64,000 nucleotides of DNA from Rhabdothermincola sediminis (GTDB lineage Bacteria > Actinomycetota > Acidimicrobiia > Acidimicrobiales > Acidimicrobilacustridaceae), in contig NZ_JACFSZ010000002.1 in the NCBI RefSeq assembly GCF_014805525.1, positions 62,001 to 126,000 on the forward strand, in the 5' to 3' direction. Positions 1 to 64,000 of this stretch are shown here, in pieces. Both the position numbers and the translations under genes were made by a program. The stretch's first letter is position 1, and each line of letters begins with the position of its first letter. The notes below the pieces were generated by a model. That model was not told where the DNA came from. It worked only from the letters and a program-made list of their open reading frames with translations, and made no database searches.

Positions 1-1
1 G

Positions 2-385
2 GTCGGTCGCGGCCTGTGGGGCTTCCCCAAGTGGGTGACCGAGATCGACTACCTGGAGAGCGGGGGCTTCACCCGCTGCCGCATCAGCGAGGGCGGCGAG
101 CCCGTGCTGGCCTTCGACGTGGCCCCGGGATGGGTTCCGCTGCCCGGCGGCGAGGTCGAGATGGCCTGCTACTCCTGGGCCGACGGGGTCCTCCGGCGCA
201 CCCCGTGGGTCACCCGGAGCCGCCACCTGCGGGCCCGCCCGGGCGGTGCCACCCTGTACCTCGGTGACGGCCACCCCATGGCCGGCGAGCTCCGGGCGCT
301 CGGGCTGCCGAAGCGGGCGTTGATGAGCACCGGCACCCCCCTGATGACGGCCACCTTCGGGGCCCCCGAGATCATCGAGCGCTGA
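2..385 (+). CDS. acetoacetate decarboxylase-like protein, 5'-truncated by the window edge
   Basis: The frame is open from the first bases, so the start and about half of the protein lie outside. The 127 visible residues open with GRGLWGFPKW (visible residues 2-11), the segment that in acetoacetate decarboxylases holds the Schiff-base lysine (here Lys10). The neighbouring lysine found in the clostridial enzyme is replaced by Trp. The rest fits the family's beta-barrel end (GDGHPMAGELRALGLPKRAL). The likely role is decarboxylation or a related Schiff-base reaction on a beta-keto acid; the substrate is unknown. It ends 66 nt before a convergent SDR gene. The family call is fair; the function is inferred. 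Confidence 0.65.
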   Translation, partial: VGRGLWGFPKWVTEIDYLESGGFTRCRISEGGEPVLAFDVAPGWVPLPGGEVEMACYSWADGVLRRTPWVTRSRHLRARPGGATLYLGDGHPMAGELRALGLPKRALMSTGTPLMTATFGAPEIIER

Positions 386-451
386 GCGCGACCACCCCGT
401 CCGGCGGCCCCGCTCCTGCCGTCGACGTGGTCCGCCCGAGCCGAGGGACGC

Positions 452-1219
452 TCAGGCCCGCTCAAGCGCGTCGATGCGAGCCCACAGCAGGCCCGGTGCG
501 AACCGGCGCAGCCGCCACAGGGTCGCCGTGCCCCGTCCCGGAAAGGCGAACGGCCGGCCCTCGTCGAGCGCCTGCTCGATGCTGTCGAGCACCTCCTCGG
601 GACGAATACGTGGTGTGCGCGCCAGCGCTCTCGGGCCACGATCACCGATCTGGTCGAGCAACGGCGTATCGACCACCGGCGGGCAGGCGCACACGATGCG
701 CACGCCACTGCCGCGGTGCTCGTGCCAGAGCGTCTCGGTCAGCGACACCACCGCGGCCTTGCTGGCCGAGTATCCCCCGAGCCGCTGGCTCGGCAGCCAG
801 CCGGCGAGGGACCCGTACTGGATGAGATCCCCACTCCCCCGCTCCAGCATCCCGGGCAGCGTGAGCCGGGTGACGTTGAGCAAGCCGACCACGTTGACCG
901 CCAGGAGCTCCTCGATCTCGTCCACCGGCTGCTCGACGAGCAGGCCCGCGGGAGCGACGGCCGCCGCGTTGACCACTCGATCGAGCGGTCCCCACCGGTC
1001 CTCGATCTCGCACACCGCCCGCTCGACGGCGTCGTGGTCGCGCACGTCGCAGACGATGGGATGGATCTGGGGGGCGTGGCGGGCGGTGAGCTCGAGCCCT
1101 CGGCGGTCGACGTCGATGGCGGCGACCCGCACGCCCGCCGCAGCCAACCGCCAGGCGGACAGCTGGCCCATCCCGCTACCGGCACCGGTGATCAGCGCAG
1201 TGCGACCGGAGAAGGGCAC
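452..1219 (-). CDS. short-chain dehydrogenase/reductase (SDR)
   Basis: A classical SDR of 255 residues: NAD(P)-binding motif TGAGSGMG at 11-18, NAAA at 84-87 (usual NNAG), and a catalytic set Ser137, Tyr150, Lys154 (YSASK). A C-terminal extension ending RIDALERA lacks the usual substrate-loop consensus, so the substrate is not predictable. I chose the GTG start two bases after the stop of the preceding membrane-protein gene; a longer frame upstream has no recognisable SDR sequence and overlaps that gene. The two-base gap suggests co-transcription with the membrane protein and, upstream, the ABC importer genes. Confidence 0.85.
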   Translation of the reverse strand: MPFSGRTALITGAGSGMGQLSAWRLAAAGVRVAAIDVDRRGLELTARHAPQIHPIVCDVRDHDAVERAVCEIEDRWGPLDRVVNAAAVAPAGLLVEQPVDEIEELLAVNVVGLLNVTRLTLPGMLERGSGDLIQYGSLAGWLPSQRLGGYSASKAAVVSLTETLWHEHRGSGVRIVCACPPVVDTPLLDQIGDRGPRALARTPRIRPEEVLDSIEQALDEGRPFAFPGRGTATLWRLRRFAPGLLWARIDALERA

Positions 1220-1221
1220 GG

Positions 1222-1623
1222 TCAGTCGACCTTCTGGCGTGACCTGGTGGCGGCGCGCAGGATGGACTCGATGTTCTGGAGCACCTCGACGCTGCGATCG
1301 GCCTGGGCCCGCTGCTCGTACACCATGCGGATGAGCCAGAAGCGGACGTAGCGGGTGAGCGAGTAGCGGACGAACAGCGCCGCGCCGGCGATGATCAACC
1401 CCAACCCCAGTACGCCACCCGAGATCAGGTAGGGGAACTGCTCGGCGGGGTACGCGGTGCCCGACGCCCCCCACCAGCCGATCAGGATGGCAATCAGCCC
1501 GAGGACGGGCAGCACCATCCCGGCGATGAGCCAGAGTCGCTCGTTGGCGTCCTCGGGAGGACGCAGGTCCATGGACGCCAGCTCGTCCTTGAACTCCTCG
1601 ATGCGTTGCCGGTTGCTCTCCAT
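1222..1623 (-). CDS. small membrane protein with two transmembrane helices
   Basis: I do not recognise a named family. The 133 residues begin with a charged amphipathic stretch (1-30), then two hydrophobic helices at about 31-51 and 65-86 separated by a short loop, then a charged tail (87-133) that could form a helix. The ATG start is preceded by a good GGGAGGAG ribosome-binding site; upstream in-frame codons look non-coding. It lies between livF and an SDR on the same strand, so it probably shares their transcript. A scaffold or accessory role at the membrane is possible, but nothing in the sequence shows one. Confidence 0.7.
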   Translation of the reverse strand: MESNRQRIEEFKDELASMDLRPPEDANERLWLIAGMVLPVLGLIAILIGWWGASGTAYPAEQFPYLISGGVLGLGLIIAGAALFVRYSLTRYVRFWLIRMVYEQRAQADRSVEVLQNIESILRAATRSRQKVD

Positions 1624-1690
1624 CGCTCCTCCCGTGTGCGCCTCATGACGAGGCACGTCTCCTCCAGCCGATCGACTTCCGCCAGCGCCC

Positions 1691-2416
1691 TCAGCCACCG
1701 AGGTACGCCGCCGAGAGCTCCTCCTCCAGCTCGCTCGGGGCTCCCAGCTTCACGACCTCACCGTGCAACATGATCGCAGCCAGGTCGGCGACGCCGAGCA
1801 CGGTGCGCGCGAACTGCTCCACCACCAGGATCGACACGCCGGTGCGGGCGATCTGGCGTACCGCGTCGTAGAGCTCCTCCACGATGAGCGGCGCCAGCCC
1901 CATCGAGAGCTCGTCGAGCAGCAGCAGCGCCGGATCGCTGGCGAGCCCCCGGGCCAGCGCGAGCATCTGCTGCTCACCACCTGAGAGCGTGCCCGCCAGC
2001 TGTCGGCGCCGCTCCTTCAAGCGCGGGAAGCGCCCGTAGGTCTCGTCCGAGACCTCGGCGAAGGACCGCCGCCCGGCGAAGGTCACCATCGCCAGGTTCT
2101 CCTCGACCGTGAGGTTCGGAAAGACGCTCCGCCCTTCAGGGATCGTGCAGAGGCCGGCTCTCGCCAGCTGATCCGGCGAGGCACCGTTCACCCGGCGTCC
2201 GGCGACGTACACGGACCCCTTGGTGGGCACCATCAGCCCGCTGCACACACTGATGGTCGTCGTCTTGCCCGCCCCGTTCGGGCCGAGCAGCGCGACCACG
2301 CTCCCCTCCGGCACCGAAAGGTCGACACCGCGCAGCACTTCGATACGACCGTACGCCGCGTGCACGCCGCGCAGTTCCAGCAACGGCGGTGCCTCGGCGG
2401 CGGGGCGGCCACTCAC
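1691..2416 (-). CDS. livF: ABC transporter ATP-binding protein, LivF type
   Basis: The second ATPase of a branched-chain amino acid (HAAT) type importer, 241 residues. Walker A GPNGAGKT is at 45-52, followed by the Q-loop-region phrase IPEGRSVFPNLTVEENL typical of LivF, an intact signature LSGGEQQ and Walker B LLLLDELSMGLAP. The GTG start was chosen because GAGGGTGG precedes it and it follows the livG stop by 10 nt. It is the last importer gene in the order binding protein, fused permease, livG, livF. In a catabolic region such importers may carry amino acids, aromatic acids or other organic acids; the substrate is not shown. Confidence 0.92.
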   Translation of the reverse strand: MSGRPAAEAPPLLELRGVHAAYGRIEVLRGVDLSVPEGSVVALLGPNGAGKTTTISVCSGLMVPTKGSVYVAGRRVNGASPDQLARAGLCTIPEGRSVFPNLTVEENLAMVTFAGRRSFAEVSDETYGRFPRLKERRRQLAGTLSGGEQQMLALARGLASDPALLLLDELSMGLAPLIVEELYDAVRQIARTGVSILVVEQFARTVLGVADLAAIMLHGEVVKLGAPSELEEELSAAYLGG

Positions 2417-2426
2417 CGGTCCACCC

Positions 2427-3161
2427 TCATGCCTCGACCCCCATCGGCCCCAGGTACGCCTCGACGACGGCATCGTCGCGCTGGATCTGCTCGGGCGGCC
2501 CGTCGGCGATCAGGCGCCCGTGGTCGAGCACGAAGATCCGCTGGCAGGTGCGCATCACCAGCGCCATGTCGTGCTCCACCAGCAACAGCGCGGTGCCGTT
2601 GCTCGCCAGCGTCGTGAGCAGGCGGGCGAGCTCCTCCGTCTCGGTCGCGTCGAGACCGGACGCGGGCTCGTCGAGCAGCAGCACCTTGGGCTTCGTCACC
2701 AGCGCGCGAGCCAGCTCGACGAGCCGGGCCTGACCGGTGGTCAACACGTCGGCCCTGGTGTCGGCGAAGGCGTGCATCCCGACCAGCTCGATGACCGCCT
2801 CGACTCTCGCTTCCGCGCTCTCGGTGTGCGAGCCCCAACGCCTCGGGATCTCCGCTGCGACCTGGAGGTTCTCCCTCGCGGTCAACGAGCCGAACAGCTC
2901 CAACCGCTGGAACGTACGGGCCAGACCCCGCTGCGCGCGGTCGTGGGGTGCCGACTCGGTGACGTCGATGCCGTTGAGGATCACCCGTCCCGACAGCGGG
3001 GTGAGCAGCCCGGTGACGGCGTTGAACAGCGTGGTCTTGCCCGCGCCGTTCGGCCCGATCAACCCCGTCACCCGTCCCACGTCGACCTCGAGCGACACCT
3101 GGTCCACCGCCCGGTGACCGCCGTAGCTGACCGTGATCTCCCTAACCTCGAGGAGCGCCAT
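2427..3161 (-). CDS. livG: ABC transporter ATP-binding protein, LivG type
   Basis: The first ATPase of the importer, 244 residues. Walker A GPNGAGKT is at 36-43 and the LivG-like phrase GLARTFQRLELFGSLTARENL follows. Walker B (VLLLDEP) is intact, but the signature is LTTGQARL instead of the canonical LSGGQ or LSYGQ, a notable deviation at a site that contacts ATP across the dimer. LivF keeps a normal signature, so the pair may hydrolyse ATP asymmetrically (inference). The ATG start overlaps the 3' end of the permease gene by 20 nt, which implies translational coupling. A longer in-frame start (MSTRRSSPM) is less likely. Confidence 0.9.
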   Translation of the reverse strand: MALLEVREITVSYGGHRAVDQVSLEVDVGRVTGLIGPNGAGKTTLFNAVTGLLTPLSGRVILNGIDVTESAPHDRAQRGLARTFQRLELFGSLTARENLQVAAEIPRRWGSHTESAEARVEAVIELVGMHAFADTRADVLTTGQARLVELARALVTKPKVLLLDEPASGLDATETEELARLLTTLASNGTALLLVEHDMALVMRTCQRIFVLDHGRLIADGPPEQIQRDDAVVEAYLGPMGVEA

Positions 3162-5196
3162 GGGCGAGCTCCTCCTCGTCGACACCGAGCATCAGGTCGA
3201 TCTGGGCCAGATCTGCAGCGGTGAACGGCCGGTCGATGCCGAGCATCTCGACGTCCATCACCGGGCCGATGGGCGAGACCGGTCGTCGGGACTCCTCGGG
3301 CAGGGGGGCTCGCTCCGCTCGCCCGGCTCCGAGCCGGCGGCGGAGCGCCTCCGTACGCACCAGGATCTCGTTCATCAGGCCGTTCGGGTTGCGGCCCAGG
3401 CTGATGCCGATCAGACCCGGTGCCACCACCAGGAAGTTGGCGAGCGAGGGGATCGCGTCCGCGATGATCGGGAACGACGCGTAGAGCAGCCCGCCCAGGA
3501 GCGCGCCGCTCACCATCCCGATACCACCCGCCACCGCCATCAGCAGCACGGGCAGGCTCTGCAGGGTGTCGTACTGGCTCACGGTCGCGGTCTTCTGGAG
3601 CCCTCCCAGCATGGCCCCGCCGATCCCGGCGATGCCCGCCGAGAGCATGAAGACCTGCAGCTTGGTCACCGTCAGGTTCAGACCGAGGGTGGCGCACGCG
3701 GCAGGGCTGTCCTTCATGGCCTGCAGCCGCCGCCCGAACGGTCCGAGGCGCAACCAGACCACCCCCACCCCGAGGCTAGCGAACACGAACGCCATCAGGA
3801 TCATGTACGCGCGGTCGCTCTCGAAACCGAACCCGAGGAACGAGAGCCGGGCGATGGCCTTCGAGCCTCCACGGAACATGGCGTCCTGGGTGAACACCAC
3901 CCGATCCATGAACACCGCGAAGGCCAGCGTGGCCAGTGCGAGGTAGATGCCCCGGAGCCGCACCGCGGGCAGGGCCACCAGGGCGCCGACGAGCGCGGGC
4001 AGCGCGAAGGCGGCCAAGAGCCCGATGGGGTTGCCTCCGGGCCCCCACGTGGCCATGGCGTACGCCCCGAGGCCGGCGAAGCTCATCTGGGCGAGTGAGA
4101 TCTGGCCGCCGTATCCGGTGAGCGGCACGAGCGACAGCATGATGATGGCCAGGGCCAGCCCCTTGCTCCACGAGATCGTCTGGGAGGCATCGAGGAAGCT
4201 GGACACCACCGCGACGGCGACGACGAGGACCGCCGCCGCCACCAGGGCGCTGCGCATGGTCGGGCGGGCGACGATCTCCCGACTGCGCATGATTCCGTGA
4301 GCCCGCAGCGGCGCCTGGGGCAGCACCAGCAAGACGATGAACAGCATCACCACCGGGATGGCGAGCCGCAGGGAGGTCACGATGTCGATGCCGTCGGGCA
4401 GCCAGTCGGGGTTCTGCGGGAGATACCCGACGGCATAGGACTGTGCCAGCCCGAGGATGGCCGCCCCGAGGAAGGTCATCGGCAGGCTCACGAGGCGGCC
4501 GACGATCGCCGCCGCGTACGCGTTCACCACCAGCAGCGTCAGCGCCAGCACCTCCAGGCCCAGTCGGTCGGCGATGAGGATCCCGGACAGAGCGGCGAGC
4601 GCGGAGCCCAGCGCCCAGCTCGCCGCGGACGAGCGCCCGGGCCGCCCACCGTTGAGCCGGACGAGGTCCCGGTTGGAGACGACGGCCCGCATGGCGATGC
4701 CCGTGCGGGTGCCGTACAGCAGGAGGCGCAGCCCGACCGCGACCAGACCGGCGATGAGGATGACCACGACCTGGTGATACGAGACGAAGACGTCGCCGAT
4801 CTGGAACTTGCTCCCTCCGAAGAACTCCCCGACGACCCGGTTACGGGTGGGAGGCCAGATGATCGGGGCCAGCGCGATCAGCCCGAAGAGCAGGCCCACC
4901 GTGACCACCGTCTTGGTCACCTCGGAGGTGCCTTCGAGACCTCGCATGATCACCCGGTCGATCAGGGCCCCGAACGCCGGTGCGAAGACGACCAGCACGA
5001 GGGCGATGGCGGGGATGGTCGGCACCCCCCACTCGAGGAGCTGCCAGTACATGAACGCGCCCATCATCCCGATGGCACCGTGCGCGAAGTTGAAGATTCC
5101 CGAGGTGGTATAGGTGACGACCAGGCCACTCGCCGCAACCGCGTACACCGACGCGGTCACCAGGCCCAGGATGGTGAAGGAGACGAAGTCGCTCAC
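3142..5196 (-). CDS. fused LivH-LivM branched-chain-type ABC permease
   Basis: One 684-residue polypeptide holds both permease subunits. Residues about 1-300 are LivH-like (GIFNFAHGAIGMMGAF near the N-terminus, NRDLVRLNG cytoplasmic loop), and about 310-610 are LivM-like (GYGGQISLAQMSFAGLGAYA). Each half carries multiple hydrophobic helices. A hydrophilic tail of about 70 residues, rich in Arg and acidic residues, has no counterpart in ordinary LivM. Usually livH and livM are separate genes; fused forms occur in actinobacteria. It starts 9 nt after the binding-protein gene and overlaps livG, so all four importer genes should be made together. Confidence 0.9.
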   Translation of the reverse strand: MSDFVSFTILGLVTASVYAVAASGLVVTYTTSGIFNFAHGAIGMMGAFMYWQLLEWGVPTIPAIALVLVVFAPAFGALIDRVIMRGLEGTSEVTKTVVTVGLLFGLIALAPIIWPPTRNRVVGEFFGGSKFQIGDVFVSYHQVVVILIAGLVAVGLRLLLYGTRTGIAMRAVVSNRDLVRLNGGRPGRSSAASWALGSALAALSGILIADRLGLEVLALTLLVVNAYAAAIVGRLVSLPMTFLGAAILGLAQSYAVGYLPQNPDWLPDGIDIVTSLRLAIPVVMLFIVLLVLPQAPLRAHGIMRSREIVARPTMRSALVAAAVLVVAVAVVSSFLDASQTISWSKGLALAIIMLSLVPLTGYGGQISLAQMSFAGLGAYAMATWGPGGNPIGLLAAFALPALVGALVALPAVRLRGIYLALATLAFAVFMDRVVFTQDAMFRGGSKAIARLSFLGFGFESDRAYMILMAFVFASLGVGVVWLRLGPFGRRLQAMKDSPAACATLGLNLTVTKLQVFMLSAGIAGIGGAMLGGLQKTATVSQYDTLQSLPVLLMAVAGGIGMVSGALLGGLLYASFPIIADAIPSLANFLVVAPGLIGISLGRNPNGLMNEILVRTEALRRRLGAGRAERAPLPEESRRPVSPIGPVMDVEMLGIDRPFTAADLAQIDLMLGVDEEELAHGAPRG

Positions 5197-5205
5197 GGCG
5201 TGCTC

Positions 5206-6618
5206 CTACCGCTTGGCTCTCGCCCCTGAGCCGTAGTTGCCGGTGAGCGCCACGGTGTTCGAGGGGCTGCAGTCGAACCCGTGCCCGCGGTCGTAGACCG
5301 CTGCGTCGGTGTCGGGCTTGGGGTACTGGCGCACGAACCCTCCGCCTTCGACCTTCATGATGATGTAGCAGGGCGCCGGCTTGTTGGCCCCGGGATCACT
5401 CGTGCCGTGCAGGCCGCCGCCGTCCCACTGGTGGACCTGGGAGAGCTTCTCGATCAGAGCGGCGCGGGTCACCTCAGAGCCGAGCTCCTTCACCGCGGTG
5501 GCCCACAGCAGCGCCGCGGACCAGGCCTGGACGCCGAGCAACTCGGGCTCGGCGTTGGGCACCGCGGCTTTCAAAGCCCGAAGGTACTCGGCCATCGCCG
5601 GGTTCTCGTCGGCTTCCTCGAAGGGCCACGTCGTCAGCCGCACGAAGGTGCCGTCGGCGACCGACCCGGCCTGCTGCGGGTACTTGAGGTTGTAGAAGTT
5701 CGCCTCCAGCTCGACCACCGGGTGCAGACCCTGCTGGTCCATCGTCCGCTGCAGCGGGATGATCTCCTCGAACGAGGACGTCAGCGTCATGTACGTGACA
5801 CCCTGGTTCTTCATCGAGAGCACGAGCGGCGCCCAGTTCGTCTCACCGATGTTGGCCGAGTCGACGAAGGTGAAGTTGAACCCTGCCGTCTTGTAGGCCT
5901 CGATGAGGCGGTCGCTCTGGGTCTCGGTGATGCTCAGCTTCGTCCGCAGGGCGGCGGCGTTCTTGATGGCATCTGGGTAGGTCCTCGCCACCCACTGCGC
6001 GGGGCCCACCAGGTACGAGTCCACCGGGTTCGGCAAGGGCTGATAGGTGAAGTCGGCGCCGGTCTGCTCAGGGCTCACCGCCGCCGCGGCGACGTTGGGC
6101 AGGCCGCAGTCGACCTGGTCCTGCGCGCCGGTCTGATCGAGCACTCCCATGCTGCCCACCATCGCCAGCGCGTTCTCGCACGCATACTTCACCTGCGCCT
6201 GGTACTCGGTGAGCTTGGCATCGCGCAGCTCGACCTTGAGCTTGCGGCCGTTGATGCCGCCCTGCTCGTTGCACCACTTCTCGAACGCCTTCATCGAGTC
6301 GAACACGCCCTGGTTCAGGCCGGGCTTGGCGCCACCCGGATCCGCGATGGTCACCACCTTGATCTCGGTGTCGGTGACGCCGATGTCGGTCGCCCCGGAT
6401 GCCTCGCCCGGGCCGCAGGGGGAGGGCAAGGTGCCGAACATGCCGGGCTGGCTCGTCCCTCCAGGCCCGGCTGCCGGGCCACCGGTGCTGTTCTGGGCAT
6501 TGCCGGAGCGCCCCGAGTTGGCATCCGCCGACTGGACCTCCTGCCGCGACGCCCGTGAGCCGCACGCGGAGGCGACCAACGCGAGGACGAGGCTCACGGC
6601 AAGCAGACGAGTTTTCAC
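5206..6618 (-). CDS. ABC transporter substrate-binding lipoprotein, LivK-like
   Basis: A 470-residue periplasmic-binding-fold protein (receptor family ligand-binding region, type 1). The signal peptide ends in a lipobox LVASAC with the lipidated Cys at 19. A low-complexity Ser/Gly/Pro/Asn linker (about 22-62) follows, then the domain start DIGVTDTEIKVVTIADPGG. The phrase FEKWCNEQGGINGRKLKVELRD matches the INGGINGRK region of HAAT receptors. The long linker probably spans the outer cell wall. First gene of the importer set; an 88-nt gap separates it from the dehydrogenase gene upstream, where I see no clear operator. The ligand cannot be read from the sequence. Confidence 0.9.
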   Translation of the reverse strand: MKTRLLAVSLVLALVASACGSRASRQEVQSADANSGRSGNAQNSTGGPAAGPGGTSQPGMFGTLPSPCGPGEASGATDIGVTDTEIKVVTIADPGGAKPGLNQGVFDSMKAFEKWCNEQGGINGRKLKVELRDAKLTEYQAQVKYACENALAMVGSMGVLDQTGAQDQVDCGLPNVAAAAVSPEQTGADFTYQPLPNPVDSYLVGPAQWVARTYPDAIKNAAALRTKLSITETQSDRLIEAYKTAGFNFTFVDSANIGETNWAPLVLSMKNQGVTYMTLTSSFEEIIPLQRTMDQQGLHPVVELEANFYNLKYPQQAGSVADGTFVRLTTWPFEEADENPAMAEYLRALKAAVPNAEPELLGVQAWSAALLWATAVKELGSEVTRAALIEKLSQVHQWDGGGLHGTSDPGANKPAPCYIIMKVEGGGFVRQYPKPDTDAAVYDRGHGFDCSPSNTVALTGNYGSGARAKR

Positions 6619-6706
6619 CGATCATCCCCCTCCGAGGTGAAGAGACCGCACCGTAGTGCAGCCGGTTCGTGGATGGGCCGGCGCGACCGCCATCGGCATC
6701 GACCCT

Positions 6707-7825
6707 TCATGCCGGCTCAGCGGCGAGCCTCGCGCCGAGGGCCCGCAAGTGGGTCGTCGCACCGCCGAGCGTCAGCTCGAGGTGCTTCGCCCATCGGAAG
6801 TAGCGGTGCAGCGGGTAGTCGATGTCGACACCGATCCCGCCGTGGAGGTGCTGCGCGGCATGGGCCACCCGCTGGCCACCGTCGGCAGCCCAGTACTTCG
6901 CCACGTCGATGGCGTCGGCCGCCCCAGGCCACTCGCCGGCATCGGTGGCCGCGAGCTGCCAGGCCGCCTGCCACATCGTGGAGCGGATCCCCTGGGTGTC
7001 GATGTAGGCATCTGCCGCTCGATGCGCGACCGCCTGGAAGGTGGCGATGGGACTGCCGAACTGATGCCGCTCCGAGGTGTAGCTCGCCGTCAGCCGGAGC
7101 GCTCCCTCGCTGACGCCGGCCTGCAACGCGCACAGCCCGACCGTGGTGTGCTCCACGAGGAAGTCCAGGACCTGCCGGCCGCCCGCCGGGCCACCGAGCA
7201 GATCGGTCGCGCCCACCGACACGCCCATGAAGGCGAGGTGGGCCTCGGGCAGCCCTGAGGTCGTGAGCAGGGGCTCGGCCGAGACCCCGGCGCCGTCCGG
7301 CTCCACCACGCAGACGAGCACCTCGCCGGCCGGTGTACGGGCGGGCACCAACAGGTACCGGGCCTGCTCGGCCCACGGGACGAACCACGCGTCACCGCCG
7401 AGCTGCCAGCCGCTGCCGTCCGGGCGAGCGATGACCTCGTGCCGGTCGCCGAGGGCGGCGGTCAGGATGACCGAACCGTCGATCACCCCGGGCAGGATCC
7501 GGGCCCGAAGGTCGTCCGAGCCGAAGCGGGCGATGAGCATGGCCCCACTGACCACGGTCGCCAGGTACGGCAATGGGGCGACGGTGCGGCCGACCTGCTC
7601 CAGCACCAGGCAGGCCTCGAGGATGCCGTACCCACTGCCTCCGTCGCGCTCCGGCAGGCAGATGCCGAGCAGGTTGGCCTTGGCCAGCTCGTCCCAGGTC
7701 TCGCGATCGAGGGACTGGTTCGCCGCGGCCATCGCCGCGAGGCGCTCATGGGTCACCCGGTCGCCCAGGATCCGGCCGGCCAGGTCGGCGATCGCTTGCT
7801 GTTCCTCCGTGAAGGTGAAGTCCAT
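6707..7825 (-). CDS. acyl-CoA dehydrogenase, FadE27/ChsE5-like partner subunit
   Basis: An acyl-CoA dehydrogenase fold of 372 residues (MDFTFTEEQQAIADLAGRIL at the start, C-terminal FAD-domain phrase HGGIGVDIDYPLHRYFRWAK). The position that carries the catalytic glutamate in the partner subunit reads HTTVGLCALQAG, so the base is absent. That is the pattern of the non-catalytic subunit of alpha2beta2 heterotetrameric dehydrogenases such as mycobacterial ChsE4-ChsE5, which act on steroid side-chain CoA thioesters. It begins 8 nt after the FadE26-like gene, so the pair is co-expressed. The ATG start is set by the family N-terminus; a much longer frame upstream is a shadow of the neighbour. Confidence 0.85.
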   Translation of the reverse strand: MDFTFTEEQQAIADLAGRILGDRVTHERLAAMAAANQSLDRETWDELAKANLLGICLPERDGGSGYGILEACLVLEQVGRTVAPLPYLATVVSGAMLIARFGSDDLRARILPGVIDGSVILTAALGDRHEVIARPDGSGWQLGGDAWFVPWAEQARYLLVPARTPAGEVLVCVVEPDGAGVSAEPLLTTSGLPEAHLAFMGVSVGATDLLGGPAGGRQVLDFLVEHTTVGLCALQAGVSEGALRLTASYTSERHQFGSPIATFQAVAHRAADAYIDTQGIRSTMWQAAWQLAATDAGEWPGAADAIDVAKYWAADGGQRVAHAAQHLHGGIGVDIDYPLHRYFRWAKHLELTLGGATTHLRALGARLAAEPA

Positions 7826-7833
7826 TCCCGCTC

Positions 7834-9003
7834 CTACATCCGGGGCGTGCGCGGCATGCCGAGGCCGAACAGCGCGATGAGGTCCCGCTGGATCTCGTTG
7901 GTGCCACCACCGAAGGTCAGGATCAGGGTGCCCTGGTAGGCCCGCTCCAGGTGGGCCGCGAGCACCGCCCCGGGCGAGTGCCGCCGCAGGTACCCGGCCT
8001 GTCCGAGGATCTCCATCAGGGCTCGGTAGACCTCGATGTACATCTCCGTGCCGTAGACCTTCGTCGCCGACGCCAGCGCCGGGTCGAGCTGGTCGGAGGT
8101 CGCCGCCTTCCAGTTCAGCAGCGTCAGGTAGTCGATCTTCGCCCGGCAGCGCGCCAAGGAGATCTGCACCCACTCCTGGTCGATCACCCGCCCACCGCCG
8201 GGCGTCTGGTGCTGCTTGGCCCAGGCGACCACCTTCTCGAAGATCCGGCCTGCCCAGGCGGGGATGGCGAGGGACACCCGCTCGTAGTTGAGTTGGTTGG
8301 TGATCAGGCTCCACCCGTTGTTCAGTCCGCCGACGATGTTGGCATCGGGCACCCTCACGTCCTCGTAGAAGGTGTAGGTGGTGTCGGCGCCGCCGAGGGT
8401 CTCGATGGGCTGCCATGAGAAGCCCGGGGTGTCGGTCGGGACCACGAAGATCGTGATGCCCTTGTGCTTGGGGACGTCCGGGTCCGTGCGGGCCGCGAGC
8501 CAGATGTAGTTGGCGAAGCCCGCCAGGCTGGTGAAGATCTTCTGCCCGTTGATCACCCACTCGTCACCGTCGCGAACCGCCCGGGTCTGGAGCGAGGCGA
8601 GGTCGGTACCCGAGTTGGGCTCGGTGTACCCGATGGCGAAGTGGGTCTCACCGCGGAGGATCCCCGGCAGCAGCCATCGCTTCTGCTCGTCGGTGCCGTA
8701 CTGCAGGATCGTCTGGCCGACCGTGTTCACGGTCAGGAACGGGACCGGCGCGTTCGCACCGTGGGCCTCCTCGAAGAAGATGAACTGCTCGAGCAGCGAG
8801 AGGTTGCGGCCGCCGTACTCCTCCGGCCAGCTCACCGCCAACCAGTTGTCGCGCCCCATCTGCCTGACCGCCTCGAGACAGTGGGGTCCGCCCATCTCGC
8901 CGCGGGCCATCTCCTCCTCGACCTCGGGGGTGACGATCCGGGCGAAGTAGGCCCGCAGCTCCTGGCGCAGCGCCTCCTGCTCGGGCGTGTACGCGAGATG
9001 CAC
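7834..9003 (-). CDS. acyl-CoA dehydrogenase, FadE26/ChsE4-like catalytic subunit
   Basis: A full-length acyl-CoA dehydrogenase, 389 residues. The usual C-terminal YEGT glutamate site reads TFGGGTNEIQ, so the base is not there; instead Glu241 in NYERVSL occupies the isovaleryl-CoA-dehydrogenase-like position reported for ChsE4. Flavin-binding phrases are intact (YTEPNSGTDLASLQT, INGQKIFTSL). The whole protein resembles mycobacterial FadE26 closely as I remember it, so dehydrogenation of a steroid-side-chain acyl-CoA with the downstream subunit is likely. Two CTGACG-type operators lie 45-86 nt upstream, unlike mycobacteria, where this pair belongs to the KstR regulon. Confidence 0.88.
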   Translation of the reverse strand: MHLAYTPEQEALRQELRAYFARIVTPEVEEEMARGEMGGPHCLEAVRQMGRDNWLAVSWPEEYGGRNLSLLEQFIFFEEAHGANAPVPFLTVNTVGQTILQYGTDEQKRWLLPGILRGETHFAIGYTEPNSGTDLASLQTRAVRDGDEWVINGQKIFTSLAGFANYIWLAARTDPDVPKHKGITIFVVPTDTPGFSWQPIETLGGADTTYTFYEDVRVPDANIVGGLNNGWSLITNQLNYERVSLAIPAWAGRIFEKVVAWAKQHQTPGGGRVIDQEWVQISLARCRAKIDYLTLLNWKAATSDQLDPALASATKVYGTEMYIEVYRALMEILGQAGYLRRHSPGAVLAAHLERAYQGTLILTFGGGTNEIQRDLIALFGLGMPRTPRM

Positions 9004-9047
9004 GCTTCGGCTCCCCTTCCCACCTCGATCGGACCCCGGCCCGGGAC

Positions 9048-9062
9048 GTGACGGCCCGTCAG
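9048..9062. promoter_or_regulatory. CTGACG-type operator, copy 1
   Basis: GTGACGGCCCGTCAG: arms TGACGG/CCGTCA around one central base. It is the proximal of two sites before the FadE26/27-like pair and one of ten matches to CTGACGNNNCGTCAG in this window, all near gene starts. Binding is inferred. Confidence 0.75.
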
Positions 9063-9074
9063 GTTAGGCCAAAT

Positions 9075-9089
9075 GTGACGGGCCGTCAG
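9075..9089. promoter_or_regulatory. CTGACG-type operator, copy 2
   Basis: GTGACGGGCCGTCAG, with arms identical to copy 1 and a centre-to-centre spacing of 27 bp. This is the only promoter here with two boxes, which suggests cooperative or tighter repression of the dehydrogenase pair. Confidence 0.75.
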
Positions 9090-9103
9090 ATCTCCTCCCT
9101 TCC

Positions 9104-9151
9104 GAACTGTTCATCGATCCGCGGCCTCGGCCGCGCACACATGAACAGTTC
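9104..9151. repeat. REP-like nested inverted repeat, copy 1
   Basis: Outer arms GAACTGTTCA (9104-9113) and TGAACAGTTC (9142-9151) are perfect complements. An inner stem CGCGGCC/GGCCGCG sits in the middle. The element lies 11 nt past the stop of the racemase gene, between it and the dehydrogenase promoter. Three more copies with the same spacing occur in the window. Confidence 0.85.
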
Positions 9152-9162
9152 GTGGTAGTCGT

Positions 9163-10308
9163 TCACGCCACCGCACCCTGCTGACGGAGCACGGCGATGG
9201 CTTGTGGGTCGTAGCCCGCCTCGGCGAGCACCTCATCAGTGTGCTGACCCGCCGGTGCCGGCGGCCGGCCGAGCGAGGCCGGTGTGCGGTCGAAGCGCGG
9301 CGCGGGCGCGGGTTGCACGATGCCCTCGACGTCGACGTAGGTGGACCGGGCCCGCAGGTGCGGGTGCCGCGGTGCCTCGGCGAACGTGAGCACCGGGGCG
9401 ACGCACGCATCCAGCTCGGCGAAGACCTCCATCCACTCGTCCCGGGTGCGGGTGCGGAACACGGCGGCGAACCGCTCCTTCATCGCCGGCCACTGGGACG
9501 CATCGTGCTGGTCGGGCAGGTCCTCATCCGCCAGGCCGAGCCCCCGGAGCAGGTTCGCGTAGAACGCCGGCTCGATGGCCCCGACCGACAACCAACCCCC
9601 GTCGGCGGTCTCGTAGACCTCGTAGTAGTGCGCTCCGGAGTCCAACCAGTTCGTCCCCCGCTCGGTGTTGAAGTACCCGAGCATGTAGGCGCTGGCGATC
9701 GGGGCGGCGAGCAGGGCCACGCCGTCGACCATCGCTGCGTCCACCACCTGACCCTCACCGGACGTCGCCCGCTCGACCAGGGCCGCACACACCCCGAGCG
9801 CGAGGAGCATGCCCCCGCCACCGAAGTCCGCCACCAGGTTCAACGGGGGCGTCGGTGGCTGCCCGCGCCGGCCGATGTGAGCCAGAGGGCCCGCCAGCCC
9901 CAGGTAGTTGAGGTCGTGCCCGGCCCGGTCGGCCAGCGGGCCATGCCGGCCCCACCCGGTCATGCGGGCGTACACCAGGCGCGGGTTGTCGGCGCGCAGG
10001 ACCTCCGGCCCCAAGCCCAACCGTTCCATGACCCCTGGCCGGAAGCCTTCGACGAGCACGTCCGCTGCACGGGCCAGCGTGCGCACGACCTCGACGCCCT
10101 CGGTGCGCTTGAGATCGACCGCGATCGAACGCCTCCCACGGGCGTAGACGTTGCCCTTGGCCGTCTCCGGGGACGCGCCGAGCACGTGGTCCGGGCGGTC
10201 CACGACCACCACGTCCGCGCCCAGGTCGGCGAGCACCATGGCCCCGAACGGCGCCGGCCCGAGGCCGGCGAGCTCGACGACCCGGATCCCCTCGAGTGGC
10301 CCGGCCAT
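9163..10308 (-). CDS. mcr: alpha-methylacyl-CoA racemase (family III CoA-transferase fold)
   Basis: A 381-residue protein of the CaiB/BaiF family. The three catalytic residues of the mycobacterial racemase MCR (His126, Asp156, Glu241) are all visible at a constant offset of five: His131 in AGHDLNYLG, Asp161 in VADFGGGGM and Glu246 in AIEPAFY. This separates it from formyl-CoA-type transferases, which use an Asp nucleophile. It should interconvert 2R and 2S alpha-methylacyl-CoA esters, a step needed before side-chain beta-oxidation of sterols or branched fatty acids. The start is the ATG of MAGPLEGIRV, preceded by GGGGGACG; longer upstream codons lack family sequence. Confidence 0.92.
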   Translation of the reverse strand: MAGPLEGIRVVELAGLGPAPFGAMVLADLGADVVVVDRPDHVLGASPETAKGNVYARGRRSIAVDLKRTEGVEVVRTLARAADVLVEGFRPGVMERLGLGPEVLRADNPRLVYARMTGWGRHGPLADRAGHDLNYLGLAGPLAHIGRRGQPPTPPLNLVADFGGGGMLLALGVCAALVERATSGEGQVVDAAMVDGVALLAAPIASAYMLGYFNTERGTNWLDSGAHYYEVYETADGGWLSVGAIEPAFYANLLRGLGLADEDLPDQHDASQWPAMKERFAAVFRTRTRDEWMEVFAELDACVAPVLTFAEAPRHPHLRARSTYVDVEGIVQPAPAPRFDRTPASLGRPPAPAGQHTDEVLAEAGYDPQAIAVLRQQGAVA

Positions 10309-10433
10309 GCCTGTCGTCCCCCTGCTCGTCGCGCTGCCCGCCCGTACCGGCGACGCATCGTAGTGACCGCCCTGCGGTCCAGGACGACCCGTCATGGCGC
10401 TCAACGACCGGGTGGTCGCCGCCGATGAAAAAG

Positions 10434-10447
10434 TAGAATCTGTTCTC
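10434..10447. promoter_or_regulatory. KstR-like operator upstream of the P450 gene
   Basis: TAGAATCTGTTCTC matches the TNNAACNNGTTNNA box of mycobacterial KstR except for AAT in place of AAC and the last base. It ends 25 nt before the P450 start and lies 126 nt from the divergent racemase start, so either gene could be controlled. The weakest member of this set by sequence. Confidence 0.55.
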
Positions 10448-10472
10448 GTCCGGGAGCCGAAAGGGGCCGAAC

Positions 10473-11708
10473 GTGGAGCTCAGCGACGTCAACCTGCTCG
10501 ATCCCGACGTGTTCCGCGAGGGTCGGCACCACGAGATGTTCAAGGTCCTGCGCCGGGAGGACCCGGTCCACTTCCACCCCGAGCCTGACGGTCCCGGGTT
10601 CTGGTGCATCACCCGTCACGCCGACCTGATCACCGTCAACCGTGACTACGAGGCCTTCTCGTCGGCGGAGCAGGGCATCAGCATCCCCGACATCACCCCT
10701 GAGGGTGAGATGGTGCGGGAGATGATGCTCTACATGGACCCCCCGCGGCACACCCGGTACCGGCTCCTGGTCAACAAGGGGTTCACCCCCCGGATGATCG
10801 GGCTGCTCGAGACCGGTCTGCGCACCAAGGCCCGGCTCATCGTGGACAACGTCATCGAGCGCGGCGAGTGCGACTTCGTGACTGAACTGGCGGCGGAGCT
10901 GCCCCTCCAGGCCATCGCCGAGTTGATGGGCGTCCCCCAGGAGGACCGCCACAAGCTGTTCGAGTGGACGAACCGGATGATCGGCATCGACGACCCCGAG
11001 TTCGAAGGGGACCGCGAATCGGCCAGCGAGGCCGCCGCTGAGATCTACCTGTACGCCAACACCCTCGCGGCGGAGAAGCGCAAGGACCCTCGCGACGACA
11101 TCGTCTCCCGCCTGCTCGGAGCGGAGATCGACGGCGATCGGCTGAGCGAGACGGAGTTCGACATGTTCTTCATGCTGCTCGCCGTGGCCGGCAACGAGAC
11201 CACCCGCAACGCCACCTCGCACGGGATGAAGGCGTTGATGGACAACCCCGACCAGTTCGAGAAGCTGAAGGCCAACCCCGACCTGCTGCCCTCAGCCGTC
11301 GAGGAGATCGTGCGGTGGGCCACGCCGGTGCTGCACTTCCGCCGCACCGCCATGCGCGACTACGAGCTCGGCGGCAAGCTCATCCGCAAAGGCGACAAGG
11401 TCGTCATGTGGCACATCTCCGCCAACCGCGACGAGACGGTGTTCGAGGACCCGTTCCGCTTCGACATCGAACGCTCCCCCAACGACCACATCGGCTTCGG
11501 CGGCGGCGGCCCCCACTACTGCCTGGGAGCGAACCTGGCCCGCATGGAGCTGCGCATCATCTTCGAGGAGATCATCACCCGCATGCCCGACATCGAGCTG
11601 GCGGGCGAGCCCGAGTACCTCCGGTCGAACTTCATCGGAGGCATCAAGCACATGCCGGTGCGGTTCACACCGGGGCCGCGGCTGGAACCGGTCCCGGCCA
11701 CCGCCTGA
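10473..11708 (+). CDS. cytochrome P450, CYP125-like steroid side-chain hydroxylase
   Basis: A 411-residue P450 with I-helix AGNETT at 239-244, ExxR in EEIVRWATPV, and heme-binding FGGGGPHYC with the thiolate ligand Cys350, followed by LGANLARMEL. Long stretches (PLQAIAELMGVPQEDRHKLF, AVAGNETTRN, EIVRWATPV, GIKH near the end) agree with M. tuberculosis CYP125A1 as I remember it. CYP125 oxidises the sterol terminal methyl (C26/C27) to the carboxylate that starts side-chain removal. A KstR-like box directly upstream fits that role. CYP142 and CYP124 are close relatives and not excluded. A GTG start after AAGGGG was used. Confidence 0.88.
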   Translation: MELSDVNLLDPDVFREGRHHEMFKVLRREDPVHFHPEPDGPGFWCITRHADLITVNRDYEAFSSAEQGISIPDITPEGEMVREMMLYMDPPRHTRYRLLVNKGFTPRMIGLLETGLRTKARLIVDNVIERGECDFVTELAAELPLQAIAELMGVPQEDRHKLFEWTNRMIGIDDPEFEGDRESASEAAAEIYLYANTLAAEKRKDPRDDIVSRLLGAEIDGDRLSETEFDMFFMLLAVAGNETTRNATSHGMKALMDNPDQFEKLKANPDLLPSAVEEIVRWATPVLHFRRTAMRDYELGGKLIRKGDKVVMWHISANRDETVFEDPFRFDIERSPNDHIGFGGGGPHYCLGANLARMELRIIFEEIITRMPDIELAGEPEYLRSNFIGGIKHMPVRFTPGPRLEPVPATA

Positions 11709-11723
11709 CCCGACCGCGTCGCC

Positions 11724-11740
11724 GGCGGCGTCGCGCCGCC
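11724..11740. terminator. hairpin between convergent genes
   Basis: GGCGGCG (11724-11730) and CGCCGCC (11734-11740) form a 7-bp GC stem with a 3-nt loop, 16 nt past the P450 stop and before the end of the convergent hydrolase gene. No T-run follows. A bidirectional terminator is likely but not proven. Confidence 0.45.
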
Positions 11741-11769
11741 TCGAGCTCGCCCCACAGAGGGCCGGGCGT

Positions 11770-12492
11770 TCAGGTGCCCGCTGGCACCGCGGCGGTGCGG
11801 ACGTCCTCGCAGGCCGCGAGCAACGCACCGGCGAATCCCGGCGACGCGCAGGCCACGTGCCCGTCCTCGATGCGATGGATCGAGGCGTGCGGGATCGAGA
11901 ACGCCAGCTTGGCCTGCTGGGTCGGCACCCACTGCTTCACCAGCGAAGCGGGCAGCGCGGTCATGAGACCGCCGATGCGGGTGGTGCCCGCCGCGGCGGC
12001 CATCAAGGACGAGAAGATCATCCGCTCCCGGATCCCGGGGACGAAGGAGTGGCTGGTGGCGCACAGGACGAGACCGTCCACCAGCCCTCGGTGGCGCTTC
12101 CAGATCAACTGGGCGACCGGCCCGCCCATCGAGTAGCCGGCGAAGACGGCCGAGCGCACCCCCAGCTGCTCGAGGAGGGCGGCGACGTCGTCCGCGCAAT
12201 CCGAGAGCCGGAACCGGCGCGACGAGCGGAGACCTCGAGCATGGCCCCGGAGGTCCGGCGCCAGGACCCGGAAGCGCTCCCCGGCCGGCTCGAAGACCCG
12301 GTACCAGTTGATGCCCCCCGAAGCCATCCAGCCGTGGAGGAGCACCAGGGTCGGCGCGCCCGGCGGGCCGGGCACTTCACGTACGAAGGTGGTGCCCCGG
12401 CCGGGCAGCTCCACCCGGCGCCCGAGGGGGACGGGGAGCCCTGGGGGTTGGGCGGGCTCGCCCGACGCGTCCCGCTGTCGCGGATCGATCAT
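11770..12492 (-). CDS. alpha/beta hydrolase
   Basis: A 240-residue alpha/beta-hydrolase. The oxyanion strand is LLHGWMASGG (51-60), and the nucleophile elbow is GYSMGG with Ser121. Asp near 80 (LAPDLRGHARG) and a His near 217 (EDGHVACASP) complete a plausible triad. It could be an esterase, lipase or thioesterase. Its ATG overlaps the stop of the upstream WS/DGAT gene (ATGA), so the two are translationally coupled, and lipid or wax-ester turnover is a reasonable guess. It is the last gene of the operon LLM, fadD19-like, WS/DGAT, hydrolase, which is headed by a KstR-like box. Confidence 0.85.
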   Translation of the reverse strand: MIDPRQRDASGEPAQPPGLPVPLGRRVELPGRGTTFVREVPGPPGAPTLVLLHGWMASGGINWYRVFEPAGERFRVLAPDLRGHARGLRSSRRFRLSDCADDVAALLEQLGVRSAVFAGYSMGGPVAQLIWKRHRGLVDGLVLCATSHSFVPGIRERMIFSSLMAAAAGTTRIGGLMTALPASLVKQWVPTQQAKLAFSIPHASIHRIEDGHVACASPGFAGALLAACEDVRTAAVPAGT

Positions 12493-13889
12493 CGGCTCAC
12501 CGCGTCGGCCGCGGCTCGCAGCTCCAGGAACGTCTCCTCGATGCCCTCGGCGAGGATCCACGGCTGGGGAACGGCCTCCCGGCACACCATGAAGCCGAAG
12601 TCGACACGATCGCGATAGCTGAACACCGTGACGTTGACACCGGTGCCGTACAGCAGCGGGCCCATCGGGTAGAGCGACTCGATCTCCGCGCCGGCGACGT
12701 ACAGCGGGAACGGCGGCCCGGGAACGTTCGAGATGATCAGGTTCATGATGGGCGGCGTGCGCCGGTCGAGGTGCGCGGCGGTGTACATGCGGGCCGCCAG
12801 CGAGATCAATGCGGGCGGGGCCGCCTCGGTGATGCCCATGATCTTCTCGGCCGCGAGCGTCCGCTGCATCTCCTTGGCGTTCTTGGTGCTCTCGTGGATC
12901 GAGAGCAGCCGCAGCACCGGGTCCGCGACGTCGGTGGCGAGGGAGGCGAACATCGCACCCACTTTCGTGCCGACCTCGGTGCGGTCGTCCTCGGCGCGCA
13001 TCGACACCGGGATCTGCGCGATGAGCGGTTGATCGGGCAGCTCGTCGTTCTTGACGAGGTAGCGTCGCAGCGCACCGGAGCACAAGGCCAGCACCACGTC
13101 GTTGACCTTCACGTCGAAGACCTTCTTGATCCGGCGGACCTCGTCGAGGGGAACCGTCGCGTAGGCGAACCGTCGGTGCGGCGTGAGCTCGGTGTTGAAC
13201 GACGTCCGGGGCGCCTGGAAGGGAGCCACCGGCGCATACGACTGGCGCTGGAACCCGAGGAACTTCAAGCCTTGACGGAGGCTCTGCTCGGCCAGGCGAG
13301 CCACCCGCCACGGCGTGAGCAGGGTCTCGGCGACGCCGCGCAGCAGCAGATCGAACGGGTTGGGAACCTCTTCGAAGACCCGGGGTGGGGGATCGCCGTC
13401 CGACGGTGGGTCGGGCTCGAGGTCGAACAGGACGGCTGCCAGCTCGCTGCCGGAGACGCCGTCGATGATCGAGTGGTGAACCTTGGCCAGCACGGCGATG
13501 CGCCCACCTTCGAGCCCCTCGATGACCCAGAACTCCCACAGCGGCTTGCGCCGGTCGAGCTTGAGGCTGACCAGGTCGCCGATGAGGTTGCCGAGCTGCT
13601 CCGGACCGCCGGGGGCAGGCAGGCCGATACGGCGGACGTGCTGGTCGATGTCGAAGTCCGGGTCCTCCACCCAGCCGGGTCGACCCAGCCCGAAGGGCAC
13701 CTCCACCAGGCGCCACCGGAACTGCGGGGCGAGGTGGAGACGGTGCCCGATCCGCCGCTTCAGCTCCTCGACCGAGAACCCGCCCGGTGCGGTGGTGGGA
13801 TCGGCGATGAGCACGGCCGACACGTGCATGTGCCACGCCGGGGTCTCGCCGTAGAGGAACGCTGCGTCGACACTGCCCATCCGCCTCAT
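12489..13889 (-). CDS. wax ester synthase/diacylglycerol acyltransferase (WS/DGAT)
   Basis: A 466-residue member of the bacterial WS/DGAT family. The catalytic motif HHxxxDG is intact as VHHSIIDG (His138, His139, Asp143, Gly144). C-terminal phrases NLIISNVPGPPFPLYVAGA and VNVTVFSYRDRVDFGF are typical. It transfers an acyl group from acyl-CoA to an alcohol or diacylglycerol, giving storage lipid. The start ATG (MRRMGSVDAAFL) is preceded by GGGAGA at good spacing; a second ATG three codons later is too far from it. It sits 17 nt behind the fadD19-like gene, so activated acyl-CoA from that ligase may feed it directly (inference). Confidence 0.92.
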   Translation of the reverse strand: MRRMGSVDAAFLYGETPAWHMHVSAVLIADPTTAPGGFSVEELKRRIGHRLHLAPQFRWRLVEVPFGLGRPGWVEDPDFDIDQHVRRIGLPAPGGPEQLGNLIGDLVSLKLDRRKPLWEFWVIEGLEGGRIAVLAKVHHSIIDGVSGSELAAVLFDLEPDPPSDGDPPPRVFEEVPNPFDLLLRGVAETLLTPWRVARLAEQSLRQGLKFLGFQRQSYAPVAPFQAPRTSFNTELTPHRRFAYATVPLDEVRRIKKVFDVKVNDVVLALCSGALRRYLVKNDELPDQPLIAQIPVSMRAEDDRTEVGTKVGAMFASLATDVADPVLRLLSIHESTKNAKEMQRTLAAEKIMGITEAAPPALISLAARMYTAAHLDRRTPPIMNLIISNVPGPPFPLYVAGAEIESLYPMGPLLYGTGVNVTVFSYRDRVDFGFMVCREAVPQPWILAEGIEETFLELRAAADAVSR

Positions 13890-13906
13890 CCGCCGCAGTC
13901 TCCCAC

Positions 13907-15562
13907 TCAGCCGGGCGGAGGTGAAGGGCCGGTGGATGACGAGCCGGTGGTGGCCGACCCCTCGAGCACCTGCCTGGCCCACCGGTAGTCGGCCTTGCCC
14001 GCGGGCGACCGCACCACCTCGTCGACCAGCACCACGCTCCGGGGCAGCTTGTACCCGGCGAGATGGCCGCGGGCGTGGCCGGCCAGGGTCTCGAGCGTGG
14101 GCGCGGCGCCCGGCGCCGGCTGCACAACGGCCGCCACCGCCTGGCCCCACCGCTCGTCGGGGATCCCGACCACCACCACGTCGTAGACGTCGGGATGGGT
14201 CTTGAGCACGGCCTCGACCTCTTCGGGGAAGACCTTCTCCCCGCCGGTGTTGATGCACTGCGAGCCACGGCCGAGGAGCCGGATCGACCCGTCCGCCTCC
14301 ACCGTGGCCAGGTCACCGGTGAGCACCCAGCGGCGGCCGCCCACCTCCACGAAGACCTCCGCGGTCTTGGCGGGGTCGTTGTAGTAGCCGAGCGGGATGT
14401 GGCCCGTTCGCGCCACGCGGCCCTGCTGGCCCGATCCGGGAGTGACGGGCTCGAGCGTCGTCTCGTCGAGCACCACGGTCGTGTCGTCCATGGGTTGGAA
14501 CACCACCGCCTCCGACGCGGCGCCTTCGGTCGGCCCGGTGGTGCGCGACGCTCCCTGGGCGCCCGTCTCGGACGAGCCGAAGCCGTTGGTGATCATGACG
14601 TTGGGGAGCGTCGTGGTGAACCGTTCCCGCAACGCCGGCGACAGGGGCGCCCCACCGGAGCCCACCGAGAACAGCGTCGAGACGTCGAAGGGCCCGTGCT
14701 CGTCCCAGGCGTCGAGCAGGGGCCGCACGACCGCGTCACCCACCACGGTGAGCAGGTTGACCTGCTCCCGCTCCACCGTGCGCCAGACGGTCACCGGATC
14801 GAGCGACCCCGGCAGCAACACCACCTTTCCGCCGGCGAACAGCCACGACAACGCGGTCCACTGACCGGCGGCGTGCATCAGGGGAGCGACCGGCAGGTAC
14901 ACGAAGGTGCCGTCGATGATCCGGTCGAGCAGCTCGGCGGGTCGCTCGACCGGGCCGAGCAGCCGCATCGGGTCGCCGCCACCGATGCAGGAGTAGAACG
15001 CGTCCTCCTGCCGCCAGACCACCCCTTTCGGCATCCCGGTGGTGCCGCCGGTGTAGATCACGTAGGGGTCATCGCTGCTGCGGGGCCCGTAGCCGGCTTC
15101 GCCGGGCTGCCCGGCGAGCGCCTGCTCGTAGGCCTCACCCGTCGCCAGGGTCCAGCCGAGGCCTGGCAGGTGACCGCGCACCGCCTCCACGCGCTCGGCG
15201 AACCCCGCGTCGTGGATGACGCCGACCAGATCGGCGTCATCGAACAGGTAGCACAGCTCGTCCTCGACGTAGCGGTAGTTGACGTTGATGGGCGCGGCTC
15301 GCAGCTTGTAGGCCGCGAGCATCGCCTCGAGGTACTCGTTGCCGTTCGTGAGGTAGAGCCCGACGTGTTGACCGGCACCGACCCCGCGCGCCGCCATCCA
15401 GTGCGCGAGCTGGTTGGCGCGGGCATCGAGCTGGGCGTAGGTCAGCCGGAGGTCGGAACCGTCAGGGCGCCGACCGACCACGACCAACGCCTCCCGCTCG
15501 GCGACGCGCGGGACGACGGCTTCCCAGATGTCGGCGAGGTTGAAGGTGTCGAGCTCGGCCAC
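13907..15562 (-). CDS. fadD19: steroid-side-chain acyl-CoA synthetase, FadD19-like
   Basis: An AMP-forming ligase of 551 residues. The P-loop is YTGGTTGMPKGVVWR, followed by GSSETG, the late motif TGDLATVEADGSIRLLGRGS and the catalytic lysine region SPAGKADYRWA. It resembles M. tuberculosis FadD19 throughout as remembered (INVNYRYVEDELCYLFDD, INTGGEKVFPEEVEAVLK). FadD19 loads the oxidised C26 sterol side chain onto CoA after CYP125. The GTG start 5 nt past the LLM stop is the only one giving the family N-terminus. The operon has a KstR-like box in front, as expected for this function. Specificity is inferred. Confidence 0.85.
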   Translation of the reverse strand: MAELDTFNLADIWEAVVPRVAEREALVVVGRRPDGSDLRLTYAQLDARANQLAHWMAARGVGAGQHVGLYLTNGNEYLEAMLAAYKLRAAPINVNYRYVEDELCYLFDDADLVGVIHDAGFAERVEAVRGHLPGLGWTLATGEAYEQALAGQPGEAGYGPRSSDDPYVIYTGGTTGMPKGVVWRQEDAFYSCIGGGDPMRLLGPVERPAELLDRIIDGTFVYLPVAPLMHAAGQWTALSWLFAGGKVVLLPGSLDPVTVWRTVEREQVNLLTVVGDAVVRPLLDAWDEHGPFDVSTLFSVGSGGAPLSPALRERFTTTLPNVMITNGFGSSETGAQGASRTTGPTEGAASEAVVFQPMDDTTVVLDETTLEPVTPGSGQQGRVARTGHIPLGYYNDPAKTAEVFVEVGGRRWVLTGDLATVEADGSIRLLGRGSQCINTGGEKVFPEEVEAVLKTHPDVYDVVVVGIPDERWGQAVAAVVQPAPGAAPTLETLAGHARGHLAGYKLPRSVVLVDEVVRSPAGKADYRWARQVLEGSATTGSSSTGPSPPPG

Positions 15563-15567
15563 AGTGT

Positions 15568-16698
15568 TCAGCCGAGCGTATACCCGGCCTTCTCCCGCAT
15601 ACGGGTGCTGCGATGGACCGGGTCCTTGTCGAACTGCGGGATGACCTCCTTGCCGAACAGCTCCATGGACTCGATCACCACCTCCGCGGGCAGGTTGTTG
15701 GTCGTCGGGCTGAAGCAGAGCTGATCGGCCCCGATGTCGACCCACCGCTGGACGGCCTTGGCGCAGTCGTCGGGGTCGCCCACGACCACCATGCCGATCT
15801 CCACCGCCTTCTTCAGCTGGTCGATGGTCGGCTCGGGCACCAGCTCGGGCCACTGGGGGAAGCCGTCGGGCTTGGGGATGTTGTCGAGCCAGTGCATCTG
15901 GAGGCTCGTGTAGTAGTTCATCCCCATGTTGACCGCGGTCTCGAAGGCCTTCTCGCGGTCTTCCATGCAGAGCATGTTGGTGACCACCATGATGTTGTCG
16001 TTCACGTAGTCCCCGACGGGTGTCGCGTCGGCCACCGCGTCTTTGTAGGACTTGATCAGCGGCTCGATCTTGCTCGGCGTGCCGTGGGTGAAGCAGAACG
16101 CACCGAGGCCCATGCTGCCGGCCTTCGAGAACGTGCCGGGGCTGCCGGCCGCCACCCACATCGGCGGGTGCGCCGCACCGTAGGGCTTGGGGAACACCTC
16201 GCGCTCGGGCATGCGGAAGTACCGGCCCTCGTAGGAGTAGGGGCCGGGCTTCCACATCTTCGGGATCTCCCGCACTGCTTCGTCCCACATGGCCGTGGTC
16301 TCGTCGAGATCGTCGATGTCGAAGCCGTAGACCTCGGTGGTGGACGAGCCCCGCCCGGTGCCGAACTCGAAGCGACCCTTGGTGACGTGGTCGAGCAGCG
16401 CCACGGTCTCGGCCACCCGGGCCGGGTGGTTCACCTTCGGCGTGATGTTGAAGATCGCCGAGCCGACGTGCACCCGCTCGGTCTGCGCGGCGATGAACGA
16501 CAGGTAGACCTCGGGCCCGGGCATGTGGCTGTACTCGTCGAGGAAGTGGTGCTCCGGGCACCAGACGTACTTGATGCCGGTGCGGTCGGCGGCGATGCCG
16601 ACCTCGACGTTGCGCATGATGCGCTTGTGCTCGGCCATCGGGTCGACGTCGCGCTCGTACCGGGGGACGAAGAGCTGGGCGAACACGCCGAATTCCAT
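15568..16698 (-). CDS. LLM-class flavin/F420-dependent oxidoreductase
   Basis: A luciferase-like TIM-barrel protein of 376 residues (EFGVFAQLFVPRYERDV, VWCPEHHFLDEYSHMPGPE, GTGRGSSTTEVYGFD, GDPDDCAKAV). Such enzymes bind FMN or F420 and act as monooxygenases or dehydrogenases; the cofactor cannot be decided here. The ATG chosen has AAAGGA at good spacing. An alternative upstream GTG would add repeats of VNGAP encoded by a 15-bp tandem repeat. First gene of the fadD19-like/WS-DGAT operon, so a role in sterol side-chain oxidation is suggested by context only. Confidence 0.85.
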   Translation of the reverse strand: MEFGVFAQLFVPRYERDVDPMAEHKRIMRNVEVGIAADRTGIKYVWCPEHHFLDEYSHMPGPEVYLSFIAAQTERVHVGSAIFNITPKVNHPARVAETVALLDHVTKGRFEFGTGRGSSTTEVYGFDIDDLDETTAMWDEAVREIPKMWKPGPYSYEGRYFRMPEREVFPKPYGAAHPPMWVAAGSPGTFSKAGSMGLGAFCFTHGTPSKIEPLIKSYKDAVADATPVGDYVNDNIMVVTNMLCMEDREKAFETAVNMGMNYYTSLQMHWLDNIPKPDGFPQWPELVPEPTIDQLKKAVEIGMVVVGDPDDCAKAVQRWVDIGADQLCFSPTTNNLPAEVVIESMELFGKEVIPQFDKDPVHRSTRMREKAGYTLG

Positions 16699-16708
16699 GC
16701 CAGGTCCT

Positions 16709-16753
16709 TTCACTGGGGAGCCGTTCACTGGGGCGCCGTTCACTGGGGCGCCG
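16709..16753. repeat. three tandem 15-bp units upstream of the LLM gene
   Basis: Units TTCACTGGGGNGCCG at 16709-16723, 16724-16738 and 16739-16753 differ at one base. They lie in the 5' leader between the operator and the chosen start, and would encode VNGAP/VNGSP repeats if an upstream GTG were used. Function unknown. Confidence 0.7.
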
Positions 16754-16795
16754 TCGCTGCCCTGGTTCCGGCGGCGACCGAGCGCGCTCCAGGGA

Positions 16796-18055
16796 CTATA
16801 ACACGTTCTCGTTTTGCGGTCGAGTGTGAGTACGAGCGACGCCGCTCGCGACCGGATCAGGCCGCGGCAGGAGCGCCACCACGATCAGCGCCGCCACCAG
16901 GGTCGCGAGTTGCAGCCACGGCAGCGGCCCCTGGAACACGTTGGGGGTGGCGAACGCGCTCACGGCCAGACTGAACCCGGGCAGCAAGGCCAGCGTCCGG
17001 TCCTCCAGCTGCGGCCGGCTCGCCAACGCCAGGCCCACGGCTCCGGGCACCACCCACAGGTAGTGCCCCCACAGGAGCGGCGAGATGAACAGCAAGGCCA
17101 GCCAGGCGAAGGCCCACTGCTCGTCGTCGGTGGTGCGACGCATCCCGACCCAGCCGAGCACCGCCACGATGGCCAGCCGCAGGCCGAGGAGCAGCACCGG
17201 CCAGGGGGCGCTCCCGAAGCCTGGCCACCACCGGCGCAGGAGCCCGTCGGCGGCCCGGTTGAAGTGGTGGCTGATGGTGAGCTCGGAGCTCCGGCGGGTG
17301 GCCTCGACGAACTGCCCGAACAGATCGACGGGGTAGAACGCGGCGGTCAGCGCCGTCAGCACGACCAGCACACCGGCCGCCCACGCCAGGGTGCGCCAGC
17401 GGCGCTGGGCCACCAGCACGACGCCCATCGCGGCCGGGACCAGCTTGGTGACGATCGTGGCGCACCACACCAGCACGAACGCGGCCCGTCCCCGAGCCCG
17501 CTCGGCGATGCCCACCCCCATCGCCGCCGAGAGGAACAGCAGCGGGGAGGTCTGCCCGAGCGCCACCGGCACCGTGGCGAACGGGGTGAGGACCAGCGCG
17601 GTCACCAGCAGCAGCACGGGAGCTCGCCGCGTGCGGCGGGCGAGCCTGCGCCACAGCACCACCATGCCGGCCACGAGCGCGCCGGCCCCGAGCAGGCGCA
17701 TCACCAGGATGCCCAGCTCACCCGACCCGATACGAGCGAGGGCATCGAGGAACGGGAGCGTCTGGGGCGGACTGAGGAAGGCGACGTTCACGTCACCGCA
17801 CTCGACGTCGGCGGGTGTCAACTCGCAGGATCGTCGGGCGAACGCCGGCGGCAGGTCGTAGAGGTCGGTGGCATCGGTGGCGTAGACGCCTCCGGGATCG
17901 GAGGAGACGAGCTCACCGGCCACGACGAAGGGCACCGCGTCCTGCGCCACCCGATCGGCGAGGAGCAACGGGGCCAGCAACCAGATCGCCATCACGCAGG
18001 CGAAGCCGACGAACGGCAGACCCCTGGTCTCGACCCCCCGGCACCCGGTCAGCAC
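16796..18055 (-). CDS. GT87-family membrane glycosyltransferase
   Basis: A 419-residue polytopic protein with about ten hydrophobic helices. The extracytoplasmic loop after the first helix has the aspartate-containing start VSSDPGGVYATDATDLYDLP, and the LGQTSPLLFLSAAMG phrase is typical of GT87 (DUF2029) polyprenol-phosphate-mannose-dependent transferases that decorate cell-envelope glycolipids. No catabolic role is implied. It starts with GTG 27 nt behind the ThDP-like gene and may simply sit at the end of that transcript. Its final codons form part of a KstR-like operator. The acceptor is unknown. Confidence 0.8.
   Translation of the reverse strand: MLTGCRGVETRGLPFVGFACVMAIWLLAPLLLADRVAQDAVPFVVAGELVSSDPGGVYATDATDLYDLPPAFARRSCELTPADVECGDVNVAFLSPPQTLPFLDALARIGSGELGILVMRLLGAGALVAGMVVLWRRLARRTRRAPVLLLVTALVLTPFATVPVALGQTSPLLFLSAAMGVGIAERARGRAAFVLVWCATIVTKLVPAAMGVVLVAQRRWRTLAWAAGVLVVLTALTAAFYPVDLFGQFVEATRRSSELTISHHFNRAADGLLRRWWPGFGSAPWPVLLLGLRLAIVAVLGWVGMRRTTDDEQWAFAWLALLFISPLLWGHYLWVVPGAVGLALASRPQLEDRTLALLPGFSLAVSAFATPNVFQGPLPWLQLATLVAALIVVALLPRPDPVASGVARTHTRPQNENVL
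16797..16810. promoter_or_regulatory. KstR-like operator before the LLM-fadD19-WS/DGAT operon
   Basis: TATAACACGTTCTC keeps the AACACGTT core of the KstR box. It overlaps the last codons and the stop of the upstream glycosyltransferase gene and lies 99 nt before the LLM start, so the downstream operon is its probable target. Confidence 0.7.
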
Positions 18056-18082
18056 GGCCCCCTCGCTCCTTCCTGCCGGGGG

Positions 18083-19387
18083 TCACACCGTCCACGCGAC
18101 GACCTCGCCCGCGACCTCCACCAGGGTACGGGTGTGAGCGAAGTCGACCGGGACGAGCAGCACCTTGACCCCGGGCTCATCGAGGGCCTGCGCGAGCCGC
18201 TCGGCGTGTGCAGCCGCCGAGGGCACGGCGGCGCCCTCGACCTCGGCTCCCCAGACCTCGAGGGTCAGAGGCACGCCCCAGTGATCGGCGAGCGAGAGCA
18301 ACTCGAGGGTCGCCCCGTCGGGTGGCTCGGTCACCACCGCGACGGCCGGTCGACCGTCGAGCCCGGCCAGTACGGCAGCGGCCGCGGCGAAGCCCCGCAC
18401 GAACGCGGCGGGCACCACCACGCTGCCGGGTTCGGTGGTCGGGAAGGCCCGCGCCACCCACAACCCTGCCGGCCCAGGGTCCGCCACGACCAGACCGCCG
18501 GGCGGGCGGGCGGAGGCGAGCCCCGCCGCGGCCCTCGCCGGGTTGAGGGGCAGCCCGCCCGCGTCGTAGAGCGGCGCCAGCGCGGCGGCCAACCGGGTGT
18601 AGAGCGCCGGTCGCTCCGGGACCCGCTCGGGCCGCTCCCATCGCCACGCCAGCGCGGCGAGCTGCCAGGGCTCGACCTCCAGCACCTGCCCGCCACTTCC
18701 CCACCGGTCGCGGGGCGCTTCGAGCGGGTCCACGCCCACGACGATCAGCAGCTCGGCATGGGCCAGGCCCGCCAGCTCGAAGTCCCGGGCCTGCAGCCCG
18801 GCGGTGCCGAGGTGGAACGGGCTGTCCCACGCGAAGACCCCCTTCGCTCCCCAGGTGTTGACGACCCCCACCGCGGCCTGCGCGGCGAAGGACCGCAGCG
18901 CCTCGACCTGACCCGCTCGCAGCACCCCCGGGCCGGCCAGCACCATCGAGTGCAGCCCGGCGAGGGTCGGCGAGAGGGTGAGGATCTCACCGCTCGTCTC
19001 GTCGAACCGGAGCGGCTCGAGCGCGGGGGCGGGGGCGTCGAGATCGAGCGAGAGGTCCAGGTCGACGGAGGCGTGCACCCGGCCGAGGCTCCACCCGGCG
19101 ATCACCGAGGGGATCAGCGACGGGTCGTCGAGCACCAGGTGCTCGGCCGGCTCGCCGGGCTGCGAGCCCAGATGCAGCCGGCCGCCCGGGAGGAGGGCGA
19201 CCCCGGGGCCGGTACCGAGCCGGCCGGCGGCGTCGGCGAGCAGCACCGCCAGGGCCGGCTCCGAGACGACCACGTGGCGGAGACCGGGAATCCGGCGGAT
19301 GCCCGACTCGGCGGAGCCGAACACCCGGCCGGCGCCCGCTGCGAGCAGGCATCGCCCGAGGAGCTCACCGACCGTCTGGGTGCTCAC
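18083..19387 (-). CDS. degenerate thiamine-diphosphate enzyme-like protein
   Basis: The layout follows acetolactate-synthase-type enzymes but is shortened to 434 residues (usual about 550). The N-terminal pyrimidine-domain phrase is TVGELLGRCLLAAGAGRVFG, with a glutamate in VVSEPALAVLLADAAG where the ThDP-activating Glu is expected. The middle domain is recognisable (GPGVLRAGQVEALRSFA, DSPFHLGTAGL, LLIVVGVDPLE). In the last domain the Mg-ThDP motif GDGx(24-27)N is eroded: TEPPDGATLELLSLADHWG then VWGAE with no Asn. It is probably inactive or binds something else. GTG start, 30 nt behind an SDR in the same transcript. Confidence 0.65.
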   Translation of the reverse strand: MSTQTVGELLGRCLLAAGAGRVFGSAESGIRRIPGLRHVVVSEPALAVLLADAAGRLGTGPGVALLPGGRLHLGSQPGEPAEHLVLDDPSLIPSVIAGWSLGRVHASVDLDLSLDLDAPAPALEPLRFDETSGEILTLSPTLAGLHSMVLAGPGVLRAGQVEALRSFAAQAAVGVVNTWGAKGVFAWDSPFHLGTAGLQARDFELAGLAHAELLIVVGVDPLEAPRDRWGSGGQVLEVEPWQLAALAWRWERPERVPERPALYTRLAAALAPLYDAGGLPLNPARAAAGLASARPPGGLVVADPGPAGLWVARAFPTTEPGSVVVPAAFVRGFAAAAAVLAGLDGRPAVAVVTEPPDGATLELLSLADHWGVPLTLEVWGAEVEGAAVPSAAAHAERLAQALDEPGVKVLLVPVDFAHTRTLVEVAGEVVAWTV

Positions 19388-19417
19388 GAGGTCCCCGGCC
19401 GGCGTGCCCGCACGAGC

Positions 19418-20329
19418 TCAGTACCGCAAGCCCGGGGCTCGGCAGCCGAACACGTCGGCGTTCATGAGCGCGGTGAGCTCCGCCGGATCCCAGCGCTTGC
19501 CGGGCTTGCGGATCGAGTTGCCGTTGCTCCAGCCCTTCATGAGCACGATCTCGTCCTTGACCGCTCGGATCACCTGCCCGGTGACGTGTGCGGCCTGGTC
19601 GCTGGCCAGCCAGGCGACGAGCGGTGAGGACAGTGAGGGATCCATCGGGTCCCACTCGTCGAACTCGTCGGGCTCGCGAGCTTCGATGCCCGCGCCCGGG
19701 ATCGACGCCGCCATGCGGGTCGCACCCGCGGGACCGATGGCGTTGACGGTGATGCCCATCTTGAACACCTCCAGGCTCACCGTCTGGGTGAACGCCGCGA
19801 TCCCCGCCTTGGCCGCGGTGTAGTTGGCCTGGCCGAAGTTGCCGACCAGCCCCGCGCCACTGGTGGTGTTGATGATGCGGCCGGTGCTCACGTCTTCGCC
19901 CGCCTTGCTCAGGCGCCGCCAGTGGTTCACCGCGTGGTGGGTCGGCGCGAAGGTGCCCTTGAGGTGAACCCGGATGACCTTGTCCCAGTCCTCCTCGGTC
20001 ATGCTCCAGATGGTGGCGTCGCGAGCGATGCCGGCGTTGTTGACCAGGATGTCGAGCCGGCCGAACACCTCGACGGCCTGCTGGATCATCCGGCCCGCCC
20101 CGTCGAAGTCGGCCACGTCCTCGTAGTTGGCGACGGCCTTGCCGCCACGTTCCTCGATGAGCTTCACGGTCAGGTCCGCGTCGCGGCCCGCACCCTCACC
20201 CTTGAGCGAAGCCCCCAGGTCGTTGACCACCACGAGGGCCCCCTCCTTCGCCAGCTCCAGCGCGTGCCCTCGACCGATGCCGTGGCCCGCGCCGGTGACG
20301 ATCGCAACCCTGCCGTCGAGCAGTCCCAT
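19418..20329 (-). CDS. SDR-family hydroxyacyl-CoA/hydroxysteroid dehydrogenase, MFE-2 type
   Basis: A 303-residue SDR with TGAGHGIG at 12-19, then VVNDLGA (the loop typical of peroxisomal multifunctional enzyme 2 dehydrogenase domains), NNAG, Ser in NTTSGAGLVG and the catalytic YTAAK. Enzymes of this subgroup oxidise 3-hydroxyacyl-CoA thioesters, including steroid side chains, or 17-hydroxysteroids. A close paralogue lies at 42381-43292. A CTGACG-type operator is centred 32 nt upstream of the ATG. The downstream ThDP-like gene appears to be co-transcribed. Confidence 0.88.
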   Translation of the reverse strand: MGLLDGRVAIVTGAGHGIGRGHALELAKEGALVVVNDLGASLKGEGAGRDADLTVKLIEERGGKAVANYEDVADFDGAGRMIQQAVEVFGRLDILVNNAGIARDATIWSMTEEDWDKVIRVHLKGTFAPTHHAVNHWRRLSKAGEDVSTGRIINTTSGAGLVGNFGQANYTAAKAGIAAFTQTVSLEVFKMGITVNAIGPAGATRMAASIPGAGIEAREPDEFDEWDPMDPSLSSPLVAWLASDQAAHVTGQVIRAVKDEIVLMKGWSNGNSIRKPGKRWDPAELTALMNADVFGCRAPGLRY

Positions 20330-20353
20330 GGTTCCCTCTGGTCCTCCGCAGTC

Positions 20354-20368
20354 CTGATGAGTCGTCAG
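20354..20368. promoter_or_regulatory. CTGACG-type operator, copy 3
   Basis: CTGATGAGTCGTCAG, one mismatch between arms. It is 25 nt upstream of the SDR ATG and 131 nt upstream of the divergent His-rich membrane protein gene, so it could act on both. Confidence 0.75.
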
Positions 20369-20499
20369 ATCCTACCGATGTGGTCCGCGGCGCCCGAAAT
20401 CCGGCCGCCCTGCTTGCACTGGGTGTGAAATTGGGCGAGCCTGGTGGCATCCGGTGACCGGGGGCACACCCCGTCCGATGCCACAAGGGGGAAGCTCAC

Positions 20500-22119
20500 A
20501 TGGCCGCCACGGTCGAGGCCACGCCATCACCCGAGCACCAGGCCGCGGTGGCCTACAGCCTCCCGGCACGCTCCGTGCTCGCCGTCCTCTCCCTGTGCGC
20601 GGGCGTCGTGCACCTGGTGATGGTGCCCCAGCACGCCCAGCAGGGAGCGCTCGAGGGATGGGCCTTCGCCATCATGGGCTGGCTGCAGGTGCTGGCCGCG
20701 GTGGCACTGATCGCCCGGCCGAGCCGCCACCTGCTGCAGGCGGTGATCGTGGTGAACCTCGCGATCATCGGCCTGTGGGCCTGGAGCCGCACCACCGGGT
20801 TGCCGGTCGGGGCGCACGCGGGCGAACCCGAAGAGGCCCGCACCGTCGACCAGCTCACCACCGCATTCGAGGCTCTGCTGGTGCTGGGCTCCGGCGCGCT
20901 GCTCTGGCGCCCGCGACTCGGGGCGAAGCTCACCGACGCCACCCTCGCCGTGGCCTCGATCGTGCCCGTCCTGGCGATCGTCGCCACCTCGTTCGCGCTG
21001 GCCGATCCGGAGACCGCCAACCACGTCCACGCGGACGGCGAGGCGGCCGCCGGCCACGTCCACGGCTCCGGGGTGGCCCACGATGCGCAGATGGCCTCGA
21101 TCGCCGCCAACCGTTGCGACCTGGACATCAACCCGGCGTCCTACTGGCAGGAGACCACCGTCGCGGGCATCGACAACATCATGGGTGGCGCCCACCTCAC
21201 CGACGACCACTCGTCGACCACCCCGACCCCGGTGGCGATCGAGGGCTCGCCGGAGCTCGACCGCCTCATCGCCAAGACCACCCAGCCCGGAGGTGAGGTC
21301 AAGGATTCGGCGGTCATCGTGGCCCTCGCCGAGGTCAGCGACGAGGTGTACACGGAGTGGCTCCGGTGGTTGCCGCAGTACTCGGGCAGCGGGGCGCACG
21401 CCCACGGGACGGGGGGTAGCGGTGACGACAACCACGGCATGGGAGGCCACCTCGGCCCCCAACCGTGGATCGCCATGACCGACCAGGCGCAGTGCGATCA
21501 GCTCAAGGCCGAGCTCGAGATCGCCCGCCAGACCGCGCTGCGCTACCCCACCGCCGCCGATGCGATGGCGGCTGGCTGGGTAAAGGTCACCCCCTACCTC
21601 CCCGGCATCGCCGCCCACTACATGAACTTCCGCTACGTGGACGACAGGTTCGAGATCGACAAGCCCGAGATGATCCTCTACGACGGCGACGGCCCGGACG
21701 CCTCCGTGGTGGGGCTCTCCTACTACATCCTCCACGACAGCGAGGTGGAGCCCACCCAGGGCTTCACCGGCCCCAACGACCACTTCCACCGCCATGTCGG
21801 TCTGTGCGTGGGTGCCCGGGGGGTCATCGGCGACTCCACCACCACCCCCGAGGAGTGCGCGGCGATGGGTGGTCGCAAGGCCGACGGGACGGCAGGGTGG
21901 ATGAACCACGTGTGGATCGTGCCGGGCTGCGAGAGCCCGTGGGGCATGTTCTCGGGCGCGACCCCGCTGTTGGATCGGACCATGGGCCAGCGCTCGGGCA
22001 CGGACGGCGGTGGGTGTGCCGGCAGTGGGGTGCGGGACCGCTACGACCTGACCCCCGGCTCGCAGACGAACACCCCCACCACGGTCTGGGGCGGCAGCGA
22101 AGCCGCGGCCGGCGGCTGA
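20500..22119 (+). CDS. membrane protein with histidine-rich extracytoplasmic domain, unknown function
   Basis: A 539-residue protein I do not recognise. Five hydrophobic helices occupy about 25-165. A long soluble region follows with three His clusters: HVHADGEAAAGHVHG, HAHGTGG with nearby DDNHGMGGH, and DHFHRHVG near a run YILHDSEVEPTQGF. The pattern suggests binding of a transition metal at the outer face of the membrane. Conserved-looking Cys residues (NRCDLDI, CVGARG, EECAAMGG, PGCESPWG, GGGCAGSG) could form disulfides. The gene stands alone, divergent from an SDR, with GGGGGAAG as ribosome-binding site. Metal sensing, storage or a metalloenzyme are possibilities. Confidence 0.75.
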   Translation: MAATVEATPSPEHQAAVAYSLPARSVLAVLSLCAGVVHLVMVPQHAQQGALEGWAFAIMGWLQVLAAVALIARPSRHLLQAVIVVNLAIIGLWAWSRTTGLPVGAHAGEPEEARTVDQLTTAFEALLVLGSGALLWRPRLGAKLTDATLAVASIVPVLAIVATSFALADPETANHVHADGEAAAGHVHGSGVAHDAQMASIAANRCDLDINPASYWQETTVAGIDNIMGGAHLTDDHSSTTPTPVAIEGSPELDRLIAKTTQPGGEVKDSAVIVALAEVSDEVYTEWLRWLPQYSGSGAHAHGTGGSGDDNHGMGGHLGPQPWIAMTDQAQCDQLKAELEIARQTALRYPTAADAMAAGWVKVTPYLPGIAAHYMNFRYVDDRFEIDKPEMILYDGDGPDASVVGLSYYILHDSEVEPTQGFTGPNDHFHRHVGLCVGARGVIGDSTTTPEECAAMGGRKADGTAGWMNHVWIVPGCESPWGMFSGATPLLDRTMGQRSGTDGGGCAGSGVRDRYDLTPGSQTNTPTTVWGGSEAAAGG

Positions 22120-22171
22120 GGGGCGGAACCGCTCGGCTACTCAGCTCACCCTGAGGTCCCCTCGGCGCTGC

Positions 22172-23716
22172 TCAGCGGCGGTTCGGCTGGCTGTCCCGGT
22201 AGCGCTCCTGTAGCTCCCGCTTGAGGATCTTGCCCGCCGGGTTGCGGGGGATGGCGTCAACGATCTCGAGCTGCTCGGGGACCTTGATCATCATCAAGCC
22301 CTCACCCTTGAGGAACTCGACCATCTCGTCGAAGGCCAGCGGCTCCTCGCCCTCCGCCGTGGTCACCACGGCGCATACCCGCTCCCCGCTCACCGGGTCG
22401 GGCAGCCCGATCACCGCCACGTCGGCGACCTTGGGGTGCTTGTAGAGGTGGTCCTCGACCTCCTTGGCCGAGACGTTCTCACCCTTGCGGATGATGATGT
22501 CCTTCAGGCGGCCGGTGATCGTGAGCATGTTGCGCTCGTTGAGCACTCCGAGGTCACCGGTGCGGAAGTAGCCCTCCTCGTCGAAGGCTTCGTCGTTCAA
22601 CGAAGGGTCGAGGTAGCCGAGCATCAACTGGGGAGCCTTGGCCCGCACCTCACCCTCCTCGCCGATGGCCGCGATCGTCCCGTCGGTCTTCACCAGCTTG
22701 AGCACCACGCCCGGCATCGGCGAGCCCTCGGTGTTGGCCAGGTCGTCGTCCGAGTCGTCGACGGCGGCCATGGTGAGGATCGGTGCCTCGGTGAGCCCGT
22801 AGCCCGACAGGATGCCCGCCGAGTTCGGGAAGGCCTCCTTCATCTCCTGGTGCAGTGCCGGAGGCTTGGGAGCGCCGCCCCCGGGGAACCCTCGCACCTG
22901 TGGGAAGATCGGGGTGTCGCTCGCCCGCTGCGCGGCCAGGTACACCTGGTGGAACACGGTGCCCGAACCGGCCAGGGTCACGCCTTCCTTGCCGAGGATC
23001 TCCACCACCTGGTCCGGCACGAAGGCCTGGAAGAGGATGTTCTGGCAGCCGGTCATGAGGCTGGTGAACAACCAGGTGATGCCCCCGATGTGGGGGAACG
23101 GAAAAGCCAGCGCGTTGCGGTCGGCGTCGGTGACCGCGAGCCGCTCGGCCATGCCGCGAGCCACGGCGTGGATGGTCTCGTCGGTGTGCTGCGCGCCCTT
23201 GGGGTCGGCGGTGGTGCCCGACGTGTAGAACAGCCACCGCACCTCCTGGCCACTCGCCGGGGGAGGCGGCAGCGACGACGGATCAGCCTCGGGCAGCGAG
23301 CGATCGCACAGCAGCACCTCGAGCCCGGGATTCTGCTCGGCGATGCCGCTGGCCATGGCCTGGAAGTCGAAGTTGGCGAAGCTGGAGGGCACCACCAGCA
23401 GCTTCGCTCCGGCTTGGCGGACGCAGAAGCCGACCTCACGCTCGCGGTAGATGTGCAGGATCGGGTTCTGGGTGGCACCGACGCGGGCGATCGCGGCGAC
23501 CAGCACCATCGACTCGAGCCAGGTGGGCAGCTGCCAGGTCACCACGTCGCCCGGACCGATGCCTCGCTCGGCCAGTGCCGCCGCGGTGCGCTCAGCGCGG
23601 TCGCGGAACCCGGCGAAGGTGAGCTCGCGGCCACTCTCGTCGACGGCCATCCGTGCGTCGGGGCTGAGCCTGGCTCTCGTGTCGACCAGCTCCCACAGCG
23701 TGCGCCCTTCGAGCAT
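22172..23716 (-). CDS. AMP-forming acyl-CoA synthetase
   Basis: A 514-residue FadD-family ligase. The P-loop FYTSGTTADPKGAQ has an unusual Ala-Asp in place of Gly-x, followed by GYGLTEAPI, RTGDLG, ITGRLKDIIIRKGENVSAKEVE and the catalytic lysine in RNPAGKILKREL. The N-terminal half (VTWQLPTWLESMVLVAAIARVGATQNPI) resembles cyclohexanecarboxylate and alicyclic acid CoA ligases, so a cyclic or steroid-fragment acid is a plausible substrate. It is not obviously FadD3. A CTGACG-type operator lies 45 nt upstream, so it belongs with the ring-degradation set by regulation. Confidence 0.88.
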   Translation of the reverse strand: MLEGRTLWELVDTRARLSPDARMAVDESGRELTFAGFRDRAERTAAALAERGIGPGDVVTWQLPTWLESMVLVAAIARVGATQNPILHIYREREVGFCVRQAGAKLLVVPSSFANFDFQAMASGIAEQNPGLEVLLCDRSLPEADPSSLPPPPASGQEVRWLFYTSGTTADPKGAQHTDETIHAVARGMAERLAVTDADRNALAFPFPHIGGITWLFTSLMTGCQNILFQAFVPDQVVEILGKEGVTLAGSGTVFHQVYLAAQRASDTPIFPQVRGFPGGGAPKPPALHQEMKEAFPNSAGILSGYGLTEAPILTMAAVDDSDDDLANTEGSPMPGVVLKLVKTDGTIAAIGEEGEVRAKAPQLMLGYLDPSLNDEAFDEEGYFRTGDLGVLNERNMLTITGRLKDIIIRKGENVSAKEVEDHLYKHPKVADVAVIGLPDPVSGERVCAVVTTAEGEEPLAFDEMVEFLKGEGLMMIKVPEQLEIVDAIPRNPAGKILKRELQERYRDSQPNRR

Positions 23717-23761
23717 CGGCCCTCCTCCGTGCCGGGATGGTCGGGGCTGCCGGCCCCGGAT

Positions 23762-23776
23762 CTGATGGGCCGTCAG
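23762..23776. promoter_or_regulatory. CTGACG-type operator, copy 4
   Basis: CTGATGGGCCGTCAG, 45 nt upstream of the ligase ATG. The next gene upstream ends here on the same strand, so only the ligase can be the target. Confidence 0.75.
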
Positions 23777-23824
23777 TTTAGGCAGGAGCGGGATGGCCGG
23801 CAGCGGTGACCCGTGCCCGACCCG

Positions 23825-24154
23825 TCAGCTCGGCGCCGGTCGCACGACGTGAGCCCGCACGTGGGTGCCAGCCTCGTCGAGGAACCCCTTCGAGCGAGCG
23901 TAGACGAGCATGCCCTCGAACCCCGCGGGCCAGTCCTTCCCCACCGCGCCCGCCGACAGGTGTCGAACCGCGTCGACCGAGATCCACACCCGGTCGGGGT
24001 CACCCTCGACCGGCCGGCCCACGTCGCGGTGCTGGAGCAGCGACGCGACCTCCTCCGGTGAGCGGTTGCCCGGGTCCTCGAGGTGGAAGCGGCTGAAGTC
24101 GTCCGGCTCCTCGAGCGAGAGCTCGCCGGTGACCAGGTCGATGCGTAGGTACAT
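23825..24154 (-). CDS. small conserved-looking protein of unknown function
   Basis: A 109-residue soluble protein, no family recognised. It opens MYLRIDLVTGELS and has an acidic, mildly amphipathic sequence with no signal peptide or membrane helix. The central phrase DRVWISVDAVRHLSAG and the ending KGFLDEAGTHVRAHVVRP look like a compact alpha/beta domain. An in-frame ATG four codons upstream (MVPRMYL) is also possible; neither has a clear ribosome-binding site. It is divergent from acylphosphatase with only about 28 nt between starts, so the two share a promoter region. Not obviously tied to steroid breakdown. Confidence 0.65.
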   Translation of the reverse strand: MYLRIDLVTGELSLEEPDDFSRFHLEDPGNRSPEEVASLLQHRDVGRPVEGDPDRVWISVDAVRHLSAGAVGKDWPAGFEGMLVYARSKGFLDEAGTHVRAHVVRPAPS

Positions 24155-24182
24155 GCGAGGCACCATAACGGGACCGGACATC

Positions 24183-24470
24183 ATGGATCCGATGACCGAG
24201 ATCGTTCGCAGGCGGGTCGTGGTCTCCGGCCGGGTGCAGGGGGTGTGGTTCCGTGACTCCTGCCGGGAGCACGCCCGCCAGCACGGGGTACAGGGTTGGG
24301 TGCGCAACCTGCCAGACGGCCGGGTCGAAGCGGTCTTCGAGGGACCCCCGGACCGCGTCGACGCACTCGTGGCCTGGTGCCACCAGGGACCACCACGGGC
24401 GCAGGTCGACGACGTCGAGGTCACCGGCGAGGCGCCCGAGGGCATCCGGGGTTTCGACATCGTCCGCTGA
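24183..24470 (+). CDS. acyP: acylphosphatase
   Basis: A small alpha/beta enzyme of 95 residues hydrolysing acyl phosphates. The signature SGRVQGVWFRDSCREHA contains the catalytic Arg of the phosphate-binding loop, and VRNLPDGRVEAVFEG supplies the catalytic Asn. The canonical G-x-V-x-G-V-x-F-R pattern is complete. Two in-frame ATG codons (MDP or MTE, three codons apart) are possible; length is normal either way. A housekeeping gene without a catabolic operator. Confidence 0.93.
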   Translation: MDPMTEIVRRRVVVSGRVQGVWFRDSCREHARQHGVQGWVRNLPDGRVEAVFEGPPDRVDALVAWCHQGPPRAQVDDVEVTGEAPEGIRGFDIVR

Positions 24471-24522
24471 CCGGCGGCGGTGGCGGGCCGTCGCGGGCGA
24501 GCGCCTGCGCCACCCGCGCGCC

Positions 24523-25452
24523 TCAGCGTGTGGCCACCGCGGCGACCGGGGCGCTGCACCCACCGCTCACCGGTTCGGGTGTCGCGGTGAAGAGGAACTC
24601 GTAGATCCCATCCTCCGCGCACGCCGCGGCGAGATCCTCCAGATCGAAGTTCTGCCCCTGGAGCTGGCCCATGTCGCGCAGGTGGATCATGTGCACCGGC
24701 ATCATCGACGCCCAGTCCTCGGGGGGCCACACCTCGAACACGTAGGTGTCGTCGACGATCACCCCGATGTCGTGGTCGTGCACCCACTCGATCGTCTTGG
24801 TCGACAGGCCCGGGCAGTCGTGGTTGTAGCCCCACACGTCGCCCTGGCGGTAGAGCTGCATGTGCCCCGTGCGCACCAGCACCGCGTCGCCCGGCTCGAG
24901 GTCGACCTTCGCTCGCTCGACGGCGGCATCGAGATCTTCGGCGGTGATCGCGTAGCCCGGCTCGAGTCGCTCGACGCCCTTCACCGCTGGCACGTCGAGC
25001 AGCACCCCCCGGGTGACCACCGGGCCGATCTTGTCCACCCCGCACCGGGTGGCGCCACCCGCCGCCGTGACCGACTCCGCTGGGAAGCCGTTGTACATCG
25101 AGCCGTCGTAGGTCACGTGCGCCAACGCGTCGATGTGGGTGCCCGCGGCGAGGGCCATCACCACCATGTCGTCGTTGAAGCAGGCGTCGTGCACGCTGCC
25201 GGTGTAGGTCTCGTTTAGCGTGAGCATCGAGTGCACCGGGTTGAACCGCCTGGGCGCACCGCCTTCCTGCGGCGAGCCCGCACCGAGCGGCATGGTCAGG
25301 CTGATGGACCACCCGGTGCGCACCGCCGCCGCGCCGCGACGGGCGGCCTCCGCATCGATCAGGTTGGCGGTGCCCCGCTCGTCCTGCTCACCCCACCGGC
25401 CCCAGTTGCTGACCCTGGCGGCCAGCTCCTGCAGCTCCGCCGAGAGCGGCAT
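24523..25452 (-). CDS. cyclase-family metal-dependent hydrolase (kynurenine-formamidase-like fold)
   Basis: A 309-residue protein of the putative cyclase family (PF04199 type). The metal-binding motif appears as AAGTHIDALAHVTYDG; a further H-rich segment GYNHDCPGLSTKTIEW and VFEVWPPEDWASMMPVHMIHL complete the core. Relatives hydrolyse amides, lactones or cyclic compounds. It is the last gene of the operon amidohydrolase, aldehyde dehydrogenase, alcohol dehydrogenase, cyclase. Its ATG overlaps the dehydrogenase stop by one base (TGATG). Ring or lactone opening of a catabolite is a fair inference; the substrate is unknown. Confidence 0.82.
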   Translation of the reverse strand: MPLSAELQELAARVSNWGRWGEQDERGTANLIDAEAARRGAAAVRTGWSISLTMPLGAGSPQEGGAPRRFNPVHSMLTLNETYTGSVHDACFNDDMVVMALAAGTHIDALAHVTYDGSMYNGFPAESVTAAGGATRCGVDKIGPVVTRGVLLDVPAVKGVERLEPGYAITAEDLDAAVERAKVDLEPGDAVLVRTGHMQLYRQGDVWGYNHDCPGLSTKTIEWVHDHDIGVIVDDTYVFEVWPPEDWASMMPVHMIHLRDMGQLQGQNFDLEDLAAACAEDGIYEFLFTATPEPVSGGCSAPVAAVATR

Positions 25453-26516
25453 CAGAACGTGAGCACACCACGGGCCAGCTCGCCGTGGTGCATGTCGTCG
25501 ATGGTGCGCTGCACGTCCTCGAGCGGGTACGTGCGGGTCACCAGCTCGTCCAACTTCAGCCTGCCGGCCAGGTACAGCTCGACGAACAGCGGGATGTCCT
25601 TGTGCGGACGGCCCGCGCCGTAGCGGCACCCCATGATCGTCTTGTCGTTGTAGAGGGTGCTCACCTGGAACGCCGCCTCGGTGCCGAACTTGGGCACGCC
25701 GAGGATCACACAGGTGCCACCCCAGTCGAGCAGGTCGATCGCCTGGCGGATGAGCGCCGGATGACCCACACACTCGAACGACACGTCGACCCCGTTCGGG
25801 CAGATCTCCTTCACCGCCTCCGCGGTGTCGACCTGGGAGGCGTCGATGAAGTGGGTGGCCCCGAACTGCTTGGCCAGCTCGCCCTTCTTCGGGTTGGTGT
25901 CGACCGCGATGATCGGCAACGCATCGGCGAGGGCACAGCCCTGGATGACGTTCAGCCCGATGCCACCGACACCGATCACCACCACGCTCTGGCCGTGGGT
26001 GACCTTCGCCCGGTTGAACACCGCGCCCACCCCGGTGATCACCCCGCAGCCGAGCAGGGAAGCCACCTCGAAGGAGACCTCCTTGCTGATCGGCACGCAC
26101 TGGCGGCCCTTCACGATGGTCTCCTCGGCGAACGCCCCGATGTTCGCGAACTGCAACACCTTGCGGTCACCCTGGCGGAACGGGGCCGACATCTTCCCGA
26201 TCGACTCGCGGCAGTGCGTGGGGCGACCGCTGTCGCAGGCGGCGCAGGCGCCGCAGTTCGACAGGGTCGAGATCACCACGTGGTCGCCGAGTTGCAGGCC
26301 GGTGACGCCTTCGCCGATCTCGGTGACCACCCCCGCGCCCTCGTGACCGAGCACCACCGGGGTCGGGAACGGGATGGTTCCGTCGATCACGCTCACGTCG
26401 CTGTGGCAGACCCCCGCCGCTTCGATCCGCACCCGGACCTCGCCGGCGCGCAGGTCACGGGTCGACAGGTCGGTGGCGACCACCAAGCCGCTCTCGTCGA
26501 AGACCACCCCTCTCAT
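25452..26516 (-). CDS. zinc-dependent alcohol dehydrogenase (MDR family)
   Basis: A 354-residue medium-chain dehydrogenase. Catalytic zinc ligands are Cys37 (GVCHSD) and the GHEGAG motif at 57-62 with His58; structural zinc cysteines are Cys88, Cys91, Cys94 and Cys102 (CGACAACDSGRPTHC). The NAD-binding GVGGIG followed by IIAVDTNPKK ends in Asp, predicting NAD rather than NADP. It probably oxidises a primary alcohol to the aldehyde taken by the aldehyde dehydrogenase immediately upstream. It belongs to the class III/NDMA-type group by general look; formaldehyde-specific residues are not evident. Confidence 0.9.
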   Translation of the reverse strand: MRGVVFDESGLVVATDLSTRDLRAGEVRVRIEAAGVCHSDVSVIDGTIPFPTPVVLGHEGAGVVTEIGEGVTGLQLGDHVVISTLSNCGACAACDSGRPTHCRESIGKMSAPFRQGDRKVLQFANIGAFAEETIVKGRQCVPISKEVSFEVASLLGCGVITGVGAVFNRAKVTHGQSVVVIGVGGIGLNVIQGCALADALPIIAVDTNPKKGELAKQFGATHFIDASQVDTAEAVKEICPNGVDVSFECVGHPALIRQAIDLLDWGGTCVILGVPKFGTEAAFQVSTLYNDKTIMGCRYGAGRPHKDIPLFVELYLAGRLKLDELVTRTYPLEDVQRTIDDMHHGELARGVLTF

Positions 26517-26542
26517 GGCCGTCCTTCCCTTCGTCAGCCTGC

Positions 26543-28012
26543 TCAGCCCGGCCAGACGATCGACTGGAGCTCGCTGTAGGCGTGGAAGCCGAACCGCCCG
26601 CCGTCGCGTCCCACACCGCTCTTCTTGAAGCCGCCGAAGGGCATCTCGTGGTTGCGCTGCACCGAGTTGATGCCCACGTTGCCCGTGCGCAGCTTCTTGG
26701 CCACGCTGAACGCCTTCGCCGTGTCGGTCGAGAAGACGTAGTCGTACAGGCCGAAGTCGGTGCTGTTGGCGAGGGCAGGCGCCTCGTCCTCGTCGTCGAA
26801 GGGCACCACCACCACCACCGGGCCGAAGATCTCCTCCTGCACCACCCGCATACCGGGCTTGCCGTCGGCGATGAGGGTGGGCGCCACGTAGAAGCCCCGG
26901 CCACCGATGTCGGGGCGCTCACCGCCGACGACGACCGTGGCGCCTTCCTCCCGGCCCGAGCGGATGTAGCCCTCGACCCGCTCGCGGTGCGCGCCGGTGA
27001 TCACCGGGCCGACCACCGTGTCGGGCTCCAGCGGGTCGCCGACCTTCAGCCGACCGGCCGCCGCCGCGAGCCCCTCGACCAGCCGGTCGTAGATGCCGCG
27101 CTGGGCGAGAACCCGGGTTGGTGCCGTGCAGATCTGGCCGGAGTGGAACGCCCACACCGAGCTGATGGCCCCGACCGCGGTCTTCAGGTCCGCGTCGTCG
27201 AACACGATGGCCGCGCCCTTGCCACCCAGCTCGAGCAGCAGCCGCTTCATGTCACCCCCCGCCACCTCGCCGATGCGCTGGCCCACCGCGGTGGAGCCGG
27301 TGAAGCTGATCATGTCGACGTGCGGGGACGCCACCAGGGCCTCAGCCGGCGCGGGGCTCTCCGAGACCACGATGTTGACCACCCCGGGCGGGAATCCCGC
27401 CTCCTGGAAGACCTCACCGAGCTTCACGATGGCGAGGGGATCCTGGGGAGCGGGCTTGACCACCACGGTGTTGCCCATGGCGAGCGCCGGGCCGAGCTTG
27501 CCGGCCATGTTCACCAGCGGGAAGTTGTAGGAGGTGATGCAGGTGACCACCCCCACGGGAGCCCGCCGGGCGACGCCACCCATGATGCCGCCGGGGCCCA
27601 GCGCGGTGGTCGGCATGATCCCGGGCTCGATCGGGATCATCAGCTCCTGCTCGATACCCTGGGCGTAGCGGCGCAGGCGGGTGGCGGCGGTGGGCACTTG
27701 CATGGTCTTGGTTACCCGCAGCGTGGCGCCGGTCTCCGCCTGCACCAGGGGTACCAGCTCCTCGAAGCGGGCCTCGAGCAGATCGGCCGCCCGGTCGAGG
27801 AGCTGCGCCCGCTGCTCGGGCTTGGTGCGCGACCACGCGGGGAAGGCCTCGGCGGCGGCGCTCGCCGCGGCCTCGGCGTCGGCGATCGACGCGTTGGGGG
27901 CGTGGCCGACCACCTCCTCGGTGGCCGGGTTCACGATCGGGTAGCTGCCGTTCCCCGGGTCGACCCACTCGCCACCGACGAGCAGGCGGTAACCGTCCGA
28001 CTCGGCGCTCAT
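26543..28012 (-). CDS. NAD(P)-dependent aldehyde dehydrogenase
   Basis: A 489-residue aldehyde dehydrogenase with all key residues: Asn163 in SYNFP, Glu261 in ELGGKG and the nucleophile Cys295 in SGQICTAPTR. The coenzyme phrase FTGSTAVGQRIGE is at about 237-249, and the C-terminus has GGFKKSGVGRDGG. It oxidises an aldehyde to the acid. Its ATG overlaps the amidohydrolase stop (ATGA, 4 nt), giving translational coupling, and the alcohol dehydrogenase follows 26 nt later, so alcohol to aldehyde to acid conversion of one metabolite is likely. The substrate is unknown. Confidence 0.92.
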   Translation of the reverse strand: MSAESDGYRLLVGGEWVDPGNGSYPIVNPATEEVVGHAPNASIADAEAAASAAAEAFPAWSRTKPEQRAQLLDRAADLLEARFEELVPLVQAETGATLRVTKTMQVPTAATRLRRYAQGIEQELMIPIEPGIMPTTALGPGGIMGGVARRAPVGVVTCITSYNFPLVNMAGKLGPALAMGNTVVVKPAPQDPLAIVKLGEVFQEAGFPPGVVNIVVSESPAPAEALVASPHVDMISFTGSTAVGQRIGEVAGGDMKRLLLELGGKGAAIVFDDADLKTAVGAISSVWAFHSGQICTAPTRVLAQRGIYDRLVEGLAAAAGRLKVGDPLEPDTVVGPVITGAHRERVEGYIRSGREEGATVVVGGERPDIGGRGFYVAPTLIADGKPGMRVVQEEIFGPVVVVVPFDDEDEAPALANSTDFGLYDYVFSTDTAKAFSVAKKLRTGNVGINSVQRNHEMPFGGFKKSGVGRDGGRFGFHAYSELQSIVWPG

Positions 28013-29214
28013 ACCGCTAGGTCGAGGCGGTAGAGATCGATCGCGTTGCCCCGGACCAGCCGACGGATGGTGGCGGGCGGGAGATGCCCCATGAGCTTCC
28101 AGGCCGTCTCCTTGGTGTGCGGCCAGGTGCTGTCGGAATGGGGGTAGTCGGTCTCGAAGAGGATGTTGTTCACCCCGATCTTGTCCAGCGCATCAGGGGT
28201 GAGCCCGTGCTGGTCGTCGAAGAAGCAGGCGTAGATCTGCTGCGCGTAGTAGGTGCTCGGCGGATTCGGCACCAGGTCACCGACGCCACCCCAGCCGCGG
28301 TTCGCCTCCCAGACCTTGTCGGCCCGCTCGAGGATGTAGGGGATCCAACCGAGCTGGCCCTCCGCGTAGGCGAGCCGCAGGTTCGGGAACTTCGGCAGCA
28401 CCCCGGACATGAGGAAGTCGACCATCGACATCATGCAGTTGGTGAAGGTCATCGTGGAGCCGACCGCCGGGGGCGCGTCCTCGGAGGTGGAGGGCATCTT
28501 CGATGACGAGCCGATGTGCATGTTCACCACCACGCCGGTCTCGTCGCAGGCAGCGAAGAACGGGTCCCAGTAGCCGGAGTGGATCGACGGCAGGCCGAGG
28601 AACGGCGGGATCTCGCTGAAGCAGGTGGCGGTCACCCCTCGGGCCGCCATCCGGCGGACCTCCGCGGCGGCGAGCTCCGCATCCCACAAGGGGATGATCA
28701 TGAGCGGGATCAGCCGGCCGTTCGTGCCCGCGCACCACTCGTCGACCATCCAGTCGTTGTAGGCCTGCACGCACAGCAGGCCGAGCTCCCGGTCGTTCAT
28801 CTCGGTGAAGGTCTGGCCGCAGAAGCGCGGCATCGTGGGGAAGCACATCTGGGCTTCTGTCCAGTTGAGGTCCATGTCCTCGAGGCGGGCCTTCTGGTCG
28901 TAGCAGCCTGGGCGCATGTCCTCGTAGGTGATCGGGGTGACGGTGACCTGCTCCCGCGGCACCCCCACGGCGGCCGCCAGCCGCGTGTGGGGGATCGCCT
29001 TGTCCTCGAACACCCACCAGTCGGCGAGCGGGCCCTCGCCCTCCTCGCCCATCTCGTAGGCGAACTTGCCGCCGATGAAGGTCATGGACTTCACCGGATG
29101 GCGCTCGATGTGGGGGCCGACCTCCTTGTACTTCTGGGGGAGCCGGTCCTGCCAGACGTTCGGTGGCTCGATGACGTGGTCGTCGACCGAGATGATCTTG
29201 GGGAGGTCCTCCAT
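28009..29214 (-). CDS. amidohydrolase-2 family protein
   Basis: A 401-residue TIM-barrel metal-dependent hydrolase or decarboxylase. The N-terminal metal site appears as IISVDDHVIEPP (8-19); other conserved blocks are MHIGSSSKMPSTS, FPNLRLAYAEGQLGW and FETDYPHSDSTWP, which carries the catalytic Asp. Family members include aromatic decarboxylases (ACMSD-like) and C-C bond hydrolases. A clear paralogue lies at 50889-52088 and shares most of these blocks, yet sits behind a CTGACG-type operator, while this gene has a KstR-like box. It heads the four-gene operon ending with the cyclase. Confidence 0.85.
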   Translation of the reverse strand: MEDLPKIISVDDHVIEPPNVWQDRLPQKYKEVGPHIERHPVKSMTFIGGKFAYEMGEEGEGPLADWWVFEDKAIPHTRLAAAVGVPREQVTVTPITYEDMRPGCYDQKARLEDMDLNWTEAQMCFPTMPRFCGQTFTEMNDRELGLLCVQAYNDWMVDEWCAGTNGRLIPLMIIPLWDAELAAAEVRRMAARGVTATCFSEIPPFLGLPSIHSGYWDPFFAACDETGVVVNMHIGSSSKMPSTSEDAPPAVGSTMTFTNCMMSMVDFLMSGVLPKFPNLRLAYAEGQLGWIPYILERADKVWEANRGWGGVGDLVPNPPSTYYAQQIYACFFDDQHGLTPDALDKIGVNNILFETDYPHSDSTWPHTKETAWKLMGHLPPATIRRLVRGNAIDLYRLDLAV

Positions 29215-29235
29215 GGCCGCATCCTAGCCCAAAAA

Positions 29236-29249
29236 TGAAACAGGTTCTA
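29236..29249. promoter_or_regulatory. KstR-like operator, divergent promoter
   Basis: TGAAACAGGTTCTA fits TNNAACNNGTTNNA exactly. It lies 21 nt upstream of the amidohydrolase ATG and 21 nt upstream of the divergent gene's ATG, so it can serve both. Confidence 0.75.
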
Positions 29250-29270
29250 GTGGCGGGATAGGGTGCGGGC

Positions 29271-30074
29271 ATGGACTACCCGGCGATCCCACACGAGTCG
29301 ATCGAGGCCGGCGCCGCCCTGTTCACGCTGGTCGAGCCGCATCGGGGCCACGAGGTGGCCTACAACCGATGGTACGAGCGCGACCACTTCTACGCCGGGT
29401 GCCTGATCGGGCCCCTCTGGTTCGCCGGCCGGCGCTGGGTGGCCACCCGGCCGCTGAAGGAGTTGCGCTACCCGGCTACGACCCCCTTCCTGCCGGACAT
29501 CGCCGCGGGCTCCTACCTGGCGACCTACTGGATCCTGAAGGGTCACGAGCAGGAGGCCATCACCTGGGGGACGACCCAGGTGAACTGGCTGCACCCGGCG
29601 GGACGGATGTTCGAGCATCGCGACCACGTACACACGCTCATGTACGTCCACCGGTGGGCGCTGTCGCGCGATGCCGACGGTGTGCCGGCCGCGCTGGCGC
29701 TCGACCATCCCTTCGGTGGCCTGGTGGCGGTGATGGTCGATCGCCGAGAATCGACGGAGCCCCGAGCGATGTCGGGCTGGCTGCGGGAGCAGTGCCTGCC
29801 CTCGCTCATGGCCGGGACCCCATGGGCCTTGACGTGCGCGCTGACCCCGATCCCCCTCCCGGCGGACGCCCCGGTGTTCCAACCCGAGAACCCTGGTGTG
29901 GAGCGGCGGATGCTGCTGATGTGCTTCGTGGACGGCGACCCCCGCGAGTGTTGGGGCACCTTCGCCGGATTGGGCGACGCGGTGCGCGACGGGGGACTCG
30001 GTGAAGTCTCCTACGTGGCACCGTTCATCCCCACGATCCCCGGCACCGACACCTACGCCGACCAGCTCTGGTAA
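29271..30074 (+). CDS. conserved-looking protein of unknown function, possible ferredoxin-like alpha/beta barrel
   Basis: A 267-residue soluble protein I cannot name. The opening AALFTLVEPHRGHEVAYNRWYERDHFYAGCL resembles dimeric alpha-beta barrel (EthD-like) proteins, in which the N..WY..H motif is common, and a second similar half may start near 145 (GGLVAVMVDRRES). Aromatic residues are abundant (WILKGHEQEAITWGTTQVNWLHPAG). No signal peptide or membrane segment. It shares a KstR-like operator with the divergent amidohydrolase operon, so a catabolic role on a hydrophobic ligand is likely, by context. Confidence 0.65.
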   Translation: MDYPAIPHESIEAGAALFTLVEPHRGHEVAYNRWYERDHFYAGCLIGPLWFAGRRWVATRPLKELRYPATTPFLPDIAAGSYLATYWILKGHEQEAITWGTTQVNWLHPAGRMFEHRDHVHTLMYVHRWALSRDADGVPAALALDHPFGGLVAVMVDRRESTEPRAMSGWLREQCLPSLMAGTPWALTCALTPIPLPADAPVFQPENPGVERRMLLMCFVDGDPRECWGTFAGLGDAVRDGGLGEVSYVAPFIPTIPGTDTYADQLW

Positions 30075-30115
30075 CCGCCCGAGCTGACCCCGTCCACCAA
30101 CCACCCCGAACCTCC

Positions 30116-30164
30116 GAACTGTTCACCCATCCGCGGTACCCGACCGCGCACCGCTGAACAGTTC
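30116..30164. repeat. REP-like nested inverted repeat, copy 2
   Basis: Outer arms GAACTGTTCA (30116-30125) and TGAACAGTTC (30155-30164), inner stem CGCGGT/ACCGCG (30132-30137, 30143-30148). It lies 42 nt past the stop of the upstream plus-strand gene and could terminate it. Confidence 0.85.
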
Positions 30165-30211
30165 CGCGTGCGGGATCGTCCGGCGACGGACAGTCACGCG
30201 ACCGCGCGGCG

Positions 30212-30620
30212 CTACCGAGCCAGACCTTCGGCCTCCCGGATGGCGGCGATCACCCGATCCGGGCGGTACCAGACATCGAACTCGGGGATCTGGAACCACG
30301 ATCCACCCCGCCCCCTCGAGCCGACGCCGGCGCTGCGCGTCGCGTGCCCGATCGCTCACGCTCGAGTGGTACAGGTCACTCTGGACCTCGTCGATCGGGC
30401 GCTCCACCAGCAACTCCCGCAGTGCCAGCTGGTGTGGCGTCGGCGCGCAGCCCGCGACCCGCAGCACCCGGGGGGAGAGGCGGACCAGCTGCCCGCGCCG
30501 GACACGCTGATCGATCAGCCAGCGAGGAACGCCGAGGGCCCGCAACTGGCGCATGGCCACCACCGCATGCTGGTGGGTGGCGAGCTCGGCGATGGTGTGG
30601 TCGTGGTCCATGGCGGCCAT
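30212..30620 (-). pseudogene. decayed AbiEi/DUF559-type protein gene
   Basis: The 5' part encodes an AbiEi_4-like winged-helix start (AELATHQHAVVAMRQL, GVPRWLIDQRVRRGQLVRL). The 3' part encodes a Vsr/DUF559-like end (VQSDLYHSSVSDRARDAQRRRR). The long middle of the normal protein, roughly 150 residues, is missing. After GWIVV the frame shifts by one base: removing one C near 30289 restores QIPEFDVWYRPDRVIAAIRE and a TAG stop at 30212. Without repair the open frame runs on into the neighbouring repeat. One deletion plus one frameshift make this a relic. Full-length relatives are common orphan genes in actinobacteria, of uncertain toxin-antitoxin or nuclease role. An independent start is MAAMDHDH. 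Confidence 0.75.
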
Positions 30621-30675
30621 CTCACCAGGACCCAGGGACACTCTCGGAGGCACGCCCTCCCCACCCCCCGACCAT

Positions 30676-30724
30676 GAACTGTTCAGCTCCACGCGGTCGC
30701 AGACCGCGAATCAATGAACAGTTC
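30676..30724. repeat. REP-like nested inverted repeat, copy 3
   Basis: Outer arms GAACTGTTCA (30676-30685) and TGAACAGTTC (30715-30724); the inner stem is a perfect CGCGGTC/GACCGCG (30692-30698, 30702-30708). It lies 31 nt past the 3' end of the membrane mannosyltransferase gene. Its right half closely matches copy 4. Confidence 0.85.
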
Positions 30725-30755
30725 GATGGGGGCGGGACCGGGAGGGGCGGGGGCG

Positions 30756-31961
30756 TCAGCCTACGAACCGATTGACCGCGAAGCGGCCGATCAGTACCCA
30801 GTTCGTCCACAGGGCCACCCCAGCGAGCACCGCCAGCAGCGGCCAGCGCAGCCAGCTCGGGAGCCGGTAGCCGATCGAGGCGTACACCGGGTAGATGACC
30901 CAGTCCGCCAGCACGAACCGGTTGAAGCTCGCCAGCACGCTCGAGCAGAGGGGCAGCGCGATCATGGCCACGCCGAGCACCCACGACTCCATGGGGAACC
31001 GGTCACGCCTGCTGAACGCCACATAGGCGATCGCCGCCAGCACGATCGGTACGCACCACAGGTCGAGGTTGCGCGCCACCAGCGCCGGCACCATCACCGT
31101 CGAGGGTTCCGGATCGAGGTTGGCGAACCCCTGAGCCACCGAGCTCCACGGCCAGCTCAGCTCCCGCCCCCAGTCGTCCTGCACCTTCGCCCAGGCGAAC
31201 GGGTCACCGACCTGGTGCCACATCGTGAGCAGCACGAGGCTCAGGCCCACCACCCCTGCAATCGCGTAGGTGACCGCCCACCGATCGACCCGGCGCTGGC
31301 GGATGATCCGAGCGAGCACCAGCACCGCAGGCACGACCACCCCGATCGAGCGGGTGGTGCCGATGGCCACCAGACACGCCGCGGCGATGCCGTGCCGCCC
31401 CCGCCGGTCGGCCCAGATGGCGCCGGCCCCGAGGGCGATGAACAACCCTTCCGAGTAGAAGGCCCACAGGAACAGCGATGCCGGGAAGAGTGCGAGCAGC
31501 GCGACCGCCAGCCGGGCGACCCGCTCGCCCTTCCACGCCTTCGCTGCTCCCCATACCGTCACGAACGCCGCCAGTCCCGTGAGGGTGACCGTGACGTGCA
31601 CCGCGATCGCGTCGGACCCGGTCAGCCAGTAGAGCGGCGTCGCCAGCCACGAGATCCCGGGGAAGAACGCGTGGCTCGGCATCACCGGCCGGGGGTTCCA
31701 GTAGCCGTAGTGCAGGATGCGCAGGTAGTGCTCGCCGTCGTAGTTGAACGCGGTGTACACGCCTGATCCGTCCTGCCGCAGCAGAGCCGCGAGCTGGTAG
31801 AGGCGCCACCCGACGTACACCGCGACGGGGAACCGCACGCCCCGCAGGAGCCGGGAGCGAGCGGCGGGGCGCGCTCGTTCCCTCGCCGTCTCGGGAGGCG
31901 CGGCGCGGGTCTCCGGCGACTCGAGCTGGGCGGGGCGATCGTCGGTGGGGACGGTCGTCAC
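30756..31961 (-). CDS. membrane mannosyltransferase, PIG-V/GT-C-like
   Basis: A 401-residue polytopic protein with an N-terminal charged tail (1-40) and about nine hydrophobic helices. The first extracytoplasmic loop, FNYDGEHYLRILHYGYWN followed by FFPGISWLATPLYWL, matches the W/Y-D-G-x-x-Y and FFPxxP signature of PIG-V-type mannosyltransferases, in which the Asp is catalytic. It should transfer a sugar from a polyprenol phosphate to an envelope acceptor. GTG start. It is isolated between a pseudogene and an SDR on the same strand; nothing links it to catabolism. Confidence 0.78.
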   Translation of the reverse strand: MTTVPTDDRPAQLESPETRAAPPETARERARPAARSRLLRGVRFPVAVYVGWRLYQLAALLRQDGSGVYTAFNYDGEHYLRILHYGYWNPRPVMPSHAFFPGISWLATPLYWLTGSDAIAVHVTVTLTGLAAFVTVWGAAKAWKGERVARLAVALLALFPASLFLWAFYSEGLFIALGAGAIWADRRGRHGIAAACLVAIGTTRSIGVVVPAVLVLARIIRQRRVDRWAVTYAIAGVVGLSLVLLTMWHQVGDPFAWAKVQDDWGRELSWPWSSVAQGFANLDPEPSTVMVPALVARNLDLWCVPIVLAAIAYVAFSRRDRFPMESWVLGVAMIALPLCSSVLASFNRFVLADWVIYPVYASIGYRLPSWLRWPLLAVLAGVALWTNWVLIGRFAVNRFVG

Positions 31962-32036
31962 TGGCGTGATCGTACGAACCGTTGCCGAACCGCCGCACGT
32001 CAGGTCCGACGCCCACGGTTCGGGTCGCGCGACCGG

Positions 32037-32831
32037 TCAGGCGTCGCGCTGGGGATCGCCGAGCAGCTCGCCGAGCAGGTGATCGACCTGCGCGCTCGGC
32101 AGGATGCTGCCGCCGTCGACCAGCAGGTTCTGACCGGTGACGTAGCCAGCCAGATCCGAGCACAGGAACGCCACGACCTTCGCCACGTCCTCGGCGGTAC
32201 CGGCCCGGCGAAGCGGCGTCCGCCGCTCGAGGGTCTCGATCCACGCGGGGTTCGCGAAGGCGAACTCGGTGAGGTGGGTGCGGATGAACCCCGGGGACAC
32301 GCAGTTCACCCGGATGCCCTCAGGGCCGTATTCGAGGGCCGCGCTCCGGGTGAGTGCGATCACCCCCGCTTTGGCCGCCGCATAGGGGGCCTCGCCCCTC
32401 GTGGGGCGCACCCCGCTCACCGACGCCACGTTCACGATGCTCCCCCCGCCCGAGGCGCGCAGGTGGGGCACCACTGCCCGGATGCCGTTGAACGCGCCCT
32501 TCAGGTTGACCGCGATCAGCCGTTCCCACTCGGCCTCGGCGTACTCGTCCAGCGCCTTGAGGTTGCCGATCCCCGCGTTGTTGACCAGGCCGGTCAGCCC
32601 GCCCAGGTCGCGGGCCGCGCCGGCGATGGCCTCCTGCATGGCATCGGTGTCGGCGACGTCCACCTCGACGGACACACCATCGAGGTCCCGGGCGACCCGC
32701 TGCGCGGCGGTGCCGTCGACGTCGAGCACCGCCACCCGGGCGCCCTCGGCCACGAGGCGGTGCGCGGTCGCCTCCCCGATGCCCGATCCGCCGCCCGTGA
32801 CGGCGACCCGTTGCCCGTCGAGCAGTGCCAT
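32037..32831 (-). CDS. short-chain dehydrogenase/reductase
   Basis: A 264-residue classical SDR: TGGGSGIG near 12-19, LDVD after the second strand, NNAGIG, NVASVSGVRP and the catalytic YAAAK. The C-terminal tail DHLLGELLGDPQRDA is unusual. VLDVDG favours NAD. The ATG of MALLDGQR gives the family start; a longer start (MAADPLPV) would overlap nothing but has no ribosome-binding site. It is the last gene of the operon EthD-like, SDR, SDR, which has a KstR-like box upstream; alcohol/ketone interconversion on a steroid or acyl intermediate is likely. Confidence 0.87.
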   Translation of the reverse strand: MALLDGQRVAVTGGGSGIGEATAHRLVAEGARVAVLDVDGTAAQRVARDLDGVSVEVDVADTDAMQEAIAGAARDLGGLTGLVNNAGIGNLKALDEYAEAEWERLIAVNLKGAFNGIRAVVPHLRASGGGSIVNVASVSGVRPTRGEAPYAAAKAGVIALTRSAALEYGPEGIRVNCVSPGFIRTHLTEFAFANPAWIETLERRTPLRRAGTAEDVAKVVAFLCSDLAGYVTGQNLLVDGGSILPSAQVDHLLGELLGDPQRDA

Positions 32832-32868
32832 CAGCGCGCGTACCGGGAGCGGATCCGCAGCCATCCGA

Positions 32869-33630
32869 TCACGTCGCCAGCACTCCCCCGTCCACCGCCA
32901 TGGCATGGCCGGTGACGAACGACGCCGCATCGGAGCACAACCACACGATCGCTTCCGCCACTTCCTGCGGTGTGCCCAGACGGCCGATGGGCTGCATGCG
33001 ACCCATCCCTTGCAGGGTCTGCTCGTCGCCGCCGGCGAAACCTTCGAGCATCTGGGTTCGCACGTTGCCAGGGCACACCGCGTTGACCCGGATGCCACTC
33101 CTCGCGAACTCCAAGGCCACGCTCTTGGTCAGACCGATCACCCCGTGCTTGCTGGCGACGTACGCGGGCAGGTGAGCGAAGCCCATCAGCCCCGCGGCGG
33201 AGGCGACGTTCACGATCGCACCGCCGCCCGCGGTCACCATCGCGCTGATCTCGGCCCGGAGGCACATGAACGTGCCCGTGAGGTTCACCGCGAGGGTGCG
33301 CTCCCAGTCCTCGAGGGTCTGGTCGGTGAGCGCCGCATAGGCGCCTGGACGGCCGGCGTTGTTCACGGCGACGTCGAGTCGCTCGAAGCGGTCCAGAGTG
33401 GCAGCGACCATCGCCTCCACCTCATCAGGCACGGCGACGTCGGTGCGCACGAAGACCGCCTCCCCGCCGCTGGCATGGACCGCGTCGGCGACGCCGGCAC
33501 CTTGCACGTCGTCGAGGTCGGCCACCACCACCCTGGCGCCGGCGGCCGCGAGCTGCTCCACCGTCGCTCGCCCGATGCCCGACGCTCCGCCGGTGACCAG
33601 CGCGACCTTCCCAGCGAACGAGCCGCTCAT
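32869..33630 (-). CDS. short-chain dehydrogenase/reductase
   Basis: A 253-residue classical SDR: TGGASGIG, the acidic ADLDD after the second strand (NAD-type), NNAGRPG, NVASAAGLMGF and the catalytic YVASK. The ending TGHAMAVDGGVLAT is the standard SDR C-terminus. Its ATG overlaps the stop of the EthD-like gene (ATGA), so translation is coupled. It is more similar to general 3-oxoacyl-reductase/hydroxysteroid dehydrogenase SDRs than to the MFE-2-type SDRs elsewhere in the window. Substrate not predictable. Confidence 0.88.
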   Translation of the reverse strand: MSGSFAGKVALVTGGASGIGRATVEQLAAAGARVVVADLDDVQGAGVADAVHASGGEAVFVRTDVAVPDEVEAMVAATLDRFERLDVAVNNAGRPGAYAALTDQTLEDWERTLAVNLTGTFMCLRAEISAMVTAGGGAIVNVASAAGLMGFAHLPAYVASKHGVIGLTKSVALEFARSGIRVNAVCPGNVRTQMLEGFAGGDEQTLQGMGRMQPIGRLGTPQEVAEAIVWLCSDAASFVTGHAMAVDGGVLAT

Positions 33631-33983
33631 GCCGGGGGCCCGTCGATCACGATGGTCGGCTCGCTGGTCACCATCCACACCAGCGAGTCGGTGTCGAGGA
33701 AGCGCTGCTCGTCCGGGGCGATGAGCTCGGCGTAGGCCGGTTCGGCGATGAACGCCTCCAACGCTGCCGGGGTCACCATCCACTGGATGGTGACCCCATC
33801 GAAACCCTCGGTGCCCATCCAGCCGGCGAGGGCGGTCCGGCGGTGCTGCTCGTAGCGCACGATGTGGCGGGCCAGCTCCGGGGTGTTGGCGATCAGCGGG
33901 CCGTGACGGTTCTCCCAGTGGTCGTAGAACTCCTCCAGGGTCAACCCCGGTTTGCGCTTCAGGAACGCGACGAGCTTCACCAT
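33627..33983 (-). CDS. EthD-domain protein
   Basis: A 118-residue single-domain protein of the EthD/dimeric alpha-beta-barrel group: MVKLVAFLKRKPGLTLEEFY, then HWENRHGPLIANTPELARHIVRY, the recurring N-x-H-G-P and R-Y features of the family. EthD-like proteins often accompany oxygenases and dehydrogenases and may bind or protect hydrophobic intermediates. First gene of a three-gene operon with two SDRs. The KstR-like box 20 nt upstream lies across the 3' end of the NTF2-like gene. Confidence 0.85.
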   Translation of the reverse strand: MVKLVAFLKRKPGLTLEEFYDHWENRHGPLIANTPELARHIVRYEQHRRTALAGWMGTEGFDGVTIQWMVTPAALEAFIAEPAYAELIAPDEQRFLDTDSLVWMVTSEPTIVIDGPPA

Positions 33984-34002
33984 GGGCTCACGCTAGCGGA
34001 AC

Positions 34003-34016
34003 GAGAACGCGTTCTA
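34003..34016. promoter_or_regulatory. KstR-like operator before the EthD-SDR-SDR operon
   Basis: GAGAACGCGTTCTA: the arms AGAACG/CGTTCT form a perfect 12-bp palindrome. The last three bases are the stop codon of the NTF2-like gene, read on the minus strand. Confidence 0.75.
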
Positions 34017-34499
34017 CTTGGGGTCGAAGCGGGTGGTGCTGTGGAACGACGTGTTGCCCACCAGGTCCACGAACATCATCCGCTCGGCGAACCGCCACCC
34101 CCCGGCGGGGTCGCGCACGAACCGATCGTGGTAGCGGCCAGCCATCACCACCTGCAGCCCGAAGGCGGGAGGCACGGCTTGGAGCACCGAGACCACCGAC
34201 CTCGACAAGGCGACTGTCCGGTCGCCGCCCACCTCGACCACGAGGTTGCTGACCACGTGGAGGGTCCGGGGCGAGCCGTCATGGAAGCGCATGCCCTGCT
34301 CGATCACCCGGCGGAACGCCGCACCGCCGGCACGGGGCTCGCGGCCGGCGAGGGTGAAGGTCGCCTCACCGAAGAGCTCCTCGACCCGGTCGAGGTCCGC
34401 GTCGTCGATCGCCTCGGCCAAACCGAAGACCAGGTTGGCGATGGCCCGCTCGTCGGGGATCGGGTCGCTGCCGCTCGTCACGACCGCCGGTCCGGGCAC
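34014..34499 (-). CDS. SnoaL/NTF2-like protein
   Basis: A 161-residue protein of the NTF2-like (SnoaL_4) fold: IANLVFGLAEAIDDADLDRVEELF, the pocket-helix pattern, then TLHVVSNLVVEVGGDRTVALSRSVVSVLQ and GRYHDRFVRDPAGGWRFAER. Relatives include steroid delta-isomerase-like and scytalone-dehydratase-like enzymes, as well as non-enzymatic binders; the key Asp of ketosteroid isomerase is not clearly placed. GTG start 10 nt behind an SDR, third gene of the operon LLM, SDR, NTF2-like. Confidence 0.8.
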   Translation of the reverse strand: MPGPAVVTSGSDPIPDERAIANLVFGLAEAIDDADLDRVEELFGEATFTLAGREPRAGGAAFRRVIEQGMRFHDGSPRTLHVVSNLVVEVGGDRTVALSRSVVSVLQAVPPAFGLQVVMAGRYHDRFVRDPAGGWRFAERMMFVDLVGNTSFHSTTRFDPK

Positions 34500-34509
34500 G
34501 CCACCGGGG

Positions 34510-35289
34510 TCACTGCAGGTAGTGCCCGCCGTTCACCGGGAGGCTCTGGCCGGTGACCGCTCGGCTGAGGGACGACGAGAAGAACAGCACGGCACCGGCG
34601 ATCTCCGAGGAGGGCACGATGTAGCCGAGGCAGGTCTGGTCCGCGACCTTGGCGTACTCCTCCTCGAAGCTCGTGCCGTTCTGCTCGGCGAGGTGGTTGA
34701 GGTACCACTCCACCGAGCTGCCCCAGATGTAGCCGGGGTGGATGCCGTTCACCCGTACGCCGTCGCGCCCGAGTTCCCGAGCCAACGTGCGGGTGGCGGT
34801 GGCGAGCGCCCCCTTGGATGCCGCGTACGCCCCGAAGTTCGGCTCCACCAGGTGCACCGACATGGTGTTGATCATCACGATGTGGCTCTCCTCGTGCTCC
34901 TTGAGCAGTGGGAGCACGGCCTTCGTGAGCTGCAGGGTGCCCCAGAGGTTGACGTCGAAGGTGGCTTTCCACTCGTCGAGGTCGGAGTCCTCGAAGGACT
35001 TGTAGTTGCCGTCGTGGAAGGCGTTGTTGACCAGGATGTGGGCGGTGCCCAGCTCCCGCCGGACGGTCTCCGCCAGGCGGTCGCAGTCGACCCGGCTGGA
35101 GATGTCGGTCCGCACGCACACCGCCCGCCGGCCCAGCCCCTCGACCTCCTCCGCCACCGCGGCCATCCGGTCCTCACGGCGCGCGGCCATGACGATGTCA
35201 GCGCCTTCGCGCGCCAGCGCCAGCGAGATGTCCCGGCCCATGCCCGGGCCGAGCCCCGAGACGATGGCCACCTTGCCTTCCAGCAACAC
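34510..35289 (-). CDS. short-chain dehydrogenase/reductase (atypical NNAF motif)
   Basis: A 259-residue SDR with an unusual coenzyme loop SGLGPGMG in place of TGxxxGIG, then AARREDR (basic residues after the second strand, so probably NADP), NNAF in place of NNAG, INTMSVHLVEPNFG and the catalytic YAASK. The active-site serine is in MINTMS. This subgroup is seen in sterol-catabolic clusters, but the substrate is unknown. GTG start, 12 nt behind the LLM gene. Confidence 0.85.
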   Translation of the reverse strand: MLLEGKVAIVSGLGPGMGRDISLALAREGADIVMAARREDRMAAVAEEVEGLGRRAVCVRTDISSRVDCDRLAETVRRELGTAHILVNNAFHDGNYKSFEDSDLDEWKATFDVNLWGTLQLTKAVLPLLKEHEESHIVMINTMSVHLVEPNFGAYAASKGALATATRTLARELGRDGVRVNGIHPGYIWGSSVEWYLNHLAEQNGTSFEEEYAKVADQTCLGYIVPSSEIAGAVLFFSSSLSRAVTGQSLPVNGGHYLQ

Positions 35290-35301
35290 GACGCCTCCTC
35301 G

Positions 35302-36207
35302 TCACTCCTGGTCGTCGAGCAAGGGCGCCACCTCGCGCCCGAACGCTTCGATCAGCTCGCAGTACTCACCCACCGACGATGCCCGGAACATGACCTGGAG
35401 CTGGTTCACGCCGATCGACGCGAACCGGCGCAGCCCGGCTGCGATCTCCTCGGGTGATCGGGTCATGTCGATCGGGCCGGTGTTCACCCCGATGTCGATG
35501 GGCACGTCGCCCCGCCGGTCCCGGATGAACTGCACTGCGGCCTTCATGCCCATCTCGGGCGGTCCCTGCGGGAGCCAGCCGTCGCCCCGATCCGCGGCCC
35601 GGCGCAGCGCCGCCCGCGACGAGCCACCCACCCAGATCGGTGGCCCGCCGGGCTGCACCGGGCGGGGTCGCAGGCCCGCGTCGCGCACCGGCCAGGTCTC
35701 ACCGTCATGGAGCGGGTACTCGTCGGTGAACGCGGCCCGGACCACGTCGATCGCCTCGTCGAGGAGCTGGCCGCGGCGATCGAAGTCGACACCTAGCAGC
35801 TCGAACTCGTCGCGCACGTGACCGGCGCCGACACCCAGGATCGCCCGTCCCTTCGACACCGTGTCGAGGGTCAGGAACCCCTTGGCCGTCATCAGCGGGT
35901 GTCGGTAGGGCAGGACGTAGACGTGGCTGAGCAGGCGGGTGCGGTCGGTGACCGCCGCCAAGTAGCCGAGCGTGGTGAGGGTGTCCCACCACGTCGTGCT
36001 CATCACCTCGTCGTGGGGGCGAGGGATGGCCACGTGGTCGCACACCGCGACGTAGAAGAACCCTGCGGCGTCGCATGCCCGGGCGATGGTGGCCAGCTCG
36101 TCGATGCCGCAGGTCGCCTCCCAGGCCTGTGCGTACCGGGTGCTCTGCGACTGCACCGGAAGCTGGATCCCGTAGACGAGCCGACCCGGCGGGATGATTG
36201 CGGCCAC
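35302..36207 (-). CDS. LLM-class oxidoreductase
   Basis: An LLM (bacterial luciferase-like) TIM-barrel protein of 301 residues: YVAVCDHVAIP, a cofactor-region phrase ILGVGAGHVRDEFELLGVDFDRR, then GLRPRPVQPGGPPIWVGG, typical of F420-dependent members. I used the GTG with GGGGAGG before it, although the spacing is short; a TTG four codons earlier is an alternative that abuts the operator. It heads the operon with the atypical SDR and the NTF2-like protein. The KstR-like box immediately upstream makes a catabolic role likely. Confidence 0.82.
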   Translation of the reverse strand: MAAIIPPGRLVYGIQLPVQSQSTRYAQAWEATCGIDELATIARACDAAGFFYVAVCDHVAIPRPHDEVMSTTWWDTLTTLGYLAAVTDRTRLLSHVYVLPYRHPLMTAKGFLTLDTVSKGRAILGVGAGHVRDEFELLGVDFDRRGQLLDEAIDVVRAAFTDEYPLHDGETWPVRDAGLRPRPVQPGGPPIWVGGSSRAALRRAADRGDGWLPQGPPEMGMKAAVQFIRDRRGDVPIDIGVNTGPIDMTRSPEEIAAGLRRFASIGVNQLQVMFRASSVGEYCELIEAFGREVAPLLDDQE

Positions 36208-36224
36208 CGCCCTCCCCAAACAAT

Positions 36225-36238
36225 AGAAACGTGTTCTC
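36225..36238. promoter_or_regulatory. KstR-like operator before the LLM-SDR-NTF2 operon
   Basis: AGAAACGTGTTCTC keeps the AACGTGTT core. It ends 17 nt before the chosen LLM start, a position where bound repressor would block initiation. Confidence 0.7.
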
Positions 36239-36306
36239 GTTCCGCACTCTCGCAGGTCCGGGCTCTTCGCGCCACCCGTCCCGGTAGGACTGCGACTGCG
36301 GTGGGC

Positions 36307-37176
36307 TCAGCGGTGGATGACCCGCTCGGCGAACGCCGACATCTGCGCTTCGAGGCGCGCCAGGTCCCCTTCCCGGGTCGAGATGACCAGGCGCGCCGCG
36401 CCCTGCTCCTCGGCCCGCTCGACGTCGTCGGGCCCGATCACGTCGAGCAGCCCTCCCAGTGACAGCTCGATGGCTTCCGGGTCGCGCCCGGCCTCGAGCG
36501 CTGCGGCCCGCACCAGCGACATCCGCTCCGCGAGTGCATTGCCATCGAGCCCGAGAGGCTGGAACCCGTCACCGACCCGACCCGCCCGGCGGGCGGCTGC
36601 CGCCGAATGGCCGCCGACGTGGATCGGCACGCCGCCGGGCTGCACAGGTCGGGGTCTGCTGATCGCCCGCTCGAAGGAGAAGAAACGCCCCCGATACGTC
36701 GCCTCCTCCTCACGCCAGAGAGCACGCATGGCCTCGATGGCCTCGTCGGTGCGGGCCCCACGGCTCTCGAAGTCCACGCCCACCGCCTCGATCTCCTCCC
36801 GCATCCACCCCACCCCGACACCGAGGCGTAGCCGGCCACCGGAGAGCGCGTCGATGGTCGCGAGTCGCTTGGCGAGCTGCACGGGATGGTGCTCGGGCAG
36901 GACCAGGATGCCGGTGGCCAGCACGATGCGCTCGGTCACCCCCGCCAGGAAGGCGAGCAGGTCAAGCGGATCGGGGATCGGGCACTCGTCGGGTAGCGGC
37001 ATGCGCCCGCCCGCGGCATAGGGGTAGCGGGCCGCGTAGCCGGCCTGCACCACGACGTGCTCGACGGTGTAGAGGGACTCGAACCCGACCGCCTCCGCGT
37101 GCCTGGCGAAGCGGGCCATCCAGGCCGGGTCGGCGGTGACACCCGCTCGGTAGGGGGGGAGGATGCCGAAACGCAT
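36307..37176 (-). CDS. LLM-class F420-type oxidoreductase
   Basis: A 289-residue LLM protein: RFGILPPYRAGV, LYTVEHVVVQAGY, GVGVGWMREEIEAVGVDFESR, and PRPVQPGGVPIHVGGHS. These phrases match the Rv-type F420-dependent LLM subgroup. It follows the TetR gene by 30 nt on the same strand, so regulator and enzyme are probably co-transcribed from the promoter with the CTGACG-type operator. The reaction is unknown; hydride transfer to or from a hydrophobic substrate is the family expectation. Confidence 0.85.
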   Translation of the reverse strand: MRFGILPPYRAGVTADPAWMARFARHAEAVGFESLYTVEHVVVQAGYAARYPYAAGGRMPLPDECPIPDPLDLLAFLAGVTERIVLATGILVLPEHHPVQLAKRLATIDALSGGRLRLGVGVGWMREEIEAVGVDFESRGARTDEAIEAMRALWREEEATYRGRFFSFERAISRPRPVQPGGVPIHVGGHSAAAARRAGRVGDGFQPLGLDGNALAERMSLVRAAALEAGRDPEAIELSLGGLLDVIGPDDVERAEEQGAARLVISTREGDLARLEAQMSAFAERVIHR

Positions 37177-37206
37177 CGGGCGATGGTAGGCGCCACCGGC
37201 AAGGGG

Positions 37207-37896
37207 CTAGGTGCCCGCCGGTGGCCGCTGACCGGTGACGGTCGTGTAGACGATGCGGGCCATGCTCCGCTGCAAATCATCGGTGCGGATGCCCCAGAAC
37301 TCGAAGCCGTAGCGGTGGGCGGCCACGTGAGCGAGCATCGAGACCAGCACGCCGGCGGTGGCCATGGGGTCGAGGTCGGCGGGATGGCGGCCGCTCTTCG
37401 CCGCGGCCTCGATGACCTCGGCCAGCGCGTTGGTCAACCCGTTGAGGAGCGCCACCCGGATCTTGCGGAAGCGCTGGTCGCCTTCGTCGGTGGCTAGGTC
37501 CACCACCCGGAGCACCGCGCGGTGCTCCTCCCAGAAGGCCATGACCTCCTCCACCACCCCCATCGCGGTCTCGTAGGCGGGCCGGCCCTTCCAGTTCCCG
37601 TCCCGCACCACGCCGCTGAGCCGGGCGCTGCCCGCCTGGGACATCTCCTCCGCCAGCACGAGGATCGCGCTCTCCACCTCGGGGAAGTACTGGTAGAAGG
37701 TCGCCGGCGAGGTACCCGCCCCGCGGGCGATGTCGACGACCTTCAGGTCCCGGTACGAGGTGGACCGCAGCATCTCGGCCGTCCGCTCGAGCAGGCGCTG
37801 GCGGGTGGCCCGACCCCGGCGGCCCGGCACCCGGCCGTCCGCGGCCCGCAGCTCGTCGTCGGCCACGTCCGGGGAGGGCATGCTCACCCGCCTCAC
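37207..37896 (-). CDS. TetR-family transcriptional regulator, candidate controller of the CTGACG regulon
   Basis: A 229-residue TetR protein. A basic N-terminus (RRGRATRQRLLERTAEML) leads into the helix-turn-helix: LKVVDIARGAGTSPATFYQYFPEVESAI. The C-terminal ligand domain is hydrophobic (WEEHRAVLRVVDLATDEGD, VSMLAHVAAHRYGFEFWG). The GTG start is preceded by GGAGGG; an ATG five codons on is possible. A CTGACG-type palindrome 22 nt upstream of the start suggests autorepression. It is the only TetR gene in the window, so it is the natural candidate for all ten such sites. The effector would be a CoA thioester by analogy with KstR and KstR2. Confidence 0.85.
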   Translation of the reverse strand: MRRVSMPSPDVADDELRAADGRVPGRRGRATRQRLLERTAEMLRSTSYRDLKVVDIARGAGTSPATFYQYFPEVESAILVLAEEMSQAGSARLSGVVRDGNWKGRPAYETAMGVVEEVMAFWEEHRAVLRVVDLATDEGDQRFRKIRVALLNGLTNALAEVIEAAAKSGRHPADLDPMATAGVLVSMLAHVAAHRYGFEFWGIRTDDLQRSMARIVYTTVTGQRPPAGT

Positions 37897-37918
37897 GTTA
37901 GCCCTCCACCCCCTGCAA

Positions 37919-37933
37919 CTGACGATACGTCAG
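37919..37933. promoter_or_regulatory. CTGACG-type operator, copy 5, at the tetR promoter
   Basis: CTGACGATACGTCAG, with arms CTGACG/CGTCAG and a 3-base centre. Between tetR and the divergent lipoprotein gene, 22 nt and 63 nt from the respective starts. Confidence 0.8.
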
Positions 37934-37996
37934 CTCGGGCTACGGTGCAGGCGGAACAGGCGGAGGATCCGCCACCCGGAGGAGGGAGGCAGCTCG

Positions 37997-38476
37997 ATGC
38001 GCACCCGGTCCCGCTGGTCGATGGTCGTGCTGACGCTGGCGCTGCTCGCCGGGTGCAGCACGTCCGACGATGGTTCGGTCGGCGGCGACGGGGTGGTCGT
38101 GGAGGACACCGAACCACCCGCCGAGGCGATCGCGGTGACACCCAGCCCGCTCGGCGACATCCTGGTGGACACCGAGGGCATGACGCTGTATGTCACGTTG
38201 AACGACATCGGCGGCGTGCCGACCTGCGTCGATGCCTGTGCCCGGACCTGGCCGCCGTTCGTGGCCGATGCCGTCGAACCACCAGCGCAGTTCGACATCA
38301 CGGACTTCGAGCAGGTGCCGCTCCCGGACGGCACGTTCCAGATCGTCTACAAGGGCCACCCGCTCTACCGCTTCAGCGGCGACCGGGCCCCCGGTGACAC
38401 GAACGGCCAGGGGATGGACGGGGTGTGGTACGTGCTGGGCCTCGACGGCCAGCCCATCAGGACCCCCTCGAGCTGA
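37997..38476 (+). CDS. secreted-repeat lipoprotein (PF03640 type)
   Basis: A 159-residue lipoprotein. The signal peptide ends in LALLAGC with the lipidated Cys at 20, then an acidic linker (22-43), then two PF03640-like repeats: LVDTEGMTLYVTLND with CVDACARTWPPFVAD, and TFQIVYKGHPLYRFSGDRAPGDTNGQGMDGVWYVLG. The Leu-Tyr-x-F/T pattern and the C..C..WPP block are the family marks; function is unknown, perhaps redox or surface binding. ATG behind GGAGGG. It is divergent from tetR and shares the CTGACG-type operator; its 3' end overlaps the convergent isochorismatase-like gene by 20 nt. Confidence 0.85.
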   Translation: MRTRSRWSMVVLTLALLAGCSTSDDGSVGGDGVVVEDTEPPAEAIAVTPSPLGDILVDTEGMTLYVTLNDIGGVPTCVDACARTWPPFVADAVEPPAQFDITDFEQVPLPDGTFQIVYKGHPLYRFSGDRAPGDTNGQGMDGVWYVLGLDGQPIRTPSS

Positions 38477-39089
38477 GCCAGGCACCCAGGATCTCGCTGG
38501 CCGCGGGCAGGGTGGCCACCAGCGACAGGGTGTTGTCGAGCACCGCCTCCGCGTAGTCCTCGGGGATGCCGGCCACCGCGTCGCGGGGCATCACCATCTG
38601 GTAGCCGGCATTGACCGCGTCGAACGCGAAGTCGAGCATCCCGACGTTCACCGACACGCCGACCCCCACGATGGTGGTGACCCCGAGGTTGCGCAGCACC
38701 GCGTCGAGGTCGGTGCCACCCATGGGGCCGAGGCCGTGGAGGCGGGTGAGCACCACGTCGCTCTCGGCCACGCCGATCTCGGGGATCACCTCCACCGCCG
38801 GCGTGCCCGGGGTGAGGGGCACAGGGGTCTTCAACATGCCCATGAACAGCCGGGCGTTGTGGTTCGAGCCCCTACCGTCGGGACGCCGGGCCGCCACGCA
38901 GTGCACGACCGGGACCCCGGCCTGGCGAGCGGCGGCAGCCAGGCGGGCCGCGTTGGGAATCATCCGCCGGCGAGCGATCTCGGCAAGTTGCGGCAACGCG
39001 GCCGGCTCGCCGATCACCCCGTTCTGGCACTCCTGGGTCACCAACGCGGTGTGACCGGGGGCGACGAGGTCTCGCAGGTCGACCGGCAT
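38457..39089 (-). CDS. isochorismatase-fold protein lacking the catalytic cysteine
   Basis: A 210-residue protein with the isochorismatase/nicotinamidase fold. The first strand is TALVTQECQNGVIG, where family members have D-x-Q, so the catalytic Asp is Glu or displaced. The nucleophile segment, normally T-N-V-C-V, reads VSVNVGML, so the cysteine is a glycine. It is therefore not a standard cysteine amidohydrolase; isochorismatase itself also lacks the cysteine, so vinyl-ether-type hydrolysis or a binding role remain open. It follows the LLM gene by 4 nt in an operon with a KstR-like box at its head. Confidence 0.75.
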   Translation of the reverse strand: MPVDLRDLVAPGHTALVTQECQNGVIGEPAALPQLAEIARRRMIPNAARLAAAARQAGVPVVHCVAARRPDGRGSNHNARLFMGMLKTPVPLTPGTPAVEVIPEIGVAESDVVLTRLHGLGPMGGTDLDAVLRNLGVTTIVGVGVSVNVGMLDFAFDAVNAGYQMVMPRDAVAGIPEDYAEAVLDNTLSLVATLPAASEILGAWLSSRGS

Positions 39090-39093
39090 GAGC

Positions 39094-39933
39094 TCACCGA
39101 AGGTAGTCGTCCGCGAAGCGGCGCAGCCCGTCCACCGCTTCCCGTGAGCGGGTCCAGGGCACGACGATCAACCGGTCGACGCCGGCCTCGGCCCACCGTT
39201 CGAGGTCCGCGGGATCGCGTACCGCACCCATCACCGTCACCTGCACGGGTCGATCGGCGCGCCCGTACTCCTCCTCGAAGGCTCGCAACTTGCGTACCTG
39301 CGGGACGACGGACTCCGGGGTGTGGGACATCCCGATCCAGCCGTCACCAAGGCGGGCGGCACGGCGCAGGGCCCGATCGCTCTCGCCGCCGACAACGATC
39401 GGCGGGTGGGGGTGCTGGACCGGCTTGGGCTCGAACATCACCGGCGCGAAGTCGAAGAACTCGCCGTGGTGCTCGATCACCTCCTCGGTCCAGAGCCGCT
39501 TGCACACCTCGATGGCTTCGTCCAGGCGCCGGCCGCGGGTCGCGGGGTCGAGGCCGACCGCCTCCCACTCGGTGGTCATCCATCCCGCTCCCACCCCGAC
39601 CTCGGCTCGGCCACCCGAGAGCACGTCGAGGGTGGCGAAGGCGCGGGCCCCCACGAAGGGGTGGCGGATGCCGAGCAGGTAGACGAAGGTGCCGAGACGG
39701 ATCCGGGTGGTCTGCGCGGCGACGAAGGACAGGTAGGCGCCCGGCTCGTAGACGGGTGTGCTGGGCGGGACGGGCGGGTGCTCCTCCCCCGGTACGAGCT
39801 GGCCGCGCATCTCCACCGGGAACACCAGGTGCTCGGGAAGCCAGGCCGATTCGTAGCCCAGGCGGTCGGCTTCACGCACCGTCTCCAGCCAGTACGCCGG
39901 ATGCAGCTGGCCGAACGTGATGGCGAACTTCAC
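39094..39933 (-). CDS. LLM-class oxidoreductase
   Basis: A 279-residue LLM protein: KFAITFGQLHPAYWLETV, SAWLPEHLVFP, GVGAGWMTTEWEAVGLDP, FEPKPVQHPHPPIVVGGES. Probably F420-dependent by these phrases. Second gene of the three-gene set LLM, LLM, isochorismatase-like; the gap to the first gene is 21 nt. Substrate unknown. Confidence 0.85.
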   Translation of the reverse strand: MKFAITFGQLHPAYWLETVREADRLGYESAWLPEHLVFPVEMRGQLVPGEEHPPVPPSTPVYEPGAYLSFVAAQTTRIRLGTFVYLLGIRHPFVGARAFATLDVLSGGRAEVGVGAGWMTTEWEAVGLDPATRGRRLDEAIEVCKRLWTEEVIEHHGEFFDFAPVMFEPKPVQHPHPPIVVGGESDRALRRAARLGDGWIGMSHTPESVVPQVRKLRAFEEEYGRADRPVQVTVMGAVRDPADLERWAEAGVDRLIVVPWTRSREAVDGLRRFADDYLR

Positions 39934-39954
39934 GGTCGATCCCCTCCAGCCGCT

Positions 39955-40953
39955 TCAGACGACGTTGCGGATGCGGGGCAGGACCTTCTCGGCGAACAGC
40001 TCCAGGCTGGCCCAGGCCAGCTCGGGAGGCACCCCACCGCAGAGCGGATGGTTGGTGAGCGCTCCCATGGGGCCGAGCGCGCCGGCCAACTCGACGCACT
40101 CGTCCGGGGTGAGGATCCGATAGACGCCCTCGGCCCGCAGCTCCTCGACGGTGGTGGCCCCCGAGTTCACCGACGACCGTACGTCCGCGGTCTGCCAGCT
40201 GTGGTAGGTGACCGCATCGTGCAGCAGGTACGGGCCGAGCTGATCCCAGGCCCGGTCGGGGTCCTCGCTCACGAAGAGCGTCCCGGGCTGATCGGGATGT
40301 GGTGCGAGCACCAGTCCCGGCGTCTTGCCGAGCCGCTCACACTCCGCGACGTAGAGCGCGCTGAGTTCCTCGTCGCCGATCGGTGGAAAGAAGCCGAGCC
40401 CGAAGCGGGCGGCCCGCTTGGCCGCGGCCTTGCCCGAACCGCCGATCATCAGCATCGGGTGCGGTTGCTGCAGCGGGCGCGGTGTCACCCGCACGGTCTG
40501 GCCGCCGACATCGATGGGCTCACCACTCCAGGCCCTGATCATGGTCTCGAGGCACTCGTCCATCCGCCGGCCCCGGGAACTCCACTGGCGGTCGAACATC
40601 GCGTACTCGACCGGCCGGTAGCCCAGCCCGGCCACGATCGACACCCGCCCACCGGAGAGGAGGTCCAGCACGGCGATGTCCTCGGCGAGGCGAATCGGGT
40701 CATGGAGGGGGACGAGCAACGCCGCGACGTTGAGGGGGATCCGCTCGGTCGCCCCGGCCATCGCCGCGGCCATCACCAGCGGGGAGGGCAGGAAGCCGTC
40801 GTCGGCGCCGTGATGCTCCGAGAGCACGAGCAGGTCGAAGCCCTGTTCGTCGACCCACTTCCCCATCTCGAGTGCCGCCGAGTAGAGCCGGGAGGTGGCC
40901 GCGGGATCCATGCCCGGTGCTCGCATGTCGAAACGGATGACGGCCAGCGCCAT
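39955..40953 (-). CDS. LLM-class oxidoreductase
   Basis: A 332-residue LLM protein: LAVIRFDMRAPGM, LVLSEHHGADDGFLPSP, IVAGLGYRPVEYAMFDRQWSSR, RPLQQPHPMLMIGG. The SEHHG and GYRP phrases mark a subgroup distinct from the other LLM genes here; a C-terminal domain (ELRAEGVYRILTPDECVELAG) is longer than usual. The ATG is preceded by GAGGGGGG. First gene of an operon divergent from the thiolase and directly behind the best KstR-like box in the window. Confidence 0.85.
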   Translation of the reverse strand: MALAVIRFDMRAPGMDPAATSRLYSAALEMGKWVDEQGFDLLVLSEHHGADDGFLPSPLVMAAAMAGATERIPLNVAALLVPLHDPIRLAEDIAVLDLLSGGRVSIVAGLGYRPVEYAMFDRQWSSRGRRMDECLETMIRAWSGEPIDVGGQTVRVTPRPLQQPHPMLMIGGSGKAAAKRAARFGLGFFPPIGDEELSALYVAECERLGKTPGLVLAPHPDQPGTLFVSEDPDRAWDQLGPYLLHDAVTYHSWQTADVRSSVNSGATTVEELRAEGVYRILTPDECVELAGALGPMGALTNHPLCGGVPPELAWASLELFAEKVLPRIRNVV

Positions 40954-40976
40954 GACGAACCCCCCTCTGCACGATT

Positions 40977-40990
40977 TAGAACACGTTCTA
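40977..40990. promoter_or_regulatory. KstR-like operator, best copy
   Basis: TAGAACACGTTCTA: six-base arms TAGAAC/GTTCTA are perfect complements around AC, and the sequence fits TNNAACNNGTTNNA fully. It is 24 nt upstream of the LLM ATG and 103 nt upstream of the divergent thiolase ATG. Confidence 0.82.
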
Positions 40991-41092
40991 GTCAATGCCG
41001 CGGCGTCTCGCCACCGCGCCACCGCCTCAGGTTTGCCCGCCCGCCTCGCCGCGCTAGACAAGGGCTCTGCCAACCGCTCGAAGGGGGAAACC

Positions 41093-42310
41093 ATGCCCGA
41101 AGCCGTCATCGTCGCCACCGCCCGCACGCCCATTGGTCGAGCCAACAAGGGGTCGTTGGTCAATGTGCGGCCCGACGACATGACCGCGTTCATCCTGAAG
41201 GACGTGCTGGGCAAGGTGCCCCAACTCGACCCGACGCTGGTCGAGGACGTGCTGGTGGGCTGCGGCCAGCCCGGGGGCGAGTCCGGTTACAACATCGCCC
41301 GGGTGGCGGCCGTGCTCGCGGGGCTCGACGAGGTACCCGGGGTGACCGTCAACCGGTACTGCTCGTCGTCGCTGCAGACCATCCGTATGGCGGCGCACGC
41401 CATCAAGGCCGGCGAGGGTGACGTGTTCATCGCCGCCGGGGTGGAGACCGTGAGCCGCTACATGCACGGCGCAGCCGACACCGGCCCCCACAACCCGGCG
41501 TTCGCGGATGCCGAGGCCCGCACGATGGAGCGTTCGCAGGGAAGCAAGGGTGACTGGCAGCCGCCCGCGGGCCTGCCCGACATCTACATCGCCATGGGCC
41601 AGACCGCGGAGAACGTAGCCGAGTACGAGCAGGTCAGCCGCGAGGAGATGGACGAGTTCGCGGCCCTGTCCCAGCAGCGGGCCACCGCCTCGCTCGAGCG
41701 CGGCTTCTGGGAGCACGAGATCACCCCGCTGCCCGCCACCGACATCGAAGGCAACGAGGTGCTGGTCACCAAGGACGACGGCATCCGCCCTGGAACGACC
41801 GTGGAGGCGCTGGCCAACCTGAAGCCGGCCTTCCGCCCCGACGGCCGGGTGACCGCGGGCAACGCCTGCCCGCTCAACGACGGGGCGGCCGCGGTGATCG
41901 TGATGAGCGACACCAAGGCCGCGGAGTTGGGCATCACGCCGCTGGCCCGGGTGGTGTCGAGCGGGGTCAGCGGGCTGAACCCCGAGATCATGGGCATGGG
42001 TCCGGTGGAGGCCAGCCGGCAAGCGCTGAAGCGTGCCGGCATGACCATCGACGACGTCGACCTGGTGGAGATCAACGAGGCGTTCGCAGCCCAGGTGATC
42101 CCCTCTGCCCGCCACCTCGGCATCGACTGGGACAAGCTCAACGTGAACGGCGGCGCGATCGCGATCGGTCACCCGTTCGGCATGACCGGCGCCCGCATCA
42201 TGACCACCCTCATCCACGGCCTGCAGGACGCCGACAAGACCATCGGCCTGGAGACCATGTGCGTCGGCGGCGGCCAGGGCATGGCCATGATCATCGAGCG
42301 CCTGAGCTGA
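41093..42310 (+). CDS. acetyl-CoA C-acyltransferase (thiolase)
   Basis: A 405-residue thiolase with the acyl-enzyme nucleophile Cys90 in NRYCSSSLQT, the His of GGAIAIGHPFGMTGAR and the second Cys in CVGGGQGMAMIIE. All three catalytic elements are intact, so it should cleave 3-ketoacyl-CoA to acetyl- or propionyl-CoA. The nucleophile block resembles fatty-acid thiolases more than the steroid thiolase FadA5, so I give no symbol. ATG behind AAGGGGG. The divergent KstR-like box places it in the sterol/acyl catabolic regulon. Confidence 0.92.
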   Translation: MPEAVIVATARTPIGRANKGSLVNVRPDDMTAFILKDVLGKVPQLDPTLVEDVLVGCGQPGGESGYNIARVAAVLAGLDEVPGVTVNRYCSSSLQTIRMAAHAIKAGEGDVFIAAGVETVSRYMHGAADTGPHNPAFADAEARTMERSQGSKGDWQPPAGLPDIYIAMGQTAENVAEYEQVSREEMDEFAALSQQRATASLERGFWEHEITPLPATDIEGNEVLVTKDDGIRPGTTVEALANLKPAFRPDGRVTAGNACPLNDGAAAVIVMSDTKAAELGITPLARVVSSGVSGLNPEIMGMGPVEASRQALKRAGMTIDDVDLVEINEAFAAQVIPSARHLGIDWDKLNVNGGAIAIGHPFGMTGARIMTTLIHGLQDADKTIGLETMCVGGGQGMAMIIERLS

Positions 42311-42380
42311 CCAGCGAGCCCCGCCGGTCAGCTTCCCCGCTCGATCTCGGCGGACCCCTCGCCCGCGTCGCGCCGGCCGG

Positions 42381-43292
42381 TCATCCCGCGCCGTAGACGG
42401 GCGCGGGCGGCGGGGCCTCGGCGAGGAGATCGTTCACCACCGCACCCACCTCCGCCGGCTCGTAGCGTGCCCCCTTGTCGAAGTTCGGGCCGTGTTGCCA
42501 GCCGTCGGCGATGCTGATCTTGCCCCCTTCGACCTCGAACACCCGACCGGTCACCCCGGCCGAGTCCACCGAGCCCAGCCACACCACCAGCGGCGAGACG
42601 TTCTCGGGAGCCATGGCGTCGAACTGCCCTTCGGCCGGCGCGGCCATGGTCTCGGCGAACACCTGCTCGGTCATGCGGGTGCGGGCGGCAGGGGCGATGG
42701 CGTTGGCCGTGACCCCGTAGCGGGCCCACTCGGCCGCCTGGACAAGCGTGAGCGCGGCGATGCCGGCCTTGGCCGCCGAGTAGTTGCCCTGCCCCACGCT
42801 GCCCATGAGACCCGCGCCCGAGCTGGTGTTGATGACCCGGCCCTCGACCTGCTCACCCGCCTTCGCCCGGTCACGCCAGTGGGCGATGGCGTGACGAGCC
42901 GGGGCGAAGTGGCCCTTCAGGTGCACCCGGATCACCGCGTCCCACTCCTCCTCGGAGATGTTGGCGAGCATCCGGTCGCGCAGGAACCCGGCGTTGTTCA
43001 CCAGCACGTCGAGCCGGCCGAAGGTCTCGATCGCCTGGGCCACCATCGCCCCCGCCTGCTCCCAGTCGGCGACGTCGGCGCCATTGGCGACCGCCTCACC
43101 CCCCATGGCCCGGATCTCCTCCACCACCTCCCCGGCCGGCCCGGTCGAGCTGCCCGTGCCGTCGATCTCCGCCCCGAGGTCGTTGACCACCACCCGGGCT
43201 CCCTGCCGGGCGAACTCCAGCGCGTGCGCCCGGCCGAGACCGCGCCCCGCGCCGGTGACGATGACGACCCGACCTTCACAGATTCCGCTCAT
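42381..43292 (-). CDS. SDR-family hydroxyacyl-CoA/hydroxysteroid dehydrogenase, MFE-2 type
   Basis: A 303-residue SDR paralogous to the one at 19418: TGAGRGLG, VVNDLGAEIDG, NNAGFLRDRML, VHLKGHFAPARHAIAHW, NTSSGAGLMG and the catalytic YSAAK. Both end with a long tail of the same type (ADGWQHGPNFDKGARYEP). Likely oxidises a 3-hydroxyacyl-CoA, possibly a steroid side chain. Start ATG as MSGICEG. A CTGACG-type operator lies 20 nt upstream, between it and a divergent LLM gene. Confidence 0.88.
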   Translation of the reverse strand: MSGICEGRVVIVTGAGRGLGRAHALEFARQGARVVVNDLGAEIDGTGSSTGPAGEVVEEIRAMGGEAVANGADVADWEQAGAMVAQAIETFGRLDVLVNNAGFLRDRMLANISEEEWDAVIRVHLKGHFAPARHAIAHWRDRAKAGEQVEGRVINTSSGAGLMGSVGQGNYSAAKAGIAALTLVQAAEWARYGVTANAIAPAARTRMTEQVFAETMAAPAEGQFDAMAPENVSPLVVWLGSVDSAGVTGRVFEVEGGKISIADGWQHGPNFDKGARYEPAEVGAVVNDLLAEAPPPAPVYGAG

Positions 43293-43312
43293 GAAGCGAT
43301 CATGCCCGAAAT

Positions 43313-43327
43313 CTGACGGGTCATCAC
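43313..43327. promoter_or_regulatory. CTGACG-type operator, copy 6
   Basis: CTGACGGGTCATCAC. The right arm has two departures from consensus (CATCAC for CGTCAG), making this the weakest of the set. Centrally placed between divergent SDR and LLM genes. Confidence 0.65.
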
Positions 43328-43356
43328 ATCTGCCAGCGCCCGCGTAGAGTGCCGCC

Positions 43357-44196
43357 ATGCGCTTCGGGGTCACCATGTTCGCCACCGACCGGTCGATGGA
43401 CGTGGTCGAGCTGGCTCGCGAGGCAGAGGCCCGTGGCTTCGGATCGATCTACCTGCCCGAGCACACTCACATCCCCGTGAGCCGGCGCACCCCGCCCCCG
43501 ACCGGGGATGCCGAGCTCCCCGAGGAGTACGCGCGCACCCTCGACCCGCTGGTGGCGCTGGCTGCCGCAGCCTCGGTCACCTCGTCGATCCGCCTCGGCA
43601 CCGGCGTGGCCCTGCCTGCCCAGCGCGACCCCATCGTCACCGCCAAGGCCATCGCCACCCTCGACCTCGTCTCCGGGGGGCGGTTCGTGTTCGGGATCGG
43701 CTTCGGCTGGAACGAGGACGAGCTCGAGGACCACGGGGTGGCCATGGCCGACCGCCGGGCCGTGTGCCGGGAACGGGTGCTGGCCATGCGCTCGCTGTGG
43801 ACCCAGGACGTGGGTGGCTACCAGGGTGAGTTCACCCGCATCGCCCCGAGCTGGTCGTGGCCCAAGCCGGTGCAGCGTCCGCACCCGCCGATCCTCCTCG
43901 GAGGTGGAGCCGGCCCGAAGCTGTTCGCCCACATCGTCGAGTACGCGAACGGGTGGATCCCCATCGGCGGCGCCGGGCTCTCGTCGTCGCTGCCGCAGCT
44001 CCGGGCGCAGTGGGCGGAGGCCGGGCGCGACCCCGAGGAGCTCGAGGTGGTGCCCTTCGGGTCCATCCCCGACCCGGGCAAGCTCGAGCACTTCGAGCGC
44101 ATCGGTGTGACCGAGTGCGTCTTCCGCCTGCCGTCGGCCACTCGCGACGAGGTGCTGCCGGTCCTGGACCGCTGGGCCGCGCTGCTCGTGCGCTGA
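43357..44196 (+). CDS. LLM-class oxidoreductase
   Basis: A 279-residue LLM protein: RFGVTMFATDRSMDVVELARE, IYLPEHTHIPVSR, GIGFGWNEDELEDHGV, WPKPVQRPHPPILLGGG. The N-terminal LPEHTHIP phrase is common in actinobacterial F420-type LLM proteins. It is divergent from the MFE-2-type SDR and shares its CTGACG-type operator. Substrate unknown. Confidence 0.86.
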   Translation: MRFGVTMFATDRSMDVVELAREAEARGFGSIYLPEHTHIPVSRRTPPPTGDAELPEEYARTLDPLVALAAAASVTSSIRLGTGVALPAQRDPIVTAKAIATLDLVSGGRFVFGIGFGWNEDELEDHGVAMADRRAVCRERVLAMRSLWTQDVGGYQGEFTRIAPSWSWPKPVQRPHPPILLGGGAGPKLFAHIVEYANGWIPIGGAGLSSSLPQLRAQWAEAGRDPEELEVVPFGSIPDPGKLEHFERIGVTECVFRLPSATRDEVLPVLDRWAALLVR

Positions 44197-44254
44197 CGGT
44201 CCTGCCGACCCGTCCGATCGATCCAGGATCCTGGCTGCTCGCTAGGATCCGAGC

Positions 44255-45253
44255 ATGCGGGTTCGGGAACGCCGGATGGAGCTGGGCTGGTCGCAGGCGC
44301 AGCTGGCTGAGCGGGCCGGGGTCTCGCGCCAACTGGTGTCCGCGGTGGAGTCGGGCCGGCACGAGCCCAGCGTTTCTGCGGCGCTGGCGATCGCCTCCGT
44401 CCTGGGCATGCCCGTCGAGCACCTCTTCGGCGGCCACGAGGCCCACCTCGACGCGGTGGCGGTGATCGGTGACTCGTTGCCGATCGGCCCGGTGCGGGTG
44501 GGACGGGTGCGAGACCGACTGGCGGCGGTACCGGTCGCTGCCCTGGAGGAGCTCGACGGGGTGGTCCCCGACGGCCGCTGGACGGGTTCGGGGGTGGAGC
44601 TGCTGCCCGCCGCGCAGCCGTCGGCGGTAGTGGTGGCAGGATGCGAGCCCGCGCTGGGGCTACTGGCCGGCACGGCCCCGAAGCGGGCAGGCGTGCTGTG
44701 GGCCAGGTCCTCGAGCGGCGACGCCCGCCGGGCCCTGCTGGACGGCCGAGCCCATGCCGCCACGGTCCACGAGCGCTCGGACCGGATCCCCACCCCGACC
44801 GAGGGCATCGAGGCGTACGAGCTGGCCAGGTGGCGGGTCGGGCTGGCGTTCGACCACCACCTCGGTTCGGCTGCCGACGTCGTCGGCGCCGGAGGGGTCG
44901 TGGCCCAGCGCGAGCGATCCGCAGCCTCCCAGGCGGCGTTCACCCGATGGCTGCACCGGGTGGGCCTGCGCCAGCCCAAGGGCCCACGGGTGGGCGGCCA
45001 CGTCGCGGCCTGCCAACTGCTCGCCGCCGGAGCCGCGAACGCCGGGGTCACGACCGAACCCGCGGCGATCGCGGCGGGCCTTCGCTTCGAGGCCTTCGAG
45101 GAGCACACGGTGCAGCTGTGGTGCCCGCGGGACCTGCTCGCCGAGCAACCCCTGGCTGCGGTGTTGGACGAGCTGGTCTCGTCCGCGTTCGCCCGCCGGC
45201 TCGGCTCCCTGCCCGGCTACGACGTGGCCGTGCTCGGCCGGCGCGTGGCGTGA
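44255..45253 (+). CDS. XRE-type regulator fused to a periplasmic-binding-like sensor domain, likely molybdate-responsive
   Basis: A 332-residue one-component regulator. Residues 1-60 form an XRE helix-turn-helix (ERRMELGWSQAQLAERAGVSRQ, then VSAVESGRHEPS). From about 110 a substrate-binding-protein-like domain follows (SAVVVAGCEPALGLLAG, PTEGIEAYELARWRVGLAF, TRWLHRVGLRQPKG, HVAACQLLAAGAANAG), similar to ModA/PBP-like domains found behind ModE-type regulators. Its stop overlaps the modA GTG (GTGA), so it is made with modABC and presumably senses molybdate or a molybdenum-cofactor-related ligand. DNA target unknown. Confidence 0.85.
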   Translation: MRVRERRMELGWSQAQLAERAGVSRQLVSAVESGRHEPSVSAALAIASVLGMPVEHLFGGHEAHLDAVAVIGDSLPIGPVRVGRVRDRLAAVPVAALEELDGVVPDGRWTGSGVELLPAAQPSAVVVAGCEPALGLLAGTAPKRAGVLWARSSSGDARRALLDGRAHAATVHERSDRIPTPTEGIEAYELARWRVGLAFDHHLGSAADVVGAGGVVAQRERSAASQAAFTRWLHRVGLRQPKGPRVGGHVAACQLLAAGAANAGVTTEPAAIAAGLRFEAFEEHTVQLWCPRDLLAEQPLAAVLDELVSSAFARRLGSLPGYDVAVLGRRVA

Positions 45254-46056
45254 GCTGGTACCGCCACCTGATCCTCGCCGGGGCAGTCGCGCTCGGACTC
45301 CCGGCGTGCGCCTCGACCGGCAGCACCGCCACCGCGGGCGAGAGCTCCCGCACCCCGACGTCGGCGATCACCGTGGCCGCCGCCGCAGACCTGCGGTTGG
45401 CCTTCGCGGAGCTGGGAAGGGCCTTCGAGGCCCAGAGCGGTACCGCGGTGACCTTCTCGTTCGGCTCGTCCGTCCAGCTCGCCCAGCAGATCCGCAACGG
45501 CGCGCCGTTCGACGTGTTCGCCTCCGCCGACGTGGAGCTCGTCGACGACGTGATCGCGGCAGGCAAGGCCGATCGCTCCACCAAGTCCACGTACGCCTTC
45601 GGGCGCATCGTCGTCTACACCGCCGAGCCGAGCGGGCCGACCACCCTCGACGGGCTCGCCGCTCCTGGCGTCCAGTGGGTGGCGATCCCGAACCCCGAGC
45701 ACGCCCCCTACGGGGTGGCCGCCGAGGACGCGCTGCGCGCCGCCAGGGTGTACGAGCGGGTGGCCCCCAAGCTGGTGCTGGGTGAGAACGTCTCCGACAC
45801 CCTCCGGCTGGCCACCAGTGGGAACGCGGACGCCGCGATCGTCGCCCTGTCGCTGGTGGTCACCCGTCAGGACGGCACCTGGGCCCTCGTGGACCCCGCC
45901 CTGCACCGACCCCTGGAGCAGGCCCTGGTCGTCACCTCGACCGACCCCGCCCGGGCGGAGCCCGCCCGGCGGTTCGCCGCCTTCGTCGGCTCGCCGGCCG
46001 GCCGCGAGGTCATGAACCGCTACGGGTTCGTCCTGCCCGGCGAGCAGGCCCGCTGA
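45250..46056 (+). CDS. modA: molybdate ABC transporter substrate-binding lipoprotein
   Basis: A 268-residue ModA protein: signal peptide with lipobox LGLPAC (Cys20), then ITVAAAADLRLAFAELGRAFE, FSFGSSVQLAQQIRNGAPFDVFASAD and NPEHAPYGVAAEDALR. The Ser of GSS and SAD contact the oxyanion in family members. Binds molybdate or tungstate outside the membrane. GTG start overlapping the regulator stop; its TGA overlaps the modB ATG (TGATG). Confidence 0.93.
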   Translation: MSWYRHLILAGAVALGLPACASTGSTATAGESSRTPTSAITVAAAADLRLAFAELGRAFEAQSGTAVTFSFGSSVQLAQQIRNGAPFDVFASADVELVDDVIAAGKADRSTKSTYAFGRIVVYTAEPSGPTTLDGLAAPGVQWVAIPNPEHAPYGVAAEDALRAARVYERVAPKLVLGENVSDTLRLATSGNADAAIVALSLVVTRQDGTWALVDPALHRPLEQALVVTSTDPARAEPARRFAAFVGSPAGREVMNRYGFVLPGEQAR

Positions 46057-46715
46057 TGGACTGGACACCCCTGTGGCTCTCGGTGCGGGTGTCGCTGACC
46101 GCGACGGCCATCGTGGCCGTCACCGGCACGGCCGGCGGGTACCTGCTGGCGAAGGCGAGGTTTCGCGGGCGTGGCTTGCTCGAAGCCGTGGCCAGCCTGC
46201 CGATCGTGTTGCCGCCCACGGTGCTCGGGTACTACCTGCTCGTCGCCCTGGGCCGCGACTCCTCCATCGGGCGGGCCTGGGAGTCGATCTTCGGGTCGCC
46301 GATCGCGTTCACCCTCACCGGCGCGGTGATCGCCGCCACGGTGGCCTCCTTCCCGTTCTGCCTACGCGCCGCCAGGGCTGCGTTCGAGGCGGTCGACCCC
46401 CGGGTGGAGCAAGCAGCCCGCACCGTGGGCCTCCCCGAGTGGCGAGTGGCGCTCCAGGTCACCCTGCCGATAGCGCGGCGGGGGGTGCTGGCGGGGATCA
46501 CCCTGGCCTTCGCCCGAGCCCTCGGAGACTTCGGCGCCACGGTGATGGTGGCGGGCAACATCCCCGGCCGCACCCAGACCATGCCCATCGCGCTCTACGA
46601 CGCGGTCCAGGCCGGCAACGACGACCGCGCCGCCCTCCTGGCGATCGTCCTGTCGGGGGTCGCGGTGGCCGCCCTGCTCGCCGTGGGTCGCCTCGGCCGG
46701 GCGACCGTGCCGTGA
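46056..46715 (+). CDS. modB: molybdate ABC transporter permease
   Basis: A 219-residue ModB with about five hydrophobic helices. The EAA loop reads AARTVGLPEWRVALQVTLPIARRG, followed by AFARALGDFGATVMVAGNIPGRTQT, the well-known ModB end. It forms the channel with ModC. Its stop overlaps the modC GTG (GTGA), continuing the string of overlaps from the regulator. Confidence 0.94.
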   Translation: MDWTPLWLSVRVSLTATAIVAVTGTAGGYLLAKARFRGRGLLEAVASLPIVLPPTVLGYYLLVALGRDSSIGRAWESIFGSPIAFTLTGAVIAATVASFPFCLRAARAAFEAVDPRVEQAARTVGLPEWRVALQVTLPIARRGVLAGITLAFARALGDFGATVMVAGNIPGRTQTMPIALYDAVQAGNDDRAALLAIVLSGVAVAALLAVGRLGRATVP

Positions 46716-47410
46716 TCCCTGACCGGTGCGCGCTGGCGGTGGCCGTCCGCCGCGACCTGGGCGAGTTCCGGCTCGAGGTGAGCTTCACGGTCGAGGCGGG
46801 CCTGGCCGTGGTCGTCGGCCCGTCCGGGGCGGGCAAGTCGCTCACCCTCGCTCTGATCGCCGGGCTCGAGCGGCCGGATCAGGGCACGATCCACATCGGC
46901 GGGCAGGTCGTCGCCGATGCCGGGCGTGGGTTGCACGTGCGCACCCAGCAGCGCCGGGTCGGCATGGTGTTCCAGGACGCGCTCCTGCTACCCCACCGCA
47001 CCGCCGTGGACAACGTCGCCCTCGCGGTGCCCGGTGACCATCGCCGGGCGCGGCGCCAGACCGCCATGACATGGCTGGAGCGGGTGGGCGCCGCCGAGCT
47101 GGCCGCTCGGCACCCTCGGCAGCTCTCCGGGGGGCAACGCCAACGGGTGGCACTCGCCCGGGCCCTGGCCCGTACGCCGCGACTGCTGCTACTCGACGAG
47201 CCGTTCTCCGCCCTAGACCAGCCCACCCGCCGAGACCTGCGCCACCTGGTGCGCGACCTCGTCGACACCGCAGGCGTTCCGGCCTTGTTCGTCACCCACG
47301 ATCCCGCCGAGGCCGACGAGCTGGCCGACACCCTCATCACCTACGACCATGGGGTCGTCACGGCGATCGAGCGACGTCGGCGGCCTCGCACGCCGGATCA
47401 GGACGCATGA
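46712..47410 (+). CDS. modC: molybdate ABC transporter ATP-binding protein (no TOBE domain)
   Basis: A 232-residue ATPase: Walker A GPSGAGKS at 36-43, Q-loop MVFQDALLLPHRT, signature LSGGQRQR and Walker B LLLLDEPFSALD with H-loop VTHDP. Standard ModC is about 350 residues with a C-terminal TOBE regulatory domain; that domain is absent, so molybdate feedback on transport is probably lost or carried by the upstream regulator. It ends 9 nt before the convergent fadA6. Confidence 0.92.
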   Translation: MIPDRCALAVAVRRDLGEFRLEVSFTVEAGLAVVVGPSGAGKSLTLALIAGLERPDQGTIHIGGQVVADAGRGLHVRTQQRRVGMVFQDALLLPHRTAVDNVALAVPGDHRRARRQTAMTWLERVGAAELAARHPRQLSGGQRQRVALARALARTPRLLLLDEPFSALDQPTRRDLRHLVRDLVDTAGVPALFVTHDPAEADELADTLITYDHGVVTAIERRRRPRTPDQDA

Positions 47411-47419
47411 GCCACCGGG

Positions 47420-48571
47420 TCAGAGGCGCTCGATGATGGTGACGTTGGCCTGGCCGCCGCCCTCGCACATGGTCTGCAAGCCATAGCGGCCACCGGTCCG
47501 CTCGAGCTCGTTGAGCAGAGTGGTCATCAGGCGAGCCCCGGTGGCGCCGAGCGGATGCCCCAGCGCGATGGCACCCCCGTTGACGTTCACCTTGGCCAGG
47601 TCCGCGGCGGACTCCTTGGCCCAGGCCAGCACGACCGAGGCGAACGCCTCGTTGATCTCGACCAGGTCGATGTCGTCGAGGGTCAGGCCGGTCTTGCGCA
47701 GCGCGTGCTCGGTGGCGGGGATCGGGGCGGTGAGCATCCACACCGGGTCTGCGCCGCGCACCGAGAGGTGGTGGATGCGCGCTCGGGGCGTGAGACCATG
47801 GTCGGCCACCGCCTGCTCGGAGGCGATGAGCAGGCACGCGGAGGCGTCGGAGATCTGGCTGGCCACCGCAGCGGTGACCCGACCGCCTTCCTGCAAGGTG
47901 GGGAGGCTCTTCATCTTGGCGATGTCGGGTTCGCGCCGAGGCCCCTCGTCGACCGTGGCCTCGCCGAGGGGCACGATCTCGTGGTCGAACCGCCCCTCGT
48001 CGATCGCTCGCACGGCCCGGCGATGGCTCTCGAGCGCGAACTCCTCCATGTCCTCGCGGGAGATCTCCCAGTGCTCGGCGATCATGTCGGCCGAGCGGAA
48101 CTGGCTGATCTCCTGGGTGCCGTACCGGTCGCGCCAGCCCTCCGAGCCACTGAAGGGGTCGGGGAAGCCGAACTGCTCACCGACGAGCATGGCCGACGAG
48201 ATGGGGATGGCACTCATGTTCTGCACCCCGCCCGCCACCACGAGGTCCGCGGTGCCGCTCATCACCGCCTGGGCGGCGAAGTGCACCGCCTGCTGCGACG
48301 AGCCGCACTGGCGATCGACGGTGGTGCCCGGCACCTCCTCGGGCAACCCGGCAGCGAGCCAGCAGGTGCGCGCGATGTCGCCGGCCTGCGGCCCGATGGT
48401 GTCCACGCAACCGAAGATCACGTCATCGACACCGCGAGGATCGATGCCGGTGCGATCGATCAGCGCCCGGATGGCATGCGCGCCGAGATCGGCGGGATGG
48501 ACCTGGCTCAACCCGCCACCACGCCGGCCCACCGGCGTGCGGACCGCGTCGATGATGTAGGCCTCAGGCAT
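47420..48571 (-). CDS. fadA6: thiolase, FadA6-type (steroid ring C/D catabolism)
   Basis: A 383-residue thiolase: nucleophile Cys89 in DRQCGSSQQA, His in GGAIALGHPLGATGARL, second Cys in MCEGGGQANVTIIE. It closely resembles mycobacterial FadA6 from memory (DAVRTPVGRRGG, RIHHLSVRGADPVWMLT). FadA6 acts late in degradation of the C/D-ring fragment. The ATG start overlaps the upstream dehydrogenase gene by 8 nt. Last gene of an operon with the FadE31-like pair behind a CTGACG-type operator. Confidence 0.88.
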   Translation of the reverse strand: MPEAYIIDAVRTPVGRRGGGLSQVHPADLGAHAIRALIDRTGIDPRGVDDVIFGCVDTIGPQAGDIARTCWLAAGLPEEVPGTTVDRQCGSSQQAVHFAAQAVMSGTADLVVAGGVQNMSAIPISSAMLVGEQFGFPDPFSGSEGWRDRYGTQEISQFRSADMIAEHWEISREDMEEFALESHRRAVRAIDEGRFDHEIVPLGEATVDEGPRREPDIAKMKSLPTLQEGGRVTAAVASQISDASACLLIASEQAVADHGLTPRARIHHLSVRGADPVWMLTAPIPATEHALRKTGLTLDDIDLVEINEAFASVVLAWAKESAADLAKVNVNGGAIALGHPLGATGARLMTTLLNELERTGGRYGLQTMCEGGGQANVTIIERL

Positions 48572-49631
48572 GGGCACTCCTGTTCCGAAGCTCCGGACCG
48601 CTCGGGCCGGTCGGTGGGCCGAGCACGTCGAGCGCGACCCGGCGGCGATGGTACGAGGCGTCACCCCACGACGCGGCGAGCGCCCACACCCGCTTCATCC
48701 ACAGGTGCAGGTCGTACTCGACCGTGTAGCCGATGGCACCGTGACACTGCAGTGCCTTGCGAGCCACCAGGGATGCGGCGCGCGACGCATAGCACTTCGC
48801 CATCGACACGTCGCGCGACCGGGTGTCGAGGCCATGGGCCATCGAGTAGGCGGCGTGGTACACGACCGGGCGGGCGAACTCGAGTTGCAGCAGCGCGTCG
48901 GCCAGGTGGTGCTTGACGGCCTGAAAGCTGCCCACCGGCACGCCGAACTGCTCACGCTGCTTGACGTAGTCGACGGTGACGGCGAGCAAGTGATCGGCCA
49001 GCCCGAGCAGTTGGGCGGCGGTGCCCAGCGCACCGCGATCGAAGGCGGCGTTGACCTGGTGCCATCCCTCCGTACCGGACACGAGTGGGATCTCGTCGTT
49101 GCGGTTCCAGTCCACGGTGTAGAGGCGGCGGGCACCGTCGACGCTGGGCTGCTGCTCGATCGTGGCCCGATCGGCTGGCAGGGCGAACAGACGGTCCTCC
49201 CGCTCCAACACCAGCAGATCGGCCACGTTCGCGTGCAGCACGAACGGGGTGCCCACGAACCCGACCGCCACGATGGCCTCCCCGGCGGCGATCCTGGGCA
49301 GCCACGCGGCCTTGAGATCGTCGCTCCCGACCGCCTCGAGCAACGGCGCCGCGACCGCAGTGGTCTCCACGATGGGCTCGGGCAGCGCGACCCGACCGGT
49401 CTCCTCCAGCAGCAGCACCAGGTCCAGGTCGGTGAGGCCCAACCCGCCGTAGGCCTCGGAGACGGTGAGACCGATCACCCCCATCTCAGCCAGGGCTTCC
49501 CACGCATGGTCGGCCCGGCCGTCGTGGTTCACCCAGGCGTACCGCACCGCCTCCGGAGGGCATTCCTTGTCGAGCAGGTCGCGCACCGCGTCGCGGAACC
49601 AGAGCTGTTCATCGGTGAACGCGAAGCGCAT
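48564..49631 (-). CDS. acyl-CoA dehydrogenase, partner subunit of the FadE31-like pair
   Basis: An acyl-CoA dehydrogenase fold of 355 residues (RFAFTDEQLWFRDAVRDLL; C-terminal CHGAIGYTVEYDLHLWMKR). The catalytic-Glu position has FDRGALGTAAQ, with Asp instead of Glu, and the alternative C-terminal site is missing, so it is likely the supporting subunit of an alpha2beta2 enzyme with the gene 3 nt upstream. In M. tuberculosis the FadE31-FadE32 pair occupies this place in ring C/D catabolism; assignment to FadE32 is by context. Confidence 0.85.
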   Translation of the reverse strand: MRFAFTDEQLWFRDAVRDLLDKECPPEAVRYAWVNHDGRADHAWEALAEMGVIGLTVSEAYGGLGLTDLDLVLLLEETGRVALPEPIVETTAVAAPLLEAVGSDDLKAAWLPRIAAGEAIVAVGFVGTPFVLHANVADLLVLEREDRLFALPADRATIEQQPSVDGARRLYTVDWNRNDEIPLVSGTEGWHQVNAAFDRGALGTAAQLLGLADHLLAVTVDYVKQREQFGVPVGSFQAVKHHLADALLQLEFARPVVYHAAYSMAHGLDTRSRDVSMAKCYASRAASLVARKALQCHGAIGYTVEYDLHLWMKRVWALAASWGDASYHRRRVALDVLGPPTGPSGPELRNRSAHA

Positions 49632-49634
49632 CGC

Positions 49635-50801
49635 TCACCTCCTCGGTAGGCCGAGCACCCGCTCGGCGATCACGTTGCGCTGGATCTCGTTGGTGCCGGC
49701 GTAGATCGGCCCGGAGAGCGCGAACTGGTAGCCCTTCATCCACGCTCCCCCCTCGACCGCTTCCGGCGCGCCGGCCACGAGCTCGCCGTGCGCGCCGAGC
49801 AGTGCCAGAGCCGTCTCGTGCAGCCGCACGTCCAGCTCGGACCACCAGATCTTGTTGAGGCTTGAGCGCGCTCCCGGCGGGCGCCCCTCGACGATGTTGG
49901 TCACGTCGGCCAGCGTGTACAACCGGTACGCCTCGGCATCCATCCAGCCCTGGATCACGTCGTCTCGCACACTCGGGTCAGCCTCGCGGGCGCGCTGGTG
50001 GTACAGCTCGACGAGCCGGGCTGCCGTGGCCGTGAACCGGCCTGGGCTACGCAAGGTCAGCCCCCGCTCGGAGGAGGTGGTGGCCATGGCCACGTTCCAG
50101 CCCTCGTTCACCCCGCCGAGCACGCAGTCGTCGGACACGAAGGCATCCTCGAAGAACACCTCGGCGAAGCCTTCGTCCCCATCCAGCCGGCCAACACCCC
50201 GGACGGTCACCCCATCGGTGTCCAACGGGACCAGGAAGTAGGTGAGGCCTCGATGGCGCTCGGCCTGGGGGTCGGTGCGGAACAAGCCGAACAGGTGGGT
50301 GCAGAAGGCACCTCGGGTGGTCCAGGTCTTCTGCCCGGTCAGCCGCCAGCCGCCGGCTGCCTCGTCCCGCACCGCCCGGCTCTTGATGCCGGCGAGGTCG
50401 CTGCCGGCGTTCGGTTCGCTCCAACCCTGGCACCAGAGATCCTCGGCCGCGGCCATGCGGGGGAGGTAGCGGTCCTTCTGGGCCTGGGTCCCGAACTCGA
50501 ACAGGGTGGGCGCGAGCAGGAAGACGCCGTTCTGGGTGACCCGCTGCGGCGCGCCGGCCCGGTAGTACTCCTCCTCGAAGATCAGCCACTCCCACAAGGA
50601 CGCACCCCGGCCGCCGTACTCCGGGGGCCAGGACACCACCGCCCACCGGGCTTCGTAGAGCTTGCGCTCCCATTCGAGGTGCAGGGCGAAGCCTTCCCGG
50701 GTGTCACCGGACGGCAGGGGCTCGGGCGGGACGTTCGCCGCCAACCACGCTCGGCACTCGTCACGGAAGCGCTCCTCGCGCTCGCTCCACGTCAGGTCCA
50801 C
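49635..50801 (-). CDS. acyl-CoA dehydrogenase, FadE31-like catalytic subunit
   Basis: A 388-residue acyl-CoA dehydrogenase. The C-terminal YEGT glutamate site reads YAGTNEIQ, while Glu245 in SSERGLTL takes the alternative catalytic position. QGWSEPNAGSDLAGI and LTGQKTWTT are the flavin and active-site blocks. It resembles mycobacterial FadE31 as remembered (MDLTWSEREERF, FEEEYYRAGAPQR). GTG start. First gene of the operon FadE31-like, partner subunit, fadA6, with a CTGACG-type operator 22 nt upstream shared with a divergent amidohydrolase gene. Confidence 0.86.
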   Translation of the reverse strand: MDLTWSEREERFRDECRAWLAANVPPEPLPSGDTREGFALHLEWERKLYEARWAVVSWPPEYGGRGASLWEWLIFEEEYYRAGAPQRVTQNGVFLLAPTLFEFGTQAQKDRYLPRMAAAEDLWCQGWSEPNAGSDLAGIKSRAVRDEAAGGWRLTGQKTWTTRGAFCTHLFGLFRTDPQAERHRGLTYFLVPLDTDGVTVRGVGRLDGDEGFAEVFFEDAFVSDDCVLGGVNEGWNVAMATTSSERGLTLRSPGRFTATAARLVELYHQRAREADPSVRDDVIQGWMDAEAYRLYTLADVTNIVEGRPPGARSSLNKIWWSELDVRLHETALALLGAHGELVAGAPEAVEGGAWMKGYQFALSGPIYAGTNEIQRNVIAERVLGLPRR

Positions 50802-50822
50802 GGGGCCAGTCTGACACCGAAC

Positions 50823-50837
50823 CTGACGAGTCGTCAG
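50823..50837. promoter_or_regulatory. CTGACG-type operator, copy 7 (perfect)
   Basis: CTGACGAGTCGTCAG: seven-base arms CTGACGA/TCGTCAG are perfect complements around one base. Placed 22 nt from the FadE31-like start and 52 nt from the divergent amidohydrolase start. Confidence 0.85.
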
Positions 50838-50888
50838 ATCCTCGCCTACACTGGGCTCTCGCCGCTGCTCGTCACAGGAGGGCCGCTG

Positions 50889-52088
50889 GTGCGCGAGCTA
50901 CCGAAGATCATCAGTGTCGACGATCACGTGATCGAGCCGCCGAACGTCTGGACCGACCGGTTGCCCTCCCGCTACCTCGACATCGGCCCTCGGGTCGAGC
51001 GCAGGAAGGTGAGCAACCTCCAGTTCAACGGCACCACCTACACCTGGGACCTCGACGACGAGGACGGTGTCGAGACCGACTTCTGGGTCTACGAGGACCT
51101 CACCGTCCCCCACCGGCGCATCATCGCCGCGGCGGGCTACCCGAAGGACGAGGTCACCCTCACGCCGATCACCTACGAGCAGATGCGACCCGGCTGCTAC
51201 GAGCAGAAAGCCCGGCTCGAGGACATGGACATCAACTGGGTCGAGGCCTCGCTTTCGTTCCCGACCTTCCCGCGGTTCTGCGGCCAGACGTTCCTGGAGG
51301 CCAAGGATCGTGAGCTCGCCGGGCTGTGCGTGCGGGCCTACAACGACTGGATGGTCGAGGAGTGGTCGGCTGGGACCGGCGGCCGACTCATCCCCCTGTG
51401 CATCGTCCCGCTCTGGGACGTCCACGAGGCTGCGGCCGAGGTGCGCCGCAACGCGGCCCGGGGGGTCCATGCGGTCTGCTTCAGCGAGATCCCCTACCAC
51501 CTCGGCCTGCCGAGTGTCCACGACAGGGACCGCTACTGGGACCCGTTCTTCGCCGCCTGCGAGGAGACCGACACGGTGGTCTGCATGCACATCGGGTCGT
51601 CCTCGAAGATGCCGGCCACCTCTCCCGACGCCTCCGCAGCGGTGCAGGCGACCCTCAGCTTCAACAACGCGATGGGCTCGCTGTCGGACTTCCTGTTCTC
51701 CGGCGTGCTGGTGCGCTTTCCCCGACTGAAGCTGGCCTACTCGGAGGGTCAGATCGGGTGGTTGCCCTACATCCTCGAGCGGGCCGACGACGTGTGGAAC
51801 CAGTTCCGTGGCTGGGCCTTCGATCGGTCGCTCGTGCCCGAGCCGCCGTCGACCTACTACCGGCGCCAGGTGTACGGCTGCTTCTTCCGCGACACGCACG
51901 GCCTGCGCAGCCTGGATGAGATCGGCGTGGACAACGTGACCTTCGAGACCGATTACCCCCACTCCGACTCGACCTGGCCGGAGACCAAGCAGATCGCCGA
52001 GGCGATGTTCGCGGGACTCGACGACGAGACCGTCTACAAGATCGTCCGGGGCAACGCCATCGAGATGCTCAGCCTCGACTTCGACTGA
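50889..52088 (+). CDS. amidohydrolase-2 family protein, paralogue of the 28009 gene
   Basis: A 399-residue metal-dependent hydrolase or decarboxylase with the same blocks as its paralogue: LPKIISVDDHVIEPPNVW, MRPGCYEQKARLEDMD, MHIGSSSKMPATS, KLAYSEGQIGWLPYILERAD, FETDYPHSDSTWPE. It probably catalyses a C-C or C-N hydrolysis or a decarboxylation. The GTG start is preceded by AGGAGG; a longer frame upstream is non-coding. A CTGACG-type operator in the divergent promoter assigns it to the ring C/D set, whereas the paralogue has a KstR-like box. Confidence 0.86.
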   Translation: MRELPKIISVDDHVIEPPNVWTDRLPSRYLDIGPRVERRKVSNLQFNGTTYTWDLDDEDGVETDFWVYEDLTVPHRRIIAAAGYPKDEVTLTPITYEQMRPGCYEQKARLEDMDINWVEASLSFPTFPRFCGQTFLEAKDRELAGLCVRAYNDWMVEEWSAGTGGRLIPLCIVPLWDVHEAAAEVRRNAARGVHAVCFSEIPYHLGLPSVHDRDRYWDPFFAACEETDTVVCMHIGSSSKMPATSPDASAAVQATLSFNNAMGSLSDFLFSGVLVRFPRLKLAYSEGQIGWLPYILERADDVWNQFRGWAFDRSLVPEPPSTYYRRQVYGCFFRDTHGLRSLDEIGVDNVTFETDYPHSDSTWPETKQIAEAMFAGLDDETVYKIVRGNAIEMLSLDFD

Positions 52089-52399
52089 CCGGCGGGACTC
52101 GCCGTGAGGTCCCGGTCGCGGTCCGTGACCTCGCAGGCAGGGAGTGTTCGGGACGACACCTGACGTGCGCATGTAGCCGATCTTCGGGTCGATATCACCA
52201 CCCTTCGTGAGTCTCTTTTGACGCTACGCGCGTGCCTGCGGGGAACTTTGCCCCGACGGCGAGAAAAACCTTGCGGAAAGACGGCTTTCCCATTAGATAG
52301 GTCATTGTGCCTATGTGACCTCCAACACAGGGGGCTGGCACGGTGGCGATACAAGCGTGGGTGGCTGGGGCGATCCGAGGCCACCGGGGAGGAAGCTTC
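52089..52399. other. 311-nt intergenic leader, AT-richer than its surroundings
   Basis: No gene seen. A weak hairpin (GAGGTC at 52106-52111 with GACCTC at 52127-52132) follows the amidohydrolase stop. The right half holds CGGGG/CCCCG and GGAAAG/CTTTCC stems and an AGGTCA...TGACCT inverted repeat, then GGGGAGG before the secreted-protein ATG. It may be a long structured 5' leader. I could not match it to a known riboswitch. Confidence 0.4.
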
Positions 52400-53344
52400 A
52401 TGAACACCGCCTTTTCGATGCCGTCGCGCGCCTTGTCGCGCCGGAGACTGGCGATCATCACCGCCGCCGCGCTGGCGATCGCGGCGATGGTGATCGCTCG
52501 CTCCCCCAGCGGGGCCGGCGCCGATTCGCAGACCTCGAACGTGGCTGCGAACTGCTCGGCCCTGGGCATCAACCTCAGCGCCACCGTCCCGGTGACGGTG
52601 ACCGATACGCCCGACCCCGCCACGGCAGGTGGGCAGGTCACCCTCGACATCGAATCCGGGCTCCCGACCCTCTCACTGACCGTGACGATCAACAGCGCGA
52701 CCATCAACATCCCGATCCCCTCGCAGGTCCAGAGCGTCGACAGCGTGACCTTCACCGGGGGGAACGTGACCCCGAGCTGGTCGGTCAGCGCGACGCACCT
52801 GTCTCTGACCTTCACGGGGCCGATCTCGTCCACGGCCATCCAGATCCCGAAGGCCACGATCGTGCAGACGATCAAGCCCGGTACGGCCGGCCAGACCATC
52901 CAGTGGAAGACGTTCAGCAGCATCGTGTCGAACGCGGTGCTGGGCACCACGCCACTCACCGCGAACTGCACGCCGACCGACCCGAACCAGGTCCTGAACA
53001 CCACTGCGATCCAGGCTCCGCCGACGACCACCACCACGGCTCCGCCGACGACCACCACCACGGCTCCGCCGACGACCACCACCACGGCTCCGCCGACGAC
53101 CACCACCACGGCTCCGCCGACGACCACCACCACGGCTCCGCCGACGACCACCACCACGGCTCCGCCGACGACCACCACCACGGCTCCGCCGACGACCACC
53201 ACCACGGCTCCGCCGACGACCACCACCACGGCTCCGCCGACGACCACCACCACGGCTCCGCCCAGCGACGGCGGTGGAGGAATCGTCGCCATCATCGTGG
53301 CGATCATCGTGAAGATCCTCTGCAAGTGGTTCCGCTTCTGCTGA
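52400..53344 (+). CDS. secreted protein with ten APPTTTTT repeats and a hydrophobic C-terminal tail
   Basis: A 314-residue exported protein. The signal peptide (SRRRLAIITAAALAIAAMVIA) is followed by a beta-rich domain of about 150 residues resembling a bacterial Ig-like or dehydratase-like fold (VTLDIESGLPTLSLTVTI, WSVSATHLSLTFTGPI), then ten APPTTTTT units and a C-terminal hydrophobic segment GIVAIIVAIIVKILCKWFRFC. The repeat is a probable O-glycosylated stalk through the cell wall; the tail would hold it in the membrane or be a sorting end. ATG behind GGGGAGG. Unconnected to catabolism as far as I can see. Confidence 0.85.
   Translation: MNTAFSMPSRALSRRRLAIITAAALAIAAMVIARSPSGAGADSQTSNVAANCSALGINLSATVPVTVTDTPDPATAGGQVTLDIESGLPTLSLTVTINSATINIPIPSQVQSVDSVTFTGGNVTPSWSVSATHLSLTFTGPISSTAIQIPKATIVQTIKPGTAGQTIQWKTFSSIVSNAVLGTTPLTANCTPTDPNQVLNTTAIQAPPTTTTTAPPTTTTTAPPTTTTTAPPTTTTTAPPTTTTTAPPTTTTTAPPTTTTTAPPTTTTTAPPTTTTTAPPTTTTTAPPSDGGGGIVAIIVAIIVKILCKWFRFC
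53015..53254. repeat. ten tandem 24-bp units (APPTTTTT)
   Basis: Unit GCTCCGCCGACGACCACCACCACG repeated ten times with essentially no variation, in frame with the secreted protein. Near-identical codons point to recent expansion or slippage, so copy number may vary between strains. Confidence 0.9.
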
Positions 53345-53368
53345 CCCACCTGCAGTGAGCTTGGAACG

Positions 53369-53400
53369 GAGGGCCGGGCGGCGACCGCCGCCCGGCCCTC
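53369..53400. terminator. strong GC hairpin between convergent genes
   Basis: A perfect 15-bp stem (53369-53383 with 53386-53400) with a 2-nt centre, between the stop of the secreted-protein gene and the end of ipdC. No T-run, but a plausible bidirectional terminator. Confidence 0.7.
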
Positions 53401-53409
53401 CCGCTTCTC

Positions 53410-54492
53410 TCAGCCCGTCAGCGTGGCGAGGACCCGGCCGGCCTCGGCCATGATGCGCTCGATCAACTCGGCCACCGAGGGCAGGTCCTCGATCACGCCG
53501 ATGCCCTGCCCGGTGGGCAGGATCCCCACCTCAGGGCGCCCGTCCACCAGGGTGGCCCTGATCAGCATGGGCGCGTTGGCGGCCATGACGAGCTGGCTCC
53601 AGGTGAGATCCTGGTTGCGCTTCATCGCCAGGCCCTCTCGGAGCAGGTCCCGGTAGCTCGTCCGGGTGAGCCTGCGGAAGGCGAGCGCGTTGCGCACCGC
53701 CCTGGGGAGACGGGTGAGCACTGACGAGCGCTCGAGCTCGTCGACCACCTCGGTGCGGATCACCCGCTGCGGGTACCCGTCGATGGCCTTGGTGACCACG
53801 GTGTCGTTGACGGTCTTGCTCAGGTAGATCTGCTTGATGAGCTCGGGCACCGTGGACTCACGGGTGAGCAGGAAGCGAGTGCCCATCGCGATGCCGTCGG
53901 CGCCCCACGCCAGCGCAGCTACCAGCCCTCGCCCGTCGGTGAAGCCACCGGCGCCGAGCACCGGGATGTCCACGGCATCGACCACCTGGGGCAGCAGCAG
54001 CGAGGTCGGCACCGAGCCCGTATGCCCGCCTCCCTCGGCGCCCTGGGCGATGACGGCGTCCACGCCCCACTCCGCCACCTTCTCCGCGTGCCGCCTGGCC
54101 CCGACGGTCGGCATGGTGACCACGCCTGCATCCTTGAGCCGGGCGATGGTCTCCCGCCGGGGAGCCTGGGCGAAGGAGGCCACCCGGACCCCCTCGCGGA
54201 TGAGCAGGGTGATCCGATCGTCGATGTCGGGCTGGTCGGCGCGCAGGTTCACGCCGAAGGGGTTGTCCGTGCGCGCCTTGACCTCCCGGATGGCTCGCTC
54301 GAGCTCGGCACAGGTCATGGTGGCCGAGGCGATGATGCCCAGACCGCCGGCCGCACTGGTCGCTGCAGTGAGCCGCGCCCCGGCCACCCACCCCATGCCG
54401 GTCTGCACGATCGGGTAGCGCACGCCGAACAGCTCGCAGGCGCGGGTGTGCAGCGCTCGCCGACCCGGCGGCGGGCCGGCCGAGGCCGACAT
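53410..54492 (-). CDS. ipdC: IpdC, flavin-dependent oxidoreductase (nitronate-monooxygenase-like fold)
   Basis: A 360-residue TIM-barrel flavoprotein: VQTGMGWVAGARLTAATSAAG at the N-terminus, then a second block IASATMTCAELERAIREVK, GGHTGSVPTSLLLPQVVDAV and GADGIAMGTRFLLTRES. Resembles mycobacterial IpdC closely from memory. IpdC acts in the C/D-ring stage of cholesterol degradation, at the level of the ring-opened CoA intermediates. Its ATG overlaps the ipdB stop by one base (TGATG), the last gene of the four-gene operon echA20, ipdA, ipdB, ipdC. Confidence 0.92.
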   Translation of the reverse strand: MSASAGPPPGRRALHTRACELFGVRYPIVQTGMGWVAGARLTAATSAAGGLGIIASATMTCAELERAIREVKARTDNPFGVNLRADQPDIDDRITLLIREGVRVASFAQAPRRETIARLKDAGVVTMPTVGARRHAEKVAEWGVDAVIAQGAEGGGHTGSVPTSLLLPQVVDAVDIPVLGAGGFTDGRGLVAALAWGADGIAMGTRFLLTRESTVPELIKQIYLSKTVNDTVVTKAIDGYPQRVIRTEVVDELERSSVLTRLPRAVRNALAFRRLTRTSYRDLLREGLAMKRNQDLTWSQLVMAANAPMLIRATLVDGRPEVGILPTGQGIGVIEDLPSVAELIERIMAEAGRVLATLTG

Positions 54493-55301
54493 CAGTTCTT
54501 GACCTCGGTCGTGCGCAGCCCTGCAGGATCGATGACATCGCGGATCAACCTCAACTCCTCCATGGTGGGGAGCCGGGTCTCGTCGAGGTCCTCGGCGACC
54601 GCGAGCTCGAAGCCCGTCGCCTCCTGGACCTCCTCGAGCGACACGCCCGGGTGCACGCTGCGCACCCGCATGCGATGGTCGGGAGTCTCGAAGTCGAACA
54701 CGCCGAGGTTCGAGACCACCCGGCGGATCTCGTGGAACCGCGCCGCCCGCGGGCCCAGCGCGGCGGCCCGGTCGTAGCCCACCCCGCTCACCACGTCGAC
54801 CTTCTCGACGAAGGATTTCGGGTTGTGGTTCGGTACCCAGTAGCTCGTGGTGTGGTTGATCGTGTTACCCGGCGCGCCCCGGAAGCCCAGCAGCTGGGCT
54901 CGGGGGCGATGCCAGTCACCGATACAGGCGATGTTCTGGTTGCCGTAGCGGTCGATCTGACTCGCTCCCATCATCACGTGGCGCTTGCCGTTCCACAGCA
55001 CGGTGAACATCTGCGGGTAGGGGTTCCAGCTCTCGACCACCTCGTCGAGCTCCAGCCTGCCGTCGACGTTGCGGTAGGGGTTCACGCCGGGAGGCAGGCA
55101 CGAGGAGGTGAACATGGCGAAGCCGTCGGTCATCACCAGCGAGGGTTCGAAGGTCTCCCGGGCCAGGCGACCGCCGATCATGGGGATGGTGCCGATGGGG
55201 TTGCAGAGCCGCTCACCATCGCCGCGGAAGCATTCGGCCACCGCGACCACGCACACCTCGGCCCTGGTCGCCCCCGGGACCGCTTCGACCGACCCACCCA
55301 T
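54492..55301 (-). CDS. ipdB: IpdB, CoA-transferase-family subunit (steroid ring hydrolase)
   Basis: A 269-residue beta-type subunit of the family I CoA-transferase fold: CVVAVAECFRGDGERLCNPIGTIPMIGGRLA, then WNGKRHVMMGASQIDRYGNQNI and VVSNLGVFDFETPDHRM. With IpdA it forms the enzyme that hydrolyses the last ring of the steroid (COCHEA-CoA) in mycobacteria, rather than transferring CoA. Overlaps both neighbours by one base. A longer frame upstream is a shadow of ipdA. Confidence 0.93.
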   Translation of the reverse strand: MGGSVEAVPGATRAEVCVVAVAECFRGDGERLCNPIGTIPMIGGRLARETFEPSLVMTDGFAMFTSSCLPPGVNPYRNVDGRLELDEVVESWNPYPQMFTVLWNGKRHVMMGASQIDRYGNQNIACIGDWHRPRAQLLGFRGAPGNTINHTTSYWVPNHNPKSFVEKVDVVSGVGYDRAAALGPRAARFHEIRRVVSNLGVFDFETPDHRMRVRSVHPGVSLEEVQEATGFELAVAEDLDETRLPTMEELRLIRDVIDPAGLRTTEVKN

Positions 55302-56167
55302 CAGCCCTGCCTCCTCGCCGCCAGCGCCTTCTGGTACTCGACCTCCGACTCGAACTCGAGCCACTCCCGGGCGAACGCCGACCAGGTCTCCTCTGAGGAC
55401 GCCGCCGCCACGTACTGCTTCTGGAACGCCTCGTCGCGTCCGTAGTCGGGTGGGCACTCGGTGAAGTGCGCCCCGTTGGGCGCCTCGACGACGCCGTCGA
55501 CGTTCAGTCGGCTGATGCGCAGCGTGTGGAACGACCCGAACCGGGCGAAGTCCTCGGTGGGCACCACCTGCTCGCAGGACAGGAACGTGCGATCCGCAGC
55601 CAGGCTGAACCAGTCATCCATGTACAGGTCCGGTCCGAGGAACTGCCCGTTGCCGGCCTGGTCGGCCCGGTTCATGTGGATGAGCGCCACGTCGAGCTGG
55701 ATCGCCGGCATGGCCACCAGCTCCTCGCCGTCCTCGTAGGGCGAGCGGACCGTGCGGATCTCGGGCATCGCCGTGAGCAGGTCCGATCCCAGGCCGGCCC
55801 GGGTGGGGAGGAAGGGAACCCGCCAGGCCGCGGCCTGCAGGCCGAGCAGCAACATGCCCTCGTCCAGCTCCATGGCCTCCAAGGCTCCCGCCTGGCGGGC
55901 AGCGCGGAAGTGCGGCTCCAGGGGGATCGAGTCCAGGGAGACGAATCCGTAGATCGCCTTGCGGACCTTGCCGGCGGCGCAGAGCAGGCCGATGTCCGGG
56001 CCGCCGTAGCTCACCACCGTGAGGTCTCGCAACGGCGAGCGCAGGATCGCCCGCACCAATGACATCGGCTTGCGGCGGGACCCCCAGCCGCCGATGCCGA
56101 TCGTCATGCCGTCACGGAGCTCGGCGATCACGTCTTCTTCGGTCATGCGCTTGTCGGGCAGCGCCAT
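55301..56167 (-). CDS. ipdA: IpdA, CoA-transferase-family subunit (steroid ring hydrolase)
   Basis: A 288-residue alpha-type subunit: TIGIGGWGSRRKPMSLVRAI, VSYGGPDIGLLCAAGKVRKA, FVSLDSIPLEPHF, an acidic block MELDEGML (99-106) near the catalytic Glu105 region of M. tuberculosis IpdA, and EAPNGAHFTECPPDYGRDEAFQ. Forms the active complex with IpdB. Its ATG lies 8 nt after the echA20 stop. Length matches the mycobacterial protein (about 290). Confidence 0.94.
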   Translation of the reverse strand: MALPDKRMTEEDVIAELRDGMTIGIGGWGSRRKPMSLVRAILRSPLRDLTVVSYGGPDIGLLCAAGKVRKAIYGFVSLDSIPLEPHFRAARQAGALEAMELDEGMLLLGLQAAAWRVPFLPTRAGLGSDLLTAMPEIRTVRSPYEDGEELVAMPAIQLDVALIHMNRADQAGNGQFLGPDLYMDDWFSLAADRTFLSCEQVVPTEDFARFGSFHTLRISRLNVDGVVEAPNGAHFTECPPDYGRDEAFQKQYVAAASSEETWSAFAREWLEFESEVEYQKALAARRQG

Positions 56168-56175
56168 CAGCACTC

Positions 56176-56934
56176 CTACTTGGTGAAGTCGGCGTCGCGC
56201 CCCTCGACGAACGCGTCGCGCGCCTCGTCGGCCACGCCCGACAGGTTCAGCTCGAAGGTGAAGCCCTGCTCGAAGCGGTAGCTGCGCTTCACGTCCCACA
56301 GGTCGATGCCGTTCAACGACTCCTTGGCCGCCCGGATGACCGTCGGGCTCTTCGTGGCGATCTGGCGGGCCACCTCGATCGCCGCCGGGCGGAGCTCCTC
56401 CCGCTCGACCACCTGTAGCACCGATCCGAACTGGTGCAGCTCCTGGGCCGTGGCGGTGGTGGCCGTGTAGACCATGGCTCGCATCTTGTGCTGGGGCACC
56501 AGCCGGGCCAGGTGGGTCGCCGCACCGAGCGCCCCCCGATCGACCTCGGGGAGGCCGAAGTACGCGTCCCTGGACGCCACCACGATGTCGGCATTGCCCA
56601 CCAGGCCGATGCCTCCGCCCAGGCAGTAGCCGTGCACCGCCGCGATCACGGGCACCGCGCACTCGTACACAGCGGCGAAGGCCGCGAAGCAGCCGCGGTT
56701 GGCGCCGATGAGGGCGTCGAAGCCCTCGGTGGCCTGCATCTCCTTGATGTCCACCCCGGCGTTGAAGCCCTTGCCCTCGGCCCGCAGGATCACGGCCCGC
56801 ACACTGCGGTCCTCACCCAGCCCGCGCACGATGTCGGCCAGCTCGAACCAGCCGGCGACCGTCAGCGCGTTCACCGGTGGGTGCTCCATGACCACTTCCG
56901 CGATGCCGTCCTCGATCGACGATGTGATGCCCAT
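56176..56934 (-). CDS. echA20: EchA20, enoyl-CoA hydratase-family ring-D hydrolase
   Basis: A 252-residue crotonase-fold enzyme. Conserved blocks agree with mycobacterial EchA20 from memory: PPVNALTVAGWFELADIV, AEGKGFNAGVDIKEMQATEG, YECAVPVIAAVHGYCLGGGIG, GLPEVDRGALGAATHLARLVP, and EQGFTFELNLSGVADEARDAF. EchA20 opens ring D of the HIP-CoA-derived intermediate before IpdAB. The ATG giving MGITSS matches the known N-terminus and has GGATGGAG before it. It heads the operon and has a CTGACG-type operator 32 nt upstream. Confidence 0.95.
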   Translation of the reverse strand: MGITSSIEDGIAEVVMEHPPVNALTVAGWFELADIVRGLGEDRSVRAVILRAEGKGFNAGVDIKEMQATEGFDALIGANRGCFAAFAAVYECAVPVIAAVHGYCLGGGIGLVGNADIVVASRDAYFGLPEVDRGALGAATHLARLVPQHKMRAMVYTATTATAQELHQFGSVLQVVEREELRPAAIEVARQIATKSPTVIRAAKESLNGIDLWDVKRSYRFEQGFTFELNLSGVADEARDAFVEGRDADFTK

Positions 56935-56965
56935 GGCGGCTCCATCCGACACTGCCCCACCGTTT

Positions 56966-56980
56966 CTGATGGGGCGTCAG
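56966..56980. promoter_or_regulatory. CTGACG-type operator, copy 8
   Basis: CTGATGGGGCGTCAG, between divergent echA20 (32 nt) and the SDR (60 nt). In mycobacteria the corresponding operon is controlled by KstR2 through a different palindrome. Confidence 0.75.
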
Positions 56981-57039
56981 CTCGGTGTGGCAAGGTAGGC
57001 GATCAACACCTGCGTTGCGAATCCCCGGAGGAGCTCGAC

Positions 57040-57867
57040 ATGGCCGGCGCACTCGGAAACCCCCTGGATCTCAGTGGCTCCGTCGTCCTCGTCACCGGCG
57101 GCACCAAAGGGGTCGGTCGAGGCATCGCCGCCCGCTTCCTCCAGGCGGGCGCCGCAGTGGTGGTCTCGGCCCGCAACGAGCCCGAGAGTCCGGTGGCTGT
57201 CGAGCGCGATCATGCGGCCTTCGTGGCCGCCGATGTGCGCGACCCCGAACAGGCTGCCGCCATCGTGGCGTTCGCGGTGGAACGCTTCGGCCGGCTCGAC
57301 GTGGTGGTGAACAACGCCGGGGGCTCGCCGCGGGCGGACGCCGCGCACGCCTCGCCTCGATTCTCCGAGTCGATCGTCCGGTTGAACCTGCTGGCCCCGC
57401 TGCACGTTGCCCAGGCCGCCAACGCCGTGATGCAGGAACAGGAGAGCGGGGGGTCCATCATCAACATCGCCAGCGTCAGCGCGCTCCGCCCCTCGCCCGG
57501 CACCGCCGCCTACGGCGCGGCCAAGGCCGGCTTGTTGAGCCTCACGACGACACTGGCGGTCGAGTGGGCACCGAAGGTGCGGGTCAATGCGGTCACGCCC
57601 GGCTACATCGAGACCGAACAGGCCCACCTGCACTACGGCGATACCGATGGGGTGGCGGCGGTGGCCGACACCATCCCCCTGCGGCGTATGGGCACACCTG
57701 TGGACGTGGGCGATGCCTGCCTGTACCTCGCCTCCTCGCTCGCCGGCTACGTCAGCGGCGCCAACCTGGTGGTGCACGGTGGCGGCGAACGACCGCTCTT
57801 CCTCTCGGCTGCCAACGCCGACGCGACCAGCGTGACCGGCGCATCACCGTCCCCGGGAGACGGGTAG
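57040..57867 (+). CDS. short-chain dehydrogenase/reductase divergent from echA20
   Basis: A 275-residue SDR: TGGTKGVG, VSARNEP, NNAGGSPRAD, NIASVSALRPSP and the catalytic YGAAK, with an unusual long C-terminal tail (FLSAANADATSVTGASPSPGDG). An SDR (Rv3549c) also stands divergent to echA20 in M. tuberculosis, so this position is conserved and a role in ring C/D breakdown is likely. The ATG is preceded by CGGAGGAG. It is followed after 9 nt by a TPR-like gene on the same strand. Confidence 0.88.
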   Translation: MAGALGNPLDLSGSVVLVTGGTKGVGRGIAARFLQAGAAVVVSARNEPESPVAVERDHAAFVAADVRDPEQAAAIVAFAVERFGRLDVVVNNAGGSPRADAAHASPRFSESIVRLNLLAPLHVAQAANAVMQEQESGGSIINIASVSALRPSPGTAAYGAAKAGLLSLTTTLAVEWAPKVRVNAVTPGYIETEQAHLHYGDTDGVAAVADTIPLRRMGTPVDVGDACLYLASSLAGYVSGANLVVHGGGERPLFLSAANADATSVTGASPSPGDG

Positions 57868-57876
57868 ACAGGATGC

Positions 57877-58944
57877 ATGCTGATCGCGGGGCGCACCTAC
57901 CGTGACCTGCGGGCCGCGTTCGGGCGAGGTGCCTACGACCAGATCGTCCGCGAAGGCCCGGCGGTCGCGGCTACCCTCGAGGCCGACGCCACCCAGCAGG
58001 AGCTGGTGCCGGCAACGGCCCTGCTCGTGGGCGCCGCGCTGGCCGAGCAGGAGCTCTACACCGACGCCATCGCCTGGCTCGAGTACGGCTTGGCCCGGCT
58101 GCCCGGCACGGCGTCGGTCGCCGAGGTCGCCGGCGGCCACTGGCACCACCGGCTCCTCGCGGACCTGTATCTGCTGACCGGACGCTGGGACTCGGCATCC
58201 GTCTACCTGGATTGGTTGGCCCGCCCCGAGCAGCCGCTCGACAGCCGGCTGGCCGCCACCCGAGGACAGGCCATGCTGGCCGCGGCACGCGGGCGCTTCG
58301 ACGACGCGCACCTGCTCGTGAACGCCGCGGCCGACCTGGCCCGGCGAGCACACAGCAGTGCCCTGGCAGCGATGGTGGAAGCCGACCGAGCGCTCGTCGT
58401 CGCCGCACAGGGCCGGCTGCTCGAAGCCGTCGGATTCACCGAGGAGGTGGCGCCCCGTCTCGCCGCGCCCGGCCGGGGACCCGAGCAGCGTTGGGCGAAC
58501 GCGGTGGCGGCCGCGCTCCTGACCACGATGGCCCGGCTGCTCGCGGCGGGCGGCGACCTCATGACCGCCATGCGCTACCTCGTCGAGGCCGGCGTCCCCG
58601 TGGTGGCCACCGGACGGTCGTACTGGTCGGCGCAGCTCGACCTGGCCCGCGGGGTGGTGTGGCGGGAGGAAGGCGAGGCCGAGCGCGCCGAGCCCGCCGC
58701 CATCCGGGCCGTGCAGGAGCTCGACCGGCTCGGTGCACGTCCTGCCGCGGCGGTGGCCCGGCTCGAGGAAGCCCGGCTCGCGGAGGCACGCGGCCACGTG
58801 CTCTCCGCCCGGCGGCTCTACGAACGCGCCTGGCGCGAGTGCGCGGCACTCGGCTTGTCCCGGGAGACGAGCGGGATCCGTGCCCGACTGGCGACCCTCG
58901 GCCAGGAAACTGACGAGTCGTCAGAATCCGGGGCGGTCGAGTAG
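57877..58944 (+). CDS. TPR-like alpha-helical repeat protein
   Basis: A 355-residue protein, almost wholly alpha-helical and Ala/Leu/Arg-rich, with recurring tetratricopeptide-like helix pairs (YTDAIAWLEYGLARLPG, LADLYLLTGRWDSASVYLDWL, MLAAARGRFDDAHLLVNAAADLARRA, RLLEAVGFTEEVAPRL). No enzymatic motif, signal peptide or membrane helix. It could be a scaffold for the pathway or a sensor. Its last codons contain the CTGACG-type operator of the next gene. Transcription probably starts with the upstream SDR. Confidence 0.72.
   Translation: MLIAGRTYRDLRAAFGRGAYDQIVREGPAVAATLEADATQQELVPATALLVGAALAEQELYTDAIAWLEYGLARLPGTASVAEVAGGHWHHRLLADLYLLTGRWDSASVYLDWLARPEQPLDSRLAATRGQAMLAAARGRFDDAHLLVNAAADLARRAHSSALAAMVEADRALVVAAQGRLLEAVGFTEEVAPRLAAPGRGPEQRWANAVAAALLTTMARLLAAGGDLMTAMRYLVEAGVPVVATGRSYWSAQLDLARGVVWREEGEAERAEPAAIRAVQELDRLGARPAAAVARLEEARLAEARGHVLSARRLYERAWRECAALGLSRETSGIRARLATLGQETDESSESGAVE
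58910..58924. promoter_or_regulatory. CTGACG-type operator, copy 9, inside a coding region
   Basis: CTGACGAGTCGTCAG, identical to copy 7, located within the last codons of the TPR-like gene and 31 nt before the DUF35 start. The embedding implies an internal promoter for the DUF35-thiolase pair. Confidence 0.8.
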
Positions 58945-58955
58945 CGTGACCAGCC

Positions 58956-59405
58956 GTGAGCAACAAGACCCGAGTGCCCGCGGTCGAGGGCTGGTTCACC
59001 ACCGATCCTGATCGTCCCGCCCTGCTCGGCACCCGCTGCGCGACCTGTGGCACCTACTCGTTCCCCCGCGAGACCAGCTTCTGCAAGAACCCCGACTGCA
59101 CGGGGCGCGACTTCGAAGAGGTCGAGCTCAGCCGGAGGGGCAGCATCTGGTCGTACACCAATGCGTGCTACCAGCCCCCGCCGCCTTACGTGCCCACCAC
59201 CGACCCGTTCGAGCCTTTCTCGCTCGCCGCGGTGGAGCTGGCCGAGGAGAAGATGGTGGTGCTGGGACAACTCGTCCCGGAGGTCCGGCTGGAGGACCTC
59301 GCCGTCGGCACCGAGGTGGAACTGGTGATCGACACGCTGTTCGAGGACGACGAGCACGAATACCTGGTCTGGAAGTGGCGTCCGGTGACCGAGGGGGCCC
59401 GCTGA
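58956..59405 (+). CDS. DUF35-family zinc-ribbon OB-fold protein
   Basis: A 149-residue acyl-CoA-binding partner protein. The N-terminal rubredoxin-like zinc ribbon uses CATCGTYSFPRETSFC and NPDC (four cysteines in CxxC and CxxxxC pairs), followed by an OB-fold (RRGSIWSYTNACYQPPPPYV). DUF35 proteins partner thiolase-like lipid transfer proteins in steroid side-chain retro-aldol and related reactions (ChsH2/Ltp2-like systems). Its TGA overlaps the thiolase ATG (TGATG), strongly suggesting a complex. GTG start. Confidence 0.87.
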   Translation: MSNKTRVPAVEGWFTTDPDRPALLGTRCATCGTYSFPRETSFCKNPDCTGRDFEEVELSRRGSIWSYTNACYQPPPPYVPTTDPFEPFSLAAVELAEEKMVVLGQLVPEVRLEDLAVGTEVELVIDTLFEDDEHEYLVWKWRPVTEGAR

Positions 59406-60592
59406 TGACAGGGGAGGTGGCCGTCCTCGGCGTGGGCATGCACCCGTGGGGCAAGTGGGGCCGCAACTTCGTCGAGTACGGGGTGCACGCCGCCCAGGCC
59501 GCGCTCGCCGACGCCAGCCTGAGCTGGCGGGACGTGCAGTACGTGGCCGGGGCCGACACCATCCGCAACGGCTATCCCGGCTTCATCGCCGGGGCGACCT
59601 TCAGCCAGGCCCTCGGCTGGAAGGGCAACCGGGTGGCGAGCTGCTACGCGGCGTGCGCGTCGGGTGCCCAGGCACTGAACGTGGCCCGGGCCCAGATCCT
59701 CGCCGGGTTCTGCGACGTGGCCCTCGTGGTGGGCGCCGACACCACGCCCAAGGGCTTCTTCGCGCCGGTGGGCGGCGAACGCCAGGACGACCCGGACTGG
59801 CTGCGCTTCCGCCTCCTCGGCGCCACCAACCCCACCTACTTCGCGCTCTACGCCCGTCGGCGCATGGAGCTCTACGGGGCGACGAGCGGAGACTTCGCCC
59901 GGGTGAAGGTGAAGAACGCGCGGCACGGCCTGTCAAACCCCTACGCCCGGTACCACAAGGAGGTGACCGTCGAGGAGGTCATGGCGTCCCCGGTGGTCGC
60001 CGATCCGCTCCGGCTCCTCGACATCTGCGCCACGAGCGACGGCGCAGCGGCCGTGGTGCTCACCAGCCTGGAGTTCGCACGCCGGCACACCACGAGCCCG
60101 GTGCGGATCGCGGCGGTCTCGACCGTCACCCCGACCTATCCTCAGACCATCATCGAGATGCCGAACTTCGCCACCGATTCCGCCGCGGTGGTCCCGCTGC
60201 CCGAACGCCACTTCCGCGACGCCATCGCCGCCGCGGCCTACGAGGAGGCGGGGCTCGGGCCCGACGACCTGGATCTGGCCGAGGTGTACGACCTGTCCAC
60301 CGCGCTCGAGCTCGACTGGTACGAGAACATCGGGCTCTGCAAGGAAGGGGAGGCGGAGCGGCTCCTCAACGACGGCGACACCACGATCGGCGGCCGGATA
60401 CCGGTGAACCCCAGTGGCGGCCTGGCCTGCTTCGGGGAGGCCATCCCCGCGCAGGCGCTGGCGCAGGTGTGCGAAGTCACCTGGCACCTGCGCGGCGAGG
60501 CCGGCGAACGCCAGGTCGACGGTGCCCGGGTCGGGCTGACCGTGAACCAGGGCCTGTTCGGGCACGGCAGCTCGGTGATCCTCAAGCGCTGA
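59405..60592 (+). CDS. thiolase-like lipid-transfer protein (Ltp family), partner of DUF35
   Basis: A 395-residue thiolase-fold protein: nucleophile-position Cys in SCYAACASGAQALNV, DICATSDGAAAVVLTS, and near the end NPSGGLACFGEAIPAQ where ordinary thiolases have GHPxGATG; the catalytic His is therefore missing. In mycobacterial Ltp2-like aldolases other residues do the chemistry, and DUF35 partners supply part of the active site. Retro-aldol cleavage or acyl transfer of a steroid-derived CoA ester is likely; the exact member (Ltp2, Ltp3 or Ltp4-like) is not decided. Confidence 0.85.
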   Translation: MTGEVAVLGVGMHPWGKWGRNFVEYGVHAAQAALADASLSWRDVQYVAGADTIRNGYPGFIAGATFSQALGWKGNRVASCYAACASGAQALNVARAQILAGFCDVALVVGADTTPKGFFAPVGGERQDDPDWLRFRLLGATNPTYFALYARRRMELYGATSGDFARVKVKNARHGLSNPYARYHKEVTVEEVMASPVVADPLRLLDICATSDGAAAVVLTSLEFARRHTTSPVRIAAVSTVTPTYPQTIIEMPNFATDSAAVVPLPERHFRDAIAAAAYEEAGLGPDDLDLAEVYDLSTALELDWYENIGLCKEGEAERLLNDGDTTIGGRIPVNPSGGLACFGEAIPAQALAQVCEVTWHLRGEAGERQVDGARVGLTVNQGLFGHGSSVILKR

Positions 60593-60599
60593 CGGCCCG

Positions 60600-60878
60600 A
60601 TGGCCTCCCGGGGAGCCGACTGGCACTGGCGAGGGTTCCTCCGCCCGGTTCGCCGCGATCCGGTCTTCTGGTCCGCGGTCCTGCTCAGCGTCGTGCTGTT
60701 CCTCCCCCAGCTCCTGCTCCTGGGCTGGCGACCCGGTTCGATCGGGTGGTGGTTCCGGGTGGTGGTGCAGGGTCTGCTCACCGGCGTGGTCGTGCTGTCG
60801 GCCGTGGGCACCGGAGCTGGTATCGCCCGGGGCTGGGAACGGGGCCTGGCGCAGGCCCGGCGGCACCAGGGTCGCTGA
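60600..60878 (+). CDS. small membrane protein with two transmembrane helices
   Basis: A 92-residue protein: basic N-terminus (RGADWHWRGFLRPVRRD), helix 1 at about 24-43 (AVLLSVVLFLPQLLLLG), helix 2 at about 53-75 (VVVQGLLTGVVVLSAVGTGAG), basic C-terminus. No known family recognised. It begins 8 nt after the thiolase stop and shares that transcript. Its stop codon forms part of a palindrome with the stop of the convergent gene. Confidence 0.65.
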   Translation: MASRGADWHWRGFLRPVRRDPVFWSAVLLSVVLFLPQLLLLGWRPGSIGWWFRVVVQGLLTGVVVLSAVGTGAGIARGWERGLAQARRHQGR

Positions 60879-60881
60879 CCG

Positions 60882-61529
60882 TCAGCGCAGCGTGGAGGTC
60901 GCCAGCACGAGTGCCAAGCCCAGCAGCAGCGCACCCGCGAGCAGCCATCGCAGCGCGCGTCGTTGGTGGGTGCGCAAGCGGTCCAGGGCGCGCTGCTCAT
61001 GCTTCAGGACGTCGGTGGCGCTGATCAGCCGGCCGTCCGGCAGCGCCCGGGTGTTGGCTCGAAAGTAGAGGCGCAGGTCGGGATCGGTGACCCGGTCGTA
61101 GTCCGTCTCCGTCGGTGCGGTGTCCCCGACGTGCACGCTCGCCTGCGCCCAGAGCTCTGCTCGCCGTCGCCAGCACTCGCGGCCCCGGGGACCGAGGAGG
61201 GACTCGATGCGCTCCCCAGTGACCGTGACGTCGTGGTGGGAGACGATGTTCTGGAGGTTCTCGACGAGCCCGAGCTCGATGAGCTCCACGGCCTCGGGGT
61301 CACCCTCCATGAGTACCTGGTCGACCGCCGTGGCGACTGCCGGCCATTCGGCCGTCTCCCCCGCTTCGACCAGCGTGACGAGATGCTGTGAGAAGGCAAC
61401 CACCCGGATGAACAGATCTGGCTGGCCGTGCTCTTCGAAGGTGCGGTTGAAGGCGTGCAGGTCATCGGCCGCGAGGAACGACGGGCACGCCTCGATGAGC
61501 AGGTCCAGAGCTTGGTCGCGACGAAGCAT
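60882..61529 (-). CDS. protein of unknown function with a C-terminal transmembrane anchor
   Basis: A 215-residue protein. The N-terminal half is helical and acidic (FNRTFEEHGQPDLFIRVVAF, VDQVLMEGDPEAVELIELG, VENLQNIVSHHD) and looks like a small immunity-protein-type (DUF7674-like) domain. A charged region with Arg/Gln follows, and one hydrophobic helix ends the chain (WLLAGALLLGLALVLA). No catalytic motif. It stands alone between convergent and same-strand genes. Possible cytoplasmic sensor tethered at the membrane; function not known. Confidence 0.65.
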   Translation of the reverse strand: MLRRDQALDLLIEACPSFLAADDLHAFNRTFEEHGQPDLFIRVVAFSQHLVTLVEAGETAEWPAVATAVDQVLMEGDPEAVELIELGLVENLQNIVSHHDVTVTGERIESLLGPRGRECWRRRAELWAQASVHVGDTAPTETDYDRVTDPDLRLYFRANTRALPDGRLISATDVLKHEQRALDRLRTHQRRALRWLLAGALLLGLALVLATSTLR

Positions 61530-61566
61530 CCGCAGCGCAGCCTAGGACTCGCCTAGCGCCCGGGCC

Positions 61567-62349
61567 TCAGGGATGCTGGCTGCTGACCGACACCACCTCA
61601 CCGGTCATGTAGGAGGAGTAGTCACTCGCCAGGAACACCATCACGTTGGCGACCTCCCACGGCTCCGCACCGCGACCGAACGCTTCGCGGGCCGCGAGCT
61701 GCTCGAGCAGCTCCTCGGTCGTCACCTTGGCCAGGAACGGATGCATGGCCAGGCTGGGGGCGACCGCATTGATCCGCACCCCGGCGTGGGCCGCTTCCAG
61801 CGCCGCGCAGCGGGTGAGGGCCATGACCCCGGCCTTGGCGGCCGCGTAGTGTGCCTGGCCCTCCTGGGCCCGCCAGCCGACCACCGAGGCGTTGTTCACG
61901 ATGACCCCGCTCCCCCTCGGCATCATGTGGCGCATCGCGGCGCGGGTGGTGCGCATCGTCCCGTTGAGAGTGACGTCGAGCACCGAGAACCACTGCTCAT
62001 CGGTCATCTCGACGAGGTTGGCGGTACCACCGAGCCCCGCGTTGTTCATCATCACGTCGACGTGACCGAGCTCAGCCACCGCCACCTCGAACAGCCGCTG
62101 CACGTCTTGCTCGACGGCCACGTTGCACACCACGGTGGGAGGGACTTCGCCGCTGACCTCTCCCAACCGCTCGGCAGCCTCCGCCAACCGGCGCTCGTGG
62201 ATGTCACTGATGAGGACCCGGGCACCCTCCTCCGCACAGCGTTTGGCGACCGCGAACCCGATGCCGGTGCCAGCAGCCGCGGTCACCACTGCGGTCTTGC
62301 CGTCGAGCAGGCCGTGGGCAGGGACGTACGGTGGCGGGGACGAGGGCAC
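61567..62349 (-). CDS. ipdF: short-chain dehydrogenase, IpdF-like
   Basis: A 260-residue SDR with the distinctive coenzyme loop TAAAGTGIGFAVAKRCAEEGA and SDIHERR, as in mycobacterial IpdF, then NNAGLGG, NNASVVGWRAQ and the catalytic YAAAK. IpdF oxidises the 5-hydroxyl of the C/D-ring fragment. The C-terminus SSYMTGEVVSVSSQHP is shorter than most. It follows the acyl-CoA dehydrogenase by one base, the same neighbourhood as fadE30-ipdF in M. tuberculosis. GTG start. Confidence 0.78.
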   Translation of the reverse strand: MPSSPPPYVPAHGLLDGKTAVVTAAAGTGIGFAVAKRCAEEGARVLISDIHERRLAEAAERLGEVSGEVPPTVVCNVAVEQDVQRLFEVAVAELGHVDVMMNNAGLGGTANLVEMTDEQWFSVLDVTLNGTMRTTRAAMRHMMPRGSGVIVNNASVVGWRAQEGQAHYAAAKAGVMALTRCAALEAAHAGVRINAVAPSLAMHPFLAKVTTEELLEQLAAREAFGRGAEPWEVANVMVFLASDYSSYMTGEVVSVSSQHP

Positions 62350-62350
62350 C

Positions 62351-63538
62351 TCAGCCGTTCACCTTCGGTTCAGGCGGGAGCCCGAGGGCACGCTCGCCGA
62401 TGATGTTGCGCTGGATCTGGTTGGCGCCGCCGTAGATGGTGTCGGCCCGGCTGTAGAGGAAGAGCCGTTGCGCGGCCGTCGGCTCGAAGGGGGTGCTGGC
62501 CGCGATCATGGCCTCGGGACCGAGCACGTCCACCGCCAGCTCGCCGAGATCCCGGTGCAGGCTGGCCCAGTAGAGCTTGGAGATGTAGGCGGGGCCGCTC
62601 AGCTCGGGCCGGTCGGCCATGGTGAGCATGCGCAGGGTGTTGAGCCGCATGATCTCCAGCCGGCTCCACATCTCCGCCAGCCGTTGGCGGACCGCCGGAT
62701 CGCCGGCTCGACCGTTGCGCCGGCAGGCCTCGAGGACCTCGCGGTACTCCCGCATGAACGCGAACTGCTGGCCGAGCGTCGACGCCCCCCGCTCGAAGGC
62801 GAGGAGGCCCATCGCCACCTTCCAGCCGTTGTTCACCCCACCGACGACCAGATCGGCCGGCGTGGGGGTGTCCGAGAAGAAGACCTCGTTGAACTCCGAC
62901 GAGCCGGTGATCTGCACGATCGGGCGGATCTCGATGCCCGGGGCGTCCATGGGGACCAGGAGGAAGGAGATGCCCCGATGCTTCGGCGCGTCGCGATCGG
63001 TGCGGGCCAGCACGAAGCACCAGTGCGCCCAGGTGGCGAGCGAGGTCCACACCTTCTGACCGTTGATGACCCAGCGGTCGCCGTCGAGCTCGGCGCGGGT
63101 CTGGATGTTGGCGAGGTCCGATCCCGCGTTCGGCTCCGAGTAGCCCTGGCACCACAGCTCCTGGCCGAGGCGGATCGGGGGGAGGAAGCGTCGTTGCTGC
63201 TCGGGTGTGCCGAAGTGGATCAGCGTCGGCCCGATGAGTCCTTCCCCGATGTGCCCGAGCCGTCCGGGGCCGCCCGCCCGCGCGTACTCCTCGAAGTAGA
63301 TGACCTGCTGATGGAGTGGCAGGCCGCGGCCACCGAACTCGGCCGGCCAGCCGACGCAGGTCCAGCCATCGGCGCCCAGCCGCTGCTCCCAGGCCAGCCG
63401 CTCTTCGAAGCAGGAGTGCTCGTCGCCGGGCCCGCCGCGCCCGCGGATCTCGGCGAACTCCCCGTGGAGCAGGTCGTCGAGGTACGAGCGCACCTCCTTG
63501 CGGAACCGCTCCTGCTCTGGGGTGAAGCTGAGGTCCAT
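62351..63538 (-). CDS. fadE30: acyl-CoA dehydrogenase, FadE30-like
   Basis: A 395-residue acyl-CoA dehydrogenase. The C-terminal glutamate site reads YGGANQIQ, so the base is likely Glu249 in FERGAS, the same alternative position as in the other catalytic subunits here. Blocks QGYSEPNAGSDLANI and INGQKVWTSLA are intact. It has no partner subunit next to it, and with ipdF immediately downstream it matches FadE30, which introduces the double bond in HIP-CoA. A CTGACG-type operator lies 20 nt upstream of the ATG. Confidence 0.8.
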   Translation of the reverse strand: MDLSFTPEQERFRKEVRSYLDDLLHGEFAEIRGRGGPGDEHSCFEERLAWEQRLGADGWTCVGWPAEFGGRGLPLHQQVIYFEEYARAGGPGRLGHIGEGLIGPTLIHFGTPEQQRRFLPPIRLGQELWCQGYSEPNAGSDLANIQTRAELDGDRWVINGQKVWTSLATWAHWCFVLARTDRDAPKHRGISFLLVPMDAPGIEIRPIVQITGSSEFNEVFFSDTPTPADLVVGGVNNGWKVAMGLLAFERGASTLGQQFAFMREYREVLEACRRNGRAGDPAVRQRLAEMWSRLEIMRLNTLRMLTMADRPELSGPAYISKLYWASLHRDLGELAVDVLGPEAMIAASTPFEPTAAQRLFLYSRADTIYGGANQIQRNIIGERALGLPPEPKVNG

Positions 63539-63557
63539 GGCAGCGCCGAGCCTACCT

Positions 63558-63572
63558 CTGACGACCCGTCAG
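63558..63572. promoter_or_regulatory. CTGACG-type operator, copy 10
   Basis: CTGACGACCCGTCAG, perfect six-base arms, 20 nt before the fadE30-like ATG. Also about 120 nt from the 3' end of the next gene, so only fadE30-ipdF is a sensible target. Confidence 0.8.
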
Positions 63573-63609
63573 ATCCCAGGTGGCGCCACAGATCCGGACC
63601 CCCTCCCCC

Positions 63610-63658
63610 GAACTGCTCAGCCTCACGTGGCCTCCGACCGCGAATCCATGAACAGTTC
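63610..63658. repeat. REP-like nested inverted repeat, copy 4
   Basis: Outer arms GAACTGCTCA (63610-63619, one mismatch) and TGAACAGTTC (63649-63658); the inner stem is partly eroded. It lies 31 nt past the stop of the MaoC gene. The right half plus flank (CCGCGAATC, ATGAACAGTTCG) matches copy 3. Confidence 0.75.
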
Positions 63659-63688
63659 GTGGGGGGAGGGAGTTCGTGGGGGGAGTCT

Positions 63689-64000
63689 TCAGACCAGGAA
63701 GCGGCTGAGGGACTCGATCACGCAGGCGGGCTTCTCGCCCCCCTCGATCTCGATGGTCACCAGGATCGTCGTCTGCACACCACCGGCGATCTCCTCCACC
63801 GCCACCAGCTCGGCGCCGGCCCGGATACGCGAGCCGACCTTGACCGGGGCCGGAAACCGCACCTTGTTGACCCCGTAGTTCACCCCCATCGAGATGCCAC
63901 GGACCTCCATGATCTGGGGAAGCAGGGCGTTCGACAGCGAGAGGGTCAGGTACCCGTGGGCGATCGTGGCGCCGAACGGGCCTGCCGCCGCCCGCTCGGG
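63689..64000 (-). CDS. MaoC-family dehydratase, 5'-truncated by the window edge
   Basis: The frame is open to the last base, so the N-terminal part (including the catalytic Asp and His of the hydratase-2 motif) is outside. The 103 visible residues, GPFGATIAHGYLTLSLSNALL, ISMGVNYGVNKVRFPAPVKVGSR and ETI-type ending VTIEIEGGEKPACVIES, match the (R)-specific enoyl-CoA hydratase family (Rv0130/HtdZ type). Hydration of an enoyl-CoA in the same catabolic block is likely. A REP-like repeat follows its stop. The ATG at 63910 is an internal methionine, not the start. Confidence 0.85.
   Translation of the reverse strand, partial: PERAAAGPFGATIAHGYLTLSLSNALLPQIMEVRGISMGVNYGVNKVRFPAPVKVGSRIRAGAELVAVEEIAGGVQTTILVTIEIEGGEKPACVIESLSRFLV

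Follow-up and report, generated by a model that had tools for sequence, protein, structure and literature searches.

Palindromic sites and a TetR_C_38 regulator at the HIP degradation genes of Rhabdothermincola sediminis

Catabolic genes and palindromic sites

The window, meaning the whole 64,000-nucleotide stretch that was analysed, holds several catabolic genes and operons, a TetR-family regulator gene and ten copies of a palindrome, which we treat as candidate operators. The features are listed below, with sites given without strand and targets as predicted from site position.

6707..9003, minus: predicted target, two acyl-CoA dehydrogenase genes (7834-9003, 6707-7825; NCBIfam/Pfam acyl-CoA dehydrogenase matches)
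9048..9062: candidate operator, 1 mismatch, in tandem with 9075 (27 bp apart), ahead of the two acyl-CoA dehydrogenase genes
9075..9089: candidate operator, 1 mismatch, in tandem with 9048, ahead of the same two genes
19418..20329, minus: predicted target, SDR oxidoreductase (NF005861 subfamily, 341 bits, under its cut-off of 373)
20354..20368: candidate operator, 1 mismatch, 24 bp to SDR 19418-20329(-)
22172..23716, minus: predicted target, acyl-CoA ligase
23762..23776: candidate operator, 1 mismatch, 45 bp to acyl-CoA ligase 22172-23716
37207..37896, minus: TetR-family regulator (TetR_N + TetR_C_38, EthR-like fold), start GTG 37896 or ATG 37887
37919..37933: candidate operator, exact, 31 bp to tetR and 87 bp to lipoprotein gene 38021(+)
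42381..43385, minus: predicted target, SDR oxidoreductase (profile match to the PRK07791 subfamily, over cut-off)
43313..43327: candidate operator, 2 mismatches, between SDR 42381(-) and LLM oxidoreductase 43357(+)
43357..44196, plus: predicted target, F420-dependent LLM oxidoreductase (TIGR03619, over cut-off)
47420..50801, minus: predicted target operon, FadE31-like (49635-50801), FadE32/IpdE2-like (48564-49631), FadA6 (47420-48577/48664)
50823..50837: candidate operator, exact, 21 bp to the FadE31-like gene and 51 bp to amidohydrolase 50889(+)
50889..52088, plus: predicted target, Amidohydro_2 protein (Pfam)
53410..56934, minus: predicted target operon, echA20 (56176-56934), ipdA (55301-56173), ipdB (54492-55301), ipdC (53410-54492)
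56966..56980: candidate operator, 1 mismatch, 31 bp to echA20 and 59 bp to SDR 57040(+)
57040..57867, plus: predicted divergent target, SDR oxidoreductase (Pfam adh_short_C2)
58910..58924: candidate operator, exact, 31 bp before the DUF35/ChsH2-type OB-fold gene
58956..60592, plus: predicted target, ChsH2-type OB-fold protein (58956-59405) and lipid-transfer/thiolase protein Ltp (59405-60592)
61567..63538, minus: predicted target operon, FadE30-like acyl-CoA dehydrogenase (62351-63538) and IpdF (61567-62349)
63558..63572: candidate operator, exact, 19 bp before the FadE30-like gene

Judged by sequence, echA20-ipdABC is the HIP ring C/D opening module: the EchA20 model NF005925 matches echA20 over its cut-off, the best PDB matches of IpdA and IpdB are the CoA-transferase entries 6con/6co6, and IpdC is FabK-like, under cut-off. 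FadA6 (model PRK07801, 716 bits), Ltp 59405-60592 (PRK06059, 738 bits) and IpdF (PRK07831, 440 bits) all score over their cut-offs, and 58956-59405 matches Pfam zf-ChsH2/OB_ChsH2_C. For the FadE32/IpdE2-like gene the IpdE2 model scores best, yet under cut-off, and the name FadE30 for 62351-63538 is taken from its neighbourhood.

The ten coordinates given in the preliminary description are all correct, and a gene start follows 19-71 bp downstream of every site (10/10, home-made gene model), which bears out its statement that the sites precede catabolic genes or tetR. Its wording of ten copies with CTGACG/CGTCAG arms was slightly generous: four sites are exact (37919, 50823, 58910, 63558; 4/10) and five carry one mismatch, as against two in 43313, the only such site among the ten. 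Exact CTGACGN3CGTCAG occurs four times in the window against 0.03 expected, and nine places match with at most one mismatch against 0.45 expected; none of 100 shuffles reached either number. With up to two mismatches the whole window yields 12 matches against 8.3 expected, a number reached by 15 of 100 shuffles and not above chance, and site 43313 is therefore supported by position and conservation, not by its letters. The degenerate form CTGAYGN3CRTCAG lies at most 100 bp upstream of, or overlaps, a gene start in 7/7 cases in the window, where 10% of the sequence qualifies.

Site 43313 stands 29 bp before LLM gene 43357(+); for it to lie upstream of SDR 42381(-) as well, the SDR gene must start near 43286. 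The family match of the SDR begins there (residue 34 of 334), its true start is probably near 43286, and in genome G002 an exact site precedes an SDR 74% identical to it. Site 58910 falls within the 3' end of a predicted ORF, 57877-58944 (+). Other predicted targets also have counterparts behind sites elsewhere: the nearest relative of SDR 19418-20329 in genomes G140 and G192, a 57% identical relative of acyl-CoA ligase 22172-23716 in G002, and the nearest relatives of the FadE31-like gene, amidohydrolase 50889, DUF35 gene 58956 and the FadE30-like gene in both G002 and G140.

A scan of the whole genome, as the preliminary description had proposed in order to compare matches with gene function, finds seven more CTGAYGN3CRTCAG matches outside the window, at fadD3, sucC, a CoA-transferase, an acyl-CoA dehydrogenase and other catabolic genes. 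The HIP-CoA synthetase gene fadD3 is absent from the window and carries its site elsewhere in the genome. Of the seven, five precede a gene start by at most 100 bp and one overlaps a start (again 10% of the sequence qualifies); the seventh lies at 106 bp. By these matches, the predicted regulon is wider than the steroid ring genes and reaches beyond the window. Once one mismatch is allowed, the pattern matches at 40 places, 14 of them exact, and the reversed control at 16; a good part of these matches is thus chance. Three of the 26 inexact places are sites already described in the window and ten others were inspected; of these, the ones close to SBP_bac_5 and SRP54-domain genes and the one within a gene were excluded from the targets.

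The candidate regulator and its distribution

The protein encoded at 37207-37896 exceeds the cut-offs of PF00440 (27.7 bits) and PF19352 (149.4 bits), and no second PF19352 protein was found in the genome. Its AlphaFold2 model is all-helical (mean pLDDT 90), and it has the N-terminal HTH and all-helical C-terminal ligand domain of the TetR family; palindromic promoter operators, one of them at its own gene, are likewise typical of the family and are seen here on sequence evidence. Through site 37919, tetR is probably autoregulated. The genes adjoining it match LLM, lipoprotein and hydrolase families. EthR is the best match both by phmmer (1.7e-07), in an alignment restricted to residues 5-132 of 229, and by Foldseek (TM-score about 0.85 by target length); with 21% identity over the fold and that partial alignment, we do not regard the protein as an EthR orthologue. 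Weaker Foldseek matches go to TetR repressors that control fatty-acid catabolism in response to acyl-CoA (FadR of Bacillus and Thermus, FasR, DesT); several have bound acyl-CoA, suggesting an acyl-CoA as the class of effector.

Among 198 genomes of the order, 54 have an orthologue of this TetR and 144 lack one. Exact sites number 326 in the former and 44 in the latter, against 8 and 24 for a reversed-pattern control, and at least one exact site occurs in 50/54 and 33/144 genomes, respectively; as the genomes are related, these counts are not independent, and among regulators they were computed for this TetR alone. Exact sites are missing from four of the 54 genomes, and G077, which lacks the TetR, has six. 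EchA20 is found over cut-off in 48/54 genomes with the TetR versus 22/144 without. A site with at least 10/12 arm letters stands upstream of echA20 at 19/23 loci in genomes with the TetR (4/23 have no good site) and at 1/7 in genomes without it, or 1/6 when a locus with just 55 bp upstream is left out. Such a site also lies beside tetR at 12/30 tetR loci, compared with 176 of 4000 random 195-bp stretches (4.4%). With the co-occurrence, this supports the proposed assignment of the sites to the TetR at 37207. In G002 and G140, 17/19 and 14/16 sites (CTGAYGN3CRTCAG) overlap a gene start or lie no more than 100 bp upstream of one, and many precede the closest relatives (51-81% identity) of fadD3, fadE30, fadE31, SDRs, DUF35, sucC, CoA-transferases and amidohydrolases.

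From sequence comparison we consider it likely, with good confidence, that the palindrome serves the TetR_C_38 regulator at 37207-37896 as its operator, and that this protein would stand in for KstR2 over the HIP genes. The operator could instead be bound by another regulator of the same distribution, with this TetR as only one target; tetR carries a site as any target would, 18/30 tetR loci have no good adjoining site, and many other TetR-like candidates exist, a TetR query giving 43 first-look candidates in the studied genome. We regard this as unlikely in view of the tight co-occurrence across the 198 genomes, the recurrence of sites near tetR in Actinomadura, Streptomyces and other families, and a recognition-helix stretch that is as invariant as the operator (TSPATFYQYF, unchanged across 17 orthologues).

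Relation to KstR2 and other known regulators

Actinobacterial control of the last steroid rings has so far been described through KstR2, whose effector is HIP-CoA; the present genome retains the enzymes but appears to have exchanged the switch. The accessible text of the KstR2 reports gives as regulon core echA20-ipdABC, fadE30-ipdF, fadE31/32, fadA6 and fadD3 (PMC5380842, PMC3068626), places the motif about 22-82 bp before most starts and puts orthologues among actinomycetes at over 50% identity (PMC3068626). As far as that text goes, the KstR2 regulon of mycobacteria and Rhodococcus resembles the present one in its TetR-type regulator, palindromic operator, divergent promoters and control of the regulator's own gene. 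The likeness would extend to control of the HIP genes, with putative operators before echA20-ipdABC, fadE31/32-fadA6, fadE30-ipdF and fadD3. The two differ in operator (CTGACGN3CGTCAG here, AnCAAGnnCTTGnT for KstR2), in regulator (here of the TetR_C_38/EthR-like kind), in site number (about 20 here versus 3), in the spread of the genes over several contigs here and in extra targets here (LLM, amidohydrolases, CoA-transferases, sucC).

That the pathway is wired to a site other than that of KstR2, as first suggested, is supported by searches for both protein and box. A KstR2 search of the genome at E<=1e-10 gave no match, with 16 of 43 first-look candidates scored. Within the window, AnCAAGnnCTTGnT with at most one mismatch is absent; two mismatches give 27 boxes, of which three precede a start by no more than 100 bp, and none of these three stands at a target of the ten sites. 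Upstream of 30 echA20 genes, no KstR2 box was better than 7/10 letters. KstR-type boxes (TAGAACNNGTTCTA), judged by a consensus that we take to be TnnAACnnGTTnnA, are found in this genome ahead of genes or operons of the KshA type. Taken together, these results suggest that a TetR_C_38, EthR-fold regulator has taken over the lower (HIP) pathway.

The TetR might alternatively be a plain KstR2 orthologue with a drifted binding site, which would fit the protein type, the core targets and the similar site-to-start distances. However, it aligns with KstR2 in the HTH region alone (21/58 residues, 36%; E 3e-6 for one comparison), an identity on which orthology was rejected, and the KstR2 query misses it at E<=1e-10. 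The 50 Foldseek matches listed start with EthR and include no KstR2 entries, and the related genomes G095 and G143 hold this TetR plus a separate, 38% identical KstR2-like protein; we therefore find a drifted KstR2 highly improbable.

Other known systems also differ. EthR of M. tuberculosis controls the neighbouring Baeyer-Villiger monooxygenase gene ethA via a long operator to which several dimers bind, unlike the short single or paired palindromes over a large catabolic regulon seen here. The KstR regulon of the upper steroid pathway has an operator unlike CTGACGN3CGTCAG, and FadR of Bacillus and Thermus, FasR and DesT have operators and regulons unlike those here. TetR_C_24 (PF17932), which we take to be a possible KstR2 domain, has four matches in the genome, two over cut-off. 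Literature searches, with subscription journals mostly outside their scope, gave no description of the operator and none combining Acidimicrobi- with KstR or steroid terms among the matches listed, and found neither accession PF19352 nor a Streptomyces regulator with these genes. AcrT (AccR/AcrT of Streptomyces and Saccharopolyspora) was rejected as a known relative for its dissimilar motif, according to the accessible part of its report (PMC8546615).

Operator shape, proposed mechanism and breadth of the network

Described at first as 15 bp long, the operator spans 19 bp, ATCTGACGN3CGTCAGAT, in 84 pooled sites from genomes with and without the TetR, omitting sites less than 200 bp from a locus end and repeated contexts. 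The site tends to follow a -10-like hexamer: TANNNT begins 8-3 bases before it at 18/50 single-target sites in gene orientation and at 0/50 in the opposite one, with a P value that is optimistic because related promoters are counted. The idea that the palindromes are chance or structural repeats (bidirectional terminators, a mobile repeat) can draw on the chance-level two-mismatch count in the window and on random-looking one-mismatch matches near the SRP54-domain gene and inside a gene, but is very hard to reconcile with a palindrome shared between mostly unlike flanks and placed just upstream of starts, alike in other families.

We infer physical binding, repression as the sign of control, and the effector. 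A TetR dimer would bind ATCTGACGN3CGTCAGAT, in many promoters directly 3' of the -10 element and over the transcription start, and would thereby block initiation at about twenty promoters. These would include tetR itself, echA20-ipdABC, fadE31/32-fadA6, fadE30-ipdF and fadD3, together with sucC and further genes of the acyl-CoA, LLM, amidohydrolase, SDR and CoA-transferase kinds. Release of the TetR would come from a catabolite, for which an acyl-CoA formed within these pathways is the most likely choice. In this lineage the protein would thus take the role of KstR2 with another TetR subfamily and another operator, and the upper steroid pathway would retain its KstR-type boxes.

Orthologues of the regulator are present in Streptomyces and Actinomadura, and in the Streptomyces-like genome G220 it sits amid a related cluster with no echA20/ipdAB match, suggesting that its role is probably broader than steroid catabolism; in G220, one of six isolated sites inspected lies within 100 bp of a downstream start. 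The earlier label, a repressor of steroid genes, holds in that the HIP genes carry sites, but the wider regulon and the G220 cluster make it too narrow. Most knowledge of this group comes from metagenome-assembled genomes (many records are MAGs). For it, the operator offers a sequence handle that predicts which genes without an assignment (LLM oxidoreductases, amidohydrolases, CoA-transferases, sucC) are network members, and it points to the Streptomyces cluster around the same regulator, in tractable strains. We give even chances to an evolutionary reading in which an ancient TetR_C_38 master repressor of a shared actinobacterial network captured the steroid C/D-ring genes in Acidimicrobiia-type lineages, replacing KstR2 while KstR kept the upper pathway, and in Streptomyces runs the conserved cluster without echA20/ipdAB. 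The shared network, so read, comprises acyl-CoA ligases, LLM-F420 enzymes, amidohydrolases, SDRs and Ltp/DUF35 thiolases.

The palindrome in the window and across the genome

The preliminary description listed ten copies of a palindrome in front of catabolic genes or the local tetR. CTGACGN3CGTCAG occurs nine times in the window with at most one mismatch (0.45 expected) and four times exactly (0.03 expected); the tenth listed site, at 43313, carries two mismatches, a level at which 12 matches against 8.3 expected do not exceed chance. From each of the ten sites it is 19-71 bp to the downstream predicted gene start, as called by a home-made codon-usage gene caller. Target names come from NCBIfam, Pfam and PDB searches: EchA20, FadA6, IpdF, the Ltp thiolase and one SDR exceed curated cut-offs, the top PDB matches for IpdA and IpdB are the crystallised CoA-transferase subunits 6con/6co6, and FadE30, FadE31, FadE32 and IpdC are named from family plus neighbourhood. 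Three other features stand among these genes:

10473-11708(+), P450 closest among solved structures to CYP125 enzymes (steroid C26-monooxygenase); not preceded by any of the ten sites
20500-22119(+), 539-residue protein without a hit in NCBIfam (at 1e-10) or Pfam, 131 bp away from the 20354 operator
44255-47410(+), HTH-PBP regulator and molybdate-type ABC transporter genes amid catabolic genes

Scanning the whole genome (3.29 Mb, 49 contigs) and comparing hits with gene function, as had been proposed, supports the regulon. The degenerate pattern CTGAYGN3CRTCAG has 14 exact matches, seven of them in the window, and all seven others lie at catabolic or central-metabolism genes:

Exact sites outside the window
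before sucC
before an acyl-CoA dehydrogenase within a CoA-transferase cluster
before a CoA-transferase III
at a FadD4-like ligase, the site overlapping the predicted start
before an aldehyde dehydrogenase, at 106 bp
before FadD3
before an amidohydrolase

FadD3 scores over its cut-off (NF005801, 782 bits against 657), and mycobacterial breakdown of steroid rings C/D, the HIP pathway, begins with it according to PMC5380842; since this starter gene is absent from the window and has a site, the palindrome connects a remote gene with the correct pathway. When one mismatch is allowed, the pattern is found at 40 places in all, against 16 for the reversed control; several of the inexact matches also lie close to the promoters of P450, LLM and acyl-CoA dehydrogenase genes, and others look like chance. 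The operator upstream of sucC (succinyl-CoA ligase beta) recurs in G140, a genome of another family, before an 81% identical gene (loci L051:3997 and L169), and connects a TCA-cycle enzyme with the regulon.

Co-occurrence with a TetR-family regulator

Computation establishes the sites, their positions and their co-occurrence with the TetR-family protein encoded at 37207-37896(-), the only protein with a TetR_C_38 domain found in the genome; the nearest fold to its predicted structure (mean pLDDT 90) is EthR. A match to this TetR at E<=1e-20 is present in 54 of 198 genomes sampled from the order, and these 54 hold 326 exact sites (at least one in 50 genomes; 8 for the reversed pattern), against 44 in the 144 genomes lacking it (at least one in 33; reversed pattern 24). 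Four genomes with TetR have no exact site, and one without it (G077) has six. EchA20 exceeds its cut-off in 48 of the 54 and 22 of the 144. A site with at least 10 of 12 arm letters lies between 180 bp upstream and 30 bp inside the tetR match at 12 of 30 tetR loci, compared with 176 of 4000 random 195-bp stretches. By the same threshold, in 30 of the 70 over-cut-off echA20 loci, a site lies upstream in 19 of 23 from genomes with TetR and 1 of 7 from genomes without (Fisher p 0.002, or 0.005 excluding one of the seven that has only 55 bp upstream; the genomes are related, and P values serve as guides only).

The same placement is seen in G140 and G002, which represent two other families: a start lies within 100 bp of 14 of 16 and 17 of 19 exact sites, respectively, against a background of 8-10%. 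Many of the site-bearing genes are the closest relatives of targets in the window and genome; others have no relative in the portion of the R. sediminis genome compared. Of 84 distinct sites pooled from the loci compared, 66 lie no more than 100 bp from a start, as does 9.7% of sequence, and their alignment lengthens the operator to ATCTGACGN3CGTCAGAT. TANNNT starts 8 to 3 bases before 18 of 50 single-target sites in gene orientation and 0 of 50 in the opposite one; an operator there would cover -10/+1, the classical repressor position.

We infer TetR binding, the sign of regulation and the effector: most likely, a TetR dimer would sit on the 19-bp palindrome, occlude the promoter and be released by an acyl-CoA intermediate. 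Repressors of the TetR family that bind palindromic operators are already known; a HIP pathway wired to this regulator and operator is not described in the literature searched, which leaves out most subscription journals.

KstR2 and KstR-type wiring

In mycobacteria the HIP repressor KstR2 uses the operator AnCAAGnnCTTGnT (PMC3068626), in contrast to CTGACGN3CGTCAG at the HIP genes here. KstR2 as the regulator was set aside: among 16 of 43 candidates scored, none in the genome matches the protein at E<=1e-10, and the window has no AnCAAGnnCTTGnT with at most one mismatch. Two-mismatch matches number 27 against 7 expected; three of them lie no more than 100 bp ahead of a start, and none of these three is at a target of the ten sites. 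At E<=1e-35, KstR2 is matched in 5 of the 198 genomes, two of which carry TetR (G095, G143).

Boxes of the type bound by the upper-pathway regulator KstR (TNGAACNNGTTCNA) number 10 in the genome against 1 for the reversed control. Three of these stand 10-31 bp ahead of a single gene or a run of two that includes a KshA-type oxygenase (contig:position, locus). In the window, three KstR-type boxes sit 20-24 bp in front of genes for LLM-like, EthD-domain and amidohydrolase proteins:

KstR-type boxes
C3:210710, L327, at KshA-type gene or run
C3:218609, L328, at KshA-type gene or run
C4:226251, L330, at KshA-type gene or run
window 40977-40990, TAGAACACGTTCTA
window 34003-34016, GAGAACGCGTTCTA
window 29236-29249, TGAAACAGGTTCTA

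Allowing up to one mismatch, such boxes number 12 in the window, where 2.6 are expected, so that another regulon, KstR-like in kind, seems to be interleaved with the first. Boxes at KshA-type genes, together with the lack of a KstR2 match, suggest split wiring: the lineage seems to retain KstR-type control, judged by boxes, for upper steps and another switch for lower ones.

Breadth beyond the order

Among the best 80 of 574 relatives, from named genomes, TetR occurs in Acidimicrobiales, Microthrix/Aquihabitans, Actinomadura, Frankia and Streptomyces records, and phylum-wide it is matched at E<=1e-25 in 26 of 396 genomes. Of the 41 Streptomyces loci retained, 25 carry an identical CTGATGTACCGTCAG 0.9-2.7 kb beyond tetR; at locus L239 it lies four bases before the start of a product read by eye as thiolase-like. 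In 15 genomes chosen from the phylum search, the degenerate pattern has 1-28 copies in the 12 with TetR and 0-2 in the three without.

In the Streptomyces-like G220, seven sites fall in 68 kb around tetR (C1:3902000-3970000; L313-L316) and adjoin relatives of FadD3, FadE30-like, amidohydrolase, LLM and ligase proteins; EchA20 and IpdAB are not the best match of any gene in this cluster. Because PMC4810484 reports the cholesterol pathway in only 1 of more than 50 Streptomyces, the regulator probably predates steroid catabolism and extends beyond it.

Operators also come in pairs, spaced by 27 bp in the window (9048-9089), with one acyl-CoA dehydrogenase pair downstream, by 41 bp in the compared genome G180 (C20:48036, 48077) and by 66 bp in Actinomadura loci.
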